Below are positions 1 to 64,000 of a stretch of DNA of 64,000 bases, piece by piece. The notes beneath the pieces were generated by a model, which searched no databases, had not been told where the DNA came from, and saw nothing but the letters and a program-made list of their open reading frames with translations. The DNA comes from Gigantopelta aegis (lineage: Eukaryota > Mollusca > Gastropoda > Neomphalida > Peltospiridae). Numbering within the stretch: the first letter of the stretch is position 1; each line of letters begins with the position of its first letter. Made by a program: the position numbers and the translations under genes. The stretch covers positions 54,582,009 to 54,646,008 of the forward strand of contig NC_054706.1 of assembly GCF_016097555.1 (NCBI RefSeq), given 5' to 3'.

Positions 1-414
1 AAAGGTAACGCTGAATGAAAATTAGCTGTGTTTAGTTTTGTTATTTCCATCGGCGTAATTAATTTCTACCGCCACTACAACGGGCACCGTTTAATGACGT
101 TACCTATATGATATCACTCTCCACATCTTCTCCATCCACGCTTTATACCGTCTGCAAATAGCACACAAAATCTTGATTCATCCGTGAATAATGTCTGGTT
201 CCATTCTCTGAAGCTCCATTGTTGGTAAATTTAAATATGGGTCCATCTCAATTGTTGTTGTCTATTATATGATATCATAGTGATTCACTCTAGTTTTAAA
301 TACTACGACGTCCACTGTTAGGAGTCGGTCACTGGCGAAGTCAGAGGCTGAATCCGGGGTGGGCGTGCCTGAACCTTAGTGGATAGGGGCACGCAAAATG
401 AGTTGCCAGTTGTT
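1..414. other. No gene seen
   Basis: AT-rich sequence without a convincing exon, RNA gene or repeat that recurs elsewhere in the window. It ends at the first SINE. Confidence 0.5.
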
Positions 415-415
415 A

Positions 416-560
416 GGGGGCGGGACGTAGCCCAGTGGTAAAGCGCTCGCCTGATGCGCGGTCGGTTTGGGATCGATCCCTGTCGGTGGGCCCATTGGGT
501 TGCACCACGACTGGTATATCAAAGGCCGTGGTATGTGCTATCCTGTCTGTGGGATAGTGC
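416..560 (+). repeat. tRNA-derived SINE, 3'-truncated head
   Basis: A box-A-like motif TAGCCCAGTGG lies at 428-438 and a box-B-like GGATCGATCCC at 470-480, the internal promoter of a tRNA-derived SINE. The body (CATTGGG, ACTGGTATATCAAAGGCCGTGG, CTATCCTGTCTGTGGGAT split across the element) matches about twenty other copies here. Transcription by RNA polymerase III is known for this class. The copy stops before the 3' tail, so it is truncated or interrupted. Confidence 0.85.
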
Positions 561-640
561 TAACGTTCGGGAACTATTTGATTGGTTCCAGACGTAGCCA
601 TTTGGTTTAACGTGAAGCGCATTAACCAGTCTAGCGGACG
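555..640 (-). repeat. Dispersed repeat family (R4) fragment
   Basis: ATTTGATTGGTTCC and CCATTTGGTTTAACGTGAAG match, in reverse complement, the copy at 58.57 kb. Related pieces lie near 9.47 and 49.29 kb. No coding potential is visible. Confidence 0.6.
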
Positions 641-879
641 TTTTTCTGCTCGGTCTGGCTGAACACAACCCAGATGTGTTACTACAGGGATTGCGACGTC
701 ACGGGTACAAAGAGGACGACGTGCACATAACCCAGCGGCATGAACTCTACTGCGGACGGTCTGTGCGTGAACTCTAGTGCTGAAGATGGCCACAGACCGC
801 AATTATTTACGCAATATGTTTCTATATAACGTTAGTGGCTATAGTTAGTGGTTAATATTAGTGGGATCGTGGACTTTTT

Positions 880-1190
880 AATGCACATTTGCCTGCCTGA
901 GGGCAACATATCCTAAAAAGGCAGGGTCGTGCGCAGGAAATTTTGCAGGGGGGTGGGGTTGAGGCGTCTGGCGAAGCCCGACACTGCGAGCGCCGCAGGC
1001 GCGAAGTTCGTGGTGGGGGGTCTGGCCCTCCCTCCCACGAAAATTTAGATACATTGACCCCTTCTAGGGCTATTCTGAAGTATTTTCTGCTGGCTAGCCG
1101 AGCTGCTTTCTGACAAAAAATTGTTCGCCTTGAGCGGGGGGGGGGGGGGGGGGGGGGTGTGTGTGTGTGTGTGTGTTTCGACACCTCTTT
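880..1190. repeat. GC-rich repeat tail with poly-G/(GT)n
   Basis: A locally GC-rich block (GCGAGCGCCGCAGGCGCGA near 986) is followed by a run of about 20 G and (GT)n near 1137-1175. The open frame on the - strand across it is built from simple sequence and is not a gene. Confidence 0.55.
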
Positions 1191-1373
1191 CTCTCAGGAT
1201 ATTGATTTAAACAAACACTTCAAAGCCGTCTGTCATGAAATAATCACAGTCAAACAGCAGACTACTCTTTTAAAATGTATCCAACGAACGAAAGCGAGTT
1301 TGATACGTTTTTAAACCACGAGTTGTAAGATAAATAGTACCGGTATCTAACGGACACGAATGTATTATTCTAC

Positions 1374-1655
1374 TTGTTACTGCCAAACAACTATATACTT
1401 GTATAAGGTTGCAAATGAATCATTACGCTTTTTACATGGATTACAACTAATATTCACTATTGTGGGTAGAAGTTAAGTTTGTTTTGTTCAACGACACCAT
1501 TAGTGCACTGGTTGGAACGATAATATTGTGGGTAGAACGATAGAAATACATGGTGAAAAGGTTTCAGGCCAGCTCAGTTTGCCCGAATAATTTTATCCTA
1601 TTTGCCAGAATTTGAAGATTTGCTCCAGCACGGCGGGCAGTTGAACCCCCGCCTA
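1374..1655 (+). repeat. Dispersed repeat R3, copy 1
   Basis: GGTTGCAAATGAATCA, CATGGATTACAACTAAT and AAATACATGGTGAAAAGG recur at 3.1-3.3 kb and, reversed, at 20.84-21.10 and 24.76-25.06 kb. Near 1480-1520 a short scrap resembling a SINE 3' tail (TTGTTCAACGACACCATTAG) interrupts it. Confidence 0.65.
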
Positions 1656-1760
1656 CCCGCCCCGTCTCGTACGCTTATTACCCGATTTGACATTAGTGTT
1701 TCTTTCTATTATGACTACAAACGATAACTTTGAATCATCACAATATCACGCTTTTAAAAA

Positions 1761-2214
1761 TAGATCCCCGTCGGTGGCACCATTGGGCTATTTTTCGTTC
1801 TAGCCAATGCTCTACAACTTATGTAACAAAGGCCGTGGTATGTACTATCCTGCAGGGCCGTACCCTCCGGGGGGCAGGGGGGGCAGCTGCCCCCCCCCCG
1901 AGAATCTTGTCCTTTTTTTTATTTTATATATATCTCCAGTAATAGCATAGAAATGTTTAATCTTTATAGTATGTTAAAAATTATTTATAAAATTTAGTGC
2001 CCCCCCCCCCTATGGATTTTGGTCAGGGTACGGCCCTGTCCTGTTTGTGTGCATATAAAAAGATCCCTTGCTGCTAATCAAAAAGAGTAGCCCATGAACT
2101 GGCAACAGCGTGTCCGCTCTCTATATATGTGTGGTCCTTAACCATATGTCTGACGCCATATAACCGTAAATAAAATGTATTGAGTGCGTCGTTAAATAAA
2201 ACATGTCCTTCCTT
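1761..2214 (+). repeat. SINE, tail type A, interrupted by a transposon
   Basis: A SINE body starting at CCCCGTCGGTGG runs to the type A tail (TGTCTGACGCCATATAACCG, GTTAAATAAAACATGTCCTT). It lacks the tRNA head. A 186-bp element is inserted at 1853-2038. Confidence 0.85.
1853..2038. mobile_element. hAT-like MITE inside a SINE
   Basis: The ends form inverted repeats CAGGGCCGTACCC / GGGTACGGCCCTG, flanked by TCCTG on both sides (1848-1852 and 2039-2043). The interior has opposed C-rich and poly-C tracts. Removing it restores the SINE consensus. The 5-bp duplication is short for hAT (usually 8), so the superfamily is uncertain. Confidence 0.65.
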
Positions 2215-2229
2215 CTTTTAAAAATAGCT

Positions 2230-2800
2230 CATTTAGCACACAACGGATCGATCGTCTGGTGGTTGTGATATAAGTCTCGTGCGCAGACTGTCTAGAAAAT
2301 ATTTAAATGAGTTTGAAAGTCTACCCGAGCGGACTAGTCTTGTTGACAGTTGTGGTTAACCGCACATAATCTTCTCCTGCAGCCTGTTATTTACTAAATG
2401 TACTACTAGTATTTATCTGGAAAGCCCACACGTGACACGGTTAAAGAAGTAGGTCAGCGGGAGACTATAGCCTTTTGAGTTTTGAAAAAAACCTGGGTTA
2501 GATAACAGTGATAATTAATACTACAGTCCGTCCCATCAAATGTTCTGTAAAAATGTTGTGTTTTTTGTTGTTGTTGTTTTGTTTTTGTAAATAATTTCAG
2601 TGTGGTTTGACGTAAGAAGAAACGTAAAAGTGTTTTGGAAATAACAGAAAAATACTATTTTTGTGTGCAATTTACAAATCAATCGGCTCAGAAGTAAATT
2701 TCATAGTATGAAAAAAAGGCGTTCCCTGTGGGACGGACTATAGGTCAACTATTTTCTACGTATTATATCGGAGATTAGGGTGAGAGGGCACTTCTTTGTT
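2230..2800. other. No gene seen
   Basis: AT-rich intergenic or intronic sequence with T-rich tracts near 2560-2590. No exon, RNA gene or repeat was supported. Confidence 0.45.
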
Positions 2801-2925
2801 TATTTCCAGTGACCAAACGGAGACCGTGTATGGCTGCTATGCCTAAAATGAAAACTTTTTCTTAAATCTGACACCACAGTAATTTTAGTCTGATTGTTTT
2901 CGATCTGACTCATAACATTAAACTT

Positions 2926-2938
2926 ATGCAAAACCCAG
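2926..2938 (+). CDS. Candidate first coding exon (M-Q-N-P-G)
   Basis: ATG CAA AAC CCA G is followed directly by GTAGGT, so translation would leave the exon in phase 1, the phase used by downstream locus A exons. A possible upstream acceptor is the AATTTTAG ending at 2888. The same ATG, 3-6 codons, G|GT layout recurs at 3590, 10007 and 13629. The peptide is too short to carry information; RNA evidence is absent. Confidence 0.3.
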
Positions 2939-3099
2939 GTAGGTAAGGCTCGTGGCGTGCCGAACGAAGGTTATAGTGTGTCCACATAAGACGTACGGGC
3001 TCCCATTATTGTAGGGGGACAGGCTGCCTTTTGTCCGAATTAAACGAAAATGCCCGAATCTGGATAACAATATTTATTCATATTTAATTATGATATCAT

Positions 3100-3290
3100 T
3101 ATACTGTCAAACAGCTATAGGGTTGCAAATGAAACACGCATGGATTATGTAGGCTAATATTTTAAGTAGAATGATGAAAAAAACCCATGTTGAAAAGGTT
3201 TTTAGCATGCTCATTTATGCAGAAAATCTTTTATTGTTTTCACCCGAAATTGAGGATTTGCCCCACCGCCTCCTGTCTCGTACGCTCCAA
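3100..3290 (+). repeat. Dispersed repeat R3, copy 2
   Basis: Matches copy 1 (GGTTGCAAATGAA, TGAAAAGGTTT, CTGTCTCGTACGC). It leads into a poly-G stretch at 3295-3312. The open frames on both strands over 3187-3510 come from this low-complexity stretch. Confidence 0.6.
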
Positions 3291-3589
3291 GAGGGGGGCG
3301 GGGGGGGGGGGGTTGAGTGATACTCCCCCGGAAAATATAGTGAAAAAACATTTTGCTTGGGGGGAGGGGGAGGGGGTTCGACACCCGAAACCCCCTCCTG
3401 GACACACGCCTGAAACCGATGATCCTCGTTACAGTATAAATAAAATAGCATATTTCGTTACGCCCATTTCCAGCTCTATTTTGAAAGACAGGTAATATGT
3501 TTTCCCCCATACTCTATTTATATTATTGCCAGTGATTGGCTATTTGATGTTAGGCCTACGTGCTCCTTGTCATAATATAGCATATATCA

Positions 3590-3605
3590 ATGGTTTCCAA
3601 AACAG
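3590..3605 (+). CDS. Candidate first coding exon (M-V-S-K-T-G)
   Basis: ATG GTT TCC AAA ACA G precedes GTAGGT, exit phase 1. The preceding ATAATATAGCA resembles the sequence before the 10007 ATG, and a TATTGCCAG acceptor-like site lies at about 3532. This suggests a duplicated, perhaps alternative, 5' exon of locus A. Splicing and transcription are unproven. Confidence 0.35.
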
Positions 3606-5366
3606 GTAGGTAGATTATTTTTAATGAGCGACTAAATATATAAATTTACAGGTGAAAGCGCAAATGGATATTATTGGTATTACATAATAGGTGTTAACTT
3701 TGCATATTGTTTGTTTTTCGTTTAAAAGAAAACATTGATGTGTGCATTTAGGCTAACTCTTGTATTTTGTATAAATCTTTCAACAGTTTTAAAACACTGA
3801 AAAAGGTCTACAGTGGAGGAGAAAGGAAGGCTGAGAGTGAGAGCGCAGTATCTTGTTTTAAAAATATGATTTAATGTTTCAGGTTTTTTTATTTTAAAGT
3901 TATAACATTTAGTAGAAACCTTTCATCTCTGCAGGCATTGAGTTCTGCTTTTTAGTGTTGTAAATTGTTTAGCACCATATGTCCTGGTAGATGTGCTTTT
4001 CTAGTTTTAGCACAGATCTCATGAAGTGACGGCGCCATCTTGAATTCGATCAGATATTCAAGTTTGGTGTTAGGTTACCTGTTAACTTTGAACTTCAACA
4101 ATGGCATGAGTATCAGTGTTTTAATTTGACTTGATCATTTTATGAGATCCACAACTAATATTTTTAACTATTGCAATTTTAACCGTATTGATTGTGTAAA
4201 ATACAGTAGACAAGGTTGCCTAGTTACGGTATTGTAACGGAAACTTTCGTCAACGTCAGTGCTACTTTATCATATCTAAAGGTTGCCTAGCCCGAGTACT
4301 CTGACTGTAAGAGAGCTAGACGGACATTTGGACATAAACACGCTCTCATTACAGTCAGAGACCAACCTATGTCTTTTTTTGGCAATTCCTGACTACCAGA
4401 CGGTAGGCAACGAGTCCCGCTCTAATACCACAACAATCCTATGTTTGACGTCAAATACCTTTACATCAATCATTTTCGAGTTAAGTGATACAAAAAAATC
4501 CACATATTAATCACTAATACACTTACTACAGAAAGAAACCCGACAGCACCCACATTCAGCTACGCTTCGTGACACTCCGTCGCAACAATTGCAAAGCTCG
4601 GCGATCTATTTCGAGACGTAGACCACGTGATCGCGCACTGGGCGATTCCGCCTTGTGCAGCAGTTACAGGGGCCGTCTCATATCAAGCGGTTATTATTTT
4701 CATAAACAAATCGTCAGTCAAAAAAGAACTTGTAAATCAGCGACAAATATCATTGTCGTACTGTTAACTGCCAATGCGTATCGATGGGTAATCTCATTAA
4801 TTGTGGCTACATTCTACATTTTAAAACTCCCACACACCCTCTCGTTCTGAGTACAGTTTGTGGCCCTGATCAGAAATCGTGGTAGCGTACTTGAACATCA
4901 AACTGATATAAGCAGGTTAATTCCCGACATCGGACCTGGCAGTCATTTGTGGCCATACATGCATACGGCGAAACTCATCGCCATCGGTCCCTAGGCGTCA
5001 GCTTGTCTACTATGACGGAACTCCTGTCTACAACTGATCATTGAGTATTGTGTTACAGAATCGGTCTTTGTTCAGTTGTTGAAAACAATTGGGCTGTGTT
5101 CTACGTAGGTTAATTCATTGTCAATAATTATTAACTACCATACATATATGTGATTTAGCCTACATTTGCTTGGATAAAACGATCGTTCATATGAAATTAG
5201 TTATTAAGCAAACAGAATACTTACAACCAACCCAAAACAAAATTTGAACTATTTTTATTACTTAATTTACTAGTATCCTACCGCCTTTTTCTTCTTTATT
5301 TTTCTTTTTGCTTTTTAATGAGATATTACACCACAGTTTCACATTTGAGTCATTTCCGCATATTTC

Positions 5367-5640
5367 TTAGGGAGTGGGTTTCAGCTCAGTCGTTTGAGTG
5401 TTCGCGTCGCAGGATCGAACAACCTCGATGGATCCATTAAACCAATTGATTTCTTTGTCGTTCCAACTAATGCACCAGAACTGGTCAGTGGCCTGTGGGA
5501 AAGTACATATAAAAGATCCATTGCTAATGTAGCGGGTTTCTTCTCCAATACTCATATCAGTTACCAAATGTTTGACATTCAATAGCTAGTGATTAATTAA
5601 TCAATGTGCTCTAGTGGTGTCGTTGAACAAAACAAATTTC
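5367..5640 (+). repeat. SINE with a different tRNA head, tail type B
   Basis: The head TTTCAGCTCAGTCGTTTGAG with box-B-like GGATCGAAC differs from the common TAGCCCAGTGG head, but the body and tail (CAATAGCTAGTGATTAATTA, GTGCTCTAGTGGTGTCGTTG) are shared. It lies inside the long-TIR element. Confidence 0.75.
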
Positions 5641-5905
5641 AATATTTTTTAGTTTGATCTGAATAGCAAAACAACTATAAGATAAGTTTTAAAGATCGAA
5701 TGAGCTATGCACGATTCAATTTTGATTTTGCAGTAACAAGCATTGCCATCCTTCCCCTTAACGCCTCGGAATACATCTTATGATACCCCATCCCCTCAAG
5801 AGCGTTACGTAATTGTTGAAGAAAAAAACCCCACACACACACTCTACTACTGTACTAATGACTAATTCATAAAACATAAAATAATCAAATTAAATTACTA
5901 CTTAC

Positions 5906-6079
5906 TTTATCTTTCATAAGAGGAGGCAGTACGTAGCACATACTTTTGCCGTATCCTGTCGATAACACCCAAATGTATCCTTCAAATTCAAAATGGAATC
6001 AATAATGTGTAATTGTTTTGGTTTAATGACGTAATGAAATCCAAATTCATCCAAAACGGCATTAGCCAACTCTTCCATG
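5906..6079 (-). pseudogene. RecQ/SF2-type helicase N-terminal exon, frameshifted
   Basis: From the ATG at about 6079 the frame reads MEELANAV, then FGFHYVIKPKQLHIIDSIL, which resembles the Q-motif region of RecQ-like SF2 helicases. After KDTFG the frame shifts by one; the other frame reads VLSTGYGKSMCYVLPPL, whose TGYGKS fits the Walker A (motif I) nucleotide-binding loop. The exon ends at a strong donor, GATAAA|GTAAGT. Only motif I is present: DEAH and all later motifs are missing, so no active helicase can be made. The start lies about 10 bp inside the right terminal repeat boundary, so the repeat may act as promoter. Whether the exon was captured from a host gene or belongs to the transposon family is unknown. 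Confidence 0.6.
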
Positions 6080-6634
6080 TTGTAACTTCGCTTGATATGA
6101 GACGGCCCCTGTAACTGCTGCACAAGGCGGAATCGCCCAGTGCGCGATCACGTGGTCTACGTCTCGAAATAGATCGCCGAGCTTTGCAATTGTTGCGACG
6201 GAGTGTCACGAAGCGTAGCTGAATGTGGGTGCTGTCGGGTTTCTTTCTGTAGTAAGTGTATTAGTGATTAATATGTGGATTTTTTTGTATCACTTAACTC
6301 GAAAATGATTGATGTAAAGGTGTTTGACGTCAAACATAGGATTGTTGTGGTATTAGAGCGGGACTCGTTGCCTACCGTCTGGTAGTCAGGAATTGCCAAA
6401 AAAAGACATATGTTGGTCTCTGACTGTAATGAGAGCGTGTTTATGTCCAAATGTCCGTCTAGCTCTCTTACAGTCAGAGTACTCGGGCTAAAGGTTGCCC
6501 TGCCCCATATCTACTAGTATGTAGTGTAAAACTACAAAACTATAAGTCTTAACTGTTGTAGACATTGTTGTATTAACCTTTCTGACAACCCTGTTCCCCA
6601 GTGAATTTGTTAATGACAAAACATCATGGAAAAC

Positions 6635-6759
6635 CAGTGGCGGATCCAGGTTTGGAGGGGGATCATAAAACAAAAAATTAAAATTAAAATTAAAATATTA
6701 TAAAATTATAACTATCACAAAATTTAGGGGGGCCCTGACCCCACCAGGTTCCGCCTCAG
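6635..6759. mobile_element. Small hAT-like MITE
   Basis: Ends CAGTGGCGGATCCAGG and CCAGGTTCCGCCTCAG are imperfect inverted repeats; GAAAAC lies on both sides. About 125 bp, no coding capacity. Confidence 0.5.
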
Positions 6760-7335
6760 AAAACCAAACAACACAAGGAAAGTGCATGTCTGTGTCTAGA
6801 CCCGAAAGGTCAAGGTTTCCAAGATAATGTTGTGATATGTTAGCAACCATACCAGCATACAAGGTACTGTATTAAAACATTCATGATATTCCATGGAAAT
6901 ATCTGTGGGAAAAACGTGTAAAGATTAATCCCAAAGAAAGACCAGACAGGGCTATTCTCCGAAGCTTCCCTATCAGTTAAAATGGTGCTGGATAACTGTT
7001 CAGAATAACTTTATTCTATACTACTAGCCAAGTCACACTAAATGGTAAGTGTCTAGACATTTCCATGAAGTCCTGAAGATTTGCCTAAAATTCTAAACTG
7101 TTTGGATAGAACACTGAATCTGAAGAGTATACATGATGAAGAAATAAGGCTGTGTTGTACAGAATACTTGAAAATGAAAACGTAAAGTGATAATAAAATG
7201 AAAGAAAAACTCAGAGTAAAGGGGTTTTTGTAGAAAATTGAAGAAAAACTAACAAAAAAAGACACAAAATTGTCGATCAGATACATGGTGCAGCACATAT
7301 CCTTGTCACCTAGTAGTAAATATGTTTATAAATAC
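6760..7335. other. No gene seen
   Basis: AT-rich stretch ahead of the 53-bp array. The open frame on the - strand is a run of F/S/L codons typical of AT-rich noncoding DNA. Confidence 0.4.
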
Positions 7336-7339
7336 ATCA

Positions 7340-8178
7340 GGGTTGGAAAAATGTTTCAATTTAGTGGTAGCCCACCGGGCTACCAGATACCTAAATTGTG
7401 GTAGCCCAGCATCATATTCTGGTAGCCCACCGCTACCAGGTACCTAAATTGTGGTAGCCCAGCATCATATTCTGGTAACCCACCGCTACCAGGTACCTAA
7501 ATTGTGGTAGCCCAGCATCATATTCTGGTAGCCCACCGCTACCAGGTACCTAAATTGTGGTATAGCCCAGCATCATATTCTGGTAGCCCACCGCTACCAG
7601 GTACCTAAATTGTGGTAGCCCAGCATCATATTCTGGTAGCCCACCGCTACCAGGTACCTAAATTGTGGTATAGCCCAGCATCATATTCTGGTAGCCCACC
7701 GCTACCAGGTACCTAAATTGTGGTAGCCCAGCATCATATTCTGGTAACCCACCGCTACCAGGTACCTAAATTGTGGTAGCCCAGCATCATATTCTGGTAG
7801 CCCACCGCTACCAGGTACCTAAATTGTGGTATAGCCCAGCATCATATTCTGGTAGCCCACCGCTACCAGGTACTTAAATTGTGGTAGCCCAGCATCATAT
7901 TCTGGTAGCCCACCGCTACCAGGTACCTAAATTGTGGTAGCCCAGCATCATATTCTGGTAGCCCAACGCTACCAGGTACCTAAATTGTGGTAGCCCAGCA
8001 TCATATTCTGGTAGCCCACCGCTACCAGGTACCTAAATTGTGGTAGCCCAGCATCATATTCTGGTAGCCCAACGCTACCAGGTACCTAAATTGTGGTAGC
8101 CCAGCATCATATTCTGGTAGCCCAACGCTACCAGGTACCTAAATTGTGGTAGCCCAGCATCATATTCTGGTAGCCCCA
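7340..8178. repeat. 53-bp minisatellite, about 15-16 copies
   Basis: The unit contains GGTACCTAAATTGTGGTAGC, CCAGCATCATATTCTGGTAG and CCCACCGCTACCA. Some copies are 55 bp (GGTATAGCCC), and CACCG/AACCG variants are interspersed. CAGGGTTGGAAAAA at 7338 resembles a hAT-type end, but no opposite end was found. The motif style resembles the hAT MITE at 25.38 kb. Confidence 0.9.
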
Positions 8179-8188
8179 AAATATTCTT

Positions 8189-8560
8189 ATGCAGTATTAT
8201 CTATGCAACATATGTAAGGAAATGGGAAAAAAACATGAACTAAACATTTGTGAAAGAACAAAAGGTGTGAGATTGGATGACATCTTGTTAGGAACCGAAC
8301 GGCCAAATAAGGCAAAATATGAAACCATAGAACAAAGTATTTTCGGACCTTATCAGACCATACACAATAAACCTGTTGATAGCATAGCTATGTGTCAAGT
8401 GTCCAATGAGCAAAATGAAGGAGACTTATATGGTGTAATACATGGATTGTGTGGATACATTCGGTGTAGGAGTGCCAGGTTTATAGAAAATTACAGTTGG
8501 ATTATCGCTTCTCTTTACATGTTAATAGTATTAAAAGAAAGGTTACTTTTTTCTGGATAA
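8189..8560 (+). CDS. Unrecognised ORF after the minisatellite
   Basis: A 123-codon open frame starts 11 bp after the last minisatellite unit. It has an early CxxC-type segment (CNICKEMGKKHELNICE) and a hydrophobic C-terminus (WIIASLYMLIVL). I recognise no family. Splice acceptors, a conserved paralogue or a Kozak context are not evident. It may be a remnant of a transposon whose terminal part was amplified into the array, or chance. Confidence 0.25.
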   Translation: MQYYLCNICKEMGKKHELNICERTKGVRLDDILLGTERPNKAKYETIEQSIFGPYQTIHNKPVDSIAMCQVSNEQNEGDLYGVIHGLCGYIRCRSARFIENYSWIIASLYMLIVLKERLLFSG

Positions 8561-8599
8561 AATATTCGCCTGACTCTCTCCCTTCCCGACTACTTTTAA

Positions 8600-9310
8600 A
8601 GTTTAGGACTAGTAAAATTTAGGGCTATGGTAAGGTTCCCACTTTATGTCGATACAATAGAGGGCACCGGGTGTATATAGCTGTATCACGTACAGTTTGA
8701 GATCAAGTTTAACTTTCATGGGAATTTACCCATTTTGACAGTGTTGCGGCCAAATCAAGTTTGACTTTCATGATAATTTATTCAAGGGCCATAACTCCGT
8801 CAAAAATGGAATTTCTCCATGTTTAACAGAGTTACGGCCCTTGAACTCTGATGCCTGGTAGGTGTTATGTATTGTTTTAGCGGTACTCTCAGAATGATTG
8901 TTAGTCCCCTACCGGTCCAACAGGAGCAGATTATAGGTTTTTATCTCCATCCTTCTCTCTGACTGTCTGTCCATCTGTCTGTCTAAAATATATTTTTCCG
9001 GGTGGGTTTTTTTCATAATGCATTGAGATATTGAACTGAAATGTTGTGTATAGTTTTTTCATGTACCTTTACAGATAAAGTTTGACTTTTGTGGCAATTT
9101 ACCCATTTTTCACAGAGTTATGGCTCTTGAATTTAGGAGTTACACAAATTTGTTTTCCAGACTTTGCTTTCGCAGTGCCTGAAAATATTGAGATGAAATT
9201 TTGTATATAGCTTTATCAAGTATTGTTACCAATCAAGTTCACCCTTCGCAACGATTTACCAATTTTTCACAGAGTTATGGCCCCTGTTTATTTTGAGTTT
9301 GCAAACACTT
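8600..9310 (+). repeat. Dispersed repeat R2, several joined copies
   Basis: Repeated blocks share GTTTGACTTT, GGCAATTTACCCATTTTT, CACAGAGTTATGGC and TAGTCCCCTACCGGTCCAAC. The same family occurs at 16.97-17.95, 21.25-21.75, 25.17-25.80 and 31.66-31.94 kb. GTCCCCTACCGG at the start and CCCGGTAGGGGAC at the end of other copies suggest short inverted ends. Confidence 0.7.
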
Positions 9311-9459
9311 GATCCGCCAGCTGCCAATATAAGATTAACGTTCGGGATTACCTCATACACTGGCTCAAATGTTCACTTTGCATGTTGCTTACACCGTGTC
9401 AAATCGAGCAGGTGTCACGAGGTTGTAAAGCTGGCGGATGGGGAAGGGTGGGTGTTAGT

Positions 9460-9565
9460 ATGGCAATCAAATACTTCGCGAACGTTAGCGAAACATGTGT
9501 CGGCTGAACTTGAGGCTGGTATCTGTTCCATAGTCTGCAGATCACAGACGGCAAAACATTGAACA
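9460..9565 (+). repeat. Dispersed repeat R4 fragment
   Basis: CAATCAAATACTTCGCGAAC and CTGAACTTGAGGCTGGT match the R4 copy at 58.63 kb closely. Confidence 0.65.
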
Positions 9566-9968
9566 TTTTGGCTACATCACGCTGAATTCTACCAGTTTGA
9601 AGCATGCCAGTAGCCGTAAGGAATTCCTCATGTTGTAGATGCCCCATCACTAATTTAAAGACTAACAATGCATAATCCAAAGAATAAAGGTTAATTGATA
9701 ATGAAAGTAGTAATCACTCAAACAGATTTATTGACCGCTCTGTGAAGTATCAAAATCGCGGATGCCTCCCTCCCACGTGTGTGGGGCTACTGCGTGTTGT
9801 ACATGCACATTTTCGTCTCTATGTCTTTGGATGTTAGGTTGTGCAGCCATGGACGTTCTTTCCTAGGCACTAATTTTTAAAAGCTGTTCTTTGTTCCAAT
9901 CATTGGTAATGACATTTGCATTTTAAATTTCCCTGCTTTTTTTAAGACTATATCTTATTTATTTCCAG

Positions 9969-10019
9969 ATATAACCTTGCTGTCCAACATAAAATATAGC
10001 ACGATTATGTCTCAGGCAG
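9969..10019 (+). CDS. Candidate locus A 5' exon, 51 bp, phase 1-1 or first exon
   Basis: ATTTCCAG precedes the exon and GTAAGT follows it. In phase 1 the 51 bp read D-ITLLSNIKYSTIMSQA-G without stop. Alternatively ATG at 10007 (M-S-Q-A-G) is the start and the rest is 5' untranslated. The sequence just upstream of the ATG resembles that at 3.57 kb, supporting a duplicated 5' exon. Strong splice sites, but no transcript evidence and unknown function. Confidence 0.4.
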
Positions 10020-10052
10020 GTAAGTAAAAAAACCTCACATGGGTTTTAAAAG

Positions 10053-10266
10053 TTTGTTTTGTTTAACGACACCACTAGAGCACATTGATTTATTAAACAT
10101 TGGCTATTGGATATCAAACAGGACCATTTTGACACCGTCATAGAGATGAAACCCGCTACATTTTTCCATTAGTAGCAAGGGATCTATTATATGCACCATC
10201 CCACACAGGATGGCACATACCACGGTCTTTGATATACCAGTCGTGGTGCACTGGCTAAAGCAAGAA
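10053..10266 (-). repeat. SINE, tail type B, with 14-bp TSD
   Basis: Reverse-strand SINE body and tail. The 14-bp ATGGGTTTTAAAAG flanks it at 10039-10052 and 10267-10280, a target-primed retrotransposition signature. The tRNA head is missing (5' truncation). It sits in the putative intron right after the 10019 donor. Confidence 0.9.
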
Positions 10267-10716
10267 ATGGGTTTTAAAAGATTCTTCTGTGTTTGCTGCC
10301 ATGGTAACATGCTTTTAACTCACAGCTGTTTCATTTGCTAAAATACATATTAAATACATTTAATCGGAATATTAAAAAAAGAAAAAACCCATGTCCCACT
10401 TTTTGAAAGTGGACAGAAAAAAGGTATGCAATGCCAGACCAGTAGGAATTCTCTCTCTCTCTCTCTCAGTGCAGTGCAGTGCGCACATAAGTCAATACTT
10501 TTCTTGCTTCCCACTATTTAGCAAATTTAAAATGGCGAGGAAAGTTTCGAAGGTTGTCATTGGAATGTTATCGGACATATGTGTGTTAACACCATACGTA
10601 TTGTCAAAAATAACGAAGGATGTTCTCACCAACGGGTGTGTTAGAAATCAAATTAATTGATGCCTATAATATTGATTATAATCAAACACCTTGGAAAAAT
10701 TAAAATAAGTTAAATT

Positions 10717-10944
10717 TTGTTTTGTTTAACAACACCACTAGAGTTCATTGATTTATTAATAATTGGCTATTGAATGTCAAACGTTTGGTAATTCTGACAT
10801 ATAGTCTCAGAGAAGAAAGCCGCTACATTTTTCCATTAGTAGCAAGGGATCTTTTATATGCACTTTCACACAGATGGGACAGCACATATCACAACCTTTG
10901 ACATACTAGGCAAGTGTTCTACTGATTGAGCTAGATTCCGCCCC
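10717..10944 (-). repeat. SINE, tail type B
   Basis: Reverse-strand tail (GTTTAACAACACCACTAGAG) through to a tRNA-like head ending GAGCTAGATTCCGCCCC. Somewhat diverged. Confidence 0.8.
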
Positions 10945-10974
10945 TTGGATCAATAAAGTACTGGGTACTAGGGT

Positions 10975-11150
10975 TTAGGTCAGGTCAGGTCATAGGGTTT
11001 TACGTGCACATTCAGAACAAGCTGTTGTAGCGCACGCCTGTCATGGCAGGAAAGGTGGGGGGGGGGGGAGGGACCACCTGCCAGTGCAAGGGAGCACCAG
11101 CAGCCCATCCAAGTCGGTAGCAGGCGGGGTGGGGGAGGGGGACTAGGGTT
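10975..11150. repeat. Copy of the 477-bp inserted element family
   Basis: TTTTACGTGCACATTCAGAA, CAAGCTGTTGTAGCGCACGC and CAAGGGAGCACCAGCAG match the insertion at 39616-40092. Poly-G tracts follow. The ends of this copy are unclear. Confidence 0.6.
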
Positions 11151-11210
11151 TGACCTTTAATTCTTTAAATGACTCACTGTACTGGGGGGGGGGGGGGGGG
11201 AGGTAAAATG

Positions 11211-11305
11211 TATCAGGTTTCCTTTGATGACTACGAGTCAGAATTACCAAATGTTAGCCGATGATTAATTAATCAATGTGCTCCAGTGGTGTCGGTAAAC
11301 AAACC
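11211..11305 (+). repeat. SINE tail fragment, type B
   Basis: Only the 3' part is present: GTTTCCTTTGATGACTACGA to GTGCTCCAGTGGTGTCGG. Confidence 0.75.
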
Positions 11306-11309
11306 AAAC

Positions 11310-12285
11310 ACTGTACTGGGGTTATCAACTTCCAACTGTTAACACAATGGTATTAGGTAGACTAAATTACAAAGTTCATTGTGAGATGATAGTAGTAATG
11401 GTATGTGTACAATTAACAATTTACTTTCTGTTTTGCTTTTGTCAGCCTTTAAAAGCATTATTTCAATATTAGAGATCAAAACTTAAAAAGTCACACTGTA
11501 ACAAATGGCACATATAGGCCTACCTTTATTGTGTTAACTTTATTTCAACATAAAATAGGATGAACATGCAACGGGTAAAAAACCCAGCTGAACAAATTCA
11601 CATAAAGTATAAAGGTGGGCTAGTAGTAAATAAATCTGTTGTGCGGCATATTTATTTTTACTGCCGGTTATGATATATTAGGACAGGATTATGTTATGTT
11701 GTATGATTTGAATAACAAAAAAATAGTTTTTCAGAAAATCAAGGCACAATATTTTACGCGAACCGCCGTTCTGTTTGCGTGTCGGTTACGCAAAATTCAA
11801 TTTACGCGAACCGCAAATTGGTTACGTCATGACCTATAAACGTTCAGAAATTAAAACTTGCAAACTTCACGATTACAGGAAGTTTATTCATCCAGACATA
11901 CTACTACTAGTACTAATATTTCGACAAATGTTTTAGGCTGAATTTTAGATACTTGATGTGCAGAAAACCAGTAAACAACATTATATTGCAACAGTTGTAA
12001 CTTGCGACCCGTCTAAACTTTATTATTTTTTTTAAAGAAATGTGCTCAGACTACTAGGGACGGCTAAATTATCTACTGCTATTTTATCTCTTAAAGGTGT
12101 ATATGTAGATATAATATTGGATTGGCTATAATTTTGCATATGTTAAAAACAGTTTTAACGTAAACAGGAATCCAAAAGTGTCACAAAAATTGAAAAATAC
12201 TAACATCGCATATTGAGCTTTAAAAAAAACAACATTTGGAACGTCACTGTAGTATAGAAGTACCATCGATAAAGTGAAAGTAGCA
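11310..12285. other. No gene seen
   Basis: AT-rich sequence. ACGCGAACCGC / GGTTACG motifs near 11756-11825 are related to the GGTTACGCAAATATAATTCA repeats at 14.7, 15.3 and 53.3 kb. Confidence 0.4.
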
Positions 12286-12289
12286 TAGC

Positions 12290-12690
12290 CAACGCAAACG
12301 GCAAAAAGGAATCCCTCCAAATGATTATGTATATATTTCAAAGGCGTAGCGCCCATTACGCACATTACACATGTGCCTAATGCAAAAACAAAATCCGGGA
12401 ATAGGTTGAGGCTGTCTGTAATTATTCTATAAACTATCCTCTTAAAAATGACTCGAAAAAACGATTACAAAAAAGAAAAAAAAAAAGCCTCCGAAAAGGC
12501 TCAGATCTACAGGCGTCCTGATTTTCAACTTTTTCACAGGGGGAGGCCCCCTGAATATCTCCGCTCGGGCACGCCTTTGGCGTGCGTAATGCTAAGAAAG
12601 TTTGTGGCTATGCCCCTATATTTTGTTTCAGTACTGGGGCTGATATTCAGTTCTTTTATAATATTGTTAACTTTAGCAAGCATTAAAGGT
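12290..12690. repeat. Dispersed repeat R5, copy 1
   Basis: CCTCCAAATGATTATGTATA, TTTCAAAGGCGTAGCGC and AGTACTGGGGCTGATATTCA match 14811-15198 in the same order and orientation. The overlapping short frames are repeat-derived. Confidence 0.8.
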
Positions 12691-12699
12691 AGGGTCAAC

Positions 12700-13600
12700 T
12701 CAAACAAGAGTCTTATGTGTTGGAAAGATGCATACCCGGACCACCAAAACATACTGACACTTTAACAAATGAAAAACGCGTAATTTTAGAATTAATATTA
12801 AAAAAAAGATTATTCCTGCTAACTGGGGGCAGCCATTTTGTTTTGTTTTTGAGACGTCCGGTGGTATAGCTTGGGGCGAAGTGACGTCAGCTCTGTCCAT
12901 CTGCTCTATACACAGTGTAAACAAACGCTCTAATTTACTACAAGGCGCTTCGCTTTCATCAACCTGACTTGTAAAACAACATGAATGACTTGATTGTATA
13001 ATAAACTATTTAACTAAATATATTTCAATTTGCATCAATAGAATGAAATCAAGTTATAGTATTTTTCTTTTTTGAAAAATCCAAAAAAAAACCCAACAAC
13101 AACCATATTATTAGGCCTATTGGTAGGGTACGTTCGAGCAAAAATGACCACTCAAGATACTCAAGCGATACTTTTCTTTTCTTTAAGACGACGTAATTGG
13201 TCAGTTTTGTGATTTTAGATGGAAAAGTCTACTTAAGCAATGGTTTTACAGAATTACTTGCAGTAATAACACAGGGCGGCTGGTAATGTCCATTACGAAT
13301 AGAGGGGTATCCGTGCGGTTATAACACAATACCCTGTGATCTTAAAAGAAACACGTCTTTTTAATGCGTCTAGACACAGTGTCTGGGGACCGTCTAAATA
13401 TACACCTGCCAATCAGGAACCACGGGTACTGGCCACGGAAAGAAAATACCAATTAACTAAGAAAACACTCCGATTATTATTTCAGTACATGGGTTAATTT
13501 ATGTACAAAACATAATAGTTATTTCAACACTTTGACAATGGTGGTTTATTTTGTATTGAAAAATAATATATAATTGTTACTGCCTTTCTGGGATGGCTAT
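12700..13600. other. No gene seen
   Basis: AT-rich sequence between repeat R5 and the candidate exon at 13609. No supported feature. Confidence 0.35.
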
Positions 13601-13608
13601 TATTACAG

Positions 13609-13647
13609 AAGTTGCTGAGAACATTGCGATGCATCCGCAAAAATCAG
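13609..13647 (+). CDS. Candidate 39-bp phase 1-1 exon or first exon
   Basis: ATTACAG precedes and GTATGT follows. Phase 1 reading E-VAENIAMHPQKS-G is open. An internal ATG at 13629 gives M-H-P-Q-K-S-G, matching the short-leader pattern at 2926, 3590 and 10007. The acceptor pyrimidine tract is weak. Confidence 0.3.
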
Positions 13648-13829
13648 GTATGTTTTGTTTCTTCAGTTCGAAGACTAATTCCTGACGTGACACGTTATGT
13701 ATTACGTAACCACCAGCTCGCCAGAGGGCGTATTCATTAGGATGGTACAAAATGGCTGCGCTCATTATATATAATAGCCGTAACATTTAACCGTTTTATT
13801 AATTAACTATAAGATTATACTTGTTGATA

Positions 13830-14525
13830 TTAACCTTCTGACTACTGCAGGCGAGATATCTCGCCCGACGTCACGTCAGTCGATATACTGTACACTGTAT
13901 ACAGTGCATTCCCCAATTCATATTTCCCGCCGTTTTGCACACGACACTCCCCGGAAACAGAATTATAATTATAGAAAAAAGAATTTTTTTCAAAATGGTG
14001 GTTTTTGTTTTGATTTTTTCAATTGAAAATACCTTGAAATTTTTTGTTCAAAACATGGTTTTCGGCAAGTATGTTTGCTTGACAACAATGGCGGCACGTC
14101 GCGGTAATTTTCAGGGATCGATAGCTGATTGTAACAGCTAATTTGATAATAAATTTGATCGTTTACCAACAACGAAAATTACCAAATATTGCAATATGAA
14201 TCGTAGTTCGGGTTTAACAAAAAATTCTGGTCAGAAAACCACTGTTATCGGGAATAATGGACATAAATACTGGACAGCTGGCCACAAATGCCCGTAAGTA
14301 AACGCAACTTTTTCGATTTTTTGCCTAATTTTAATGACCATTAGCCGATCTAAAATAATAAAAATTACAAAAAAAGACACGAAAATAATACTTACCGATT
14401 CATATATGAACTTTATTTCATGTATTTATGAAAAATTTAAGTGAATATATGTGAGTAAAAATTATAAACTTGTACCCACTCAACGTGGTTTTTGTTAAAA
14501 ATTAATCCAGTAGTCTAAAGGTTAA
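13830..14525. mobile_element. piggyBac-like MITE, copy 1
   Basis: TTAA is duplicated at both ends, with inverted ends TTAACCTTCTGACTACTG and TTAACCTTTAGACTACTGG (read inward). TTAA duplication is the hallmark of piggyBac elements. No transposase frame is present. The copy at 30.36 kb has a shorter interior. Confidence 0.8.
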
Positions 14526-14639
14526 CCAATAATGTGCATTATATATCGTTGAATATTCATACCAGGCCAAATGCCTTAATTGTCCACTCCTTTAAAGCCA
14601 TTTTTTTTTGGTCAAATGTTTTCTTTTGTATTTGTTTTA

Positions 14640-14810
14640 ACTTTATGTTTCAGCTAAAAACTATGTATTTAAAATATAATTTTAACATAATTTTGAGGTA
14701 ACCGATCAGGTAACCCACGGGTTTCGCAAATATAATTCACGTAACCGAAACATTGGTTACCTAGGTAAAAACCATGTGAACCGACTTCCGGTTCCCTCAG
14801 ATTTCGAAAA
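14640..14810. repeat. GGTTACGCAAAT repeat, copy 1
   Basis: Shares AACTTTATGTTTCAGCTAAA, GGTAACCCACGGGTT and CCGACTTCCGGTTCCCTCAG-type sequence with 15235-15415. Confidence 0.7.
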
Positions 14811-15198
14811 CGCAAACGGCAAAAAGGAATCCCTCCAAATGATTATGTATATATTTCAAAGGCGTAGCGCACATTACACATGTGTGTAATGCAAAAAAAA
14901 AATCCGGGAATAGGTAGAAGCTGTCTGTAATTGTTTTATAAAATATCCTTTTAAAATTGACTCGAAAAAAAAAAAAAAAAAAAAAAAAAAAAGCCTCCAA
15001 AAAGGCTCAGATTGCATCTACAGGCGTCCTGATTTTCATAATTTTCACAGGGGGAGGATCCCCGAATATCTCCGCTCGAGCACGCCTTTGACGTGCGTAA
15101 TGCTAAGAAAATGTCTGGCTACACCCCTATATTTTGTTTCAGTACTGGGGCTGATATTCAGTTCTTTTATATTGTTAACTTTATTTAGCAAGCATTAA
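14811..15198. repeat. Dispersed repeat R5, copy 2
   Basis: Second copy of the element at 12290-12690, with a 26-bp poly-A run near 14967-14992. Confidence 0.8.
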
Positions 15199-15234
15199 AG
15201 ACATTTTTTTGTTGTTGTAAAAAATTTTCTTTTG

Positions 15235-15415
15235 TATTTGTTTTAACTTTATGTTTCAGCTAAAAACTATGTACATGTATTTAAAATATAATTTCAACGT
15301 AATTTTTAGGGAACCGATTAGGTAACCCACGGGTTACGCAAATATAATTCACATAACCGAACAATTGGTTACCTAGGTAAAAACCATGTGAAACAACTTC
15401 CGGTTCCCTCAGATT
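15235..15415. repeat. GGTTACGCAAAT repeat, copy 2
   Basis: Direct repeat of 14640-14810 (GTAACCCACGGGTTACGCAA, ATTGGTTACCTAGG). Confidence 0.7.
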
Positions 15416-15639
15416 TCAAAATATTGTCCCCTGGAAAATCTATATTTTGGCATAATCTTTTAGCATAAATTAAAATGCTCAAAGTTGACATTAAGATGTA
15501 AAAAAAATTTGTTCTTCATGAATTAAATGTAAATAAATAAATGCATATATTCTTGATTAATTCTTGAGAAAAATGTGATGGGTTGTATACAGTAGAGTTC
15601 ATGTTATAGGTATAATTATATGAGTTGGGTTAAAACATT

Positions 15640-15850
15640 TGTCCAACCAATGCACTACAACTGGTCAAAGGCCGTGGTATGTGCTTTCCTTTCTGTGGGA
15701 AAGTGCATATAAAAGATCCCTTGCTGCATTAGGAAAAATGTAGTGGGTTTCATTTGATAACTATATGTCAGAATTACCAATTGTTTCACATCCAATAGCC
15801 GATGATTAATTAATCAATGTGCTCTAGTGGTGGTGTTAAACAAGACCCAA
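15640..15850 (+). repeat. SINE, tail type B, head missing
   Basis: From CAACCAATGCACTACAACTG to the type B tail GTGCTCTAGTGGTGGTGTTA. Confidence 0.85.
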
Positions 15851-15865
15851 TTTTTAAAACATTTA

Positions 15866-16305
15866 TTTTGTTTAAATGACACCACTTGAGCACAATGATT
15901 TATTAATCATCGGCTATTGGATATTAAATATTTGATAATTTTTATAATTTTTAACTTGTAGTCTTAGAGGAAAAGCACAATATTTTTCAATTAGCAGCAA
16001 TGGATATTATATAGACACTTTTCCACAGACAGGACAGCACATACCATGTACTTTGATATACATGTACAAGTCAGATGTTTGGTAATTTTGACACAGTCCT
16101 CTGAGGAAACTTCTACATTTTTCCATTAGTAGCACGGGATATTTTATATTCACTTTCTCACAGACGGGAAAGCACAGTTGTGGTTTGTACACTGGTTGGA
16201 ATGAGAAAAAACCCAATCAGTTGAATTGATTCACCAAGGTGGTTCGATCCTGTGATGCAAGCACCTCAGGCGAGCACTCAACCGACTGAGCTAAATCCCG
16301 CCTCA
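15866..16305 (-). repeat. Two fused SINE copies, tail type B
   Basis: A partial reverse-strand SINE (15866-16070) runs directly into a second one (16075-16305). The second ends in a good tRNA-like head: on the - strand box A TTAGCTCAGTCGG and box B GGATCGAACC. This is the alternative head also seen at 5.37 kb. Confidence 0.8.
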
Positions 16306-16599
16306 CTAGTTGTTTACTGTGCAAGTTTTTTGCCAGCAAATAATTTGAGGGTATGTTAAAAAAACAAAAAACAAACAAAAAACCCAGCCCAGATCATAAG
16401 TGCCCCTACTAGGTGGTTATGGGTTTGAACACACAATTTCATGTACTTTCACACATTTTAAACAACAGTTCTCATACTTTAATCTTTCTAAAAATTATAA
16501 AAATTTATGTATTAATTTTCGAGATTTTAGTGTACGTAAGTTTACACTTCATACCCTCTGGAATCTCTGCTTTAGTCTTAATTCATTTCTTACAGCATG

Positions 16600-16690
16600 G
16601 TAAAACTGTAGCGGGTTTCCTCTCTACAACTATTATGTCAAAATTACCAAATGTTTGACATCAAATAGCCAGTGATTAATACATCAAAAC
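16600..16690 (+). repeat. SINE tail fragment, type B
   Basis: GTAGCGGGTTTCCTCTCTAC through CAAATAGCCAGTGATTAATA only. Confidence 0.75.
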
Positions 16691-16899
16691 TAACTTTAAC
16701 TCTTACAGCATGAACTATAAATGCTTTGTCTTATCGCTATTTTGATACACATGTATTTAACTTTAAACATCGATTTAATTGTTTAATTAATAAATAAACT
16801 CTTTCATCACATTCCATGCTGACCATCTACATGTAGCTCTGTATATAAGAAATGAGTTTGATATGGTATTATAAACATGGATTTTATTTTATTTTTTAG

Positions 16900-16953
16900 G
16901 TAACTGCCTGGGACACAACAGTATGCTTGGAAGAGCATTTCCAAGTAAACATT
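16900..16953 (+). CDS. Locus A exon, 54 bp, phase 1-1
   Basis: Acceptor TTTTATTTTTTAG and donor GTAAGT frame a 54-bp exon. Phase 1 reading: G-NCLGHNSMLGRAFPSKH-C, no stop. Two cysteines bracket the peptide. The splice signals are among the best in the window. Function unknown; it resembles the G/E-first exon class that ends on a split TGT codon. Confidence 0.5.
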
Positions 16954-16969
16954 GTAAGTTATTATTTTG

Positions 16970-17950
16970 TTAGTCTTACCGGTCCAACTGGAGGGGACTA
17001 TAGGTTTCATCTCCGTCCTTAAGTCCGTCCATCTGTCCCACATATATCTTTCCCAATGTTTTTTCCCACAGTGCCTTGAGATATTGTGTATACTTTTATC
17101 ATGTACTGTTAAGGTTTAGGGCCTCCAAAATAAAACTCAACCCGGACCCGAGTACCCGACACTTATAATGAGACTAAGGAATAAAGTAAAATAGGATTAT
17201 GCATCTTAATTCCAGTGAAAAACATGGATGCCTAAATCATGACATATATTCAACTTTTGTTTCCCCTCCATTAGGGTCTCCAAGAGTCCAAAATATTGGA
17301 CTTGAGTACGCGAGGGTCAAACTTGACCCGGACCCGAGTACCCGACACTAGATAATAATGAGACTAAGGAATAAAGTAGACTAGTATTATGGATCTTAAT
17401 TCCAATGCTGAATATGGATGCCAAATCATGCCATTGATACACTGGCCCATCATATTGCATTCCACACTGTGACATTTGGCTTTTCTTTTCCCTCTATGTC
17501 TCATAGCCCTGTAATATAACCAGCGGCAAGCATATATGGCAAAATGATGAAAATAAATAAATGAGTACTCTTCCTTGCACGGGTACTCAAGTCCTGTGAA
17601 TTTTGACTCTAGTCTAGCTAGACTCTGCCTGTGCTCGTGGAGACCCTATTACAAATCAAGTTTGACTTCCATGGCGATTTACCAATTTTTGACAGTTATG
17701 GCCCTTGAACTCAAGTGATAAGAAAATTAAACTTCTGGATGTTTTTGTTTTATAATGTCTTGAGATACTGACCTAAAAGTTTGGGTGTATCTTTATAAAT
17801 TAATAATAATGTTATGTACTGTTACAGATCAAGTTTTACTTTCATGGCGATTTACCCATTTTGACAGTTATGTCCCTTTAACTTAGTACATAAGAAAATT
17901 TGTTGGGCCTGGTAGTAGACCTGTATTGCAGTACTCACAGAATAATTGTT
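16970..17950 (+). repeat. Dispersed repeat R2 interrupted by a hAT-like element
   Basis: R2 blocks (GGACTATAGGTTTC, GTTTGACTTCCATGGCGATT) lie either side of the insertion at 17117-17648; the break falls at TACTGTTA|. Confidence 0.7.
17117..17648. mobile_element. hAT-like element with internal tandem duplication
   Basis: Ends TAGGGCCTCCA and TGGAGACCCTA are inverted. Inside, about 170 bp (CCGGACCCGAGTACCCGACA, AATGAGACTAAGGAATAAAG) is present twice. It interrupts repeat R2. The target duplication is decayed, so the superfamily is a guess. Confidence 0.55.
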
Positions 17951-18247
17951 TAACTGTTTAACTGCCATGTATATGTTTTGATTACTATGCTATTCAATGA
18001 TTTATTTATTTTTATTAATTAAAAAATATATTTTTTAAATTAATGTTCATCTTAACCTAATGTATATGTTTTAATCTTACTTGAATGTTTAACCGAATAT
18101 TTCCGGATATAGGTTTCAACGTGGCTTTTTATAATATCTATTAACCATTACCAGGGCTTTCTCAGTAATTTTTGTTTTATTTAGCCAGTTTTCAGATATG
18201 TAGAGTTTTTCCTTGAAAATTATTAAAATGTGGCTATTTTAAAGAAA

Positions 18248-18550
18248 GGGTCGGGATGTAGCCCAGTGCTAAAGCACTTGCTTGATGGGCAGTCAATTTG
18301 CAGGGGTCAATTTCTGTCGGTGAGTCCATTGGGCTATTTCTCGTTCCAGCCAGTGCACCACGACTGGTACATCAAAGATTGTGGTATGTGCTATCATGTG
18401 TGGGATGGTGCATATAAAAGATCTCTTGCTACTAATGGGGAGCAAGGTAGTAGATATCCTCTCTAAGACTATGTCAAAATTACCAAATAATTGACATCCA
18501 ATAGCTGATGATTAATAAATTAATGCGCTCTGGTGGTGATGTTTAAATTT
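18248..18550 (+). repeat. SINE, full length, tail type B
   Basis: Box A region GATGTAGCCCAGTGCTAAAG, the shared body and the type B tail (TGACATCCAATAGCTGATGA) are all present. Box B is diverged. Confidence 0.9.
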
Positions 18551-18680
18551 AAAGAAAATTGTTTTATCCAAAGACTGAATGTTGTAGCCACTTTGCATAA
18601 ATATTATCAATTGGCTGATTTGGCAGTGAACAGGGTGAGCCCTGTCTTACTTTAACTGTGGCACTTACTGCTGCTGTGAG

Positions 18681-19130
18681 GCAGGCTGTAGCTCAGTGGT
18701 ACAGCACTCGCCAGATGTGCTATCGAGTGGGCGGGACATAGCTCAGTGGTACAGCACTCGCCTGATGTGCGATCGAGTGGGCGGGTCATAGTCCAGTGGT
18801 ACAGCACTCGCCTGATGTGCTATTGAGTGGGCGGGACATAGCTCAGTGGTACAGCACTCGCCTGATGTGCTATCGAGTGGGCGGGTCATAGTCCAGTGGT
18901 ACAGCACTCGCCTGATGTGCTATCGAGTGGGCGGGACATAGCTCAGTGGTACATCACTCGCCTGATGTGCTATCGAGTGGGCGGGACATAGCTCAGTGGT
19001 ACAGCACTCGCCTGATGTGCTATCGAGTGGGCGGGACATAGCTCAGTGGTACAGCGCTCGCCTGATGTGCGATCGAGTGGGCGGGACATAGTCCAGTGGT
19101 ACAGCGCTCGCCTGATGTGCGATCGAGTGG
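18681..19130 (+). repeat. Nine tandem 50-bp copies of a SINE tRNA head (box A array)
   Basis: Nine 50-bp units start at 18681 and then every 50 bp to 19081. Each carries TAGCTCAGTGG or TAGTCCAGTGG (box A), ACAGCACTCGCCTGATGTGC and ATCGAGTGG. They lack box B. GACATAGCTCAG and GTCATAGTCCAG variants alternate in part, suggesting growth by two-unit steps. The array joins a SINE with both boxes at 19131. Confidence 0.95.
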
Positions 19131-19459
19131 GCGGGTCATAGTCCAGTGGTACAGCGCTCGCCTGATGTGCGATCGGTGTGGGATCGATCCCCCATTGGTG
19201 GGCCCATTGGGCTATTTCTCGCTCCAGTTAGTGCACCATGACTGGTATATCAAAGGCTGTGGTATGTGTTATCCTGTCTTTGGGATGGTGCATATAAAAG
19301 ATCCCTTGCTGCTAATCGAAAAGAGTAGCCCATGAAGTGGCGACAGCGGGTTTCTCTCTCAATATCTGTGTGGTCCTTAACCATATGTCTGACGCCATAT
19401 AACCCTAAATAAAATGTGTTGAGTGCATCGGTAAATAAAATATTTCCTTTCCTTTCCTT
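19131..19459 (+). repeat. SINE, full length, tail type A
   Basis: Box A TAGTCCAGTGG, box B GGATCGATCC, body, and the type A tail (TGTCTGACGCCATATAACCC, then TTTCCTTTCCTTTCC). It terminates the box A array. Confidence 0.95.
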
Positions 19460-19608
19460 ACTGCTGCTGAAATGGCTTCCAGGGGCATGAGTACTAAAAC
19501 GTTTGTTTTCATTTGTTTTGGCTGTGCCCGGCTCTATTTTCAAGTAATAATAAATTTAAATATTTAGGTCTTGAGTTTATTATTGAATTTTTTCCCCTCT
19601 AATTATAG

Positions 19609-19708
19609 CCTTATTAACCACACCAACAACCCTGCGCCTCTCCCCCCTCCCATCCTGTACACATCTGAGAATGTGCCCAAGACAGATGTACTTGAGCCTT
19701 CAGTGAAT
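19609..19708 (+). CDS. Possible proline-rich exon
   Basis: Acceptor CCTCTAATTATAG and donor GTAAGC bound 100 bp. The open reading contains LINHTNNPAPLPPPILYTSE and VPKTDVLEPSVN. It enters with one leading base and leaves in phase 0, unlike the other exons, so it would not join in frame to the next. It could belong to another gene or be chance. Confidence 0.3.
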
Positions 19709-20056
19709 GTAAGCATGTATCAAGTGGTTGATAAATTAAGTCAACACAAATAAACTTTGTTAACGTGGAATATGATTACAAATAAATAGATTAAGTAACA
19801 AATCATTATATATTAATGTTCTTTATTGGGTAGATTTTATGGCATGCACTGATATACATCACATAACTGGATGGTATTTTCTTCCGAACCATACTACATT
19901 AAAAACTTTTAAAAGAAGCAATAATTTAAAGATGTATTTGGTGTTAATTTTTATATATATATATTGTTAGCTAACGATTATGAAGCAATTACAATCATAT
20001 TTAACATATGCTCCAAATCATAGTTTGTGAATAAATAAATTAACATAACATTCGCA

Positions 20057-20170
20057 GGAGTACCATATGAAATTTATGAAACTCATTTGGGAATTGTTCC
20101 TACTCCCTAACTCGCTCGGGGAATGAAATAATTCCCAAACTCGTTTCATAAATTTAATACAGCACTCCCC
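20057..20170. repeat. Hairpin element H1, copy in unit A
   Basis: AAATTTATGAAACTCATTTG pairs with CAAACTCGTTTCATAAATTT, and GGGAATTGTT pairs imperfectly with AATAATTCCC, around a CTCGCTCGGGG loop. Copies lie at 23977-24090 and 28336-28450. Downstream all carry CCCATTGGTCC. Confidence 0.85.
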
Positions 20171-20572
20171 CTCATGCAATAAGTTATATATATAATTAAT
20201 TTGTCATTACATTCATTACAATATAACGTTATCCCATTGGTCCCAGTCCAGATGTAATATTATAACGTGACTTTGTTCATTTCTCAACGAATGTAAAAGT
20301 TACATCGTCAGGGAACATAATTTTATAGAGGCAAGTTGTCTTATTGCGCATTATTGTTTTTGGACCAAAAATAATTCAGAATAAAGTAACAAGTTTTAGT
20401 GTTATTATTAGCAAATATGATTCAAATTTAATTACTGATTTTTGTTGTTCATACCCTGATGAACGTAAAAGAAATAACAGACAATCCTTAAGGCTATTTT
20501 AAATTTGCTGTCCAATAATGTGATGTATATTATGCATAGAGTATTGAAAACCTATTTTATTGTTTATTCTAG

Positions 20573-20650
20573 ATTTACCTTACGATAGGGAAGATGAAGG
20601 CTTTTATGAGGAAGCCGAACCTATGGTGGCGAAAGCTACAGTTGGAAAAG
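20573..20650 (+). CDS. Locus A acidic exon, unit A (78 bp, phase 1-1)
   Basis: TTTATTCTAG|AT opens and AAAAG|GTAGTC closes the exon. Phase 1 reading begins D-LPYDREDEGFYEEAE and ends MVAKATVGK-G, rich in D/E. No signal peptide, membrane segment or known domain. Unit B holds a paralogue at 24501 differing at 9 of 78 bases (7 replacement, 2 silent), while the neighbouring intron bases differ at about 2%. A more distant paralogue is the 29331 exon. Function unknown. Confidence 0.6.
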
Positions 20651-20839
20651 GTAGTCTGTTGTAACAAGAACATTTTCTTGTCTTATCCTGTTATATGTAC
20701 CTCTATAATTAAAGCCATGTTTATTAATTCACCTTAGTTTAATATTTAGTTACTTTTACATTTATTCGTTATAAATAGTGGGGTGAAATTACTCACATTT
20801 GCTTTGAGGTCTGTTATTTCATATGTTTTTCTCAACTTT

Positions 20840-21136
20840 CTAGTACATCTATTCTTTCCCATTCACGAAACGGGATTTTGGGGGGTGGAGACAACTGCCC
20901 CTCTAGTGCTGGAGTGAAACCTCAAATTCGAGCAAAGAAGATAGAGATATTCTGGCAAAATATGCTAAACAGAGACCTTTTTACCATGTATTTCCATCAT
21001 TCTACCATCAAAATTAGTTGTAATCCATGTAAAACTGCATAGTGATTCATTTGCAGCCCTATATAGCTGTTTGGTAGCAATGCTAATGTGAATAAATGTT
21101 GTTATTCAGATTTAGGCAAAAACCAGCCTGCCCTCT

Positions 21137-21171
<35 letters not shown>

Positions 21172-21180
21172 TTACAAAAA
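20840..21180 (-). repeat. Dispersed repeat R3, copy 3, with poly-C
   Basis: Reverse complement of R3 (ATTAGTTGTAATCCATGTAA, ACCATGTATTTCCATCATTC). A run of about 30 C follows at 21140-21171. Confidence 0.75.
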
Positions 21181-21244
21181 TGGGAGGCCCATATATATGC
21201 CTATGCACCCATTCATGAACTTTGTGTATGCTGTCATAATATGC

Positions 21245-21745
21245 AGGCTTTTAGTCCCCTGCTTGGCCCATTCGGAGAGGAATATTATAGGTTTCGTCTG
21301 TCTATCTGTCCCACATCTACTTTTGTGGACCTTTTTTCACAATGCTTTAAGCTACCAAGCTGAACTATTTTGTATAGTTTTATCATACATGTATACTGTT
21401 ACAGATCACATTTGTATAGTTTTATCATACACTGTTACAGACCATGTTTGGCTTTTATGTCAATTTACACATTTTTCACATACTTATGACCCATGAATTT
21501 AGGAGATAAAAAAAGTTGTTTTCTATATACTTTTATTTCACGATGCCTCAATATATTGAGCTGACATTTTATATATAGCTTTATTATTTACTGTTACAGA
21601 TAAAGTTTGACTATTAAGGCAATTTACCCTTTTTTCACAGATTTATGGCTCTTGAAATTAGGCGATACTAAATTTAGTTTGGGCCCGGTAGGGGACATGT
21701 ATATATTGTTTTTAGCAGTACTCTCAGAATGCTTGTTACAACTTA
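21245..21745 (+). repeat. Dispersed repeat R2, unit A copy
   Basis: TTTTAGTCCCCTGCTTGGCC to GGGCCCGGTAGGGGACATGT. The site CTTATGAC at 21483-21490 is the empty counterpart of the MITE in unit B. Confidence 0.75.
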
Positions 21746-21749
21746 AATG

Positions 21750-22960
21750 TATTAAACTATGGTTCAAGTAACAATTAAAAAGTTTCTTCAACTAATAAAA
21801 TTACAAAGGAGTTTTAAAATATACTAATATTACTTAATTATTAAGTACATGTACTTCAAATCACCATGCAGGGACCCATGCTACCATCGACGTCCTAAAC
21901 TGCATTCACCTTAGTTCGGAGGGATGTAAAAAGTTAAGAAAAGTATTGACTTAAAGTGCCCTGTGCACTACGTTTACCTAACAACAAAAAATACGAATAC
22001 AACTTTTAAGGAAATATTATTCTACATGTTTCAGCTACGATACGTGCAACAAAATATATTGCAATCAGTTAATGTGAACAATCAACAATGTGGAAGTAAA
22101 ACAAATCCATTCTAAGGTCGACGACAGTCACTTTTCGCACCCTTATTTTGGCTTCATACACAATAAATATAGCATATCTTACCGTAATTTCATGTGAAAT
22201 CCATATTTCGTGAAAGGTAAAAAACATTAATCACAAGATTTTCTTCACATACAGGTGTATTAACAATGTTCAAATAAAAAAAATTCAACAGCAATTTTGC
22301 ATTGGAATTTTTCCAGCATTCTGAAAACGGAAATGTCATGTACCCAATTTAGTGTTATTGTAAGGAAATGTAAAGTGACGTCACTGGAATACTGATGTCA
22401 TTCAAATTCAAAATTAGCTGTAATATTACAATGCTTCGTCACATTAAACTAGTCGACTAACCTTGACTCCTGTCAAAATTCTATAACCAGCAAACGACGC
22501 TGTTTACAGGTCGGTATGTTTTTATTTTTCATAATTCCGGACAACATATTAAGTTTAAATTTTAAAAGATGAAAGAAATAAAAAGTACCTTTTGTTAAAT
22601 ATATCACATCAAAAAATTACCGTTAGATATCTTTTATTTATTGTATACGAAGCTAAAACAAGGGTGCAAAAAGTGACTGTCTTCGACTATAATAGTAATA
22701 ATAGAATTTTATTTCAGATCAGTGATCCATAGAACATATTTAAATATCACATATAAAACTGATTACATAATATACAGTAGCTTATTGCAGCGATTTACAC
22801 ATACAGATTTGACGTACACATTTGTACACTGCAGGTGGGCAAGTAGGTTGTTTGAGGTTGTTTCGATTCTGCTATTCAGCGAATATGCTGTTGAGCGAAG
22901 TAAAGTGTCCAAGCTTTTTACTTGATGACCAACAAACATCTATAACAGTTATATTCTGTT
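21750..22960. other. Unit A intron, no gene seen
   Basis: AT-rich intronic sequence duplicated in unit B (25.81-27.03 kb). Recurrent landmarks are GGTCGACGACAGT and CAAGGGTGCAAAAAGTGACT. No exon was supported. Confidence 0.5.
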
Positions 22961-22969
22961 TTATTTTAG

Positions 22970-23032
22970 ATTGTAATGAGCATTTCCAAGATCGTCCAGG
23001 ACATGATTTTCTGAAGTCAGATGATGAAGCAG
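22970..23032 (+). CDS. Locus A EHF exon, unit A (63 bp, phase 1-1)
   Basis: GTTTTATTTTAG|AT opens and GCAG|GTAAAC closes. Phase 1 reading: D-CNEHFQDRPGHDFLKSD then DEA-G. The C-x-EHF-x-D-x-PG pattern recurs in the exons at 27043, 31472 and (without the Cys) 62405 on the other strand. The adjacent intron start GTAAACAGTTTTATAACAGG matches that after 31531, proving descent by duplication. Function unknown. Confidence 0.6.
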
Positions 23033-23976
23033 GTAAACAGTTTTATAACAGGAGGGCTTCCACTTCTTCTGTAGTTTACTTTTGTTTTATTTCAAATATC
23101 TTGTGCATTCAAATTAATTTCCATTTTTACCTTCATTTATTGTATTGAAAAGTTTGGCTTTTTTAACGACACTTCTAGAGCACATTGAATTCCAGTTTAC
23201 ACAACCCCTGCAATTAAGAAAACATCCAAGGCAAAAAACAAACAGTGGAAAAACAATTTCTAATATAGTCCACAGCAAAAAAAGTGCCGTGGAGAATGAA
23301 AAACTCCACGGCAATCACAACGGCATTGCTGATTGCTGTGGGTTGTTTACAGAAGATCCAGTTTCGAGATGTTACACTGTACACACACAAATTTAATACT
23401 CTGTTAAAATTTAATAGATTACTTATCCAACCAAAATATTATTATTACACTGATCTTTTTCTGATGGGACTAGTGTAATTTTTTGTTTTGCAAAAGAAAG
23501 CTAATATTCTACCCAAGTGTTATTCGACCCTTTAATGCAGAATTAAAGGGTTTACTAAAACAATAATCCGAGACTTTGTTTGGTTCAAGTGTAGCAGTAT
23601 GTTCAACCATTCAGCGTTCTAGCCAATGATATTCTACTCTTTGTGTGTGTGTGTGTTTCAATATGTATATATATATATATATTTATTTATTACTCATATG
23701 GTCGATGCTAAATGGTTACATAAATGTCATATTTTCCCCACGCTATCTTTATTTCCTGGTTTATAACAATACCATGAAAACTGTTATGGCACACTTCTGA
23801 CGTCACAAGCCGTTATACAATGTAGCAGCTGCAAGCTTGCGACAGTCGCAGTTTTTGAAATTGACATATTCCACGTCACTATAATTGACATCACCGAATG
23901 TTGTTAGCTAATGATATTTAACATTTGCTCGAAATCATAGTTTGTGAATAATAAATAAATTAACATAACATTCGCA

Positions 23977-24090
23977 GGAGTGCCATATGAAATTTATGAA
24001 ACTCATTTGGGAATTGTTTCTACTCCCTAACTCGCTCGGGGAATGAAATAATTCCCAAACTTGTTTCATAAATTTAATACAGCACTCCCC
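23977..24090. repeat. Hairpin element H1, copy in unit B
   Basis: Second copy of the H1 hairpin, differing from unit A at a few bases. Confidence 0.85.
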
Positions 24091-24500
24091 CTCATGCAAT
24101 AACTTATATATATAATTAATTTGTCATTACATTCATTACAATATAACGTTATCCCATTGGTCCACAGTCCAGATGTAGCAATGGGACTTTGTTCATTTCT
24201 CAACGAACGTAAAAGTTACGTCGTCAGGGAACATAATTTTATAGAGGCAAGATGTCTTATTGAGCATTATTGTTTTTGGACCAAAAATAATTCAGAATAA
24301 AGTAACAAGTTTTAGTGTTATTATTAGCAAATATGATTCAAATTTAATTACTGATTTTTGTTGTTCATATCCTGATGAACGTAAAAAAAATAACAGACAA
24401 TCCTTAAGGCTGTTTTAAATTTGCTGTCCAATAATGTGATGTATAAAAAACAGTATATTATGCATAGAGTATTGAAAACCTATTTTATTGTTTATTCTAG

Positions 24501-24578
24501 ATTTTCCTTATGGTAGGGAAGATGAAGGCTTTTACAAGGAAGCCGAATGTATGGTGGCGAAAGCTGAAGTTGGAAAAG
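24501..24578 (+). CDS. Locus A acidic exon, unit B (78 bp, phase 1-1)
   Basis: Same borders as its unit A paralogue. Reading begins D-FPYGREDEGFYKEAE and ends CMVAKAEVGK-G; changes are L/F, D/G, E/K, P/C and T/E. It gains a cysteine. Flanking intron sequence is nearly unchanged, so change is concentrated in coding bases. Confidence 0.6.
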
Positions 24579-24759
24579 GTAGTCTGTTGTAACAAGAAAA
24601 TTTTCTTGTCTTATGCTGTTATATGTACCTCTATAATTAAAGCCATGTTTATTAATTCACCTTAGTTTAATATTTACAGTTACATTTACATTTATTCGTT
24701 ATAAATAGTGGGGTGAAATTACTCACATTTGCTTTCAGCTCTGTATTTCATATGTTTTT

Positions 24760-25110
24760 CTCAACTTTCTAGTACATCTATTCTTTCCCATTCATGAAAT
24801 GAGACTGGGGGGTGGGGGGGTGGGGGCAACTGCCCCTCTAGTGCTGGAGCAAAACCTCAAATTTGAGCAAAGAAGATAGAGATATTCTGGCAAAATATGC
24901 TAACCTGAGACCTTTTTACCATGTATTTCCATCATTCTACCATCAAAATTAGTTGTAATCCATGTAAAACTGCGTAGTGATTCGGTTGCAGCCCTATATA
25001 GTAGTTTGGTAGAAATGCTAATGTGAATAAATGTTATTCAGATTTGGGTGATTTTCGTTTAATTTGGGCAAAAACCAGCCTGCCCTCCCCCCCTACAAAA
25101 ATGGGAGGCC
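24760..25110 (-). repeat. Dispersed repeat R3, copy 4
   Basis: Unit B counterpart of 20840-21180, with a much shorter C tract. Confidence 0.75.
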
Positions 25111-25164
25111 CATATGCCTATGGTCCCATTCATGAACTTTGTGTATGCTGTCATAATATACAAG

Positions 25165-25800
25165 CTTTTAGTCCCCTTGCTTGGTCCAATAGGAGGGGAA
25201 TATTATAGGTTTCGTCTATCCTTCTGTCTGTCTATCTGTCCCACATCTAGTTTTGTGGACCTTTTTTCACAATACCTTAAAGTACCAAGCTGAAATATTT
25301 TGTATAGTTTTATCATACACTGTTACAGATCACGTTTGGCTTTCATGTCAAATTTACACATTTTTCACATACTTATGATCAGTGTTCCAGATTAAAATTT
25401 TGGGGCAGTATCCCAGTTTCAAAATCTGGTATCCCACCTGAGAATTTAGTATTATATGGTATTCCGGTGGGATATTGGGTTCTTGAAGTCTGGTATCCAA
25501 AATTAAATTCTGGTATCCCCGGGATATCGGGATACTGTTAATCTTGAACACTGCTTATGATCCATGAATTTAGGAGGTAAGAAAAGTTGTTTTTCATATA
25601 CTTTTATTTCACGATGCCGCAATATATTGAGCTGACATTTTATATATAGCTTTATTATTTACTGTTATACAGATCAGTTTGACTATTAAGGCAATTTACC
25701 CATTTTTCACAGATTTATGGCTCTTGAAATTAGGCGAAACTAAATTTTGTTTGGACCCAGTAGGGGACATGTATATATTGTTTTTAGCAGTACTCTCAAA
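25165..25800 (+). repeat. Dispersed repeat R2, unit B copy
   Basis: Same as 21245-21745, with a MITE inserted at 25380. Confidence 0.75.
25380..25553. mobile_element. 174-bp hAT MITE with perfect 8-bp TSD
   Basis: Ends CAGTGTTCCAGATTAA and TTAATCTTGAACACTG are inverted repeats. CTTATGAT flanks at 25372-25379 and 25554-25561. The 8-bp duplication and CAG-type ends are diagnostic of hAT. Unit A keeps the unoccupied site, so insertion followed the unit duplication. Confidence 0.95.
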
Positions 25801-27042
25801 ATTCTTGTTACAACTTAAATGTATTAAACTATGGTTCAAGTAACAATTAAAAAGTTTCTTCAACTAATAATTATAATGAAATTACAAAGCAGTTTTAAAA
25901 TATACTAATATACTTAATTATTAAGTACCTCGAATCACCCATGCTACCATCGACATCCTAAACTGTGTTCACCTTAGTCCAGAGGGATGTAGAAAGTTAA
26001 GAAAAGTAGTGACTTAAAGTGCCCTGTGCACTACATTTGCCTAACAACAAAAAATATGAATACAACTTTTACGGAAATATTATTCTACATTTTTTCAGCT
26101 ACAATATGTGCAACAAAATATATTGCAATCAGTTAATGTAAACAGTCAACAATGAGAACGTAAAACAAATCCATTCTAAGGTCGACGACAGTAACTTTTT
26201 GCACCCTTGTTTTGGCTTCGTACACAATAAATATACATGTAGCATACATGTATCTTACCATAATTTCACATGAAATCCACATATTGTAAAAGGTACACTT
26301 TTTTAATCACAAGATTTTCTTCAAACACATCCAGGTGCATTAACAATGTTCAAACAAAAGAAATTCAATAGCAATTTTGCATTGGAATTTTTCCAGCATT
26401 CTGAAAACGGAAACGTTGTGTTTAGTGTTATTGTAAGGAGATCTAAAGTGACGTCTCTGGAATACTGATGTCATTCAAATTCAAAATTAGCTGTATTATT
26501 ACAATGCTTTGTCACATTAAAATAAAAACTGGTCGACTAACCTTGACCCCTGTCAAAATTCTATAACTAGCAAATGATGCTGTTTACTTGTCGGTATGTT
26601 TTTATTTTTCATAATTCCGGAAAACATATTCAGTTTGAATTTTAAAAGATGAAAGAAATAAAAAGTACCTTTTGTTAAATATATCCCATCAAAAAATTAC
26701 CGTTAGATATGTTTTATTTATTGTGTACGAAGCTAAAACAAGGGTGCAAAAAGTGACTGTCATCAACTATAATAATAATAATAATAGATTTTTATTTCAG
26801 ATCAGTGACCCATGGAACATATTTAAATATCAGATACAAAACTGATTACATAATATACAGTAGCTTATTGCAGCGATTTACACATACTGATTTGACGTAC
26901 ACATTTGTACACCACAGGTGGGCAAGTAGGTTGTTTCGATTCTGCTATTCAGCGAATATGCTGTTGAGCGAAGTAAAGTGTCCAAGCTTTTTACTTGATG
27001 ACCAACAAACATCTATAACAGTTATATTCTGTTTTATTTTAG

Positions 27043-27105
27043 ATTGTAATGAGCATTTCCAAGATCGTCCACGACATGATGTTCTGAAGTCGGATGATGA
27101 AGCGG
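27043..27105 (+). CDS. Locus A EHF exon, unit B (63 bp, phase 1-1)
   Basis: Reading D-CNEHFQDRPRHDVLKSD then DEA-G. It differs from unit A by two replacements (G/R, F/V) and two silent changes. About 90 bp upstream are identical between units. Confidence 0.6.
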
Positions 27106-27253
27106 GTAAACGGTTTTATAACAGGAGGGCTTCCACTTCTTCTGTAGTTTACTTTCGTTTTATTTCAAATATCTTGTGCATTCAAATTAATTTCCATTTT
27201 AACCTTTATTTATTGTATTGAAAAGTTTGGCTTTTTTAACAACTCTTCTAGTC

Positions 27254-27488
27254 CATTGGACTATTTCTCGTTCCAGCCATTGCACCACAACTGGTATATC
27301 AAAGGCTGTGGTATGTGTTATCCTGTCTGTGGGATGGTGCATATAAAAAATCCCTTGCTACTAATGAAAAAATGTAGCAGGTTTCCTCTATGACTGTGTC
27401 AAAAATGACCATATGTTTGACGTCAATAGCTGATGATTAATAAATCAATGTGCTCTAGTGGTGTCGTTAGACAAAACAAACTTTAACT
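27254..27488 (+). repeat. 5'-truncated SINE in unit B, 17-bp TSD
   Basis: Begins at TCCATTGGACTATTTCTCG and ends in a type B tail. TTTAACAACTCTTCTAG flanks it on both sides. Unit A has the empty site (TTTAACGACACTTCTAGAGC). Confidence 0.9.
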
Positions 27489-28239
27489 TTAACAACTCTT
27501 CTAGAGCACATTGAATTCCAGTTTACCCAACCCCTGCAATTAAGAAAATGTCCCAAGGCAAAAAACAAACAGTGGGAAAAAAAATTCTAATATAATCCAC
27601 AGCAAAAAAAGTGCCGTGGAGAATGAAAAACTCAACGGCAATCACCATGGCATTGCCGATTGCCGTGGGCATTTGCAGGGGTTGTTTACAGAAGATCCAG
27701 TTTTGAGATGTTACACTGTATACACACACAAATTTAGTACTCTGTTAAAATTTAATAGGTTACTTATCCAAGCAAAATATTATTATTACACTGATCTTTT
27801 TCTGATGGGACTAGCATAGTTTTTTGTTTTGCAAAAGAAAGCTAATATTCTACCCAAGTGTTATTCTACCCTTTAATGCAGAATTAAAGGGTTAACTTAA
27901 ACAATAGTTCGAGACTTTGTGCTTGGTTCAGGTGTAGCAGTATGTTCAACCATTCAGCATTCTAGCCAATGATATTCTACTCTTTGTGTGTGTGTGTCAT
28001 TGTATATATATTTATTTATTTATTTATTTATTGCCCAAACGGTCTACAATAAACGGTTACATAAATGTCATATTTTCCCCACGCTATCTTTATTTCCTGG
28101 GTTATAATAATTTAATACCTTGAAAACTGTTATGGCACACTTCTGACGTCACAAGTCGTTATAGCAGCTGCAAGCTTGCGACAGTCGCAGTTTCTGAAAT
28201 TGACATCATTCCACGTCACTATAATTGACATCACTAAAT

Positions 28240-28467
28240 GTTGTTAATGACGATTATGAAGCAATTACAATCATATTTAACATTTGCTCGAAATCATAGT
28301 TTGTGAATAATAAATAAATTAACATAACATTCGCAGGAGTGCCATATGAAATTTATGAAACACATTTGGGAATTGTTTCTACTCCCTAACTCGCTCGGGG
28401 AATGAAATAATTCCCAAACTCGTTTCATAAATTTAATATAGCATTCCCCTTCATGGAATAAGATATA
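28240..28467 (+). repeat. Start of a third tandem unit, with hairpin H1
   Basis: Matches the beginning of units A and B through hairpin H1 (28336-28450), then similarity ends at an (AT)n tract near 28468. Confidence 0.85.
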
Positions 28468-28469
28468 TA

Positions 28470-29325
28470 TATATCTATAGTTGAATCCCGTTGGCTCGAA
28501 CCCCATCGGTGCTTGAGAAAGTGTTTGTCCCATCAGGTAGTTTGACCGAACCATTCGATCAACATCGGATATTTCGGTAACATCAGTTAGAAAGTTGAAT
28601 TAGATACATATTATTTTGGTAACTGCAAACTTTAAAATTTCATCAGTGTGTTATATAGCAAAATATCTGAGTGAAAGAATTTATTAGAAATTACACCGAT
28701 TGTGTGATGCAGAAGCCCTTGACGGTATTAATTAAATGTGTGGTTGCGGAAGTGATGACAGCTGATTAACTGGCCCATTGTTTCATTTAAAACTGGTCTT
28801 GCAGACGTGTTCAAAGTCACGCTTTATGCCGAGGCCCGTTTGTGCACTAGTTGTTTGATTGGTATCACGGTTCATCTCACAGTTACCGTAACACTAGCTG
28901 TACTTGAAAGATCATTACCGATAGCCGCCTAACAAACGACATAAAGAAAGGATTGCATGGCTATTGTTGTGATTCCCCGATTCATCGATAGTTCGTTCCG
29001 CCTAAATAATGAATCCGAAGGTTTTAATAACCAACTGCGCAAGCGCAGCAATAGTTTGTCCTTTTCTGTGGTTTCCCATTTAATATTTAACGGATCACCA
29101 TTTTGAGGGAAATATAATTAATAACAGACGGGACTGATAATTTAGTTCAAGCAAAGGCTTATAATCGACCCTGGACGTGTTCGACCCATCAGCAGTTAAT
29201 ATAAGGGTTTACTGAACAAAAAACTTGGGACTTCGTTTTTGGTTTGAGCGTTGCGGTGTGTTCCACCCTTCTGAGGTCGAGCCAACAAGATTCTACTGTA
29301 TATATTATTTGTGTGTGTTTTTCTT
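28470..29325. other. No gene seen
   Basis: Sequence without clear counterpart in units A and B, ending at the acidic exon of the diverged unit C. Confidence 0.35.
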
Positions 29326-29330
29326 TGTAG

Positions 29331-29411
29331 ATTCTATGTTTGATACTGAAGATGAAGACTATTCTGATGATGAACCATGGGCGAACTTTACTGATTGGAG
29401 TGATTCTGAAG
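29331..29411 (+). CDS. Locus A acidic exon, diverged unit C (81 bp, phase 1-1)
   Basis: TTTTCTTTGTAG|AT and TGAAG|GTAATG bound it. Reading begins D-SMFDTEDEDYSDDEPWANF and ends TDWSDSE-G. It is strongly acidic and keeps the DxxxDxEDE start of the unit A and B exons, 3 bp longer than them. Two tryptophans are new. Unknown function. Confidence 0.55.
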
Positions 29412-29419
29412 GTAATGTA

Positions 29420-30115
29420 TTAAATGTCAAGAAGAAAGACAGGCTATGCACACTTTCATTATAGGGCATTTTCTTCTTATATTATTAACTATAGCTATAT
29501 TTAAATCACTTTTTATATCAAAGATGTTTTATTTAGCAATAATTACATTTCTGTTACATTCATTACAATTTAGCGTCATCCCATTGGTCCAGCCATTGCA
29601 ACGTGAGTTTGTTCATTTCTTAATGAATGTAAAAGATAACATTTTCAGGGAATGACATAAATAATGACGTCACTTTTTATTGGTACCTTGTCATACTGAG
29701 CATTATTGTTTTTAAAAAAAAGTAATTCCAAATCAAATATGAATTTTTAGTGTTATTATTAGCAAGTACACTGTATCTTTTAAATTTAATTCTAAGTATT
29801 GTCTGTTATTTCTTTTATATTCATCTGGGTATGAAGAAAAAATCATCTGCAATCTTATGTGAGAATGCCTTCACCGATTCATACATTTTACAGATATTTA
29901 CTTTTGCTCATTCCCACAATGAACGTAAAAGAAATAACGGGCAATTCTTAAGAATAGTCAACTACCAGTAGATCTTTTACATCCAGTGCATCGTGTAAAC
30001 TAGGAATAATTATAGTGAACATATTCCGCGGCAGTGAATTGTGAATTTCATAATTTATCATCATATTGATAGAGTTTAACCCATACCTTTTTTATTATAA
30101 TCAATCATTAGGACA
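29420..30115. other. Intron with a diverged H1-downstream segment
   Basis: TTACATTCATTACAATTTAG, CCCATTGGTCCAGCC and TTGTTCATTTCTTAATGAAT near 29550-29640 are a decayed copy of the block that follows hairpin H1 in units A and B. No exon seen. Confidence 0.5.
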
Positions 30116-30120
30116 CCATT

Positions 30121-30965
30121 GGGGGGTGGGACATAGCCGAGTGGTTTGGGATCGATCCCTGTCATTGGGCCCATTGTGCTATTTCTTGTTCCAGCCAGTG
30201 CACCACAACTGGTATATCAAAGGCCGTGTTATGTCCTATCCTGTCAGTGGGATGGTGCATATAAAAGATCCCTTGCTGCATTAGGAAAAATGTAGCGGGT
30301 TTCGTCTGATGACTACAAGTCAGAACTACCATATGTTTGACATCCAATAGCCAATGATTAATTAACCTTCTGACTACTGCACGTCAGTCGATATACTGTA
30401 CAGTGTATACAGTGCATTCCCCTATTCATATTTCCCGCCGTTTTGCACACGACACTCACCGGAAACGGAAATATAATTAAAGAAAAAAGTTTTTTTTTCA
30501 AATGGTGGTTTTTGTTTTGATTTTTTCAATTGAAAATACCTTGAAATTTTGAGTTCAAAAAGTGGTTTTCGGCAAGTATTTTCGCTTGACAACAATGGCG
30601 GCACGTCGTGGTAATTTTCAGAGATCGATAGCTGATTGTAACAGCTAATTTGATAATAAATTTGATCGTTTTACCAACAACGAAAATTACCAAATATTGC
30701 AATATGAATCGTAGTTCGGGTTTAAAAAAAAGCCTAATTTTAATCACCATTAGCCGATCTAAAATAATAAAAATTACAAAAAAAGACATGAAAATAATAC
30801 TTACCGATTCATATATGAACTTTATTTCATGTATTTATGAAACATTTAAGTGAATATATGTGAGTAAAAATTATAAACTTGTACCCACTCATTTTTTGTT
30901 AAAAATTAATCCAGTAGTCTAAAGGTTAATCAATGTGCTCTAGTGATGTCGTTAAACAAAACAAA
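30121..30965 (+). repeat. SINE, tail type B, split by a piggyBac-like MITE
   Basis: SINE part one 30121-30361 and the tail end 30930-30965 (TCAATGTGCTCTAGTGATGT). The insertion is in the TTAA of the conserved GATTAATTAATCAATG tail motif. Confidence 0.9.
30362..30929. mobile_element. piggyBac-like MITE, copy 2
   Basis: TTAA at 30362-30365 and 30926-30929 with inverted ends as in copy 1. It lacks about 110 interior bp and a short GAGATATCTCGC segment present in copy 1. Confidence 0.85.
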
Positions 30966-31471
30966 ACTTCTTAGATCACCATTGGTGTCAATATTATGCT
31001 TATAGAGCCAAGTTTAGTTTCAGAATATTTATGTTGAAATTGCAAAATCATTACATATTGTTTCATCTGTCTACATTCAGGTTTATGTCAGTTATACAAA
31101 TGGCCACGTCCTTTGAAACCATAATAAATTGCAAGTTGCAACTGCAGAGAACCAATGGTGGGCATGTACATGTCACTGGATATGCGTCTAGGGTGGACAT
31201 CATGGCACCTCAAATATGAAATACTAACTTATGAATTTCAATAGGATATCAGTTTTCTCAGTGCGAGTGTTTATTTTAATAAATAAGACATGCTTATACT
31301 ATAGTTTCTTTCTCATAATCTAAGGCATATTTCACATTTACCTACAGTTTCAAAACTAATAACCACAAAATTCCATGTTGATTTGTAACTTTAAGTATAA
31401 CATTATTTTTCCTTTCACCACGGTTAAGTATATTACTAGTGAAACAAGGAAATTTGTTTTATTTATTTTAG

Positions 31472-31531
31472 GTTTGAAATGCAAGGAACATTTTAATGAT
31501 CCACCAGGGAGTGTTGTTTGTTGCAGAGAAG
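31472..31531 (+). CDS. Locus A EHF exon, unit C (60 bp, phase 1-1)
   Basis: TTTATTTTAG|GT and GAAG|GTAAAC bound it. Reading: G-LKCKEHFNDPPGSVVCCRE-G. It keeps EHF-x-D-x-PG and has three cysteines, one of them at the conserved place two residues before the EHF. The - strand exon at 62337-62405 shares HF-x-x-PPGSVV with it, linking loci A and B. Confidence 0.6.
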
Positions 31532-31654
31532 GTAAACTGTTTTATAATAGGGAGGCTCTTCATGTGTGGTTTAATTAGCCGTAACCGTTAAACTCTAGTG
31601 CTGATAGGTGTTTAATATATAGTTCTTCAGATACATGTATATTTTAATATTCCC

Positions 31655-31940
31655 CAGCCTGTCGGGGGACTATAGGTTTTGTCTCCGTCCATCCGTCTGT
31701 CCATCTGTCTGTCTGTCCCAGATATATGTTTTTCACAATGCCTCGAAATACTGATCTGAAACTGTGTTTGGCTTTATTATGTACTGTTACAGATAAAGTT
31801 TGACTTTTATGGCAATTTACCCATTTTTTTCACAGAGTTACGGTTCTTGAGCATAGGGAGATACCAAAAATGCTTAGGTTCGGTAGGCGATATGTACCGG
31901 TAATGCTTTAGCAGTACTCACAGAATGCATGTTTTTATTA
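31655..31940 (+). repeat. Dispersed repeat R2
   Basis: GGGGGACTATAGGTTTTGTC and (CTGT)n-rich start, TACTGTTACAGATAAAGTTT and TAGCAGTACTCACAGAATGC end. Confidence 0.7.
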
Positions 31941-32029
31941 GGTGTGAAACTATATATGGGTAATCTAAGCAATATTCCTTGTATGTTTACTGGATCTGAT
32001 ATATTAATTTTGGCAGGTTTTTTTTTTAG

Positions 32030-32068
32030 ATCTATATATTAGTGGTTCAGACGAAAATCCGAAAACAT
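32030..32068 (+). CDS. Possible 39-bp phase 1-1 exon
   Basis: TTTTTTTTTAG|AT and ACAT|GTAACT bound it. Reading D-LYISGSDENPKT-C. A tandem copy of this segment at 32130-32240 has a one-base length change that breaks the phase. Short, so chance is possible. Confidence 0.35.
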
Positions 32069-32348
32069 GTAACTACTTTGAGACAACCATTCCACAAGCA
32101 TGCATTATTGTTTGAGTATAGGGGTAATATTAGCAATTTTCCGTATCTTTACATTAGATTGCTGGATCTGATATATTTTGTCAGTTTGTTTTAGATGTAC
32201 ATGTATTTATTAGTGTTCATGAATACGAAAATCTGTAAAGCTTTATTGGGAATGCAGAGCCATGCATAGCAGGTTGGGTGTGGTAGACCTTGGGAACAAT
32301 GAAAAAAGTGCTCTTTCTAGTGGAAATGTGCCTTCAAAAGGTCTTATA

Positions 32349-33836
32349 TACTCTTCAACAAATGGGTTATAACTCCGATTTTATGTTTCCTACCGGTTCA
32401 TGCTTTGTGAATATAAGGTCATTGCATGTCCCAAACACATTCCCACGGTTACATTCGATAAAACGCAGCTACTGTACAATAAAGTTCCAAAATGTGAATA
32501 TTCGCAAAAACGCAGCCACGTGCAAACCATGTCACCACTGCACGTGCGTTGTCTGCACGTGCAACATGAACACCGACAGTATAAAAGTGCAGGGTGTTCG
32601 CTTGCCTGGCCTCTGTATCTGGCCGACAGTTGACAATCCAGGACATGCCACGTCTCAGTGAACCGCAGAGAAACAATGCCATCGGCCGACTAGACGCAGG
32701 CGAATCCAGAACGGCCGTTGCCAGAGCATTCCATGTGTCCCCAAGCACCATCTCCAGACTGTGGGACCGTTACCAGCAACATGGATCAACACGTGACCTC
32801 CCTAGATCCGGTCGACCACGGGTCACTACCCCCGGGCAGGACCGCTACATCCGGGTACGCCACCTTCGGGAACGATTGACTACTGCCACCTCCACAGCCG
32901 CAGCAAATACCAGGTTTGCGCAGGATATCCGACCAGACCGTACGGAACCGCCTACGTGAGGTAGGAATTCGTGCCAGACGTCCAGTTCGAGGTGTCATCT
33001 TAACACCACAACACCGTCGACTCCGACTGCAGTGGTGCCAGATTCATCGACAATGGCCTCAACTGCGATGGAGACAGGTGTGGTTCAGTGACGAGTCCCG
33101 ATTTCTGCTCCGACGTCATGATGGAAGATGTCGCGTGTATAGGCGTCGTGGTGAACGTTATGCGGCAAACTGCGTGCAGGAAGTGGACAGATTCGGCGGG
33201 GGTAGTGTCATGGTGTGGGCAGCCATCTCACACACTGGCAGAACTGACCTGGTCCACGTGCAGGGCAACCTGAATGCACAGGGCTACATTGACCAGATCC
33301 TCCGGCCACACATCGTTCCAGTTATGGCCAACGCCAACGCAGTGTTCCAACATGACAACGCCAGGCCTCACACAGCACGTCTCACAACGGCTTTCCTACA
33401 GAACAACAACATTAATGTCCTTCCTTGGCCATCGATATCACCGGATTTGAACCCAATTGAGCATCTATGGGACGAGTTGGACCGATGCCTCCGACAGCGA
33501 CAACCACAGCCCCAGACCCTGCCCGAGCTGGCAGCAGCCTTGCAGGCTGAGTGGGCCACCATCCCCCGGGACGTCATCCGTACTCTGGTTGCTTCAATGG
33601 GCAGGCGGTGCCAGGCAGTTGTCAACACACGCGGAGGCCACACCCGGTATTGACTCCAGATGACCTTGACCTTGGTGGTGTTTCCTACCACTTACTCACA
33701 ATGGACTAGAGTGAATTGTGAACAATCCTGCAACATTTGGTAATTATCGGACTCACCATTCAATAATTAAATCAATTCTCCAAATGTTACGACAATGTGG
33801 TTTTGCGTTTCTTCTTTTAAAGAGTATATTAACTGT
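32349..33836 (+). mobile_element. Tc1-like transposon, 1488 bp, TA target duplication
   Basis: Ends start TACTCTTCAA (left) and TACTCTTTAA (right, inverted), each flanked by TA (32347-32348 and 33837-33838). Arm 2 keeps the empty site with one TA (GGTCTTATATTAACTG read from the - strand near 63840). The transposase has one frameshift. Visible terminal inverted repeats are short, about 10 bp. Confidence 0.95.
32645..33653 (+). pseudogene. Tc1/mariner transposase (DD34E), one frameshift
   Basis: Cut-and-paste transposase of the IS630-Tc1-mariner group. From ATG at 32645 the N-terminal part reads MPRLSEPQRNNAIGRLDAGE and VSPSTISRLWDRYQQ, a helix-turn-helix DNA-binding region. Near 32915-32930 the frame shifts by one and continues ISDQTVRNRLREVG. 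The catalytic triad is visible: WFSDESRF (first Asp), FQHDNARPHTA (second Asp), and NPIEHLWD (Glu). Exactly 34 residues separate the second Asp and the Glu, the DD34E spacing of Tc1. The end GGHTRY is typical. Total length would be about 336 residues, normal for Tc1. With a single lesion, it was probably active not long ago. Confidence 0.95.
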
Positions 33837-33928
33837 GCCCAGAATTGTGGCCCCTGTTTAATTTTGGCTGTTTACGAGCCTGGGTCGCCATATTGTTAGA
33901 ATATATTAATTGTGTGTTCTGATTTCAG

Positions 33929-33990
33929 AAACCTCTGTGATGTTTACATGTTATTCAAGAAACTTAATGCTGTTATGTATATTTTAAGAT
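33929..33990 (+). pseudogene. Decayed E-first exon of arm 1
   Basis: Acceptor TCTGATTTCAG is intact. Reading starts E-TSVMFTCYSRNLMLLCIF and hits a stop. The exon is 62 bp against 81 bp in arm 2, and the donor is ATAAGT where arm 2 has GTAAGT. So this copy cannot splice as its partner at 63656-63736 can. Confidence 0.75.
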
Positions 33991-34090
33991 ATAAGTATTT
34001 CGTGGGATTTTTTGGAAAAAATGTAATTCTTTTTGTATACGAGTCTTCAACAGTAGGATTATATAGAAAACATTGATTAATTTGGACATT

Positions 34091-34201
34091 GTACATTACT
34101 TCAGACGAACAAAACATTTTGTCCCCTGTACATTACTTCAGACGAACAAAACATTTTGTCCCCTGTACATTACTTCAGACGAACAAAACATTTTGTCCCC
34201 T
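34091..34201 (+). repeat. 37-bp tandem repeat, three copies
   Basis: GTACATTACTTCAGACGAAC plus AAAACATTTTGTCCCCT three times, starting 34091, 34128 and 34165. Arm 2 has one copy near 63524. Confidence 0.95.
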
Positions 34202-34847
34202 CAAGGAAAGAAAATGTTTTGTTATAATTGCTGCAGTGCACTCTGCTATATTCAGTAATGTTGTTTGCAAACTGACTTACCTCAAGGAAGGAAAATGTTT
34301 TGTTATAATTGCTGCAGTGCACTCTGCTATATTCAGTAATGTTGTTTGCAAACTGACTTACCTCAAGGAAGGAAAATGTTTTGTTATAATTGCTGCAGTG
34401 CACTCTGCTATATTCAGTAATGTTGTTTGCAAACTGACTTACCTCAAGGAAGGAAAATGTTTTGTTATAATTGCTGCAGTGCACTCTGCTATATTCAGTA
34501 ATGTTGTTTGCAAACTGACTTACCTCAAGGAAGGAAAATGTTTTGTTATAATTGCTGCAGTGCACTCTGCTATATTCAGTAATGTTGTTTGCAAACTGAC
34601 TTACCTCAAGGAAGGAAAATGTTTTGTTATAATTGCTGCAGTGCACTCTGCTATATTCAGTAATGTTGTTTGCAAACTGACTTACCTCAAGGAAGGAAAA
34701 TGTTTTGTTATAATTGCTGCAGTGCACTCTGCTATATTCAGTAATGTTGTTTGCAAACTGACTTACCTCAAGGAAGGAAAATGTTTTGTTATAATTGCTG
34801 CAGTGCACTCTGCTATATTCAGTAATGTTGTTTGCAAACTGACTTAG
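34200..34847 (+). repeat. 81-bp tandem repeat, eight near-identical copies
   Basis: Units begin CTCAAGGAAGGAAAATG and contain GCTGCAGTGCACTCTGC; each is exactly 81 bp (34200, 34281, 34362 and so on). Because 81 is a multiple of three, stop-free frames of 226-252 codons exist on both strands, but they are period artefacts. Arm 2 has a single unit at about 63443-63520. Confidence 0.95.
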
Positions 34848-35136
34848 CATTGGCAGTGCAGATTAAAAGTGGAGAAATAGTCAGAAGGATCGGTAACTTT
34901 TAACAAGGCTTTGCATATAATATTACAGTATATAGATAGACTTAGTAAAGAATTTAATTCTTATATATATTGCATGATGCAGAGTTCGCCAAATCCCAAA
35001 ATGCAATAATTATCCCCAAAACTAATTTGAAAATTATGTATCATTTGTAGATGTACCACTGATTTGAACATACAATAATGGCTTTAACTAAAAAAAAAAA
35101 GAAAAAAAGTTTATATCGTGTTTTGTGTCTGAACTC

Positions 35137-35175
<39 letters not shown>

Positions 35176-35176
<1 letters not shown>

Positions 35177-37412
35177 GTCAAACTTCGTTAACTCCACCTT
35201 CGATCTCTCGAAAACTTCGATCTCTCGTTCTGAAGGGATGGCCCCATCCGAGTTGCTATACAAACTACCGTATATCTTCGCCTGTAAGTCGATCTCGGCT
35301 ATAAGTCGAGTCCCTAATTTCAAGCCCTGAAAACGTATTTTTTTATTGACCCGTTTATAAGTCGACCCATGAAAAACTACTTATAAATATTGAAACATTT
35401 CTTATTTTCAGCACATGAGAACAATAATATTTGAACAAAAGAAAATTATTTTACAAACTTTGGTTTTCACGTTTTGTACATCGCATTATAGTCAGACTAT
35501 TCCAATCAAACTATCATTATTACATAGCATCAAAACGAAATATTCCCTTAGTAGAGAGTGAAAGCTGTTTGACTGTTACTGTATAGTACTGTACAGATGG
35601 TTTTGTGCACAGACAACAACTTTATTTATAAACACTGACAACAGATCACTACGATAAAACTGAAAGTATCACGTTTTGCCGCCATATTAATACATGTAAG
35701 GAGGATAACTCTGGAAAGTACACTGGTTTTTGTACCAAATGATGTGTGTCCCTATTGCTCTAGATAGTGAACTGCAGAGATCAGTCTATTTTAAGGGTAA
35801 GCTCAGTAATATTCATGAAGTTAATCACCGCCAAAACATTGTTTGAACAACCATTAATGCCAGTGACCAGATTTCAAAATAAACTCAGGCAACAGGTAGT
35901 TAGTATTGTTTACATTTTTACTATTAGTGATGACTGTTAATTTAACTAAGTGGACTGTTGTCTTGGCATGTGAGTGAGATCGTACGCCTTTTCGCATAAC
36001 CAAAACCGTTCTAATGCCAAAAAAAAAAAGGTTATAAAAAATAAATGTGTCAAATTAACATATTTGAGTATAAATACATGGCATACTTCAACAATAAAAC
36101 TTGTAAAATAATCCCCAAAACAGTAATATTTTTTGGTGAAATTTTTTTACCCTCTTATAAGTCGACCCCCCAAGTTATAAAATAATTTTTGGGTGAAAAA
36201 AATTCGACTTATAGGCGAAGATATACGGTAGTAATAACGACCTTTGAAGACTCAAACTTCGAAACTCGATAAACTCGATCTCTCGACCTAATTCTTTGGT
36301 CCCGCTATAAAGAGTTAATAGAGTATACACCTATAAAACTCGACGCATGTGGATTGATCAAACTGTCGTTTCCGGTAGTATTTTAAAGACGAATGTCTTA
36401 ACAATCATGTCAATCAAGAGAACCGCGCCTGTCTTGGGTGATTTGGGCTGTCGAGGATTAAGGTGATAATTACAGAATAATAGATCGCCGACTAAGTGGA
36501 ACGAAATGATCCTGTGTTTGGTTGTCGGTGTTCGTACGTGGTGGAAAGCCTCGCTACGTAATACATAATTACAGACTCCGTCTGGTTAACTTCAAAGAGC
36601 ATTTGTAATAATTGTTAGTACTGTTTGATTTTACTCTCAAAGGCGTGAATCGTGTCAAACTTTACCCTTTCTATTTATGTATCAGGTAATATTCATCAAT
36701 TACTAGTCATTTGTTTATGTTAACAATTGATACACCACAGATCGAGCAATCTGGGGAAGGACCCGGTAACGTGGGGTTTGCCAGATCGGTTTAAAAAAAG
36801 TTCTGCTTTCTTGTCATCCAAGCAATCTGAATTTCACTTAGGGCTCAGAAATGGGGGTGGATGGCCAAATTGGAGAAAGAAAGTAGACGTTCGAAGATTA
36901 AATAATTTTGTGTAAAACAAATGTACTTAGTGTTATTCGACATTCATTGTTTTATTTGTTAGTTACGTTCCGCCATGTTTTGACATCTGTAAAATATGGC
37001 AACGTTACTTCCTGTTATTTATATATGTATGTAAATGCTTTCTTTTTTATTTTATTTTTTCTGTCAATAAATATATGTAGCTATATACCCAAGCATATAT
37101 TTCAAATTCATCTGGGTTATCGATTTATTTACTTACATTTACAATATACGCAAAGTGAATGTACCACAAGCATCGAAGATGCCGTGGGGTGGGGTGGGAT
37201 GGGATGAGATGGGGTGGCGTGGGGTGAAGTGACTGATATAGTAATTCAGAGGTAGGCAGCGAAGCGCACACTTCTTACAATATTAAGCGAAATCAACCAG
37301 CTGCAATGCAGTTTCAAATTTGAACTCTTATATATTAATTTCAAAAACTTGAACTCCCTGAAACTCGAACTATTTTCTTGTCCCCTTCAAGATCGAGTTA
37401 TCAAAGTTTGAC

Positions 37413-37413
<1 letters not shown>
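35176..37413. mobile_element. pogo/Tigger-like non-autonomous element
   Basis: Left end AGTCAAACTTCGTTAACTC and right end GAGTTATCAAAGTTTGACT are inverted, in AT/TG microsatellite flanks. Internal GATCTCTCGA and AACTCGA motifs echo the ends. CAGTCAAAC-type ends occur in pogo/Tigger elements. No transposase. It is absent from arm 2 and contains a nested MITE. Confidence 0.65.
35266..36230. mobile_element. Nested MITE with TATAAGTCGA ends
   Basis: Inverted ends TACCGTATATCTTCGCC and GGCGAAGATATACGGTA bordered by TA, with CTATAAGTCGA / TCGACTTATAG sub-terminal repeats. It lies inside the pogo/Tigger-like element, so it is younger. Confidence 0.8.

Positions 37414-37414
<1 letters not shown>

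Positions 37415-37460
<46 letters not shown>
37415..37460. repeat. (GT)n(AT)n microsatellite
   Basis: About 8 GT then 15 AT repeats. Similar AT/AC tracts lie at 38588-38670. Confidence 0.9.
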
Positions 37461-37461
<1 letters not shown>

Positions 37462-37464
37462 GGG

Positions 37465-38584
37465 TGGGGAAAAGCCCTTTTTTCCTGGTCTGGGACCGAT
37501 TCTTGATCCCTGAGACCGAAATTATTTTTTAAAAACGTGCGTTTGCCGGTCCCACTTTTGTCATTCTTGTCGGTCTGAAGCACCTGTCCATTTCTATTAT
37601 TGGAACAAATTCCTGTCGGTCAAGTGGACCGGCCAGCCCAGACATCGGTATCTCGTGCATGATTTAAAATAATAAATAAATAGTGGTCAATATGGCTGGT
37701 GTTTCAGATGTTTGTGATTTTAAAGTCTGCCTAAGTATATTGCCAGTCACTGAAGTCGGACCTACTAGCCTCTAAGCGATCCATTTGTCAAAGTCACTGA
37801 GCTGGTCAAGAGATTAAACAGACGTTAACGATAGCACCATTCTTGGTTTAGAGAGCCATCAAGGTATTACACTCCAATTAAAACAAAGGACCCAGAATTT
37901 GCAACTGGTTACAATCAACACCTGTCAACACCTATGTACGGAGCTCTGTTGGGTCGAGTGTCCTAGTCCAAAGCAAGAGGCTTTTGTGCAATACAAACTG
38001 CTTGAAATAGCATAAAATAAAATGAAATAATTTATAAATGTATTTTTTGTTGACTGTTCAATGTAGTGTATCCAATAATTATAAAGGATTTTAAAATTAA
38101 CAAAAGATTTCCACCTTTTTTTTTTAACAAATGGGAGTAAGCAGAACAGCTACATGTACTGTTATCTCAAGAGCCAGTAGAGGTCAAATTTCATCCAATC
38201 AGTGATGACGTTATTACTCTCTTTGTCTAAACATGTGCTAGCTCAGGCTGTCAAACACTTCAACGGTGCCATCTTTTATTAATTCATAACTTTTATTCCT
38301 TTTTTATATTATTTATTCTATTATGTAAAATATATACAATTTGTGGGTTTTTTTCACTGATCATATGTGATTAAAAAAAAAAAAATCATGTTTATCGTTT
38401 CGCGTTCATGATTCAAGATAAAACTACAAATATCACTATGATTTAAAAAAATAAATATTTGGCAAATATCGTTTTTTAAATGTTCTTTTTTTTATTATTC
38501 CTTTCTTCAGCCCCCCCCCCCCCCCCTCTTTCGGTAATGACGACATCAAGTGGGACCGATTGACAATTTTATTTTTCCCCACCC

Positions 38585-38585
<1 letters not shown>
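37465..38585. other. No gene seen
   Basis: Sequence between two microsatellites, absent from arm 2. Its ends GGGGTGGGGAAAAGCCC (37460) and TTTTTCCCCACCCCTGA (38571) are inverted, suggesting a further inserted element of about 1.1 kb. Confidence 0.45.
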
Positions 38586-38587
<2 letters not shown>

Positions 38588-38668
<81 letters not shown>

Positions 38669-38670
38669 CA
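38588..38670. repeat. (AT)n(AC)n(AT)n microsatellite
   Basis: About 20 AT, then 12 AC, then AT repeats. It marks where the arms realign. Confidence 0.9.
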
Positions 38671-39040
38671 GTAATATAAAGTAACAGTAGAAGATGATAT
38701 TTGCTAAATATAGTGTATCATGGTGGTGGCATTTGAATACTTTTATCTTGAACCATAAACGCTAAACTTCATAAACATGGGTTTTACACACAATAGCCAA
38801 TGTATTTTTCATGCTGGGTGTCAGTAAACATCTATTCTATTCATAAACAGAAAAATAATTGATCACATGGGTGAAAATAAAAGGGGAATAATAAAAAAAA
38901 ATTGTCTCTAAGTTTTTTTTATGGCAAATTGCATAAATAAAGTTCTTTTCTATTTTGTTCTGTTGTACACATTATTCTATAACAAACTTTCCTCTAATCA
39001 CAACCCTAACTATTAATTACTGTATATGTTTCTGTTTCAG

Positions 39041-39130
39041 AAAACTCTATTTTAATTGTGGTGAAAAACAATCTTTATTTTAATAAAGATATTACGGTAT
39101 ATAGAGATATTGGCAAAAAAGTGCTTACAC
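39041..39130 (+). CDS. Locus A E-first exon, arm 1 (90 bp, phase 1-1)
   Basis: GTTTCTGTTTCAG|AA and ACAC|GTGAGT bound it. Reading: E-NSILIVVKNNLYFNKDITV then YRDIGKKVLT-R. No cysteine; basic and aliphatic. Its arm 2 partner (61082-61171) differs at 10 of 90 bases, 7 of them replacements, and has lost the donor. Function unknown. Confidence 0.55.
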
Positions 39131-39202
39131 GTGAGTGGATATTTTGTTTATTTTGTTAGTTAACAGAGTTGTAGAAAGTACTTTTTAATTTTATAAAAAA
39201 AA

Positions 39203-39510
39203 ATATTTAACGATGCACTCAACACATTTTATTTACAGTTATATAGCGTTATATGGTTAAGGACCACACAGATACTGAGAGAGGAAACCCGCCACCACCA
39301 CTTCATGGGCTACTCTTTTCGATTAGCAGTAAGGAATCTTTTATATGCACCATCCCACAGACAGGATAGTACATACCATGGCCTTTGTTACACCAGTTGT
39401 GAAGCATAGGCTGGAATGAGAAATAGCCCAATAGAGCCACCGATGGGGATCGATCCTAGACCGACCGCGAATCAAGCAAACGCTTTACCACTGGGCGATG
39501 TCCCACCCCC
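39203..39510 (-). repeat. SINE, tail type A, shared by both arms
   Basis: Reverse-strand SINE. Flanks AGAAAGTACTT and AGAACGTACTT are the target duplication. The same insertion exists at 60699-61029, so it predates the inverted duplication. Confidence 0.95.
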
Positions 39511-39615
39511 AGAACGTACTTGCCCGATTGCCAAATGAGAGTAAAAATTCTGACGGATGCATTAAAAAATACAACTACCAGTCCAACGGGTGATCTGTAT
39601 TTCTGACTAACTGTA

Positions 39616-40092
39616 CGAGAAAGGAACGAGAAAGAGATTTACGTGCACATTCAGAGCAAGCTGTTGTAGCACACGCCTATCCTGGTCACAGGGACCGGCC
39701 TTGGCCGGTTCCCTCTGTCCAGAACAGGAAAGAGTTGGGGGAGGTTTAGAAGGGACGCCTGCACTGACAAGTGCAAGGGAGCACCAGCAGTCCAATGTTG
39801 GTGACAGGCGGGATATAATTGGTGCTATGGAATTTTGAAAAGTCCCATAGGATTAAGTCAAAGAGGAAGAGGTGCGCGTTTACATGGAGGAAATTTGGCA
39901 TAATTTTGATGGTCGTTCTAATTGAAAAAGTGAGGAGAGCCAATAGGTTTTGCTTTTTAGTAGTCCGAAAGTGGCTCTTTATTATGACCATCTTGGTGCT
40001 GTAGGGTGTCTCCCTAGGTTGCCCATAGGGCCCTTAGAAAGGGCCTGATCTCTTCTGATCGTGGCTTGACAACCCAGGGGAGACTCGAGACT
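39616..40092. mobile_element. 477-bp insertion with 8-bp TSD
   Basis: TAACTGTA flanks at 39608-39615 and 40093-40100. Arm 2 has the uninterrupted site (GACTGACTGTAATTTAA on the - strand near 60618). TTTACGTGCACATTCAGAGC and GGGAGCACCAGCAGTCC recur at 11.0 kb. An 8-bp duplication fits hAT, but I see no convincing terminal inverted repeat. Confidence 0.8.
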
Positions 40093-40369
40093 TAACTGTA
40101 ATTTAATTTTTTAGATATATATTTTGTTTTTGCACTGAATCTGTGGTGTGTTTCAGTACAGTGTATACAAATAAGGCTTTGTGTTACGATAACGATACAA
40201 AATGTGTATATTTATAAATTATATAGTTTAGAAACGCCATTTTAATGCGACAGAATGTAGCTAGTGCCTAACAAAGAATGATTTCACATATCTTGTACAA
40301 ATGTCATACTGCAAAAGCCTTGCTAGGTTGATGATACATACTCTATCTGTGTACAAAAACAGGAGTAAT

Positions 40370-40569
40370 NNNNNNNNNNNNNNNNNNNNNNNNNNNNNNN
40401 NNNNNNNNNNNNNNNNNNNNNNNNNNNNNNNNNNNNNNNNNNNNNNNNNNNNNNNNNNNNNNNNNNNNNNNNNNNNNNNNNNNNNNNNNNNNNNNNNNNN
40501 NNNNNNNNNNNNNNNNNNNNNNNNNNNNNNNNNNNNNNNNNNNNNNNNNNNNNNNNNNNNNNNNNNNNN
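40370..40569. other. Assembly gap (200 N)
   Basis: Exactly 200 unknown bases. The 1.18-kb direct duplication starts right after it, so the local order may be wrong. Confidence 0.99.
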
Positions 40570-40763
40570 AAAATTTTAAGTAAAATTTTCACTCAAGATC
40601 TGTATGATTAAGTGTAATTTCATTATAATTATATAAAGTAGTGACAGTATTTTTGTATGTGAAAAATATTTGTGTATTAATTCCATAATCATCATGGGTA
40701 TGGCTACCTAGTAGTGTAGATGTGTTTAATGAAAAATAGTTATGTTTAGTTTTATTATTACAG

Positions 40764-40859
40764 GTAGTACTAAACCAAATAACTTCCGGCTGGGTCAAAG
40801 TTCGAGGTGCACTGAACTAAGAGAAGTGAACACCACAAGTCCTGTGATTGGTGATAAAT
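40764..40859 (+). CDS. Locus A G-first exon, copy 1 (96 bp, phase 1-1)
   Basis: TTATTATTACAG|GT and AAAT|GTGAGT bound it. Reading: G-STKPNNFRLGQSSRCTELR then EVNTTSPVIGDK-C. Basic, with one internal cysteine and one on the split last codon. An identical copy is at 42840. The E/G-first class with a terminal split TGT also includes 16900 and 57239. Confidence 0.5.
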
Positions 40860-41287
40860 GTGAGTGTGTTGGCTGTAAAAAAAAAACAAGAAGTTTCATC
40901 TGGGCAAAAAATGTATTCAATTTTATTTAATCTGGTACCACTGTGTCAAGTAGCCTTGTGCTTGAAACATGTATGGGGTACCTGTACAAAAAAGTACTCA
41001 AATTTTGTGCGGAACTAGGGTAGTCATAGACGCTACCCGTTATCTCAGAAATGAGCAGCTTGACCCCCAATTTTTTGCCAATTCACTTTAAGGGTGGGGG
41101 TGGTAGTATTTATACTGACTGATACACTGCAGGTAGGAGTTTTAGCCACATGTTACTATTGTTGTCTATGGGATTGGATTTGGTAATTTACACCCTACAT
41201 TGTTTACTCCATTATATGTCAGGACTGGAGCAGCGTTTTGAATATGGGGGAGAGGAATGGATGTATAACGACACCCCAGCACAAAAG

Positions 41288-41572
41288 GAAGGAAATGTTT
41301 TATTTAACAACACACTCAACACATTTTGTTTGCGGTTATATGGCGTCGGAGATATGGTTATGTACCACGCAGATATCACGCTGTCGCCACTTCATGAACT
41401 ACTCTTTTAGATTAGCAGCAAGGGTTCTTTTATATGCACCATCCCACAGACAGGATACTACATTCCACGGACTTTGTTACACCAGTTGTGGAGCACTGGC
41501 TGGAATGAGAAATAGCCTCATGGGCCCACAGACAGGAATCGATCCTACCACTGGGCTACATCCCTCCCCCCA
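41288..41572 (-). repeat. SINE, tail type A, copy 1 of duplication
   Basis: GGAAGGAAATGTTTTATTTA to CCACTGGGCTACATCCCTCC, with part of the box B region deleted. Confidence 0.9.
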
Positions 41573-42144
41573 CCCCAGCAAAAAAATACTCATGGGCTAT
41601 TGGGTGTCACAAATATATGAAAATATTATTTATATAATTATGTAAAACCACAGTGTAAGGAGCTGTGGAGAAAGGTACAATGCAATACAAATATCATGGT
41701 AAGTATATTTTGTATAGAAATCACAGTATTTTAAAAACTTTAAAATTAATTCAAGGTGGAATTTAAAAGATTTCAAATATTTCTGTTGCCAAATATATCA
41801 TTTCTGCACCGTCCCAATCATCTTGCTAAGTCGAAAAGATATATTGGTTAATATGATATTTAAAATCACTGTAGAGAACACCAACACCGACATGAGGCAA
41901 ATTCAAAGCAGACTTGGCAGCAACATCTGCCTTTTCAACAGAAATGTATAAGTTATAAATTGTATATAAATTGCAATTTTATACTAAATTTGCGACTAAT
42001 ACATCAAAAGCCACACTGTCCAATTAGAATAGAGTAATTCATATAATGGCTGAACGTTTGTAATTATATTTACATAGGATATAACATGTAATGGTTCACA
42101 CAGGTAATGGGAATGCATACTATTCACATTATAAAACAGTATAC

Positions 42145-42213
42145 CTCCTATGTCTTCAATTTTTATAGGCACCTCACTGGACTCTATAGCTTCACAGGCA
42201 CCAGGATCCCAGT
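42145..42213 (-). CDS. D-W exon on the - strand (69 bp, phase 1-1)
   Basis: On the - strand GTTATTTTTAG|AC opens and GGAG|GTATAC closes it. Reading: D-WDPGACEAIESSEVPIKIE then DIG-G. The D-W start and acidic character match locus B D-first exons (47933, 55928). It lies beyond the locus B terminal exon and between the two direct-duplication copies, so it may be a stray exon copy. Confidence 0.4.
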
Positions 42214-42356
42214 CTAAAAATAACATTTATCAAAAACTGAGTATACTGTATATTTATAAAATATTAGGCCCTATAGACCCTTCTCATAATAGGGCACTTT
42301 TCATGCGGCGAGAATCAGAACTACAGACTTGTGACATTGGGGAAAGGGGGAGGGGG

Positions 42357-42500
42357 GAGAATTTTTTTTATTTAACGAAACACTCAACACATTTTATTTA
42401 CGGTTATATGGCATCAGACATATGGTTTAGGACCACACAGACCAAACCGACCGCGCATCAAGCGAGTGCTTTACCACTGGGCTATGTCCCACCCCTCACA
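42357..42500 (-). repeat. SINE with internal deletion, tail type A
   Basis: The tail (TTTATTTAACGAAACACTCA) joins directly to the tRNA head (CCGACCGCGCATCAAGCGAG) at 42441; the body is deleted. Confidence 0.85.
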
Positions 42501-42839
42501 GGGGGATGTGTGAACAGAAACACTGCGAACAGAAAGAATGTTTTTCCTGCTACACAAGAATGCATGGCTTATTTGATGCATACATGTATATGTATAGTTA
42601 ACATAAAATCATTAACAAATTAATGATATACAACACTAACAACTGAACATTTTAAGTAAAATTTTCACTCAAGATCTGTATGATTAAGTGTAATTTCATT
42701 ATAATTATATAAAGTAGCGACAGTATTTTTGTATGTGAAAAATATTTGTGTATTAATTCCATAATCATCATGGGTATGGCTACCTAGTAGTGTAGATGTG
42801 TTTAATGAAAAATAGTTATGTTTAGTTTTATTATTACAG

Positions 42840-42935
42840 GTAGTACTAAACCAAATAACTTCCGGCTGGGTCAAAGTTCGAGGTGCACTGAACTAAGAGA
42901 AGTGAACACCACAAGTCCTGTGATTGGTGATAAAT
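42840..42935 (+). CDS. Locus A G-first exon, copy 2 (96 bp, phase 1-1)
   Basis: Identical to the exon at 40764-40859, with the same splice sites. If the duplication is real, both could be spliced in frame because the exon is phase-symmetric. Confidence 0.45.
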
Positions 42936-43364
42936 GTGAGTGTGTTGGCTGTAAAAAAAAAACAAGAAGTTTCATCTGGGCAAAAAATGTATTCAATTTT
43001 ATTTAATCTGGTACCACTGTGTCAAGTAGCCTTGTGCTTGAAACATGTATGGGGTACCTGTACAAAAAAGTACTCAAATTTTGTGCGGAACTAGGGTAGT
43101 CATAGACGCTACCCGTTATCTCAGAAATGAGCAGCTTGACCCCCAATTTTTTGCCAATTCACTTTAAGGGTGAGGGGTGGTAGTATTTATACTGACTGAT
43201 ACACTGCAGGTAGGAGTTTTAGCCACATGTTACTATTGTTGTCTATGGGATTGGATTTGGTAATTTACACCCTACATTGTTTACTCCATTATATGTCAGG
43301 ACTGGAGCAGCGTTTTGAATATGGGGGAGAGGAATGGATGTATAACGACACCCCAGCACAAAAG

Positions 43365-43649
43365 GAAGGAAATGTTTTATTTAACAACACACTCAACACA
43401 TTTTGTTTGCGGTTATATGGCGTCGGAGATATGGTTATGTACCACGCAGATATCACGCTGTCGCCACTTCATGAACTACTCTTTTAGATTAGCAGCAAGG
43501 GTTCTTTTATATGCACCATCCCACAGACAGGATACTACATTCCACGGACTTTGTTACACCAGTTGTGGAGCACTGGCTGGAATGAGAAATAGCCTCATGG
43601 GCCCACAGACAGGAATCGATCCTACCACTGGGCTACATCCCTCCCCCCA
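43365..43649 (-). repeat. SINE, tail type A, copy 2 of duplication
   Basis: Same SINE as 41288-41572, carried by the duplication. Confidence 0.9.
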
Positions 43650-43827
43650 CCCCAGCAAAAAAATACTCATGGGCTATTGGGTGTCACAAATATATGAAAA
43701 TATTATTTATATAATTATGTAAAACCACAGTGTAAGGAGCTGTGGAGAAAGGTACAATGCAATACAAATATCATGGTAAGTATATTTTGTATAGAAATCA
43801 CAGTATTTTAAAAACTTTAAAATTAAG

Positions 43828-44045
43828 AATGATGAACTGTATTACTGGATTCTTTACCTTTGATTTTGTGGATCATATTAAGTCACCAGAAATCCAGATT
43901 TTGTTAAAGATATTCAATAGAACCATTAAGGATGATTCAGGTAATAAGTCTTTTAAGAGTTGATTGTGTATTTCATCTGGTCCTACTGAAGTATCATGGG
44001 CTCTAAGTAGAGCTTCCTGCAACTCCTCCAAAACGAAGTGCCTAA
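43828..44045 (-). pseudogene. Jockey-like LINE reverse transcriptase scrap
   Basis: On the - strand: EELQEALLRAHDTSVGPDEI and LLKDLLPESS, then LLNIFNKIWISGDL, the start of a jockey-clade reverse transcriptase domain. It is joined to a second KIKGKESSNTVHH segment that belongs upstream of the domain, so the order is scrambled. Dead fragment. Confidence 0.75.
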
Positions 44046-44435
44046 ATCATCGGTCCGATGTCGGCAGTTGATCGGACATGAGCGGCTATCATCGGCAAAT
44101 ATTCCTACAGCGTCCCGTCGTCAATTTCATTTGAAGGTGTGATATTTCCCGTGACTGGATAACACTAATTTTCCAGTGGGTATAAATAATTATTATGTAG
44201 ATATGTCTGTATGTCCTTTGAATAATAATAATAAATATCTAATAAAAAAAACTGACTGAAGCGGCCCACTGTCAGCGAAGAAGCGATGTTTCCTGTGACA
44301 AGATTGGACTAATTTACCAGCAGATTTAAATAATAATAATGTAGATATGTTATTATTTTCTTATGATTTAAAAAACCAAAAAATTCTAACAAAAAAACTG
44401 GCTACATCAGCCTGCTGTCGGCCCGCTGTTTGTTG
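44046..44435. mobile_element. Probable insertion splitting the LINE scrap
   Basis: Sequence without coding signal lies between two jockey-like parts. It contains two diverged internal copies (CTACATCAGCCTGCTGTCGG and GAAGCGGCCCACTGTCAGCG). Ends and target duplication are unclear. Confidence 0.4.
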
Positions 44436-44860
44436 TAGTGGCGAATATATTGTATACTTCAGCATTTTCAGATGAAAAGTTAATAGGTTGCTTTTCAGCT
44501 TTATTTAGGACAGATGTAAAAGCATCTGTACTGAAAGAAGAAGAGTAATGAGAGAAATTGTCTGCCAATGCAATCCGTGTCATTTACAACCAAATGGTGA
44601 ACTGTATTATTGGATTCTTTTCCTTTGATTTTACATGTCCTGTTCCAGACAGACTTCACAGATGTTTGAGAACTCAACTTGGAGACATAATTTCTTACTC
44701 TTTCTGACAGCTTTATGAGCCTTTGCCCGAGCAATGTGATAAGTATTCAGGTTTTACTCCAGTAGGTTTGCGTTTGAACCTCTTGAGAGTCCTGTTTCAC
44801 TCTTTGATTGCATCTTTGCCAAACCTGTCAAACTTTAGGCAAGAGAAAGCAGGAGGTGTC
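44436..44860 (-). pseudogene. Jockey-like LINE, pre-RT region, frameshifted
   Basis: On the - strand pieces read LKRFKRKPTGVKP, IARAKAHKAVRKSKK (one frame) then NYVSKLSSQTSVKSVWNRT and KIKGKESNNTVHHLV (another). The linker between endonuclease and RT in jockey elements has this R/K-rich start and a VW-x-K-x-K-GK motif. Frameshifted and truncated. Confidence 0.7.
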
Positions 44861-44929
44861 CGTTGAAAAAGCAGTAGATTTTTATATGAACACTACATAA
44901 TGTCATATATATACACTTGTTAATCTTAG

Positions 44930-45130
44930 ATCTTGGCATTAAAAAAATTAAATTAAAAATTAATTAATTTAAAAAATATATATTATTATTTATATTATTA
45001 TTTTAAAGTTTAAATATTATTATGATTCAATACATATTTAAAAAAATAACTGTTTTATCCAAAAATGTTAAGAACACGAACAAGAAATTAAAAAATTAAT
45101 TAGTACATTTACGGTATTACACTTACAGGT
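44930..45130. other. AT-rich spacer
   Basis: Very AT-rich (ATTAATTAATTTAAAAAATA style). No feature. Confidence 0.5.
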
Positions 45131-45139
45131 TACGATACA

Positions 45140-46398
45140 CAGTGTTCTCGCTGCTCCATTTAAGCGGGGCGGCCCGCCCTGCTATTGCATTTTGCTGCCC
45201 TCCTTTCACGTTCTCCACCCTTCTTTATTTTTCTGTGCCCCTCTTTATTTTCCAGCACCTATCTCCGCTATTTTCAAATGCACACTTTTTTCCACACACA
45301 AAAAAACCCATAACGATCAGTCTGCCCACTGGGCATCAAAGGAAACAAGCCGCGTTGTGTACGAAAAAGCAACAAAACATTTACGACGGTTACCGTAACA
45401 TAATTTAATAGTATTTTTAACAGCCTCTATTTTGTCCTATACATTGTACATGTACCTGTGTTTATTTGTATGTTTAATACAAACAATAAAAGTTATATTT
45501 TATTTGAGCAATGAAAACATTTTAATTTTTTATGGCTTCGGCAATCTCCGACTGGAAAAAACCCACGTATTTGGCGCCAAATTTGTCACGTGATCAGAAC
45601 GGTCACTCTATCTTTTGTTTCCACTAACTGTCGTCTGATATTTTGTACTCAGTTACAGATATAATTGATTGTAACTGACGATTTTTACTTTCTGTCATTT
45701 CTGTCATTCTGTTTATTCAGCTGTTCTTATAACATATTGTAAACTTTTCATTTTGGGGGGATATCACCGCTTATAAAATCAACGGAAATCATTCATCTTG
45801 GGTGCCAAATAATATATACACCACCACTACAAAAACGAAACTACTTTTTATCAGTTGCCGATAATATTTTATCACAGCGATCGATTCATTCGATGAAGAT
45901 GGGAATAACAAACAAAAATTTCGACATTAGGGGATCACACAAATGTTTTTTTTGTTTTTCGTATATCTTGAAATCTTTATTAAAATATTAATATTAAAAC
46001 TTCGATCGGTTCAGCAAAACCGGAACTGCCAGTGAATATCAGACCGATAACATCTTCGGTTCAGTCAAAAGATGAGTCTGCTTGTATTTCGTATAAACTT
46101 TTTGTAATCAAAATAAGGAGTATGTCTTTCCACAAAGTCTATCAAGACACAACATGGTAACCACCAGCTCCCCCCCCCCCACATGGTAACCGCCCTCCAA
46201 GCACCCCCACCCCCCCCCCACTTATAAGTTAATATTCCCCCACCCCCACCTTTTTTTTTTTTTTTGTAATCACCTTTATTAACATGAAATTGCAAGTTTG
46301 CTCAAAGTTCATTTAAAAGGTCATAGGTAACACAATATTTTGTAGTGCTGCGCGGCTCGCCCTAAAAACCCTTTAATTTTCACCCAGCGAGAACACTG
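45140..46398. mobile_element. hAT-like non-autonomous element, 1.26 kb
   Basis: Ends CAGTGTTCTCGCTG and CAGCGAGAACACTG-type sequence (CCCAGCGAGAACACTG) are inverted. GATACA occurs at both flanks, an incomplete 8-bp duplication. The interior holds C-rich and poly-T tracts (46170-46266) and no transposase. Confidence 0.8.
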
Positions 46399-46399
46399 G

Positions 46400-47105
46400 A
46401 TACATCATTATTTACAGTGTTGTGTACCTAAGTACCTCAGACAAATTTCTATATAGATCTTATAAATTAATATTCAGTTTTTACTATTATAAAGAATAGA
46501 GGTGTGGTACTTATTTAAAATCATTATAATGATGCAATAAACATTGTATTTCAACTTATCATAAGTAAAACCTCATTACTGACATCGTGTGAAATATACC
46601 GAAATTATACCCATTTCCGTGAGTAACTATGTCAAACACAACATTTATTAATTGTATAAAAATAGTCTTGAAGTGTACTCTTGTTTACCAACGTTTTACT
46701 GCACAAACATACATGTACAAAACTAACTGATACCAGTATTGTTTATATAGCTAATTGATCTTTTCGTTGTATTGCTGTGACAGGCTGGTAAAATGTCATT
46801 TAACAGGAGATTTTTTCTCCTGCGCAGGTTAGCGGGAGATTTGATCAAATACCGGGAGACTACCGCAGAATCCGGCAAGTTTCATTGAATCATGGTTTAT
46901 TGAAATGCTTTGGTTCTGCTGAAGTCTTAGGAATAGTTTCCTCTGCAATATTTTTCAAGATGGATGTGAACAAAGACACAGGATCATTGGCACCAGTCAT
47001 TTAGTTTGGATTAGACAAAGTAAATTTGGCTAAACAATTTTCTTCTTTTTTTGTAAAATTTGTTAAATTAAATTGCTAACAGCAATATTTTGTCTTACGT
47101 CATCC
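46400..47105. other. 3' flank of locus B, no gene seen
   Basis: AT-rich. TTTATT near 46890 is AATAAA on the - strand and could serve as a polyadenylation signal for locus B; the motif is common by chance here. Confidence 0.3.
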
Positions 47106-47108
47106 ATT

Positions 47109-47524
47109 TTAACCATAAGACTCATTTTGAAATAATCTGGCCCTCTTGGTGTCACTACCATCATGACTATCAACAATAAGATTATCACCTACTTCTTGAG
47201 ACACCCTCTTAGTGTCACTACAATCATGACTACCAACAATCAGATTATCACCTAGTTCCTGAAACACATCCTTGGTGTCACTACCATCATGCCTACCGAC
47301 AATCAGAATGTGATTTGTAGATTTATTAGTACACTGGTTCCCGAAAGACACGTCCTTGGTGTCACTACCGTCATGCCTACCAACAATGAGAGAAATATTA
47401 TCCGCACAGTTTCTTGGTTTTCTAGACATCTCCTTGGTATCACTATCATTGTGACTACCAACAATCAGGTGATTGTTATTGTTTAGGGCTGATTTATGCC
47501 ATCATGCCTACCGACAATCAATTA
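47109..47524 (-). pseudogene. Downstream part of the GSHDGSDTK repeat, out of frame
   Basis: Continues the repeat of the terminal exon after its stop: IVGRHDGSDTKDV and IVGSHDCSDTKRVSQ style units over 106 open codons, in a frame not joined to the upstream part. A frame break at about 47525-47545 (CTCAACTAGATGATAAT) separates them. Either 3' untranslated sequence or a coding region truncated by mutation. Confidence 0.5.
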
Positions 47525-47757
47525 TCATCTAGTTGAGACACCCTTCTTGGTGTCACTACCAACATCATGACTACTAACTATCCTTGGATTATCAGCTAGT
47601 TCATGAGACACCCTCTTGGTGTCACTACCGTCGTGACTACCAACAATCAGATTATCACCTAGTTCATGAGACACCCTCTTGGTTTCACTACCATCATGAC
47701 TATCAACAATCAGATTATCACCTAGTTTCTTATACATCTCCATGGTGTTAGTACAGT
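47525..47757 (-). CDS. Locus B putative terminal exon with tandem peptide repeats
   Basis: A branch-point-like CACTAAC and AG at 47758 precede the exon. Entering in phase 1 it reads D-CTNTMEMYKKLGDNLIVDSH and then repeats of DGSETKRVSHELGDNLIVGS (about 24 codons each) before a TGA at the 47525 end. Each unit is charged with an invariant SHDGS and TK. No membrane or signal segment. It follows the D-W exon at 47933 in matching phase. The acceptor tract is modest. Function unknown. Confidence 0.5.
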
Positions 47758-47855
47758 CTTCACCATCAGTTAGTGATTTACAGAAAAAACAAATCTATTG
47801 GAATTTCAAAATACTGTAACCAAATTCTTGACTTTTTAAATTATAAATAGCATAC

Positions 47856-47933
47856 CTGTTACATCTACTTTCATCACCATGGCTCCAGTTGGAATCATAT
47901 TGCGGTTTATATCTTCAGAACAGAAGAACCAAT
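47856..47933 (-). CDS. Locus B D-W exon (78 bp, phase 1-1)
   Basis: TTTATTTCAG|AT and ACAG|GTATGC on the - strand. Reading: D-WFFCSEDINRNMIPTGAMV then MKVDVT-G. It shares the D-W start and G end with 55928-55848. One cysteine. Penultimate exon of the model. Confidence 0.6.
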
Positions 47934-47959
47934 CTGAAATAAAGCATAAAACATTAATT

Positions 47960-48465
47960 GTTTCTCTGTAATACCTTGATGTATTCTCTGCATAGGATTT
48001 TATAACTTAGATATAAAAAAATGTATGTTGATTTTACTGAAAAAGATACAAAGAATTCAAAATGATATCCACACACAAAAGCATTATATATCTCATCCAA
48101 AGTAGAACCCATTAAAGATTGTTGGTAAAATAATTACAGATAAAGAGTTTGCTTTTATAAATACAGATTAGAGAAAATTATCCCAATTATTTGAGAAACC
48201 AGAGTATACCCACATCAATGGGGCAACCTCAGGGTGCAATTTGTTTTTTAAAATTTTGATTAGCAGTTTTTCCTACTGGATGGAGAATTGATTAGCCACT
48301 ATTGGAATTTGATTAACATTTTAATAAAATGAGTAAACATGAATAAAACACATTCTTTTCAATAAAATTGCATATTTCTTATACATGTATCTGTATTGTG
48401 GGCTGCTTACCCCAAAATAAAACAAGTACAGAACAGTACATGAGAAGGGTCATCACTGTCACTTG
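47960..48465. other. Intron, no gene seen
   Basis: AT-rich sequence between locus B exons. No supported feature. Confidence 0.45.
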
Positions 48466-48470
48466 TTTAC

Positions 48471-48600
48471 AAGGTCGTATCCTCCGGAGGTCAAGAGGGG
48501 CAGTTGCCTCCCCCCCCCCCCTCCACACACCCAGAGAATCTCACTTTGGTTTTTTTTTTTTGGCTATATAGAAAATAGCATAGAAATGTCAGGGTTTAAT
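48471..48600 (+). repeat. Truncated relative of the 1853-2038 MITE
   Basis: AAGGTCGTATCCTCCGGAGG, then GGGGCAGTTGCCTCC and poly-C parallels the left half of that element. No right end. Confidence 0.55.
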
Positions 48601-48898
48601 TTTTATAGTACAACATATTTCTGAATAATATTTGTCAATGGTTATGCTAAGCAGCTTGGTCATCTAACTTGTTCAAAGTGATTTTTTAGTCTTTCCTGAG
48701 TTGATTTGTATGTCTGATCCAAAGTGCGATTGAAGCCCAAGAAAAATTCCTCATTTGGCTGATCATTCCAACGTATTCGGTGTTCATTTTTGTTATGAAA
48801 ATTGACAATTCTTAAACGATATATATACGTATTTTACCGGAACATTATTTGCCGAGGCAATTCGAAATTAAAAGCGCCACGCTGTTAATTAGTCGATA

Positions 48899-49645
48899 AT
48901 ACTGTATGTATATGCAAACATTTTCGCGGCTAAAATAATTCGCGATCAAGCTTTCATTTTACATTTTCACGATAGTTTTTGCCAATAATAAAATAAAAAC
49001 GACCAATATCAACTGAACTCCTTTCAATGACAGTTTCACGTATGATATAATTATACTCGAGACATTCTCGCCATGCGGTCCGTGTGCCATTAGTTTTGTC
49101 CGCATGTATGTCTGATAATACATGCAGAAAAATCACAAACTAGACCAAATACTATTTATTAGTAGTATTCATAGGTTGCATTCAGGTTTACAAATAACGA
49201 AAGCCACAAGTATGTATCAAATATAAGAATAATCAGTGTAAAAACAACAAAATGAAATCTCGTAGTCACGAGATACCAGATGTGAGTTCAGCCAGCCGTT
49301 TGTCGCTAATGTTTGCCAGACTGTTTTTTACGCAACAAGTTAAACTGAACGACCACTTCGACAACCGGTCAAAATAATTATCAGACATTTTGACTACTGG
49401 CTATCGCTGAACGCAGATCATGCATAGCACCGAGTGTCACTTGTAGTATAAAACCACGTGGCAGGTAATTTGACGATAAAAATAAAGTGCATGCGATGCG
49501 CTATGTGTTTTGTATCTATAGGCATTATTCAAAGCTAAATCGGAAATAAGTTAACGCATAATTAAATTTGTGGAGCTATCAGCATGTTCGCAATTTTCGC
49601 GGTATATTTAATTCGTGACCATAATATATTTGTGTGCACGGTAGG
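48899..49645. mobile_element. Probable MITE with TTTTCGCGG ends
   Basis: TACTGTATGTATATGCAAAC and CATTTTCGCGGCTAAAATAA at the left mirror TTTTCGCGGTATATTTAATT and GTGTGCACGGTA at the right. The interior carries an R4 piece (GCCAGCCGTTTGTCGCTAAT, 49292). Confidence 0.5.
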
Positions 49646-50214
49646 CTACAAGTTCAGTGTACACGGTCATAGCTGCTTGCAAATTAGGTTACCACGATGA
49701 CGTAGCAACTAGTACGTTACGTCACTGTTCTTGTTAAAACGTCAAACATCCTCCGCATATTCCGACAGTATTTTCTATTTGAAATACTAACACACGCGAG
49801 AAGGTTGTACACCAAGATAAATTTTTAAAATGTTTATCATTGGCGAATCAGTTACATGTACCTTGGCTGCGATCACGGAAAATCGACACCCCTAAGTGCG
49901 TTCTTCTCCCGCGATTTCAATTCAAAGATCAATTTGGTTAAAAAAACATGCATCGCAAACTGCTAGTCATTGTTACAATATTGGATCGCGATCGCAAGAT
50001 TTTGCATCGCTTTTTGCGATGCGAACCCAGTCATTTTGCAGTCTGAACCTCTTCTGGGTACAAAGGTGAAAATCCTTATTTAATATTACTGACAGAATAG
50101 TTTCACAAAATGAAGAAAATTATAATTATAATTAATTGTTCCTCAAGTTCATATTATAAATTTTTTAATTTGTTAGTTGTCATGAATAAATTAACAAGGC
50201 ATCCGAAATGCTGT

Positions 50215-50960
50215 AAATCCCCTTGAGGTTTCGTGATCCTATTCCTATATGTGAAGTTTCATGAAAATCTAATGAGAAAGAAAGTTGGTAGAGCGGTGAT
50301 GTAATTCTGAAACCGAGAGATAAAATGTTAATTCTTTTAATTCATCAGAATCTTATTCCCGTATGTGAAGTTTCGAGTCACTAGAGTCATGACATTATAT
50401 TTCTATTTTTAATAAGTGACCTTGACCTTTGACAGAGATGCGAAATGCAAACTCATTTAAGATAACATGATCCTATTCCTCTATGTGAAGTTACTTGAAA
50501 ATAAAATGAGAAATGAAGTCATTAGAGTGGTGACATATTTCTATTTTTAGTAACAGTGACCTTGACCTTTGACAGAGATGTGAAACGCGAACTCATTCAA
50601 GATAACATGATCCTATTCCTCTATGTGAAGTTGCGTGAAAATCAAATGAGAAATGAAGCAATTAAGAGTGGTGACATTATATTTCTATTTTTAGTAACAG
50701 TGACTGTGACCTTTGACAGGGAGGCGAAACTCAAACTTGTTCAAGATATCATGATCTTGTTCATATACATGTATGTGAAGTTTTATGAAAATCTGATGAG
50801 AAATGAAGTGGTATTTTAAGTAACAGTGTCCTGGACCTGGATCAAAAGGCAAAATGTGAAATTGCTCAAGATATCATGATCTTGTTCCTGCATGTGAAGT
50901 TTCATGAAAATTGGAAACGAAATGAAGTCGCTGGAGTGGTGACATCATGTGTGTCACATA
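50215..50960 (+). repeat. About 140-bp tandem repeat with GTGACCTTGACCTTTGAC
   Basis: Four to five diverged units. Shared blocks are TGACCTTGACCTTTGACAGA (50417, 50557), GATCCTATTCCTCTATGTGA and GAGAAATGAAGT. The core is a cluster of TGACCT half-sites. The short + strand frame here is repeat-derived. Confidence 0.85.
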
Positions 50961-51234
50961 GGTACGTATGGGCATTATGCAATGTACATGTATATTGACA
51001 TTCTAAAGAAACTTTACAAGATATTATAGAAAACCAACAAACGGTACGGTGGGATATGAAAGTATCATGAAGTTCAACATCTAAGTGTCACAATGCACTT
51101 TGTGATACATGCTAAGTGTTTATAAGTGGTTTCTAAATTGGTTCTTTTCGATTAGCAACAATATTTATCAAATTATTGAAAATTTTATGTATATAAAGTT
51201 TCTTTTGGATATCAGTATGTATGCCTTCATTGCG

Positions 51235-51840
51235 ATGGATGTAGAGAATAACTAATGAGCTACGAGGAATTATGAATTATCTGTCCCGAGTGAATGAATG
51301 TTTTACAATATTCATTCATGAGGGATAGATAATCCGTAACTCCTCGTAGCGAGTTGGTTATTCTCTTTATTACCCATTGTCAATTTTAACTGATTTTTAA
51401 TGTAAAAATTTCTCTGGAGTCTACAACAAAGCCATCAGCCATTACGTCGTATAATCTTACGCGCATTACATGACATAATGCAAGTGACGTCATAGCATAA
51501 CAGGGTTCTTTTTACAGCCAAATGTTTACAGTACAAAATAATACAACTGTATTTGCATTTGAAAATAATTATTTTTATATATTACTAAAGCTGCTGCTTA
51601 TGAAAATATACCATTTCATGTTTACGAAACAAATGAGTCCATTTGATTTTGTAAATCTTTGTAGATCGTACAACGTATGTGTAATCTGACTCATGAATGG
51701 AAACATTATATGAATGAAAGTGAAGTTCCGGCCATGGCAAGCATCCAAACCAAACGTCGTGATTTTTAAGCCAGCCAATCAGTGGCTGTAGCAGCAATCT
51801 GCACACTGTGCAGAGATCGAAAAAATATTACCCTGTATAT
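51235..51840 (+). mobile_element. Hairpin element H2, copy 1
   Basis: GAATAACTAATGAGCTACGA, GGAATTATGAATTATCTGTC pair with GATAGATAATCCGTAACTCC and CGTAGCGAGTTGGTTATTCT. The ensuing 450 bp (CAGTACAAAATAATACAACT, AGTCTACAACAAAGCCATCA, CCAATCAGTGG) match the inverted copy at 57.40-57.87 kb. Confidence 0.8.
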
Positions 51841-51980
51841 TTGAGCCCATATGGGTAATAATAATTAATATCTACTAAAGGTTGTGACGGATACCTCCCT
51901 AGTTATTTTATATTAGATATGGTCCTGCAAGGTTGAAGTATTATAACATTCATAAAATGTTATTTTATCTTATAAAATTT

Positions 51981-52602
51981 AAATTTTAATGACACCACTA
52001 GAGCACATTGGTTTATTAATCATCAGCTATTCGATGTCAAACATTTGGTCATTTTGACATATAGTCTTACAGAGGAAACCCCGCTATATTTTTCCATTAG
52101 TAGCAAGGGATCTTTTATATGTACCATCCCAGACAGGATAGCATATACCACAGCCTTTGAAGGAAGGAAATGTTTTATTTAAGAACGCACTCGACACATT
52201 TTATTTACGGTTATATGGCATCGGACATATGTTTAAGAACCACATAGGTATTGAGAGAGGAAACCCGCTATCGCCACTTCATGGGCTACTCTTTTCGATT
52301 AGCAGCAAGGGATCTTTTATATGCATCATCCCACAGACAGGATAGTACATACCATGGCCTTTGTTACACCAGTTGTGGAGCACTGGCTGGAAAGAGAAAT
52401 AGCCCAATGGGTCCACCAATGGGGATCAATTCCAGATCGACCGTGCATCAAGCGAACGCTTTACCACTAGGCTACGTCCTGCCCCCACAGCCTTTGATAT
52501 ACCAGTCGTGGTGCACTGGCTAGAATGAGAAATAGTCCAATGGACCCACCAACGGGGATCGATCCCAAACCGACCGCACATCAAGCGAGTGCTTTACCAC
52601 TG
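51981..52602 (-). repeat. SINE, tail type B, interrupted by another SINE
   Basis: Outer parts 51981-52159 and 52485-52602. The second part runs into the head CCGACCGCACATCAAGCGAG. Confidence 0.9.
52160..52484 (-). repeat. SINE, tail type A, nested, 12-bp TSD
   Basis: CCACAGCCTTTG at 52148-52159 and 52485-52496 flanks a complete type A SINE. It shows that a type A copy inserted after a type B copy. Confidence 0.95.
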
Positions 52603-52792
52603 ACCATTTTATGTTTCCTGCCCCGCGTCGGACCACCGATCTTATCAGAGGCCGGACTCGGGGAAGGCATGCCCGAAACCATAGAGGTATATCATAATGG
52701 GCACGTCAAAAACATATTTAAGATCTAAGATCCATTTTATGAAAAGACAGACAAAATTTACCAACACAAAATCAAGAAGAATATTAACTTAC

Positions 52793-52903
52793 GGTTATTA
52801 ATAGTAGTTTCATTATTTATATCCACAATGCATCCAGTGATACTTTCTTGAAAACAAGTTATGTTTCGTGATCTCAATATGCCTACTGATCCCAGACAGA
52901 GTT
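52793..52903 (-). CDS. Locus B E-first exon (111 bp, phase 1-1)
   Basis: GTTCTTATTTCAG|AA and AACC|GTAAGT on the - strand. Reading E-LCLGSVGILRSRNITCFQE then SITGCIVDINNETTINN-R. It is the same length as the exon at 57239-57129 and 11 of 38 residues match, including CF, S, V-x-INN. Three cysteines. N-x-S/T sites (NIT, NET) would be glycosylation sequons if secreted, which is not shown. Confidence 0.65.
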
Positions 52904-52909
52904 CTGAAA

Positions 52910-53890
52910 TAAGAACATGTTTACATTCAGTCAACAAAAGGAAAGGAATATTTGTTTAATGATATTTCAGCACATTTTAAATAACAACTATTTGATATGT
53001 AATCATGCAATGGTTGTTTAGATTCTTAGTTTAAAAAACAAGAGGGAGAAAGGAAATCTGCTGCCACCATGCACTTGGGCTATACTCCAGAGTACAATAT
53101 TCTTGCAAACTATCGTTCTGTTCACATATTCAAAATATTAAAATTGATTTGTTCACATATTCCAAAAATTAAAATTGATCTGTTCACATATTCCAAAAAT
53201 TAAAATTGAAATTTTCTATCTCAAAGCAAAATTGGAATGTCTTTTAAATACAGCACCAAAGTACAAGTGTGTTGAGATTAGGTCATTCACCGGTTACGCA
53301 AATGTAATTCACGTAACCAAACAACTGGTAACCTAAGTGAATCTCACATACAATAACTTACATTAAAGGGACTATATCCTGAGTTTGTAACCACTTTAAA
53401 AGGTTTTCAGCAAATAAAACATTTCTTACATTATTAAAATTAAAATTTACATACATTTTCTTCCTTAAAATTTGAATATTTCTATCACCAATGCTTTTCT
53501 AGTCATCATAATGTTTTGTAGTATCTCAATATAAAAAAAATTCTAAAATAATTTGTACGAACAAAAGCATTATTTCTTCCAATTGCTGAAAGAAAGTTCA
53601 AATAATTTGCCCAAAGGTCAACCCAAATATATTTACTTGTATAACGCTTTATATTTAAAATACGTTAAAGTAAGACAATGTTTTAAAAAACAGGATGAGA
53701 ATTTAAGTAATAAAATCAAAAAATACATTTTGTGCATTAATTTGTAACTTGCAAAAAAGATATAATAATTTTCAGAACAATAAATAGTTTTTACTAACAA
53801 CATATTTATATCTTCTTGTCATAGATTAACATCTATTTCTCTTGCATTAATTAACAGAGCTGCTTAGTCAGACTTGGTACATTCAACTTA
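52910..53890. other. Intron, no gene seen
   Basis: AT-rich. Contains three GTTCACATATTC repeats (53140-53200) and a GGTTACGCAAATGTAATTCA repeat piece at 53290-53345. Confidence 0.45.
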
Positions 53891-53942
53891 CCGTATATTG
53901 CCGTGTATTAGCCGACTAATACACGGCAATATATTGTATATC
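53891..53942. repeat. Short perfect hairpin
   Basis: ATATTGCCGTGTATTAG and CTAATACACGGCAATAT are perfect inverted repeats around CCGA. Probably a minimal MITE. Confidence 0.8.
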
Positions 53943-53999
53943 TTACAACTTAAGAAGTATTGAACATAACACTGAAAATATTCTAGCTGCCTTTTTTAA

Positions 54000-55300
54000 A
54001 CGGCATTCCTTAACTGATTCATAAGAATACTTTTTGTAAGTATACCTAGGCTTTGGTCAGTTAATCCCAGCCCGAAGAAAAGGGAAAGAAATCCACTAGG
54101 GGCGTAACAAATACACATGATGGTGAATATGATACATATCACAAATATGAGGCTGGGCTCGAACTTAAGAATTTGTCTCCCACAGAAATTAAAAACAAAA
54201 TTTCTGTGGGTAAAACGGCCCACCTACGGCAATTTAAACCCTGCCCATGGCAATTTAAAAAAGAAAGACTTTTAAAGCAAACAGATGACTGAAAGGTTAT
54301 TTTGCTATACGTAGACATATTTTAAATATACTAATGTTATATAATGGCAGATAATGTACACCAGATGTAAACATTTTGCCATTATTGAGGAGCTTTACCG
54401 ATGGCACTTTGTACCGTCGGTGATGTCCCCGACCTATGGCAATTTATATCTCAGCGACGGCAATTGTCATCGGTGCCGTCGTTACGTTTGAGCTCTGATG
54501 AGGTAACGAATGCAAATATGTATTCATGTCCATGAATAAAAGTGAAAAGGTTTTGCAGAAAACTGATTAATCATGGGAGTGTTTTGCTTACAGAAGCGAA
54601 ATCAAGGTACATATAGGGTACCAGTTCAATGTGTTGAATAAAAAAAGATTGGTCTATGCGTTTGATCTATTACACAACCGGTCGGACATTATCAAAACAA
54701 TCGAATCAGTATTGCATTTTAGTTAGTTTGACTTAAAAACATAAATTGCACAGTTAACATTGCATATTATATGTAGGCCTATTTGTGTATTCTGTTTAGC
54801 TAGTGAGGAATACGAATGCAACTATGATATAGATTGCTGTTTGGTACAACGAATATTCAAGTATGTCGTTACACCCTTAAAATCCACCATTTTAACACTA
54901 CACAACCATAATAATTTTACTAAATGAGACATTTCATGAGTATACCAAAATACTGCCTTATTAAAAACTGAAAAAAAAGCAAAACTTTGTTTATATTATT
55001 TTATCCTGCAACCACTGTTTCTATTGACAGATTATGATGACCGATTAAAGCAAAGTCATAAACGTATATCTGCTTTATCCTGTTCAGGCTGAATGAGAAA
55101 TTCCGTGAGGATAAAGCACATATCTGACGTCATTAACTAGTTATATTCTCTGTATAATTTACACTTTTTGTTGGTACCTTGACTCGAAGTACATCATATC
55201 TTACACGGTTTATACCTGTATAGTTACAAATGGATGTCAAAAACATCTGTTGACTGAAATTGTATGACGGTATGAAGTTATAATAAAAATAATCACATCT
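54000..55300. other. Intron, no gene seen
   Basis: CGGCAATTT motifs near 54210-54470 (CACCTACGGCAATTTAAACC, GACCTATGGCAATTTATATC, GACGGCAATTGTC) form a diverged repeat. No exon supported. Confidence 0.4.
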
Positions 55301-55314
55301 GAAACAGAACTTAC

Positions 55315-55353
55315 CTTCCCGCTGCTTGACACTTGTACCCGTGAACAACCGAT
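55315..55353 (-). CDS. Locus B short exon (39 bp, phase 1-1)
   Basis: GTTTTATTTTAG|AT and GAAG|GTAAGT on the - strand. Reading D-RLFTGTSVKQRE-G. Strong splice sites at both ends; short, so somewhat less certain. Confidence 0.5.
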
Positions 55354-55847
55354 CTAAAATAAAACAAAGCATAATTCACAATACACTATGACATCTTGAT
55401 ATATTTGTGGTTTGAAAATGTGTAATACATGCTCATAAATATTAAATGTGGTTCACTTCGATCATGAATTTCTATTTTAAAAACCAATAAATGTTAAAAA
55501 AAAATATTATAATATTTTTTTTATCATTATACAGCAATATAGAAATAAACCAATATACAAATGAAAATGCAAATATTTAATCTTATGGAGTTTTTGTACA
55601 ACGGTACAAATATTTTTTTACATAAGATAATTTAAAAAAAATTGTGCTTTTTTGCAGTGATGGGAGTCCATAAATGGTTCATATTACTTGAAAAACTGTA
55701 ATAGGGAAAGAAACATCTGAATTAAAAACAAAGTGATATTTGTTATTTGTAAAGCAAACAATAATTTTAATGGAAGTCAAGAAGAATGTAAATGTGAATA
55801 TAAATGATCCATTGCTGCTAAATGTATAGCAATATAAAATGGCATAC

Positions 55848-55928
55848 CTGATACATTTTGTAATATTGATTGTATACTTCTCAAAATGATATCATGGGGC
55901 CGTTTGCCGTTGTAATCAATCAACCAAT
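55848..55928 (-). CDS. Locus B D-W exon (81 bp, phase 1-1)
   Basis: CATTTTAG|AT and TCAG|GTATGC on the - strand. Reading D-WLIDYNGKRPHDIILRSI then QSILQNVS-G. Same D-W ... G frame as 47933. No cysteine. Confidence 0.6.
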
Positions 55929-56170
55929 CTAAAATGAAAAAGAGAAATAAAACTAAAAATACCCTTCTTTTTCATTCACTTTATATCTCATGATACATCT
56001 ACACCTATTTCCTCCACACTGCTCCAAGGCAAAAAACCCAAGCTATACATCATCCCTGAAATGAGTTTTAATATATTCCGACACCAGTACAGCCCCAACG
56101 CGCAAGAATAAAAGTACACGAGATTGCATTTGCATGTACAACATGGATAACTGTGAAATAGTTCAAAAGT

Positions 56171-56408
56171 CTGTTTTGTTTAACGACCCCTCTAGAGCAC
56201 ATTGATTTATTAATCATTGGCAAGTGGATGTCAAACAATTGGTAATTTTGACATATAATCCAAGAAAGGAAACCCACCACATTTTCCCACTAGTAGCAAG
56301 GGATCTTTTATATGCACCATCCCACAGATAGGATAGCACATACCACAGCCTTTGACATACCACAGCCTTTGACATACCAGTCGTCGTGCATTAGCTGGAG
56401 TGAGAACT
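56171..56408 (-). repeat. SINE, tail type B, head missing
   Basis: GTTTTGTTTAACGACCCCTC through GTCGTGCATTAGCTGGAGTG. A 17-bp segment (ACATACCACAGCCTTTG type) is tandemly doubled at 56345-56375. Confidence 0.9.
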
Positions 56409-56675
56409 GTGAAATAGAAAGTTTCAGTACTTGAGAAAGAAACAGGAGGGTCGCAACATCTGGTCCACATTTTTGTTTCATTGTTTACTACTTTCTACTT
56501 ATTGATCTAACTCAACCTAAAGTGGTTATAAGTCAGTTATATCAACACATACTTGGTGTACTGACGAAAAATTTGATTGTGATAAACCACTAAGCAATAA
56601 TTTGTTTAACACAAATGCCAACGTGTTTTTTTATGTCATTAAATAGTTATCCATCCACAACCCAGTACATGGTGT

Positions 56676-57000
56676 GACGTGTGCGTGACGTGTGTGTGTG
56701 TGTGCGTGTCTGTGTGTGCGTCTGTGTCTCCCTGTGTGTGTGTTGTGTGGTGTGGTGTGGGTGTGTAGTGTGTGCATGAATGCGAGTGTGTGTGGGTGTG
56801 GGGGGTGTCTGTGTGTGTGTGGTGTGTGTGTGTGCATGTGTAAGTGTGTCTATGTGTGTGTGTGTCTGTGTGTATGTATGTGTTGCGTGTGTATGGTGTG
56901 GTGTGTGTGTAGTGTGTGAGTATGAGTGTGTGGTGCGTGTGTGTGTGTGCATGCATGTGCGTGTGCATGCGCGCGCGCGTCTGTTCATGTATGGTGTGTG
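56676..57000. repeat. GT-rich low-complexity tract
   Basis: About 320 bp of irregular (GT)n with GGTGTG, GTGCGT and CATGTG variants. Long open frames on both strands (C/V or H/T rich) are artefacts. Confidence 0.95.
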
Positions 57001-57128
57001 TATTTATACATATGTATGCATGTAATGAACGTGTGTGTATAGACACAAAAAGACTGATATTAAATAAACACACTGAAAACTTATTTCTAAAACATTTGAA
57101 ACAAAAAATTAGTAAACTATCTACTTAC

Positions 57129-57239
57129 ATGAATTCCATATTTTACTATTATTAATTTCAACATGGCTGTCAATGAGGCTTTTTTTAAAACACACCACAC
57201 TCTGAGAATCATTGACATATAGAGGTCCTGCCCTATATT
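57129..57239 (-). CDS. Locus B E-first exon (111 bp, phase 1-1)
   Basis: GTTGTTTCAG|AA and TCAT|GTAAGT on the - strand. Reading E-YRAGPLYVNDSQSVVCFKK then SLIDSHVEINNSKIWNS-C. Paralogue of the 52903-52793 exon with identical length. It ends on a split TGT cysteine. Confidence 0.65.
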
Positions 57240-57300
57240 CTGAAACAACAACATAAATAAACAAACATTAGTCAACACGGAGAATACTAAACTAGCTTAC

Positions 57301-57346
57301 CTGTTATAACATTTTTATGAAACAATTAAGTGAACAGTTTCGGAAT
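57301..57346 (-). pseudogene. Possible decayed D-first exon
   Basis: Strong acceptor TTCTCTTGTCAG and donor GTAAGC enclose only 46 bp, not a multiple of three. Phase 1 reading D-SETVHLIVS hits a stop. Looks like a remnant of the D-first class between 58035 and 57239. Confidence 0.35.
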
Positions 57347-57394
57347 CTGACAAGAGAAAGCTTAAAAGTCACAATGCTTTGTTGTTTGTTTGCC

Positions 57395-57875
57395 ATGTCG
57401 GAACTTCACTTTCATTCATATAATGTTTAGATTCATGAGTCAGATTACACGTTACGAGATATGATCTACAGATATTTACAGGAATGTTTTTTTACTTATT
57501 TGTTTGATAAACATGAAACAGTATATTTTCATAAGCAGCGACTTTAGTAGCATAGAAAAATAGTTATTTTCTAATGCAACCACAGTTGTATTATTTTGTA
57601 CTGGAAACATTATGTAATGTGCATAAGACTATATGATGTAATGGCTGATGGCTTTCTTCTAGACTGCAGAGGAATTATTTCATTAAAAATCAGTTAAAAC
57701 TGACACTGGGTAATAAAGAGAATAACCAACTAACTATGACGAGTTACGAATTATCTGTCCCTTATGAATGAATGTTGTAAAACCCTCACAAAAGGCACAA
57801 GTTTACAACATTCATTCACTCAGGACAGATAATTCATAATTCCTCGTAGCTCGTTAGTTATTCTCTAAACAAGAC
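57395..57875 (-). mobile_element. Hairpin element H2, copy 2 (inverted)
   Basis: Opposite-strand match to 51235-51840 (GGAACTTCACTTTCATTCAT, ATTTTCATAAGCAGC, hairpin GAATAACCAACTAACTATGA / CTCGTTAGTTATTCTC). Its loop differs from copy 1 by an added CCCTCACAAAAGGCACAAG. Confidence 0.8.
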
Positions 57876-57954
57876 AGTATTGGGAAACATTCAAGTCAAA
57901 CTTATTATACCAGTTGTAATATTAATTTACATCATTATAAATATATGAATGTAC

Positions 57955-58035
57955 CTGAAATACTTCGACCAATTGTAATTAGATAGTCACCTGGAATTTT
58001 CAAGTATAATCTTTGTTCAAACATGAAAAAAGCAC
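57955..58035 (-). CDS. Locus B G-first exon (81 bp, phase 1-1)
   Basis: CTTTATTTCAG|GT and TCAG|GTACAT on the - strand. Reading G-AFFMFEQRLYLKIPGDYLI then TIGRSIS-G. Same length as 55928-55848 and also ends S-G. Hydrophobic but with charges, no clear membrane span. Confidence 0.6.
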
Positions 58036-58564
58036 CTGAAATAAAGAAAAAAAAGAGTAAAATGTATATATGCATATGTGTGTGCGTGCGTGTGTTTCTA
58101 TCTATATATTTCTATTACTCCTGTTTTTGTACACATCAACCTAGCAAGGCCAGTGGTTGCAAAACAAGGCGTCGCATGCGACGTTTACTACCCTCATTTC
58201 CGACGTCTATTTTTGCCACAGTTGCTTAGACTCCAGTTCATATTTTCTTGGTTCTTGTCTGAATGTAGAGCTCGGTTTCTATTTGTTAATTTCATCAGGA
58301 AAACTTTGAGTTTCCCACGAATACAACGTCCATTATTGCTCATTGCCTTTGTTTTTAAAATATATTTTGTTTTGATTCATGAGCAGAGTAGACCCAGTGA
58401 GTTTCTGCGACCGCGGAAAACGGACGGAATTCCCATTGTGAAACGGAATTTACATTTGGAAACGGAATTACAATTTCCGCGAAGTTAAAAATTATTAATT
58501 TATTATTTTACTATTGCCACACGCTGTAAAACTGACGATTGACCTGTAAGCAGTACTATTAGTA

Positions 58565-58960
58565 TTGGCAAATGCTAGACTGGATTATGCGCTTCACGGT
58601 AAACCAAATGGTCACATTGGGAACCAATCAAATACTTCGCGAACATTGGCGAAACGTTTGCTGACTGAACTTGGGGCTGGTTTACTGCTTATTCTGTTGC
58701 GCCTGCGCAGATGGGACAGGTTTTTTTCCAGGAGTAAGTTTAGCCAGCGGTTTGTCGCTAACTCTTGTCTTGGAAGACAGATTTTTACGCTACACATTAA
58801 ACCGAATGACCATTTCGGGAACCACCAGTCAAAATATGTTTGTAAATGTTTAGCAAAAAATGGCTGGCTGAACGTTGCAGTGTTACTTTATTTCCGCTGT
58901 GTCATGCGCATACTTCAATTTGCAGGCGTTCAACTGTCAGAGATGATAAAATAAATGTTT
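58565..58960 (+). repeat. Dispersed repeat R4, longest copy
   Basis: CACGGTAAACCAAATGGTCA, TCAAATACTTCGCGAAC and CCAGCGGTTTGTCGCTAACT recur at 0.56, 9.46 and 49.29 kb. The open frame across it is not supported as coding. Confidence 0.65.
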
Positions 58961-58969
58961 ACCTTTTTT

Positions 58970-59490
58970 GAACCCTAAGCCCCGTTGAATACAGCAGTGC
59001 ACTTAATTGTTGGACAATCATGCCTGATGTAGTTATTATAATTGTAGTCTTTGCTCCTGATGTGATTTTTCGCTACTAATATGTAGGCTTACTTTGATTT
59101 AATGACAAATAGCGACGCATGTCGACGCCAGTCAATTTTCGGACCCTTTAATTTGTCACAACTTGTGTTAGTTCAACTGTTAATTACATATTGTAGTCTG
59201 AAACGGAAATGAAATGGAATTTACAAAAACATGAAATGGAAAATAGCTCTTTTTTAATGGAAAACCACTGAGTCATACTTGTTCTATTCATGGGCCAACA
59301 ATTTCACCAACTATATGCATTACAAATGAACTACATTGCACACTTCTGTGGTAACAGACTCCGGCCCAGAGAGACACCCCCCCCCCCCATCCCCCGCGTG
59401 CCCCAATTATTGAGTGACTGTAGCTCTCGATAAACCCCCAAATCCTACTCTGTCAGTTCCAACGCCTACTAGTACTTCGTTTTGCAACCG
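58970..59490. other. No gene seen
   Basis: Spacer between R4 and the inner edge of inverted arm 2, with a C-rich tract at 59378-59390. Confidence 0.45.
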
Positions 59491-59663
59491 CTGAAGGCTT
59501 TTGCAGTATGACATTTGTACAAGATATGTGACATCATTCTTTGTTAAGCACTAGCTACATTTTGTCACATTAAAATGGTGTTTATAAACTATATAATTCC
59601 TAAATATACACATTTTGTATCGTTATCGTGACACAAAACCTTATTTGTATACACTGTACTGAA

Positions 59664-60563
59664 GTGTCTGATTCAAAGAGCATGTTTATTGAAAATCTAG
59701 TCTGAAATACTCAAGTCAAGTCAGGCTTATATGTCACACGACCTATAATTTTGATCAGTGACCGAAATATAGAAATTTATCTCGTCATAATGTCTCACTT
59801 AGTTTAGGCCAAAACAACACACCGAAACTGGGTCTGGGGAGTCTGATGCTGTCAAAATACAGATCATGCTCTATCTATATCATTTACTGCCAGATATGTA
59901 CATGTAGTTTGTGCCAGCAAAGATGAGGTGTGTTTTGTCACATTTAGTTCAGGGTGTTTCCTTTTCAAATGGTACCATATATTCACCAGACCCAGACACA
60001 TCTCCAGTGTGTTTTGGGCCCAATTTCTACAATTTAAGTTATAATTTGTAAGTTATACATTATATTATATTGATATTCAAAATACCTAAAATAAACCAAG
60101 ATTTATTTTTTAATCTTTTTGTTGTGAGCATGTGCAAAATGTTTTGCCAAACCTACATGTAATTAGACTTAACCAAAAAAATAACCTTAACCAGGGGTGC
60201 AGAAATTAAAAATATTTCACTAGCTCCCTGGACTAGAACCAACCAAAATTTACTAGCCAGCCAGACTTTCTACTAGTCCATCAGCCAATAGAATATATTA
60301 TTGTTTAACAATATTATAATATACTCTGTCTTCACTTTAAATAATATATATATATTCTTTCTTATTTTTTGACACAAAAATAAGGACACTTGGTAAGTGA
60401 TTAACATCATGTAGTAAACAAAAACAAGACCCAAACCTTGACTGACAAATCAATACATTTTGAAATACTCTGGCAAATATTAAGTTTTTCAATTTTCTTT
60501 TATACAGATTTACAAAATTCAACAGACATCCCAAAAGTGTTTAACAAAACAATCTATTCAGAA
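59664..60563. other. 900-bp segment present only in arm 2
   Basis: Lies between TGTACTGAA and CAGAACACACC, which are adjacent in arm 1. Either an insertion here or a deletion there. No coding signal; CTGGACTAGAACCAACC and ACTAGTCCATCAGCCAATAG near 60225-60295 hint at a repeat. Confidence 0.6.
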
Positions 60564-60698
60564 CACACCACAGATTCAATGCAAAAAACTAAATATATAT
60601 CTAAAAAATTAAATTACAGTCAGTCAGAAAAAGACAGATCACCCGTTGGACTGGTCAGAATTTTTACTAGCATTTGGCAATCAGGCGAGTACTTTCTG

Positions 60699-61029
60699 GT
60701 GGCAGGACGTTGCCCAATGGTAAAGCGTTCACTTAATTTGCGGTCGGTCTAGGATCAATCCCCATCGGTGGACCCATTGGGTTATTTCTCGTTCCAGCCA
60801 GTGCTCCACAACTGGTGTAACAAAGGCTGTGGTATGTACTATCCTGTCTGTGGGATGGTGCATATAAAAGATCCCTTACTGCTAATCAAAAAGAGTAGCC
60901 CATGAAGTGGCAGCGGTGTATTTCCTCTCTCAGTATCTGCATGGTCCTTAACCATATGTCCGACGCTATATAACCGTAAATAACATGTGTTGAGTGCGTT
61001 GTTAAATTAAAAACATAAATAAATTAAAA
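60699..61029 (+). repeat. SINE, full length, tail type A, 11-bp TSD
   Basis: AGTACTTTCTG flanks at 60688-60698 and 61030-61040. Same ancestral insertion as 39203-39510 in arm 1. Confidence 0.95.
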
Positions 61030-61081
61030 AGTACTTTCTGCAGCTCTGTTAACTAACAAAATAAGCAAAATATTCACTCAT

Positions 61082-61171
61082 GTGTAAGCACTTTTTTGAA
61101 AATATCTCTGTATACTGTAACATTTTTATTAGAATAAAGATTGTTTTTCACCAACATTAAAATGGAGTTTT
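61082..61171 (-). pseudogene. Locus B E-first exon with lost donor, arm 2
   Basis: Partner of 39041-39130, also 90 bp and open: E-NSILMLVKNNLYSNKNVTV then YRDIFKKVLT. The acceptor is intact, but the donor reads ATGAGT where arm 1 has GTGAGT. It probably cannot be spliced normally, unless another GT is used. Confidence 0.65.
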
Positions 61172-61499
61172 CTGAAATAGAAACATATAATTAATAGTTA
61201 GGGTTGTGATTTGAGGAAAGTTAGTTATAGAATAATGTACACAACTAACAAAATAAAAAAGAACTTAATTTATTCAATTTATTATTAAAAAAAATTGAGA
61301 CTATTTTTAAAAATTATTATTCCTTTTATTTTCCTTGTTATAAAAATGTCATACAGAGGTTTTTCTTCACCCATGTGATGAGTTGTTTCTCTCATGTTTA
61401 TGAAGTTTAGTGTTCATGGCTCAAGATAAAAAGTATTCAAATGCCACCACCATGATACACTATATTTAGCAAATATCATATTTTACTGTTGGTTTATAT

Positions 61500-62330
61500 T
61501 AAAATTTTATTCCTGATATATATACATGTATATATATATATGGCATATCTGTAATATTATTAACTTATAAAGTTGTTTGAAATGATGTAACATCATGTAG
61601 AATTTCAATATTGTACATGTTTGAGTTACTGTGTTGGAAAAAGGAAGCATGCTTTTGATGGTTGGCATCTACTTATATATTAATAATGAATTGATCATAG
61701 TTTCACTGTACTTTATTTGCCTGGTAGACTATGATCACCAACCTCATTACACTCCAACCCTTGTCATCATTACATTTAACATTAATGACATTCTTTGAGC
61801 TGAAGTATGTATGACATTGTACTCTTACGACCATTGGTTATCAAAAAATCACAAAAAATAATCTGACATAATTCCTCAAATTCACAGATATTGTCACAAA
61901 TAAATGTTTAAAGTTGTGAAAAGTTAGTTGAAATTCTTTCCTGGACAGGAGATCTGGCACAAATCTGAACTCGTGCCCAGGATGGACGTGCCTAAACCTT
62001 CAGTGCATATGGGCACGTTAACAGAGTTTTCCTTCCTTAGTTCAAAATGTATGGTAGTGTTGATAAAACAGAAACATTGCTTTACTCACAAATGGGCTTG
62101 TCGTGTTTAAGGGCAACAGTCTTTCAAATGCATTTTGTTACCAAAAAAAACCCCACACAGATATTTCATCATACTAACAAACGAAACATCAATACAGAAC
62201 ATTCTACTGGAAATTGAAAATCATCTCATTGGTCGTTTGAAGAATTACATTAAATAAATGCCAGTACTAGAGTGGTTTAATAGCTAATGGTCAAAATAAC
62301 CAAACGAAGAAACTTCTCTGTTATCAGACT
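61500..62330. other. No gene seen
   Basis: Arm 2-only sequence, AT-rich. The phrase GATGGACGTGCCTAAACCTT near 61980 echoes GGGCGTGCCTGAACCTTAGT at 361, so it may be a diverged dispersed repeat. Confidence 0.35.
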
Positions 62331-62336
62331 GCTTAC

Positions 62337-62405
62337 CTCTGTCATAATCTCTCCAACGAACAACACTCCCTGGTGGGTGATGAAAATGTTTCTTGTATTC
62401 AACAT
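62337..62405 (-). CDS. Locus B HF-PPGSVV exon (69 bp, phase 1-1)
   Basis: TTTATTTTAG|AT and AGAG|GTAAGC on the - strand. Reading D-VEYKKHFHHPPGSVVRWRD then YDR-G. It shares HF-x-x-PPGSVV with the locus A unit C exon (31472) and HF with the unit A and B exons, so loci A and B are paralogous. It lacks the cysteine of the A exons. Confidence 0.65.
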
Positions 62406-62573
62406 CTAAAATAAATGAAATGTTTTAAAATTCTAATCATACTGACATTTTGAACTGAAAGCCAAAGGCATAGCATGTGTATTAGGGCTTAAGCTGGACA
62501 ACAAAACTAATTATTATAATTACGGTAAGTCCATGTAATTAATCTACTGTATAGCCATGCCACATGGATATAT

Positions 62574-62950
62574 AGAGGATACTCCCCGAGTGTCTTGTGA
62601 TATCATAATTTATCAGCACGAGTTGATAAAAGTATGAAATCTGAGCATTGCCGAGGATTTTATACTTTTATCAACTAGTGCTGATAAATTATGATATCAC
62701 AAGACACAAGGGGGTATTCTTTTTATCATCCATTATCATTCTTTTCATTTGCGACAATTGTAAACAACGTCAGTAATGTGGGTTGAATGTCAGCGGTAGA
62801 CTCGTTAACTAGCAGAACAGCAGTGGCGTGACGTCACTAATGGTAGGTTTAGTGCTGAAACAAACACACAGTGATGTAACAAAACATTTGTCTTGTGATT
62901 AAAATTTGACCAATCAGGAGATATCGCAAATTATAGTGCCAGCGATATCT
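62574..62950. mobile_element. Hairpin element H3
   Basis: TCTTGTGATATCATAATTTA, TCAGCACGAGTTGATAAAAG pair with their complements up to 62706, around GAGCATTGCCGAGG. A second palindrome GGAGATATCGC / GCGATATCTCC lies at 62917-62953. Both flanks carry TTTATCATCCATTA / TAATGGATGATAAA. Same design as H1 and H2 but a different sequence. Confidence 0.75.
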
Positions 62951-63442
62951 CCTATAAAAGCCTTTAATGGATGATAAATATAGTGTGATCTGTAAATGTG
63001 GCAATTCATTAAATAAATAATTAAAAAACCAAAAAAAAACCCAACACCAACCACAAAAAACTAATGAGCTATTTTGCGAGTTTTGTAAAAAAATCTTTCG
63101 TCAAATGCTAGTTTCAGTTGGCCAAATAAAATATAACCAAATTTGTAAAAGAAATCTAATAGGAGATGGTCTGTATGAATTACAAATATGTGCAAGCAGG
63201 TGAACGGATTAAATAAATAGCAAGCTGTTCAAATCAGTGGTAGATCTACAAATGATACACAATTTTCAAATTAGTTTTGGGGACAATTATTGCATTTCTG
63301 GATTTAATTTGGCAAACTCTGCATCACGTAATATATAATAATTATATTCTTTACTAAAATTATATCTAAATACTATAATATGTAAGTCCTTTTTAACATC
63401 ATTTCTCCACTTTTGATCTGCACTGCAAACACCCAGTTTAGA

Positions 63443-63561
63443 AAGTTTGTTTGCAAACAACATTACTGAATATAGCAGAGTGCACTGCAGCAATTATAAC
63501 AAAACCATTTGCCTTCTTTCAGGGGACAAAAATTTGTGTTCGTCTGAAGTAATGTACAATG
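63443..63561 (-). repeat. Single copies of the 81-bp and 37-bp units
   Basis: GTTTGCAAACAACATTACTG and AGTGCACTGCAGCAATTATA match one 81-bp unit; TTCGTCTGAAGTAATGTAC matches one 37-bp unit. This is the unamplified state. Confidence 0.9.
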
Positions 63562-63655
63562 TCCAAATTAATCAATGTTTTCTGTAATCCTACTGTTGAA
63601 GACTCATATGCAAAAAGAATTAAATTTTTTCAAAAAAATCCCACGAAATACTTAC

Positions 63656-63736
63656 ATTTCAAAATATACTTCAATGCAATAACTGCATAAAGTCCGACCA
63701 AGTTTCTTGAAGAACACTTAATCATCACAGAGTTTT
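63656..63736 (-). CDS. Locus B E-first exon (81 bp, phase 1-1)
   Basis: GTTCTGATTTCAG|AA and AAAT|GTAAGT on the - strand. Reading E-NSVMIKCSSRNLVGLYAVI then ALKYILK-C. Intact partner of the broken exon at 33929 in arm 1. Begins E-N-S like 39041 and 61171. Furthest upstream locus B exon in the window. Confidence 0.6.
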
Positions 63737-64000
63737 CTGAAATCAGAACACACAATTAATATATTCTAACAATATGGCACCCCATGGCTCATAAACAGCC
63801 TAAAATAAATAGGGGCCACAATTCAGGGCAGTTAATATAAGACCTTTTGAAGCTTGACAAAAATGGCAACTTTCCACCATGCAGAAAGGACACTTTTTTT
63901 ATATTTTTTTCCCCAAGCAAATGTTCCCAAGGTCTACCACACCCAACCTGCTATGCATGGCCCTGCATTCCCAATAAAGCTTTACAGATTTTCGTATTCA

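Follow-up and report, generated by a model that had tools for sequence, protein, structure and literature searches.

A probable family of orphan genes built from small phase 1-1 exons in the snail Gigantopelta aegis

Runs of short symmetric exons of phase 1-1, in variable number, are known from titin PEVK and similar regions. The proteins of schistosome micro-exon genes (MEGs) carry an N-terminal signal peptide, and the small exons of these genes undergo alternative splicing. PMC8293314 describes MEGs as lineage-restricted and made mainly of symmetric exons, which lend themselves to in-frame removal or duplication, and ties one exon duplication to a transposable element. Here, we analyze a stretch of 64,000 nucleotides of chromosome C8 of the deep-sea vent snail Gigantopelta aegis (C8:54582009-54646008, hereafter the window), whose genes resemble MEGs by their symmetric exons, their gain and loss of exons in frame, and their restriction to one lineage within the databases searched. 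However, MEG exons, which hold most of the coding sequence, have 36 bp or less, whereas the 19 segments initially noticed in the window have 39-111 bp and lie above this size. The G. aegis models may also differ from MEG proteins at their start, where simple hydropathy shows nothing signal-like, and a word-based search returned G. aegis proteins only, i.e., no sequence similarity to MEG proteins. While the exons of titin PEVK sit inside a giant conserved protein, those of G. aegis make up whole small orphan genes.

An earlier note on the window had proposed that ten segments on the plus strand and nine on the minus strand are phase 1-1 exons of two convergent loci. All 19 are preceded by AG and followed by GT, have lengths divisible by three, and lack stops in phase 1-1. 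Since the segments had been chosen on phase, its uniformity is a circular argument, and we therefore scanned the repeat-masked window blindly to phase, using generic splice matrices and a background of 60 order-1 simulations. We identified 17 open 1-1 segments at the strict threshold, for 1.0 ± 0.9 in the simulations (maximum 4), and 30 at the loose one, for 3.2 ± 2.1 (maximum 9). Segments of any kind between AG and GT were also about doubled (35 vs 15.2 strict, 98 vs 50.6 loose). The open 0-0 (6 vs 1.0 strict, 15 vs 3.9 loose), 2-2 (3 vs 1.2 strict, 11 vs 3.8 loose), and, at the loose threshold, 1-0 segments (10 vs 3.4) were raised as well. Part of this excess comes from segments with a second open frame and from duplicated exons, which are counted twice. 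The scan and the RefSeq proteins together rule out a chance origin, as the note had argued from phase.

The RefSeq proteins provide an independent check and agree with the segments exon by exon. The plus strand locus (L1) corresponds to LOC121378310 (P0003, 202 aa) and the minus strand locus (L2) to LOC121380107 isoform X2 (P0001, 417 aa), a name that implies a further isoform. These two proteins contain 16 of the 19 segments (8 of 10 on the plus strand, 8 of 9 on the minus strand), and the other three (40764, 42840, and 55928) are in no model seen. Two of the proposed internal exons (39041 and 42213) read through to a stop and are terminal exons in RefSeq, and the segment at 58035 is used as an exon with a nearer donor. 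The note had missed the start exon of L1, E61, and a repeat-derived exon (Table 1). L2 extends to the right of the window, with B3, A3, B, A, P16, and M0 at 66641-78507 on the same scale. These genes and their neighbours (LOC121378310, LOC121380107, LOC121379727, and LOC121379726) are uncharacterised in RefSeq, where each is listed as a single uncharacterized protein with no Pfam domain, and we found no publication naming any of them in the literature searched. The window has no hit of Rfam at the gathering score, nor of ARAGORN.

Table 1. Exons and exon-like features of the two loci and segments outside them, in window coordinates.
Locus	Feature	Position	Strand	Length (bp)	RefSeq model	Remarks
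L1	M0, start exon	9969..10019	+		P0003 starts MSQAGNCLG	ATG at 10007, peptide MSQA, AG/GT borders, open frame, donor GTAAGT
L1	P16	16900..16953	+	54	P0003	phase 1-1; paralogues of 54, 54, and 42 bp
L1	A1	20573..20650	+	78	P0003	
L1	B1	22970..23032	+	63	P0003	
L1	A2	24501..24578	+	78	P0003	tandem copy of A1
L1	B2	27043..27105	+	63	P0003	tandem copy of B1
L1	A3	29331..29411	+	81	P0003	acidic-aromatic core exon
L1	B3	31472..31531	+	60	P0003	core exon
L1	dead E63 relic	33929..33990	+	62		frameshift, in-frame stop; donor lost (ATAAGT in place of GTAAGT)
L1	E39, terminal exon	39041..39159	+		P0003, residues 164-202	TAG 39157-39159; good donor at 39131
none	S40	40764..40859	+		none seen	open in phase 1-1; repeated unit adjoining a 200-N gap
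none	S42	42840..42935	+		none seen	copy of S40; repeated unit
L2	M42, terminal exon	41996..42213	-		P0001, residues 346-417, 100%	stop 41998-41996
L2	M47	47856..47933	-	78	P0001	
L2	E52	52793..52903	-	111	P0001	
L2	M55b	55315..55353	-	39	P0001, residues 270-282	counterpart of 75 bp in L4 and L5
L2	M55a	55848..55928	-	81	none seen	candidate alternative exon; intact in L4, both splice sites kept
L2	repeat-derived exon	56344..56406	-	63	P0001, residues 250-269, 100%	phase 1-1
L2	E57	57129..57239	-	111	P0001	
L2	M58	57955..58035	-		P0001, AFFMFEQRLYLKIP then EYRAG	nearer donor in model: 58035-57991, 45 bp
L2	E61	61082..61171	-	90	P0001	paralogue of E39; donor AT, not GT, yet used
L2	B4	62337..62405	-	69	P0001	
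L2	E63	63656..63736	-	81	P0001	

L1 and L2 are convergent, but the two are paralogues in inverted orientation and belong to a cluster of about five loci spanning ~350 kb, to which the strong genome matches are confined. L1, L2, and L4 have models with a start, where a first short exon encoding M(T)SQA is followed by a series of small phase 1-1 exons, with introns of about 0.7-7.5 kb in between (L4 is divided into two models in RefSeq). Across the five loci, 44 of the 50 exon copies found are divisible by three in length and open in phase 1, which upholds the conservation of borders, phase, and frame among paralogues, with the reserve that copies were located by similarity and decayed ones may be missed. 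The loci differ in that A-B pairs are duplicated, single exons are lost or decayed, exon lengths change in frame, and one model has a repeat-derived exon. The exon order varies among P0001, P0003, and P0004, and the paralogues show A-B-A-B-A3-B3, A-B-A3-B3, and B-A-B-A3-B3, where the copies A1 and A2 arise from a ~3.9 kb tandem duplication. These differences in number and order directly attest to gains and losses of exons, by which the encoded protein changes in length as the note had suggested. Since the exons have equal phase, duplication, loss, and length change are neutral to the frame. The units S40 and S42 have relatives near L3, in a ~2.1 kb pair on the strand opposite to the L3 gene, which makes it doubtful that they are an assembly artefact at the N gap.

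We consider it likely that these loci form, as a whole, an orphan family of G. aegis with about five loci, symmetric exons, and a putatively intracellular product. The best-surviving alternative, which we think possible but unlikely, is a cluster of spliced transcripts that are largely non-coding or decaying, in which the exons are real but the protein sequences would be open frames that the annotation program picked. This would fit the values of pN (0.083), pS (0.134), and intron divergence (0.075), totalled for those intact paralogue pairs whose flanks can be aligned: pN is near the intron rate, so most of the sequence evolves almost neutrally. Overall, exons and introns do not differ significantly in divergence (L2-L4 p = 0.07, L1-L2 p = 0.69). 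It would also fit the broken copies (the E63 relic in L1, M58 in L3, M47 in L5), the annotated ends at 39041 and 42213 that run beyond donor-like sites, and the searches for homologues and domains given below.

Against it, the shared internal exons of L2 and L4 are all intact (10 of 10), with no frameshift or stop, and their three indels are in frame (12, 36, and 3 bp). Conservative counting gives 2.3-7.4 expected frameshifts for this pair; loose counting gives 17 and about 2 stops (P = 6e-9), a result inflated by the loose counting of gaps. The conservative test is weak, with a P of only 0.04-0.1 for zero frameshifts with 150-bp flanks. No frameshift was observed either between L1 and L2, for 1.1-1.9 expected (conservative; P 0.15-0.33 at any setting), or between L2 and L3, for 2.8-4.8 expected (conservative) in a comparison of the 6 intact shared exons that leaves out the broken M58. 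Exon types of many lengths also have a single common phase. Finally, A3 and B3 are constrained: among L1, L2, and L4 they have 1-3 substitutions of 81 and 0-1 of 60, respectively, and their joint divergence is 5/282 vs 159/2788 in the flanking introns (Fisher p = 0.003, for exons picked after the data were seen). A1 and A2 differ at 9 of 78 sites (7 nonsynonymous and 2 synonymous), for 8 of 399 within 200 bp to either side (exon excess p = 0.008 with 400-bp flanks). As 14% of the 78-column windows of the duplicated block are equally divergent, positive selection on these exons is only suggestive.

It is very unlikely that the loci belong to some long and already known protein, for instance of muscle or matrix type, that has many symmetric exons and evolved beyond recognition. 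Such proteins do have strings of phase 1-1 exons, but in the cluster the models come with a start exon and stops of their own, and have only 173-417 aa. Neither the joined peptides nor P0001-P0004 matched Pfam above the cut-off, in agreement with the note (the sole weak match, of P0002 with E 0.0096, is below the cut-off), and the best matches among solved structures (E 0.1 to 1.2) are not credible. AlphaFold models were uninformative (pLDDT 30 and 35). A word-based search among 5.8 billion proteins revealed no relative outside G. aegis, and the lineage-specific family that the note had suggested is, within this protein database, one of a single species.

That the exons are borne by dispersed repeats and form no gene family is hardly credible: the window is rich in repeats, S40 and S42 recur near L3, and the exon at 56406-56344 is repeat-derived and dispersed, but the best 30 genome matches of P0001 (E up to 0.0031) are all within C8:54.60-54.94 Mb, and the weaker ones outside the cluster all overlap that exon, except one (C3819, residues 282-331, two stops, E 0.04). 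These matches refute such an origin for the main exons, and it stands for the exon at 56406-56344 only. The latter, presumably a SINE given its features, has similar peptides scattered over the genome; an insertion in L2 only was rejected, since the flanking block aligns to L4.

Within the orphan family that we favour, the product would be soluble and intracellular, given the absence of a signal-like start: the maximal hydropathy over 15 residues in the first 30 is 0.29, 0.77, 0.11, and 0.15 in P0001-P0004, none strongly hydrophobic by this simple measure. It may consist of an acidic head (P16-A-B-A3-B3, pI about 4.4), with A3-B3 as its constrained binding part, and of a tail of exon cassettes that varies freely. 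Short acidic-aromatic motifs would most likely mediate its action on a partner that also changes fast, and which, as a guess, could be related to immunity or symbiosis. Our best guess, made because of composition only, is a fast-evolving, acidic, disordered intracellular adaptor. We find it rather improbable that a mollusc independently evolved a MEG-like system, with two alternating duplicated phase 1-1 exon types, coding sequence diverging faster than the donor-side intron, and exon gain, loss, and splicing diversifying a protein at the interface with symbionts or pathogens of this snail with two endosymbionts.

The paralogues of the cluster are young enough for introns and exons to be aligned base by base. 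In one cluster, it can thus be directly followed how symmetric exons are duplicated, recruited from repeats, altered in length, and lost to decay. If the proteins are made, this vent snail has an orphan family whose gene architecture is best known from schistosome micro-exon genes.

Used as a query in a protein search, the spliced minus-strand peptide retrieved two uncharacterized RefSeq proteins of G. aegis, P0001 (LOC121380107 isoform X2, 417 aa) and P0002 (LOC121379726), and the plus-strand peptide retrieved P0003 (LOC121378310, 202 aa, 100% identity), P0001, and P0004 (LOC121379727). A profile search with these four proteins matched only the four themselves; since the protein search scores only proteins of 0.55-1.75x the query length with common 5-residue words, a distant relative could escape it. 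Gene models, read from the RefSeq protein sequences, are listed in the table. The genes of P0003 (plus strand, locus L1) and P0001 (minus strand, locus L2) are convergent, and their last exons end around 2.8 kb apart. An earlier note had proposed 19 small segments as gene exons: 16 of them are indeed part of P0001 or P0003, and three, M55a and the two copies of the repeated open segment S (S40 and S42), are in neither. The donor of the L2 exon E61 is AT, not GT, yet P0001 is spliced exactly there; either the assembly carries a variant base at this site, or the intron is a non-consensus one.

Exons and other features of the window (C8:54582009-54646008) and of contig C8 (NC_054706.1); plain positions are on the window's scale
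Feature	Strand	Position	Description
P0003 exon chain (L1)	+	ATG at 10007; TAG at 39157	M0 (with the ATG), P16, A1, B1, A2, B2, A3, B3, E39 (read through to the TAG)
P0001 exons right of window (L2)	-	78507-66641	M0, P16, A, B, A3, B3
P0001 exons inside window (L2)	-		E63, B4, E61, M58, E57, repeat-derived exon, M55b, E52, M47, M42, in order
E61	-	61082-61171	
M58 in P0001	-		nearer donor used
Repeat-derived exon of P0001	-	56406-56344	between E57 and M55b
M42 in P0001	-	stop at 41998-41996	last exon, read through to stop
M55a	-	55848-55928	
S40, S42	+	40764-40859, 42840-42935	
Copies outside the intact 44			E63 relic in L1; M58 in L3; A3-flank relic in L3; M47 in L5; M0 in L3 and L4 (changes upstream of ATG)
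L4 and part of L5		C8:54885625-54942477	apparent single transcription unit
81-bp tandem array		34199-34846	unit matches intron beside E63 (63443-63523)
Gap		40370-40569	200 N
1.2 kb copies		40570-43826	first copy directly adjoins gap
Similar S pair		near C8:54676300-54678900	
Overlapping ORFs	+	32594-33653	
50-bp tandem array		18689-19175	

All 19 segments (39-111 bp) have the AG/GT borders, the length multiple of three, and the open phase 1-1 frame first ascribed to them. Because they had been chosen by phase, we repeated the search blind to phase on the repeat-masked window, using generic splice matrices with standard consensus values, a strict and a loose threshold, and 60 order-1 simulations as the null. 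Open 1-1 segments numbered 17 against a simulated mean of 1.0 (strict) and 30 against 3.2 (loose), in agreement with the earlier view that chance would not yield such uniform phase. AG..GT segments of whatever phase were about twice as frequent as in simulation (35 vs 15.2 strict, 98 vs 50.6 loose). The 0-0 (6 vs 1.0, 15 vs 3.9) and 2-2 (3 vs 1.2, 11 vs 3.8) classes were also above simulation, as was the 1-0 class at the loose threshold (10 vs 3.4). Part of this excess comes from segments that are open in two frames and from the double counting of duplicated exons.

We then searched P0001 against the whole genome, scoring 100 of 1208 first-look candidates, so that weak copies may be missed. 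The 30 best matches among these (E up to 0.0031) are all on C8, at 54.60-54.94 Mb, and the weaker ones elsewhere overlap the repeat-derived exon, except one on C3819 (E 0.04, two stops). A catalogue of exon copies by DNA similarity (19 exon queries, E up to 0.01), covering 54.532-54.696 and 54.876-54.966 Mb and leaving out the 180 kb between, gave 56 rows; removing four of the S unit and two duplicates left 50 copies, which fall in five loci, L1-L5. Phase and borders, whose loss in homologues was to count against the gene family, are conserved: 44 of the 50 copies have lengths divisible by three and are open in phase 1. Among these 44, E61 alone lacks AG..GT, and two 75-bp copies of M55b were judged from two rows each. 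In RefSeq, two genes, LOC121379727 and LOC121379726, divide between them the apparent single unit formed by L4 and part of L5. P0002 connects exons of L4, by way of an additional 60-bp exon (V), to M55b of L5, and the LOC121379726 protein starts in intron sequence upstream of the M55b acceptor.

The exon order is P16-A-B-A-B-A3-B3-E39 in L1, P16-A-B-A3-B3-E63-B4-E61-M58-E57-... in L2, and P16-B-A-B-A3-B3-E57-M55a-M55b-E52-M47 in L4, and exon lengths vary in frame across loci (P16 54/42, M55b 39/75, E52 111/108). These differences are direct evidence that the loci have gained and lost exons and changed them in frame, as had been anticipated for the length of the protein.

The family is probably translated; on this reading, its protein changes fast under weak constraint, except for the constrained core A3-B3. 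The 10 internal exons shared by L2 and L4 are all intact, with indels of 12, 36, and 3 bp only; E63, B4, E61, M58, and M42 have no copy in L4 in the DNA-similarity catalogue. Over these 756 bp, 17 frameshifts are expected by loose counting vs 2.3 to 7.4 by conservative counting, plus around two stops, and with the shortest flanks P(0) is only 0.04-0.1. For L1-L2 alone, the zero-frameshift result is not significant (P(0) 0.15-0.33, conservative counting). A3 and B3, picked after the table was seen, differ at 5/282 sites vs 159/2788 in flanking introns (p = 0.003). These intact exons and the A3-B3 core argue against a mostly non-coding transcript, which we consider unlikely. Such a transcript would fit the weak conservative frameshift test and the sums over intact pairs, which are not independent (pN 0.083, pS 0.134, introns 0.075), from which it follows that, over most of the sequence, change is nearly as rapid as in introns. 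It would also fit an overall exon divergence not significantly under that of introns, either in L2-L4 (47/741 vs 536/6501, p = 0.07) or in L1-L2 (14/336 vs 176/3647, p = 0.69). Our weighting of the translated and non-coding readings allows for the weakness of the frameshift test under conservative counting.

Grouped by eye, 6 of 16 donors (B, B3, B4, M42, M55a, V) have in common an intron stretch at +7 to +22, about TGTTTTATAANAG, directly 3' of the donor. Identities reach 13/16 for B3/M42, 12 for M42/V and B/B3, 11 for B/M42 and B3/B4, and 10 for M42/M55a (null mean 4.4, 99.9% point 11); the rest of the group's pairs agree less well (B4/M42 8, B4/M55a 5). The M47 donor falls outside this group in the same comparison, and there is a hint of a second one (E39/E57 11, P16/E39 10). 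B, B3, and B4 have a short peptide motif in common, and the M42, M55a, and V peptides look unrelated to them by eye. These exons may come from one ancestor, with coding parts that diverged faster than the adjoining intron; alternatively, the shared stretch may serve as a splicing element.

Several repeats accompany the genes. The 81-bp array comprises eight near-identical copies, i.e., a local amplification adjoining the dead E63 relic. The two 1.2 kb copies are 99.7% identical and 2.1 kb apart, and the members of the similar S pair are 96% alike over 465 bp and around 2.1 kb apart. By eye, the overlapping ORFs resemble a broken Tc1/mariner-type transposase, and the 50-bp array resembles the tRNA-like head of a SINE that is plentiful in the window.

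In principle, the closest known system is the micro-exon genes of schistosomes, described in PMC8293314 as having symmetric exons of <=36 bp and being seemingly confined to schistosomes. Symmetric exons are present in G. aegis too; however, its segments are longer (39-111 bp), and the protein search showed no homology to these genes. A signal peptide may or may not be present; by simple hydropathy, none of the protein starts is strongly hydrophobic. By this analogy, the family would work like a coarser version of micro-exon genes, without being a member. G. aegis belongs to the peltospirid snails, lives at hydrothermal vents, and harbours two bacterial endosymbionts (PMC7895826). For this snail, immune-related expansions are reported in PMC7736800, whose consulted sections do not name the cluster genes, and a literature search for LOC121378310, LOC121380107, LOC121379727, and LOC121379726 turned up no paper naming any of them. 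As the earlier note had held, no domain is recognised above cut-off; there is also no credible solved-structure relative, and structure models were not useful. The head (P16-A-B-A3-B3) has an acidic pI of about 4.4 and the L2 tail a basic one of 8.5; none of P0001-P0004 has a strongly hydrophobic start, and A3 has 12 D/E, 5 aromatic, and 0 K/R among 27 residues. From this composition, we infer a soluble, disordered adaptor, which would act via acidic-aromatic motifs.
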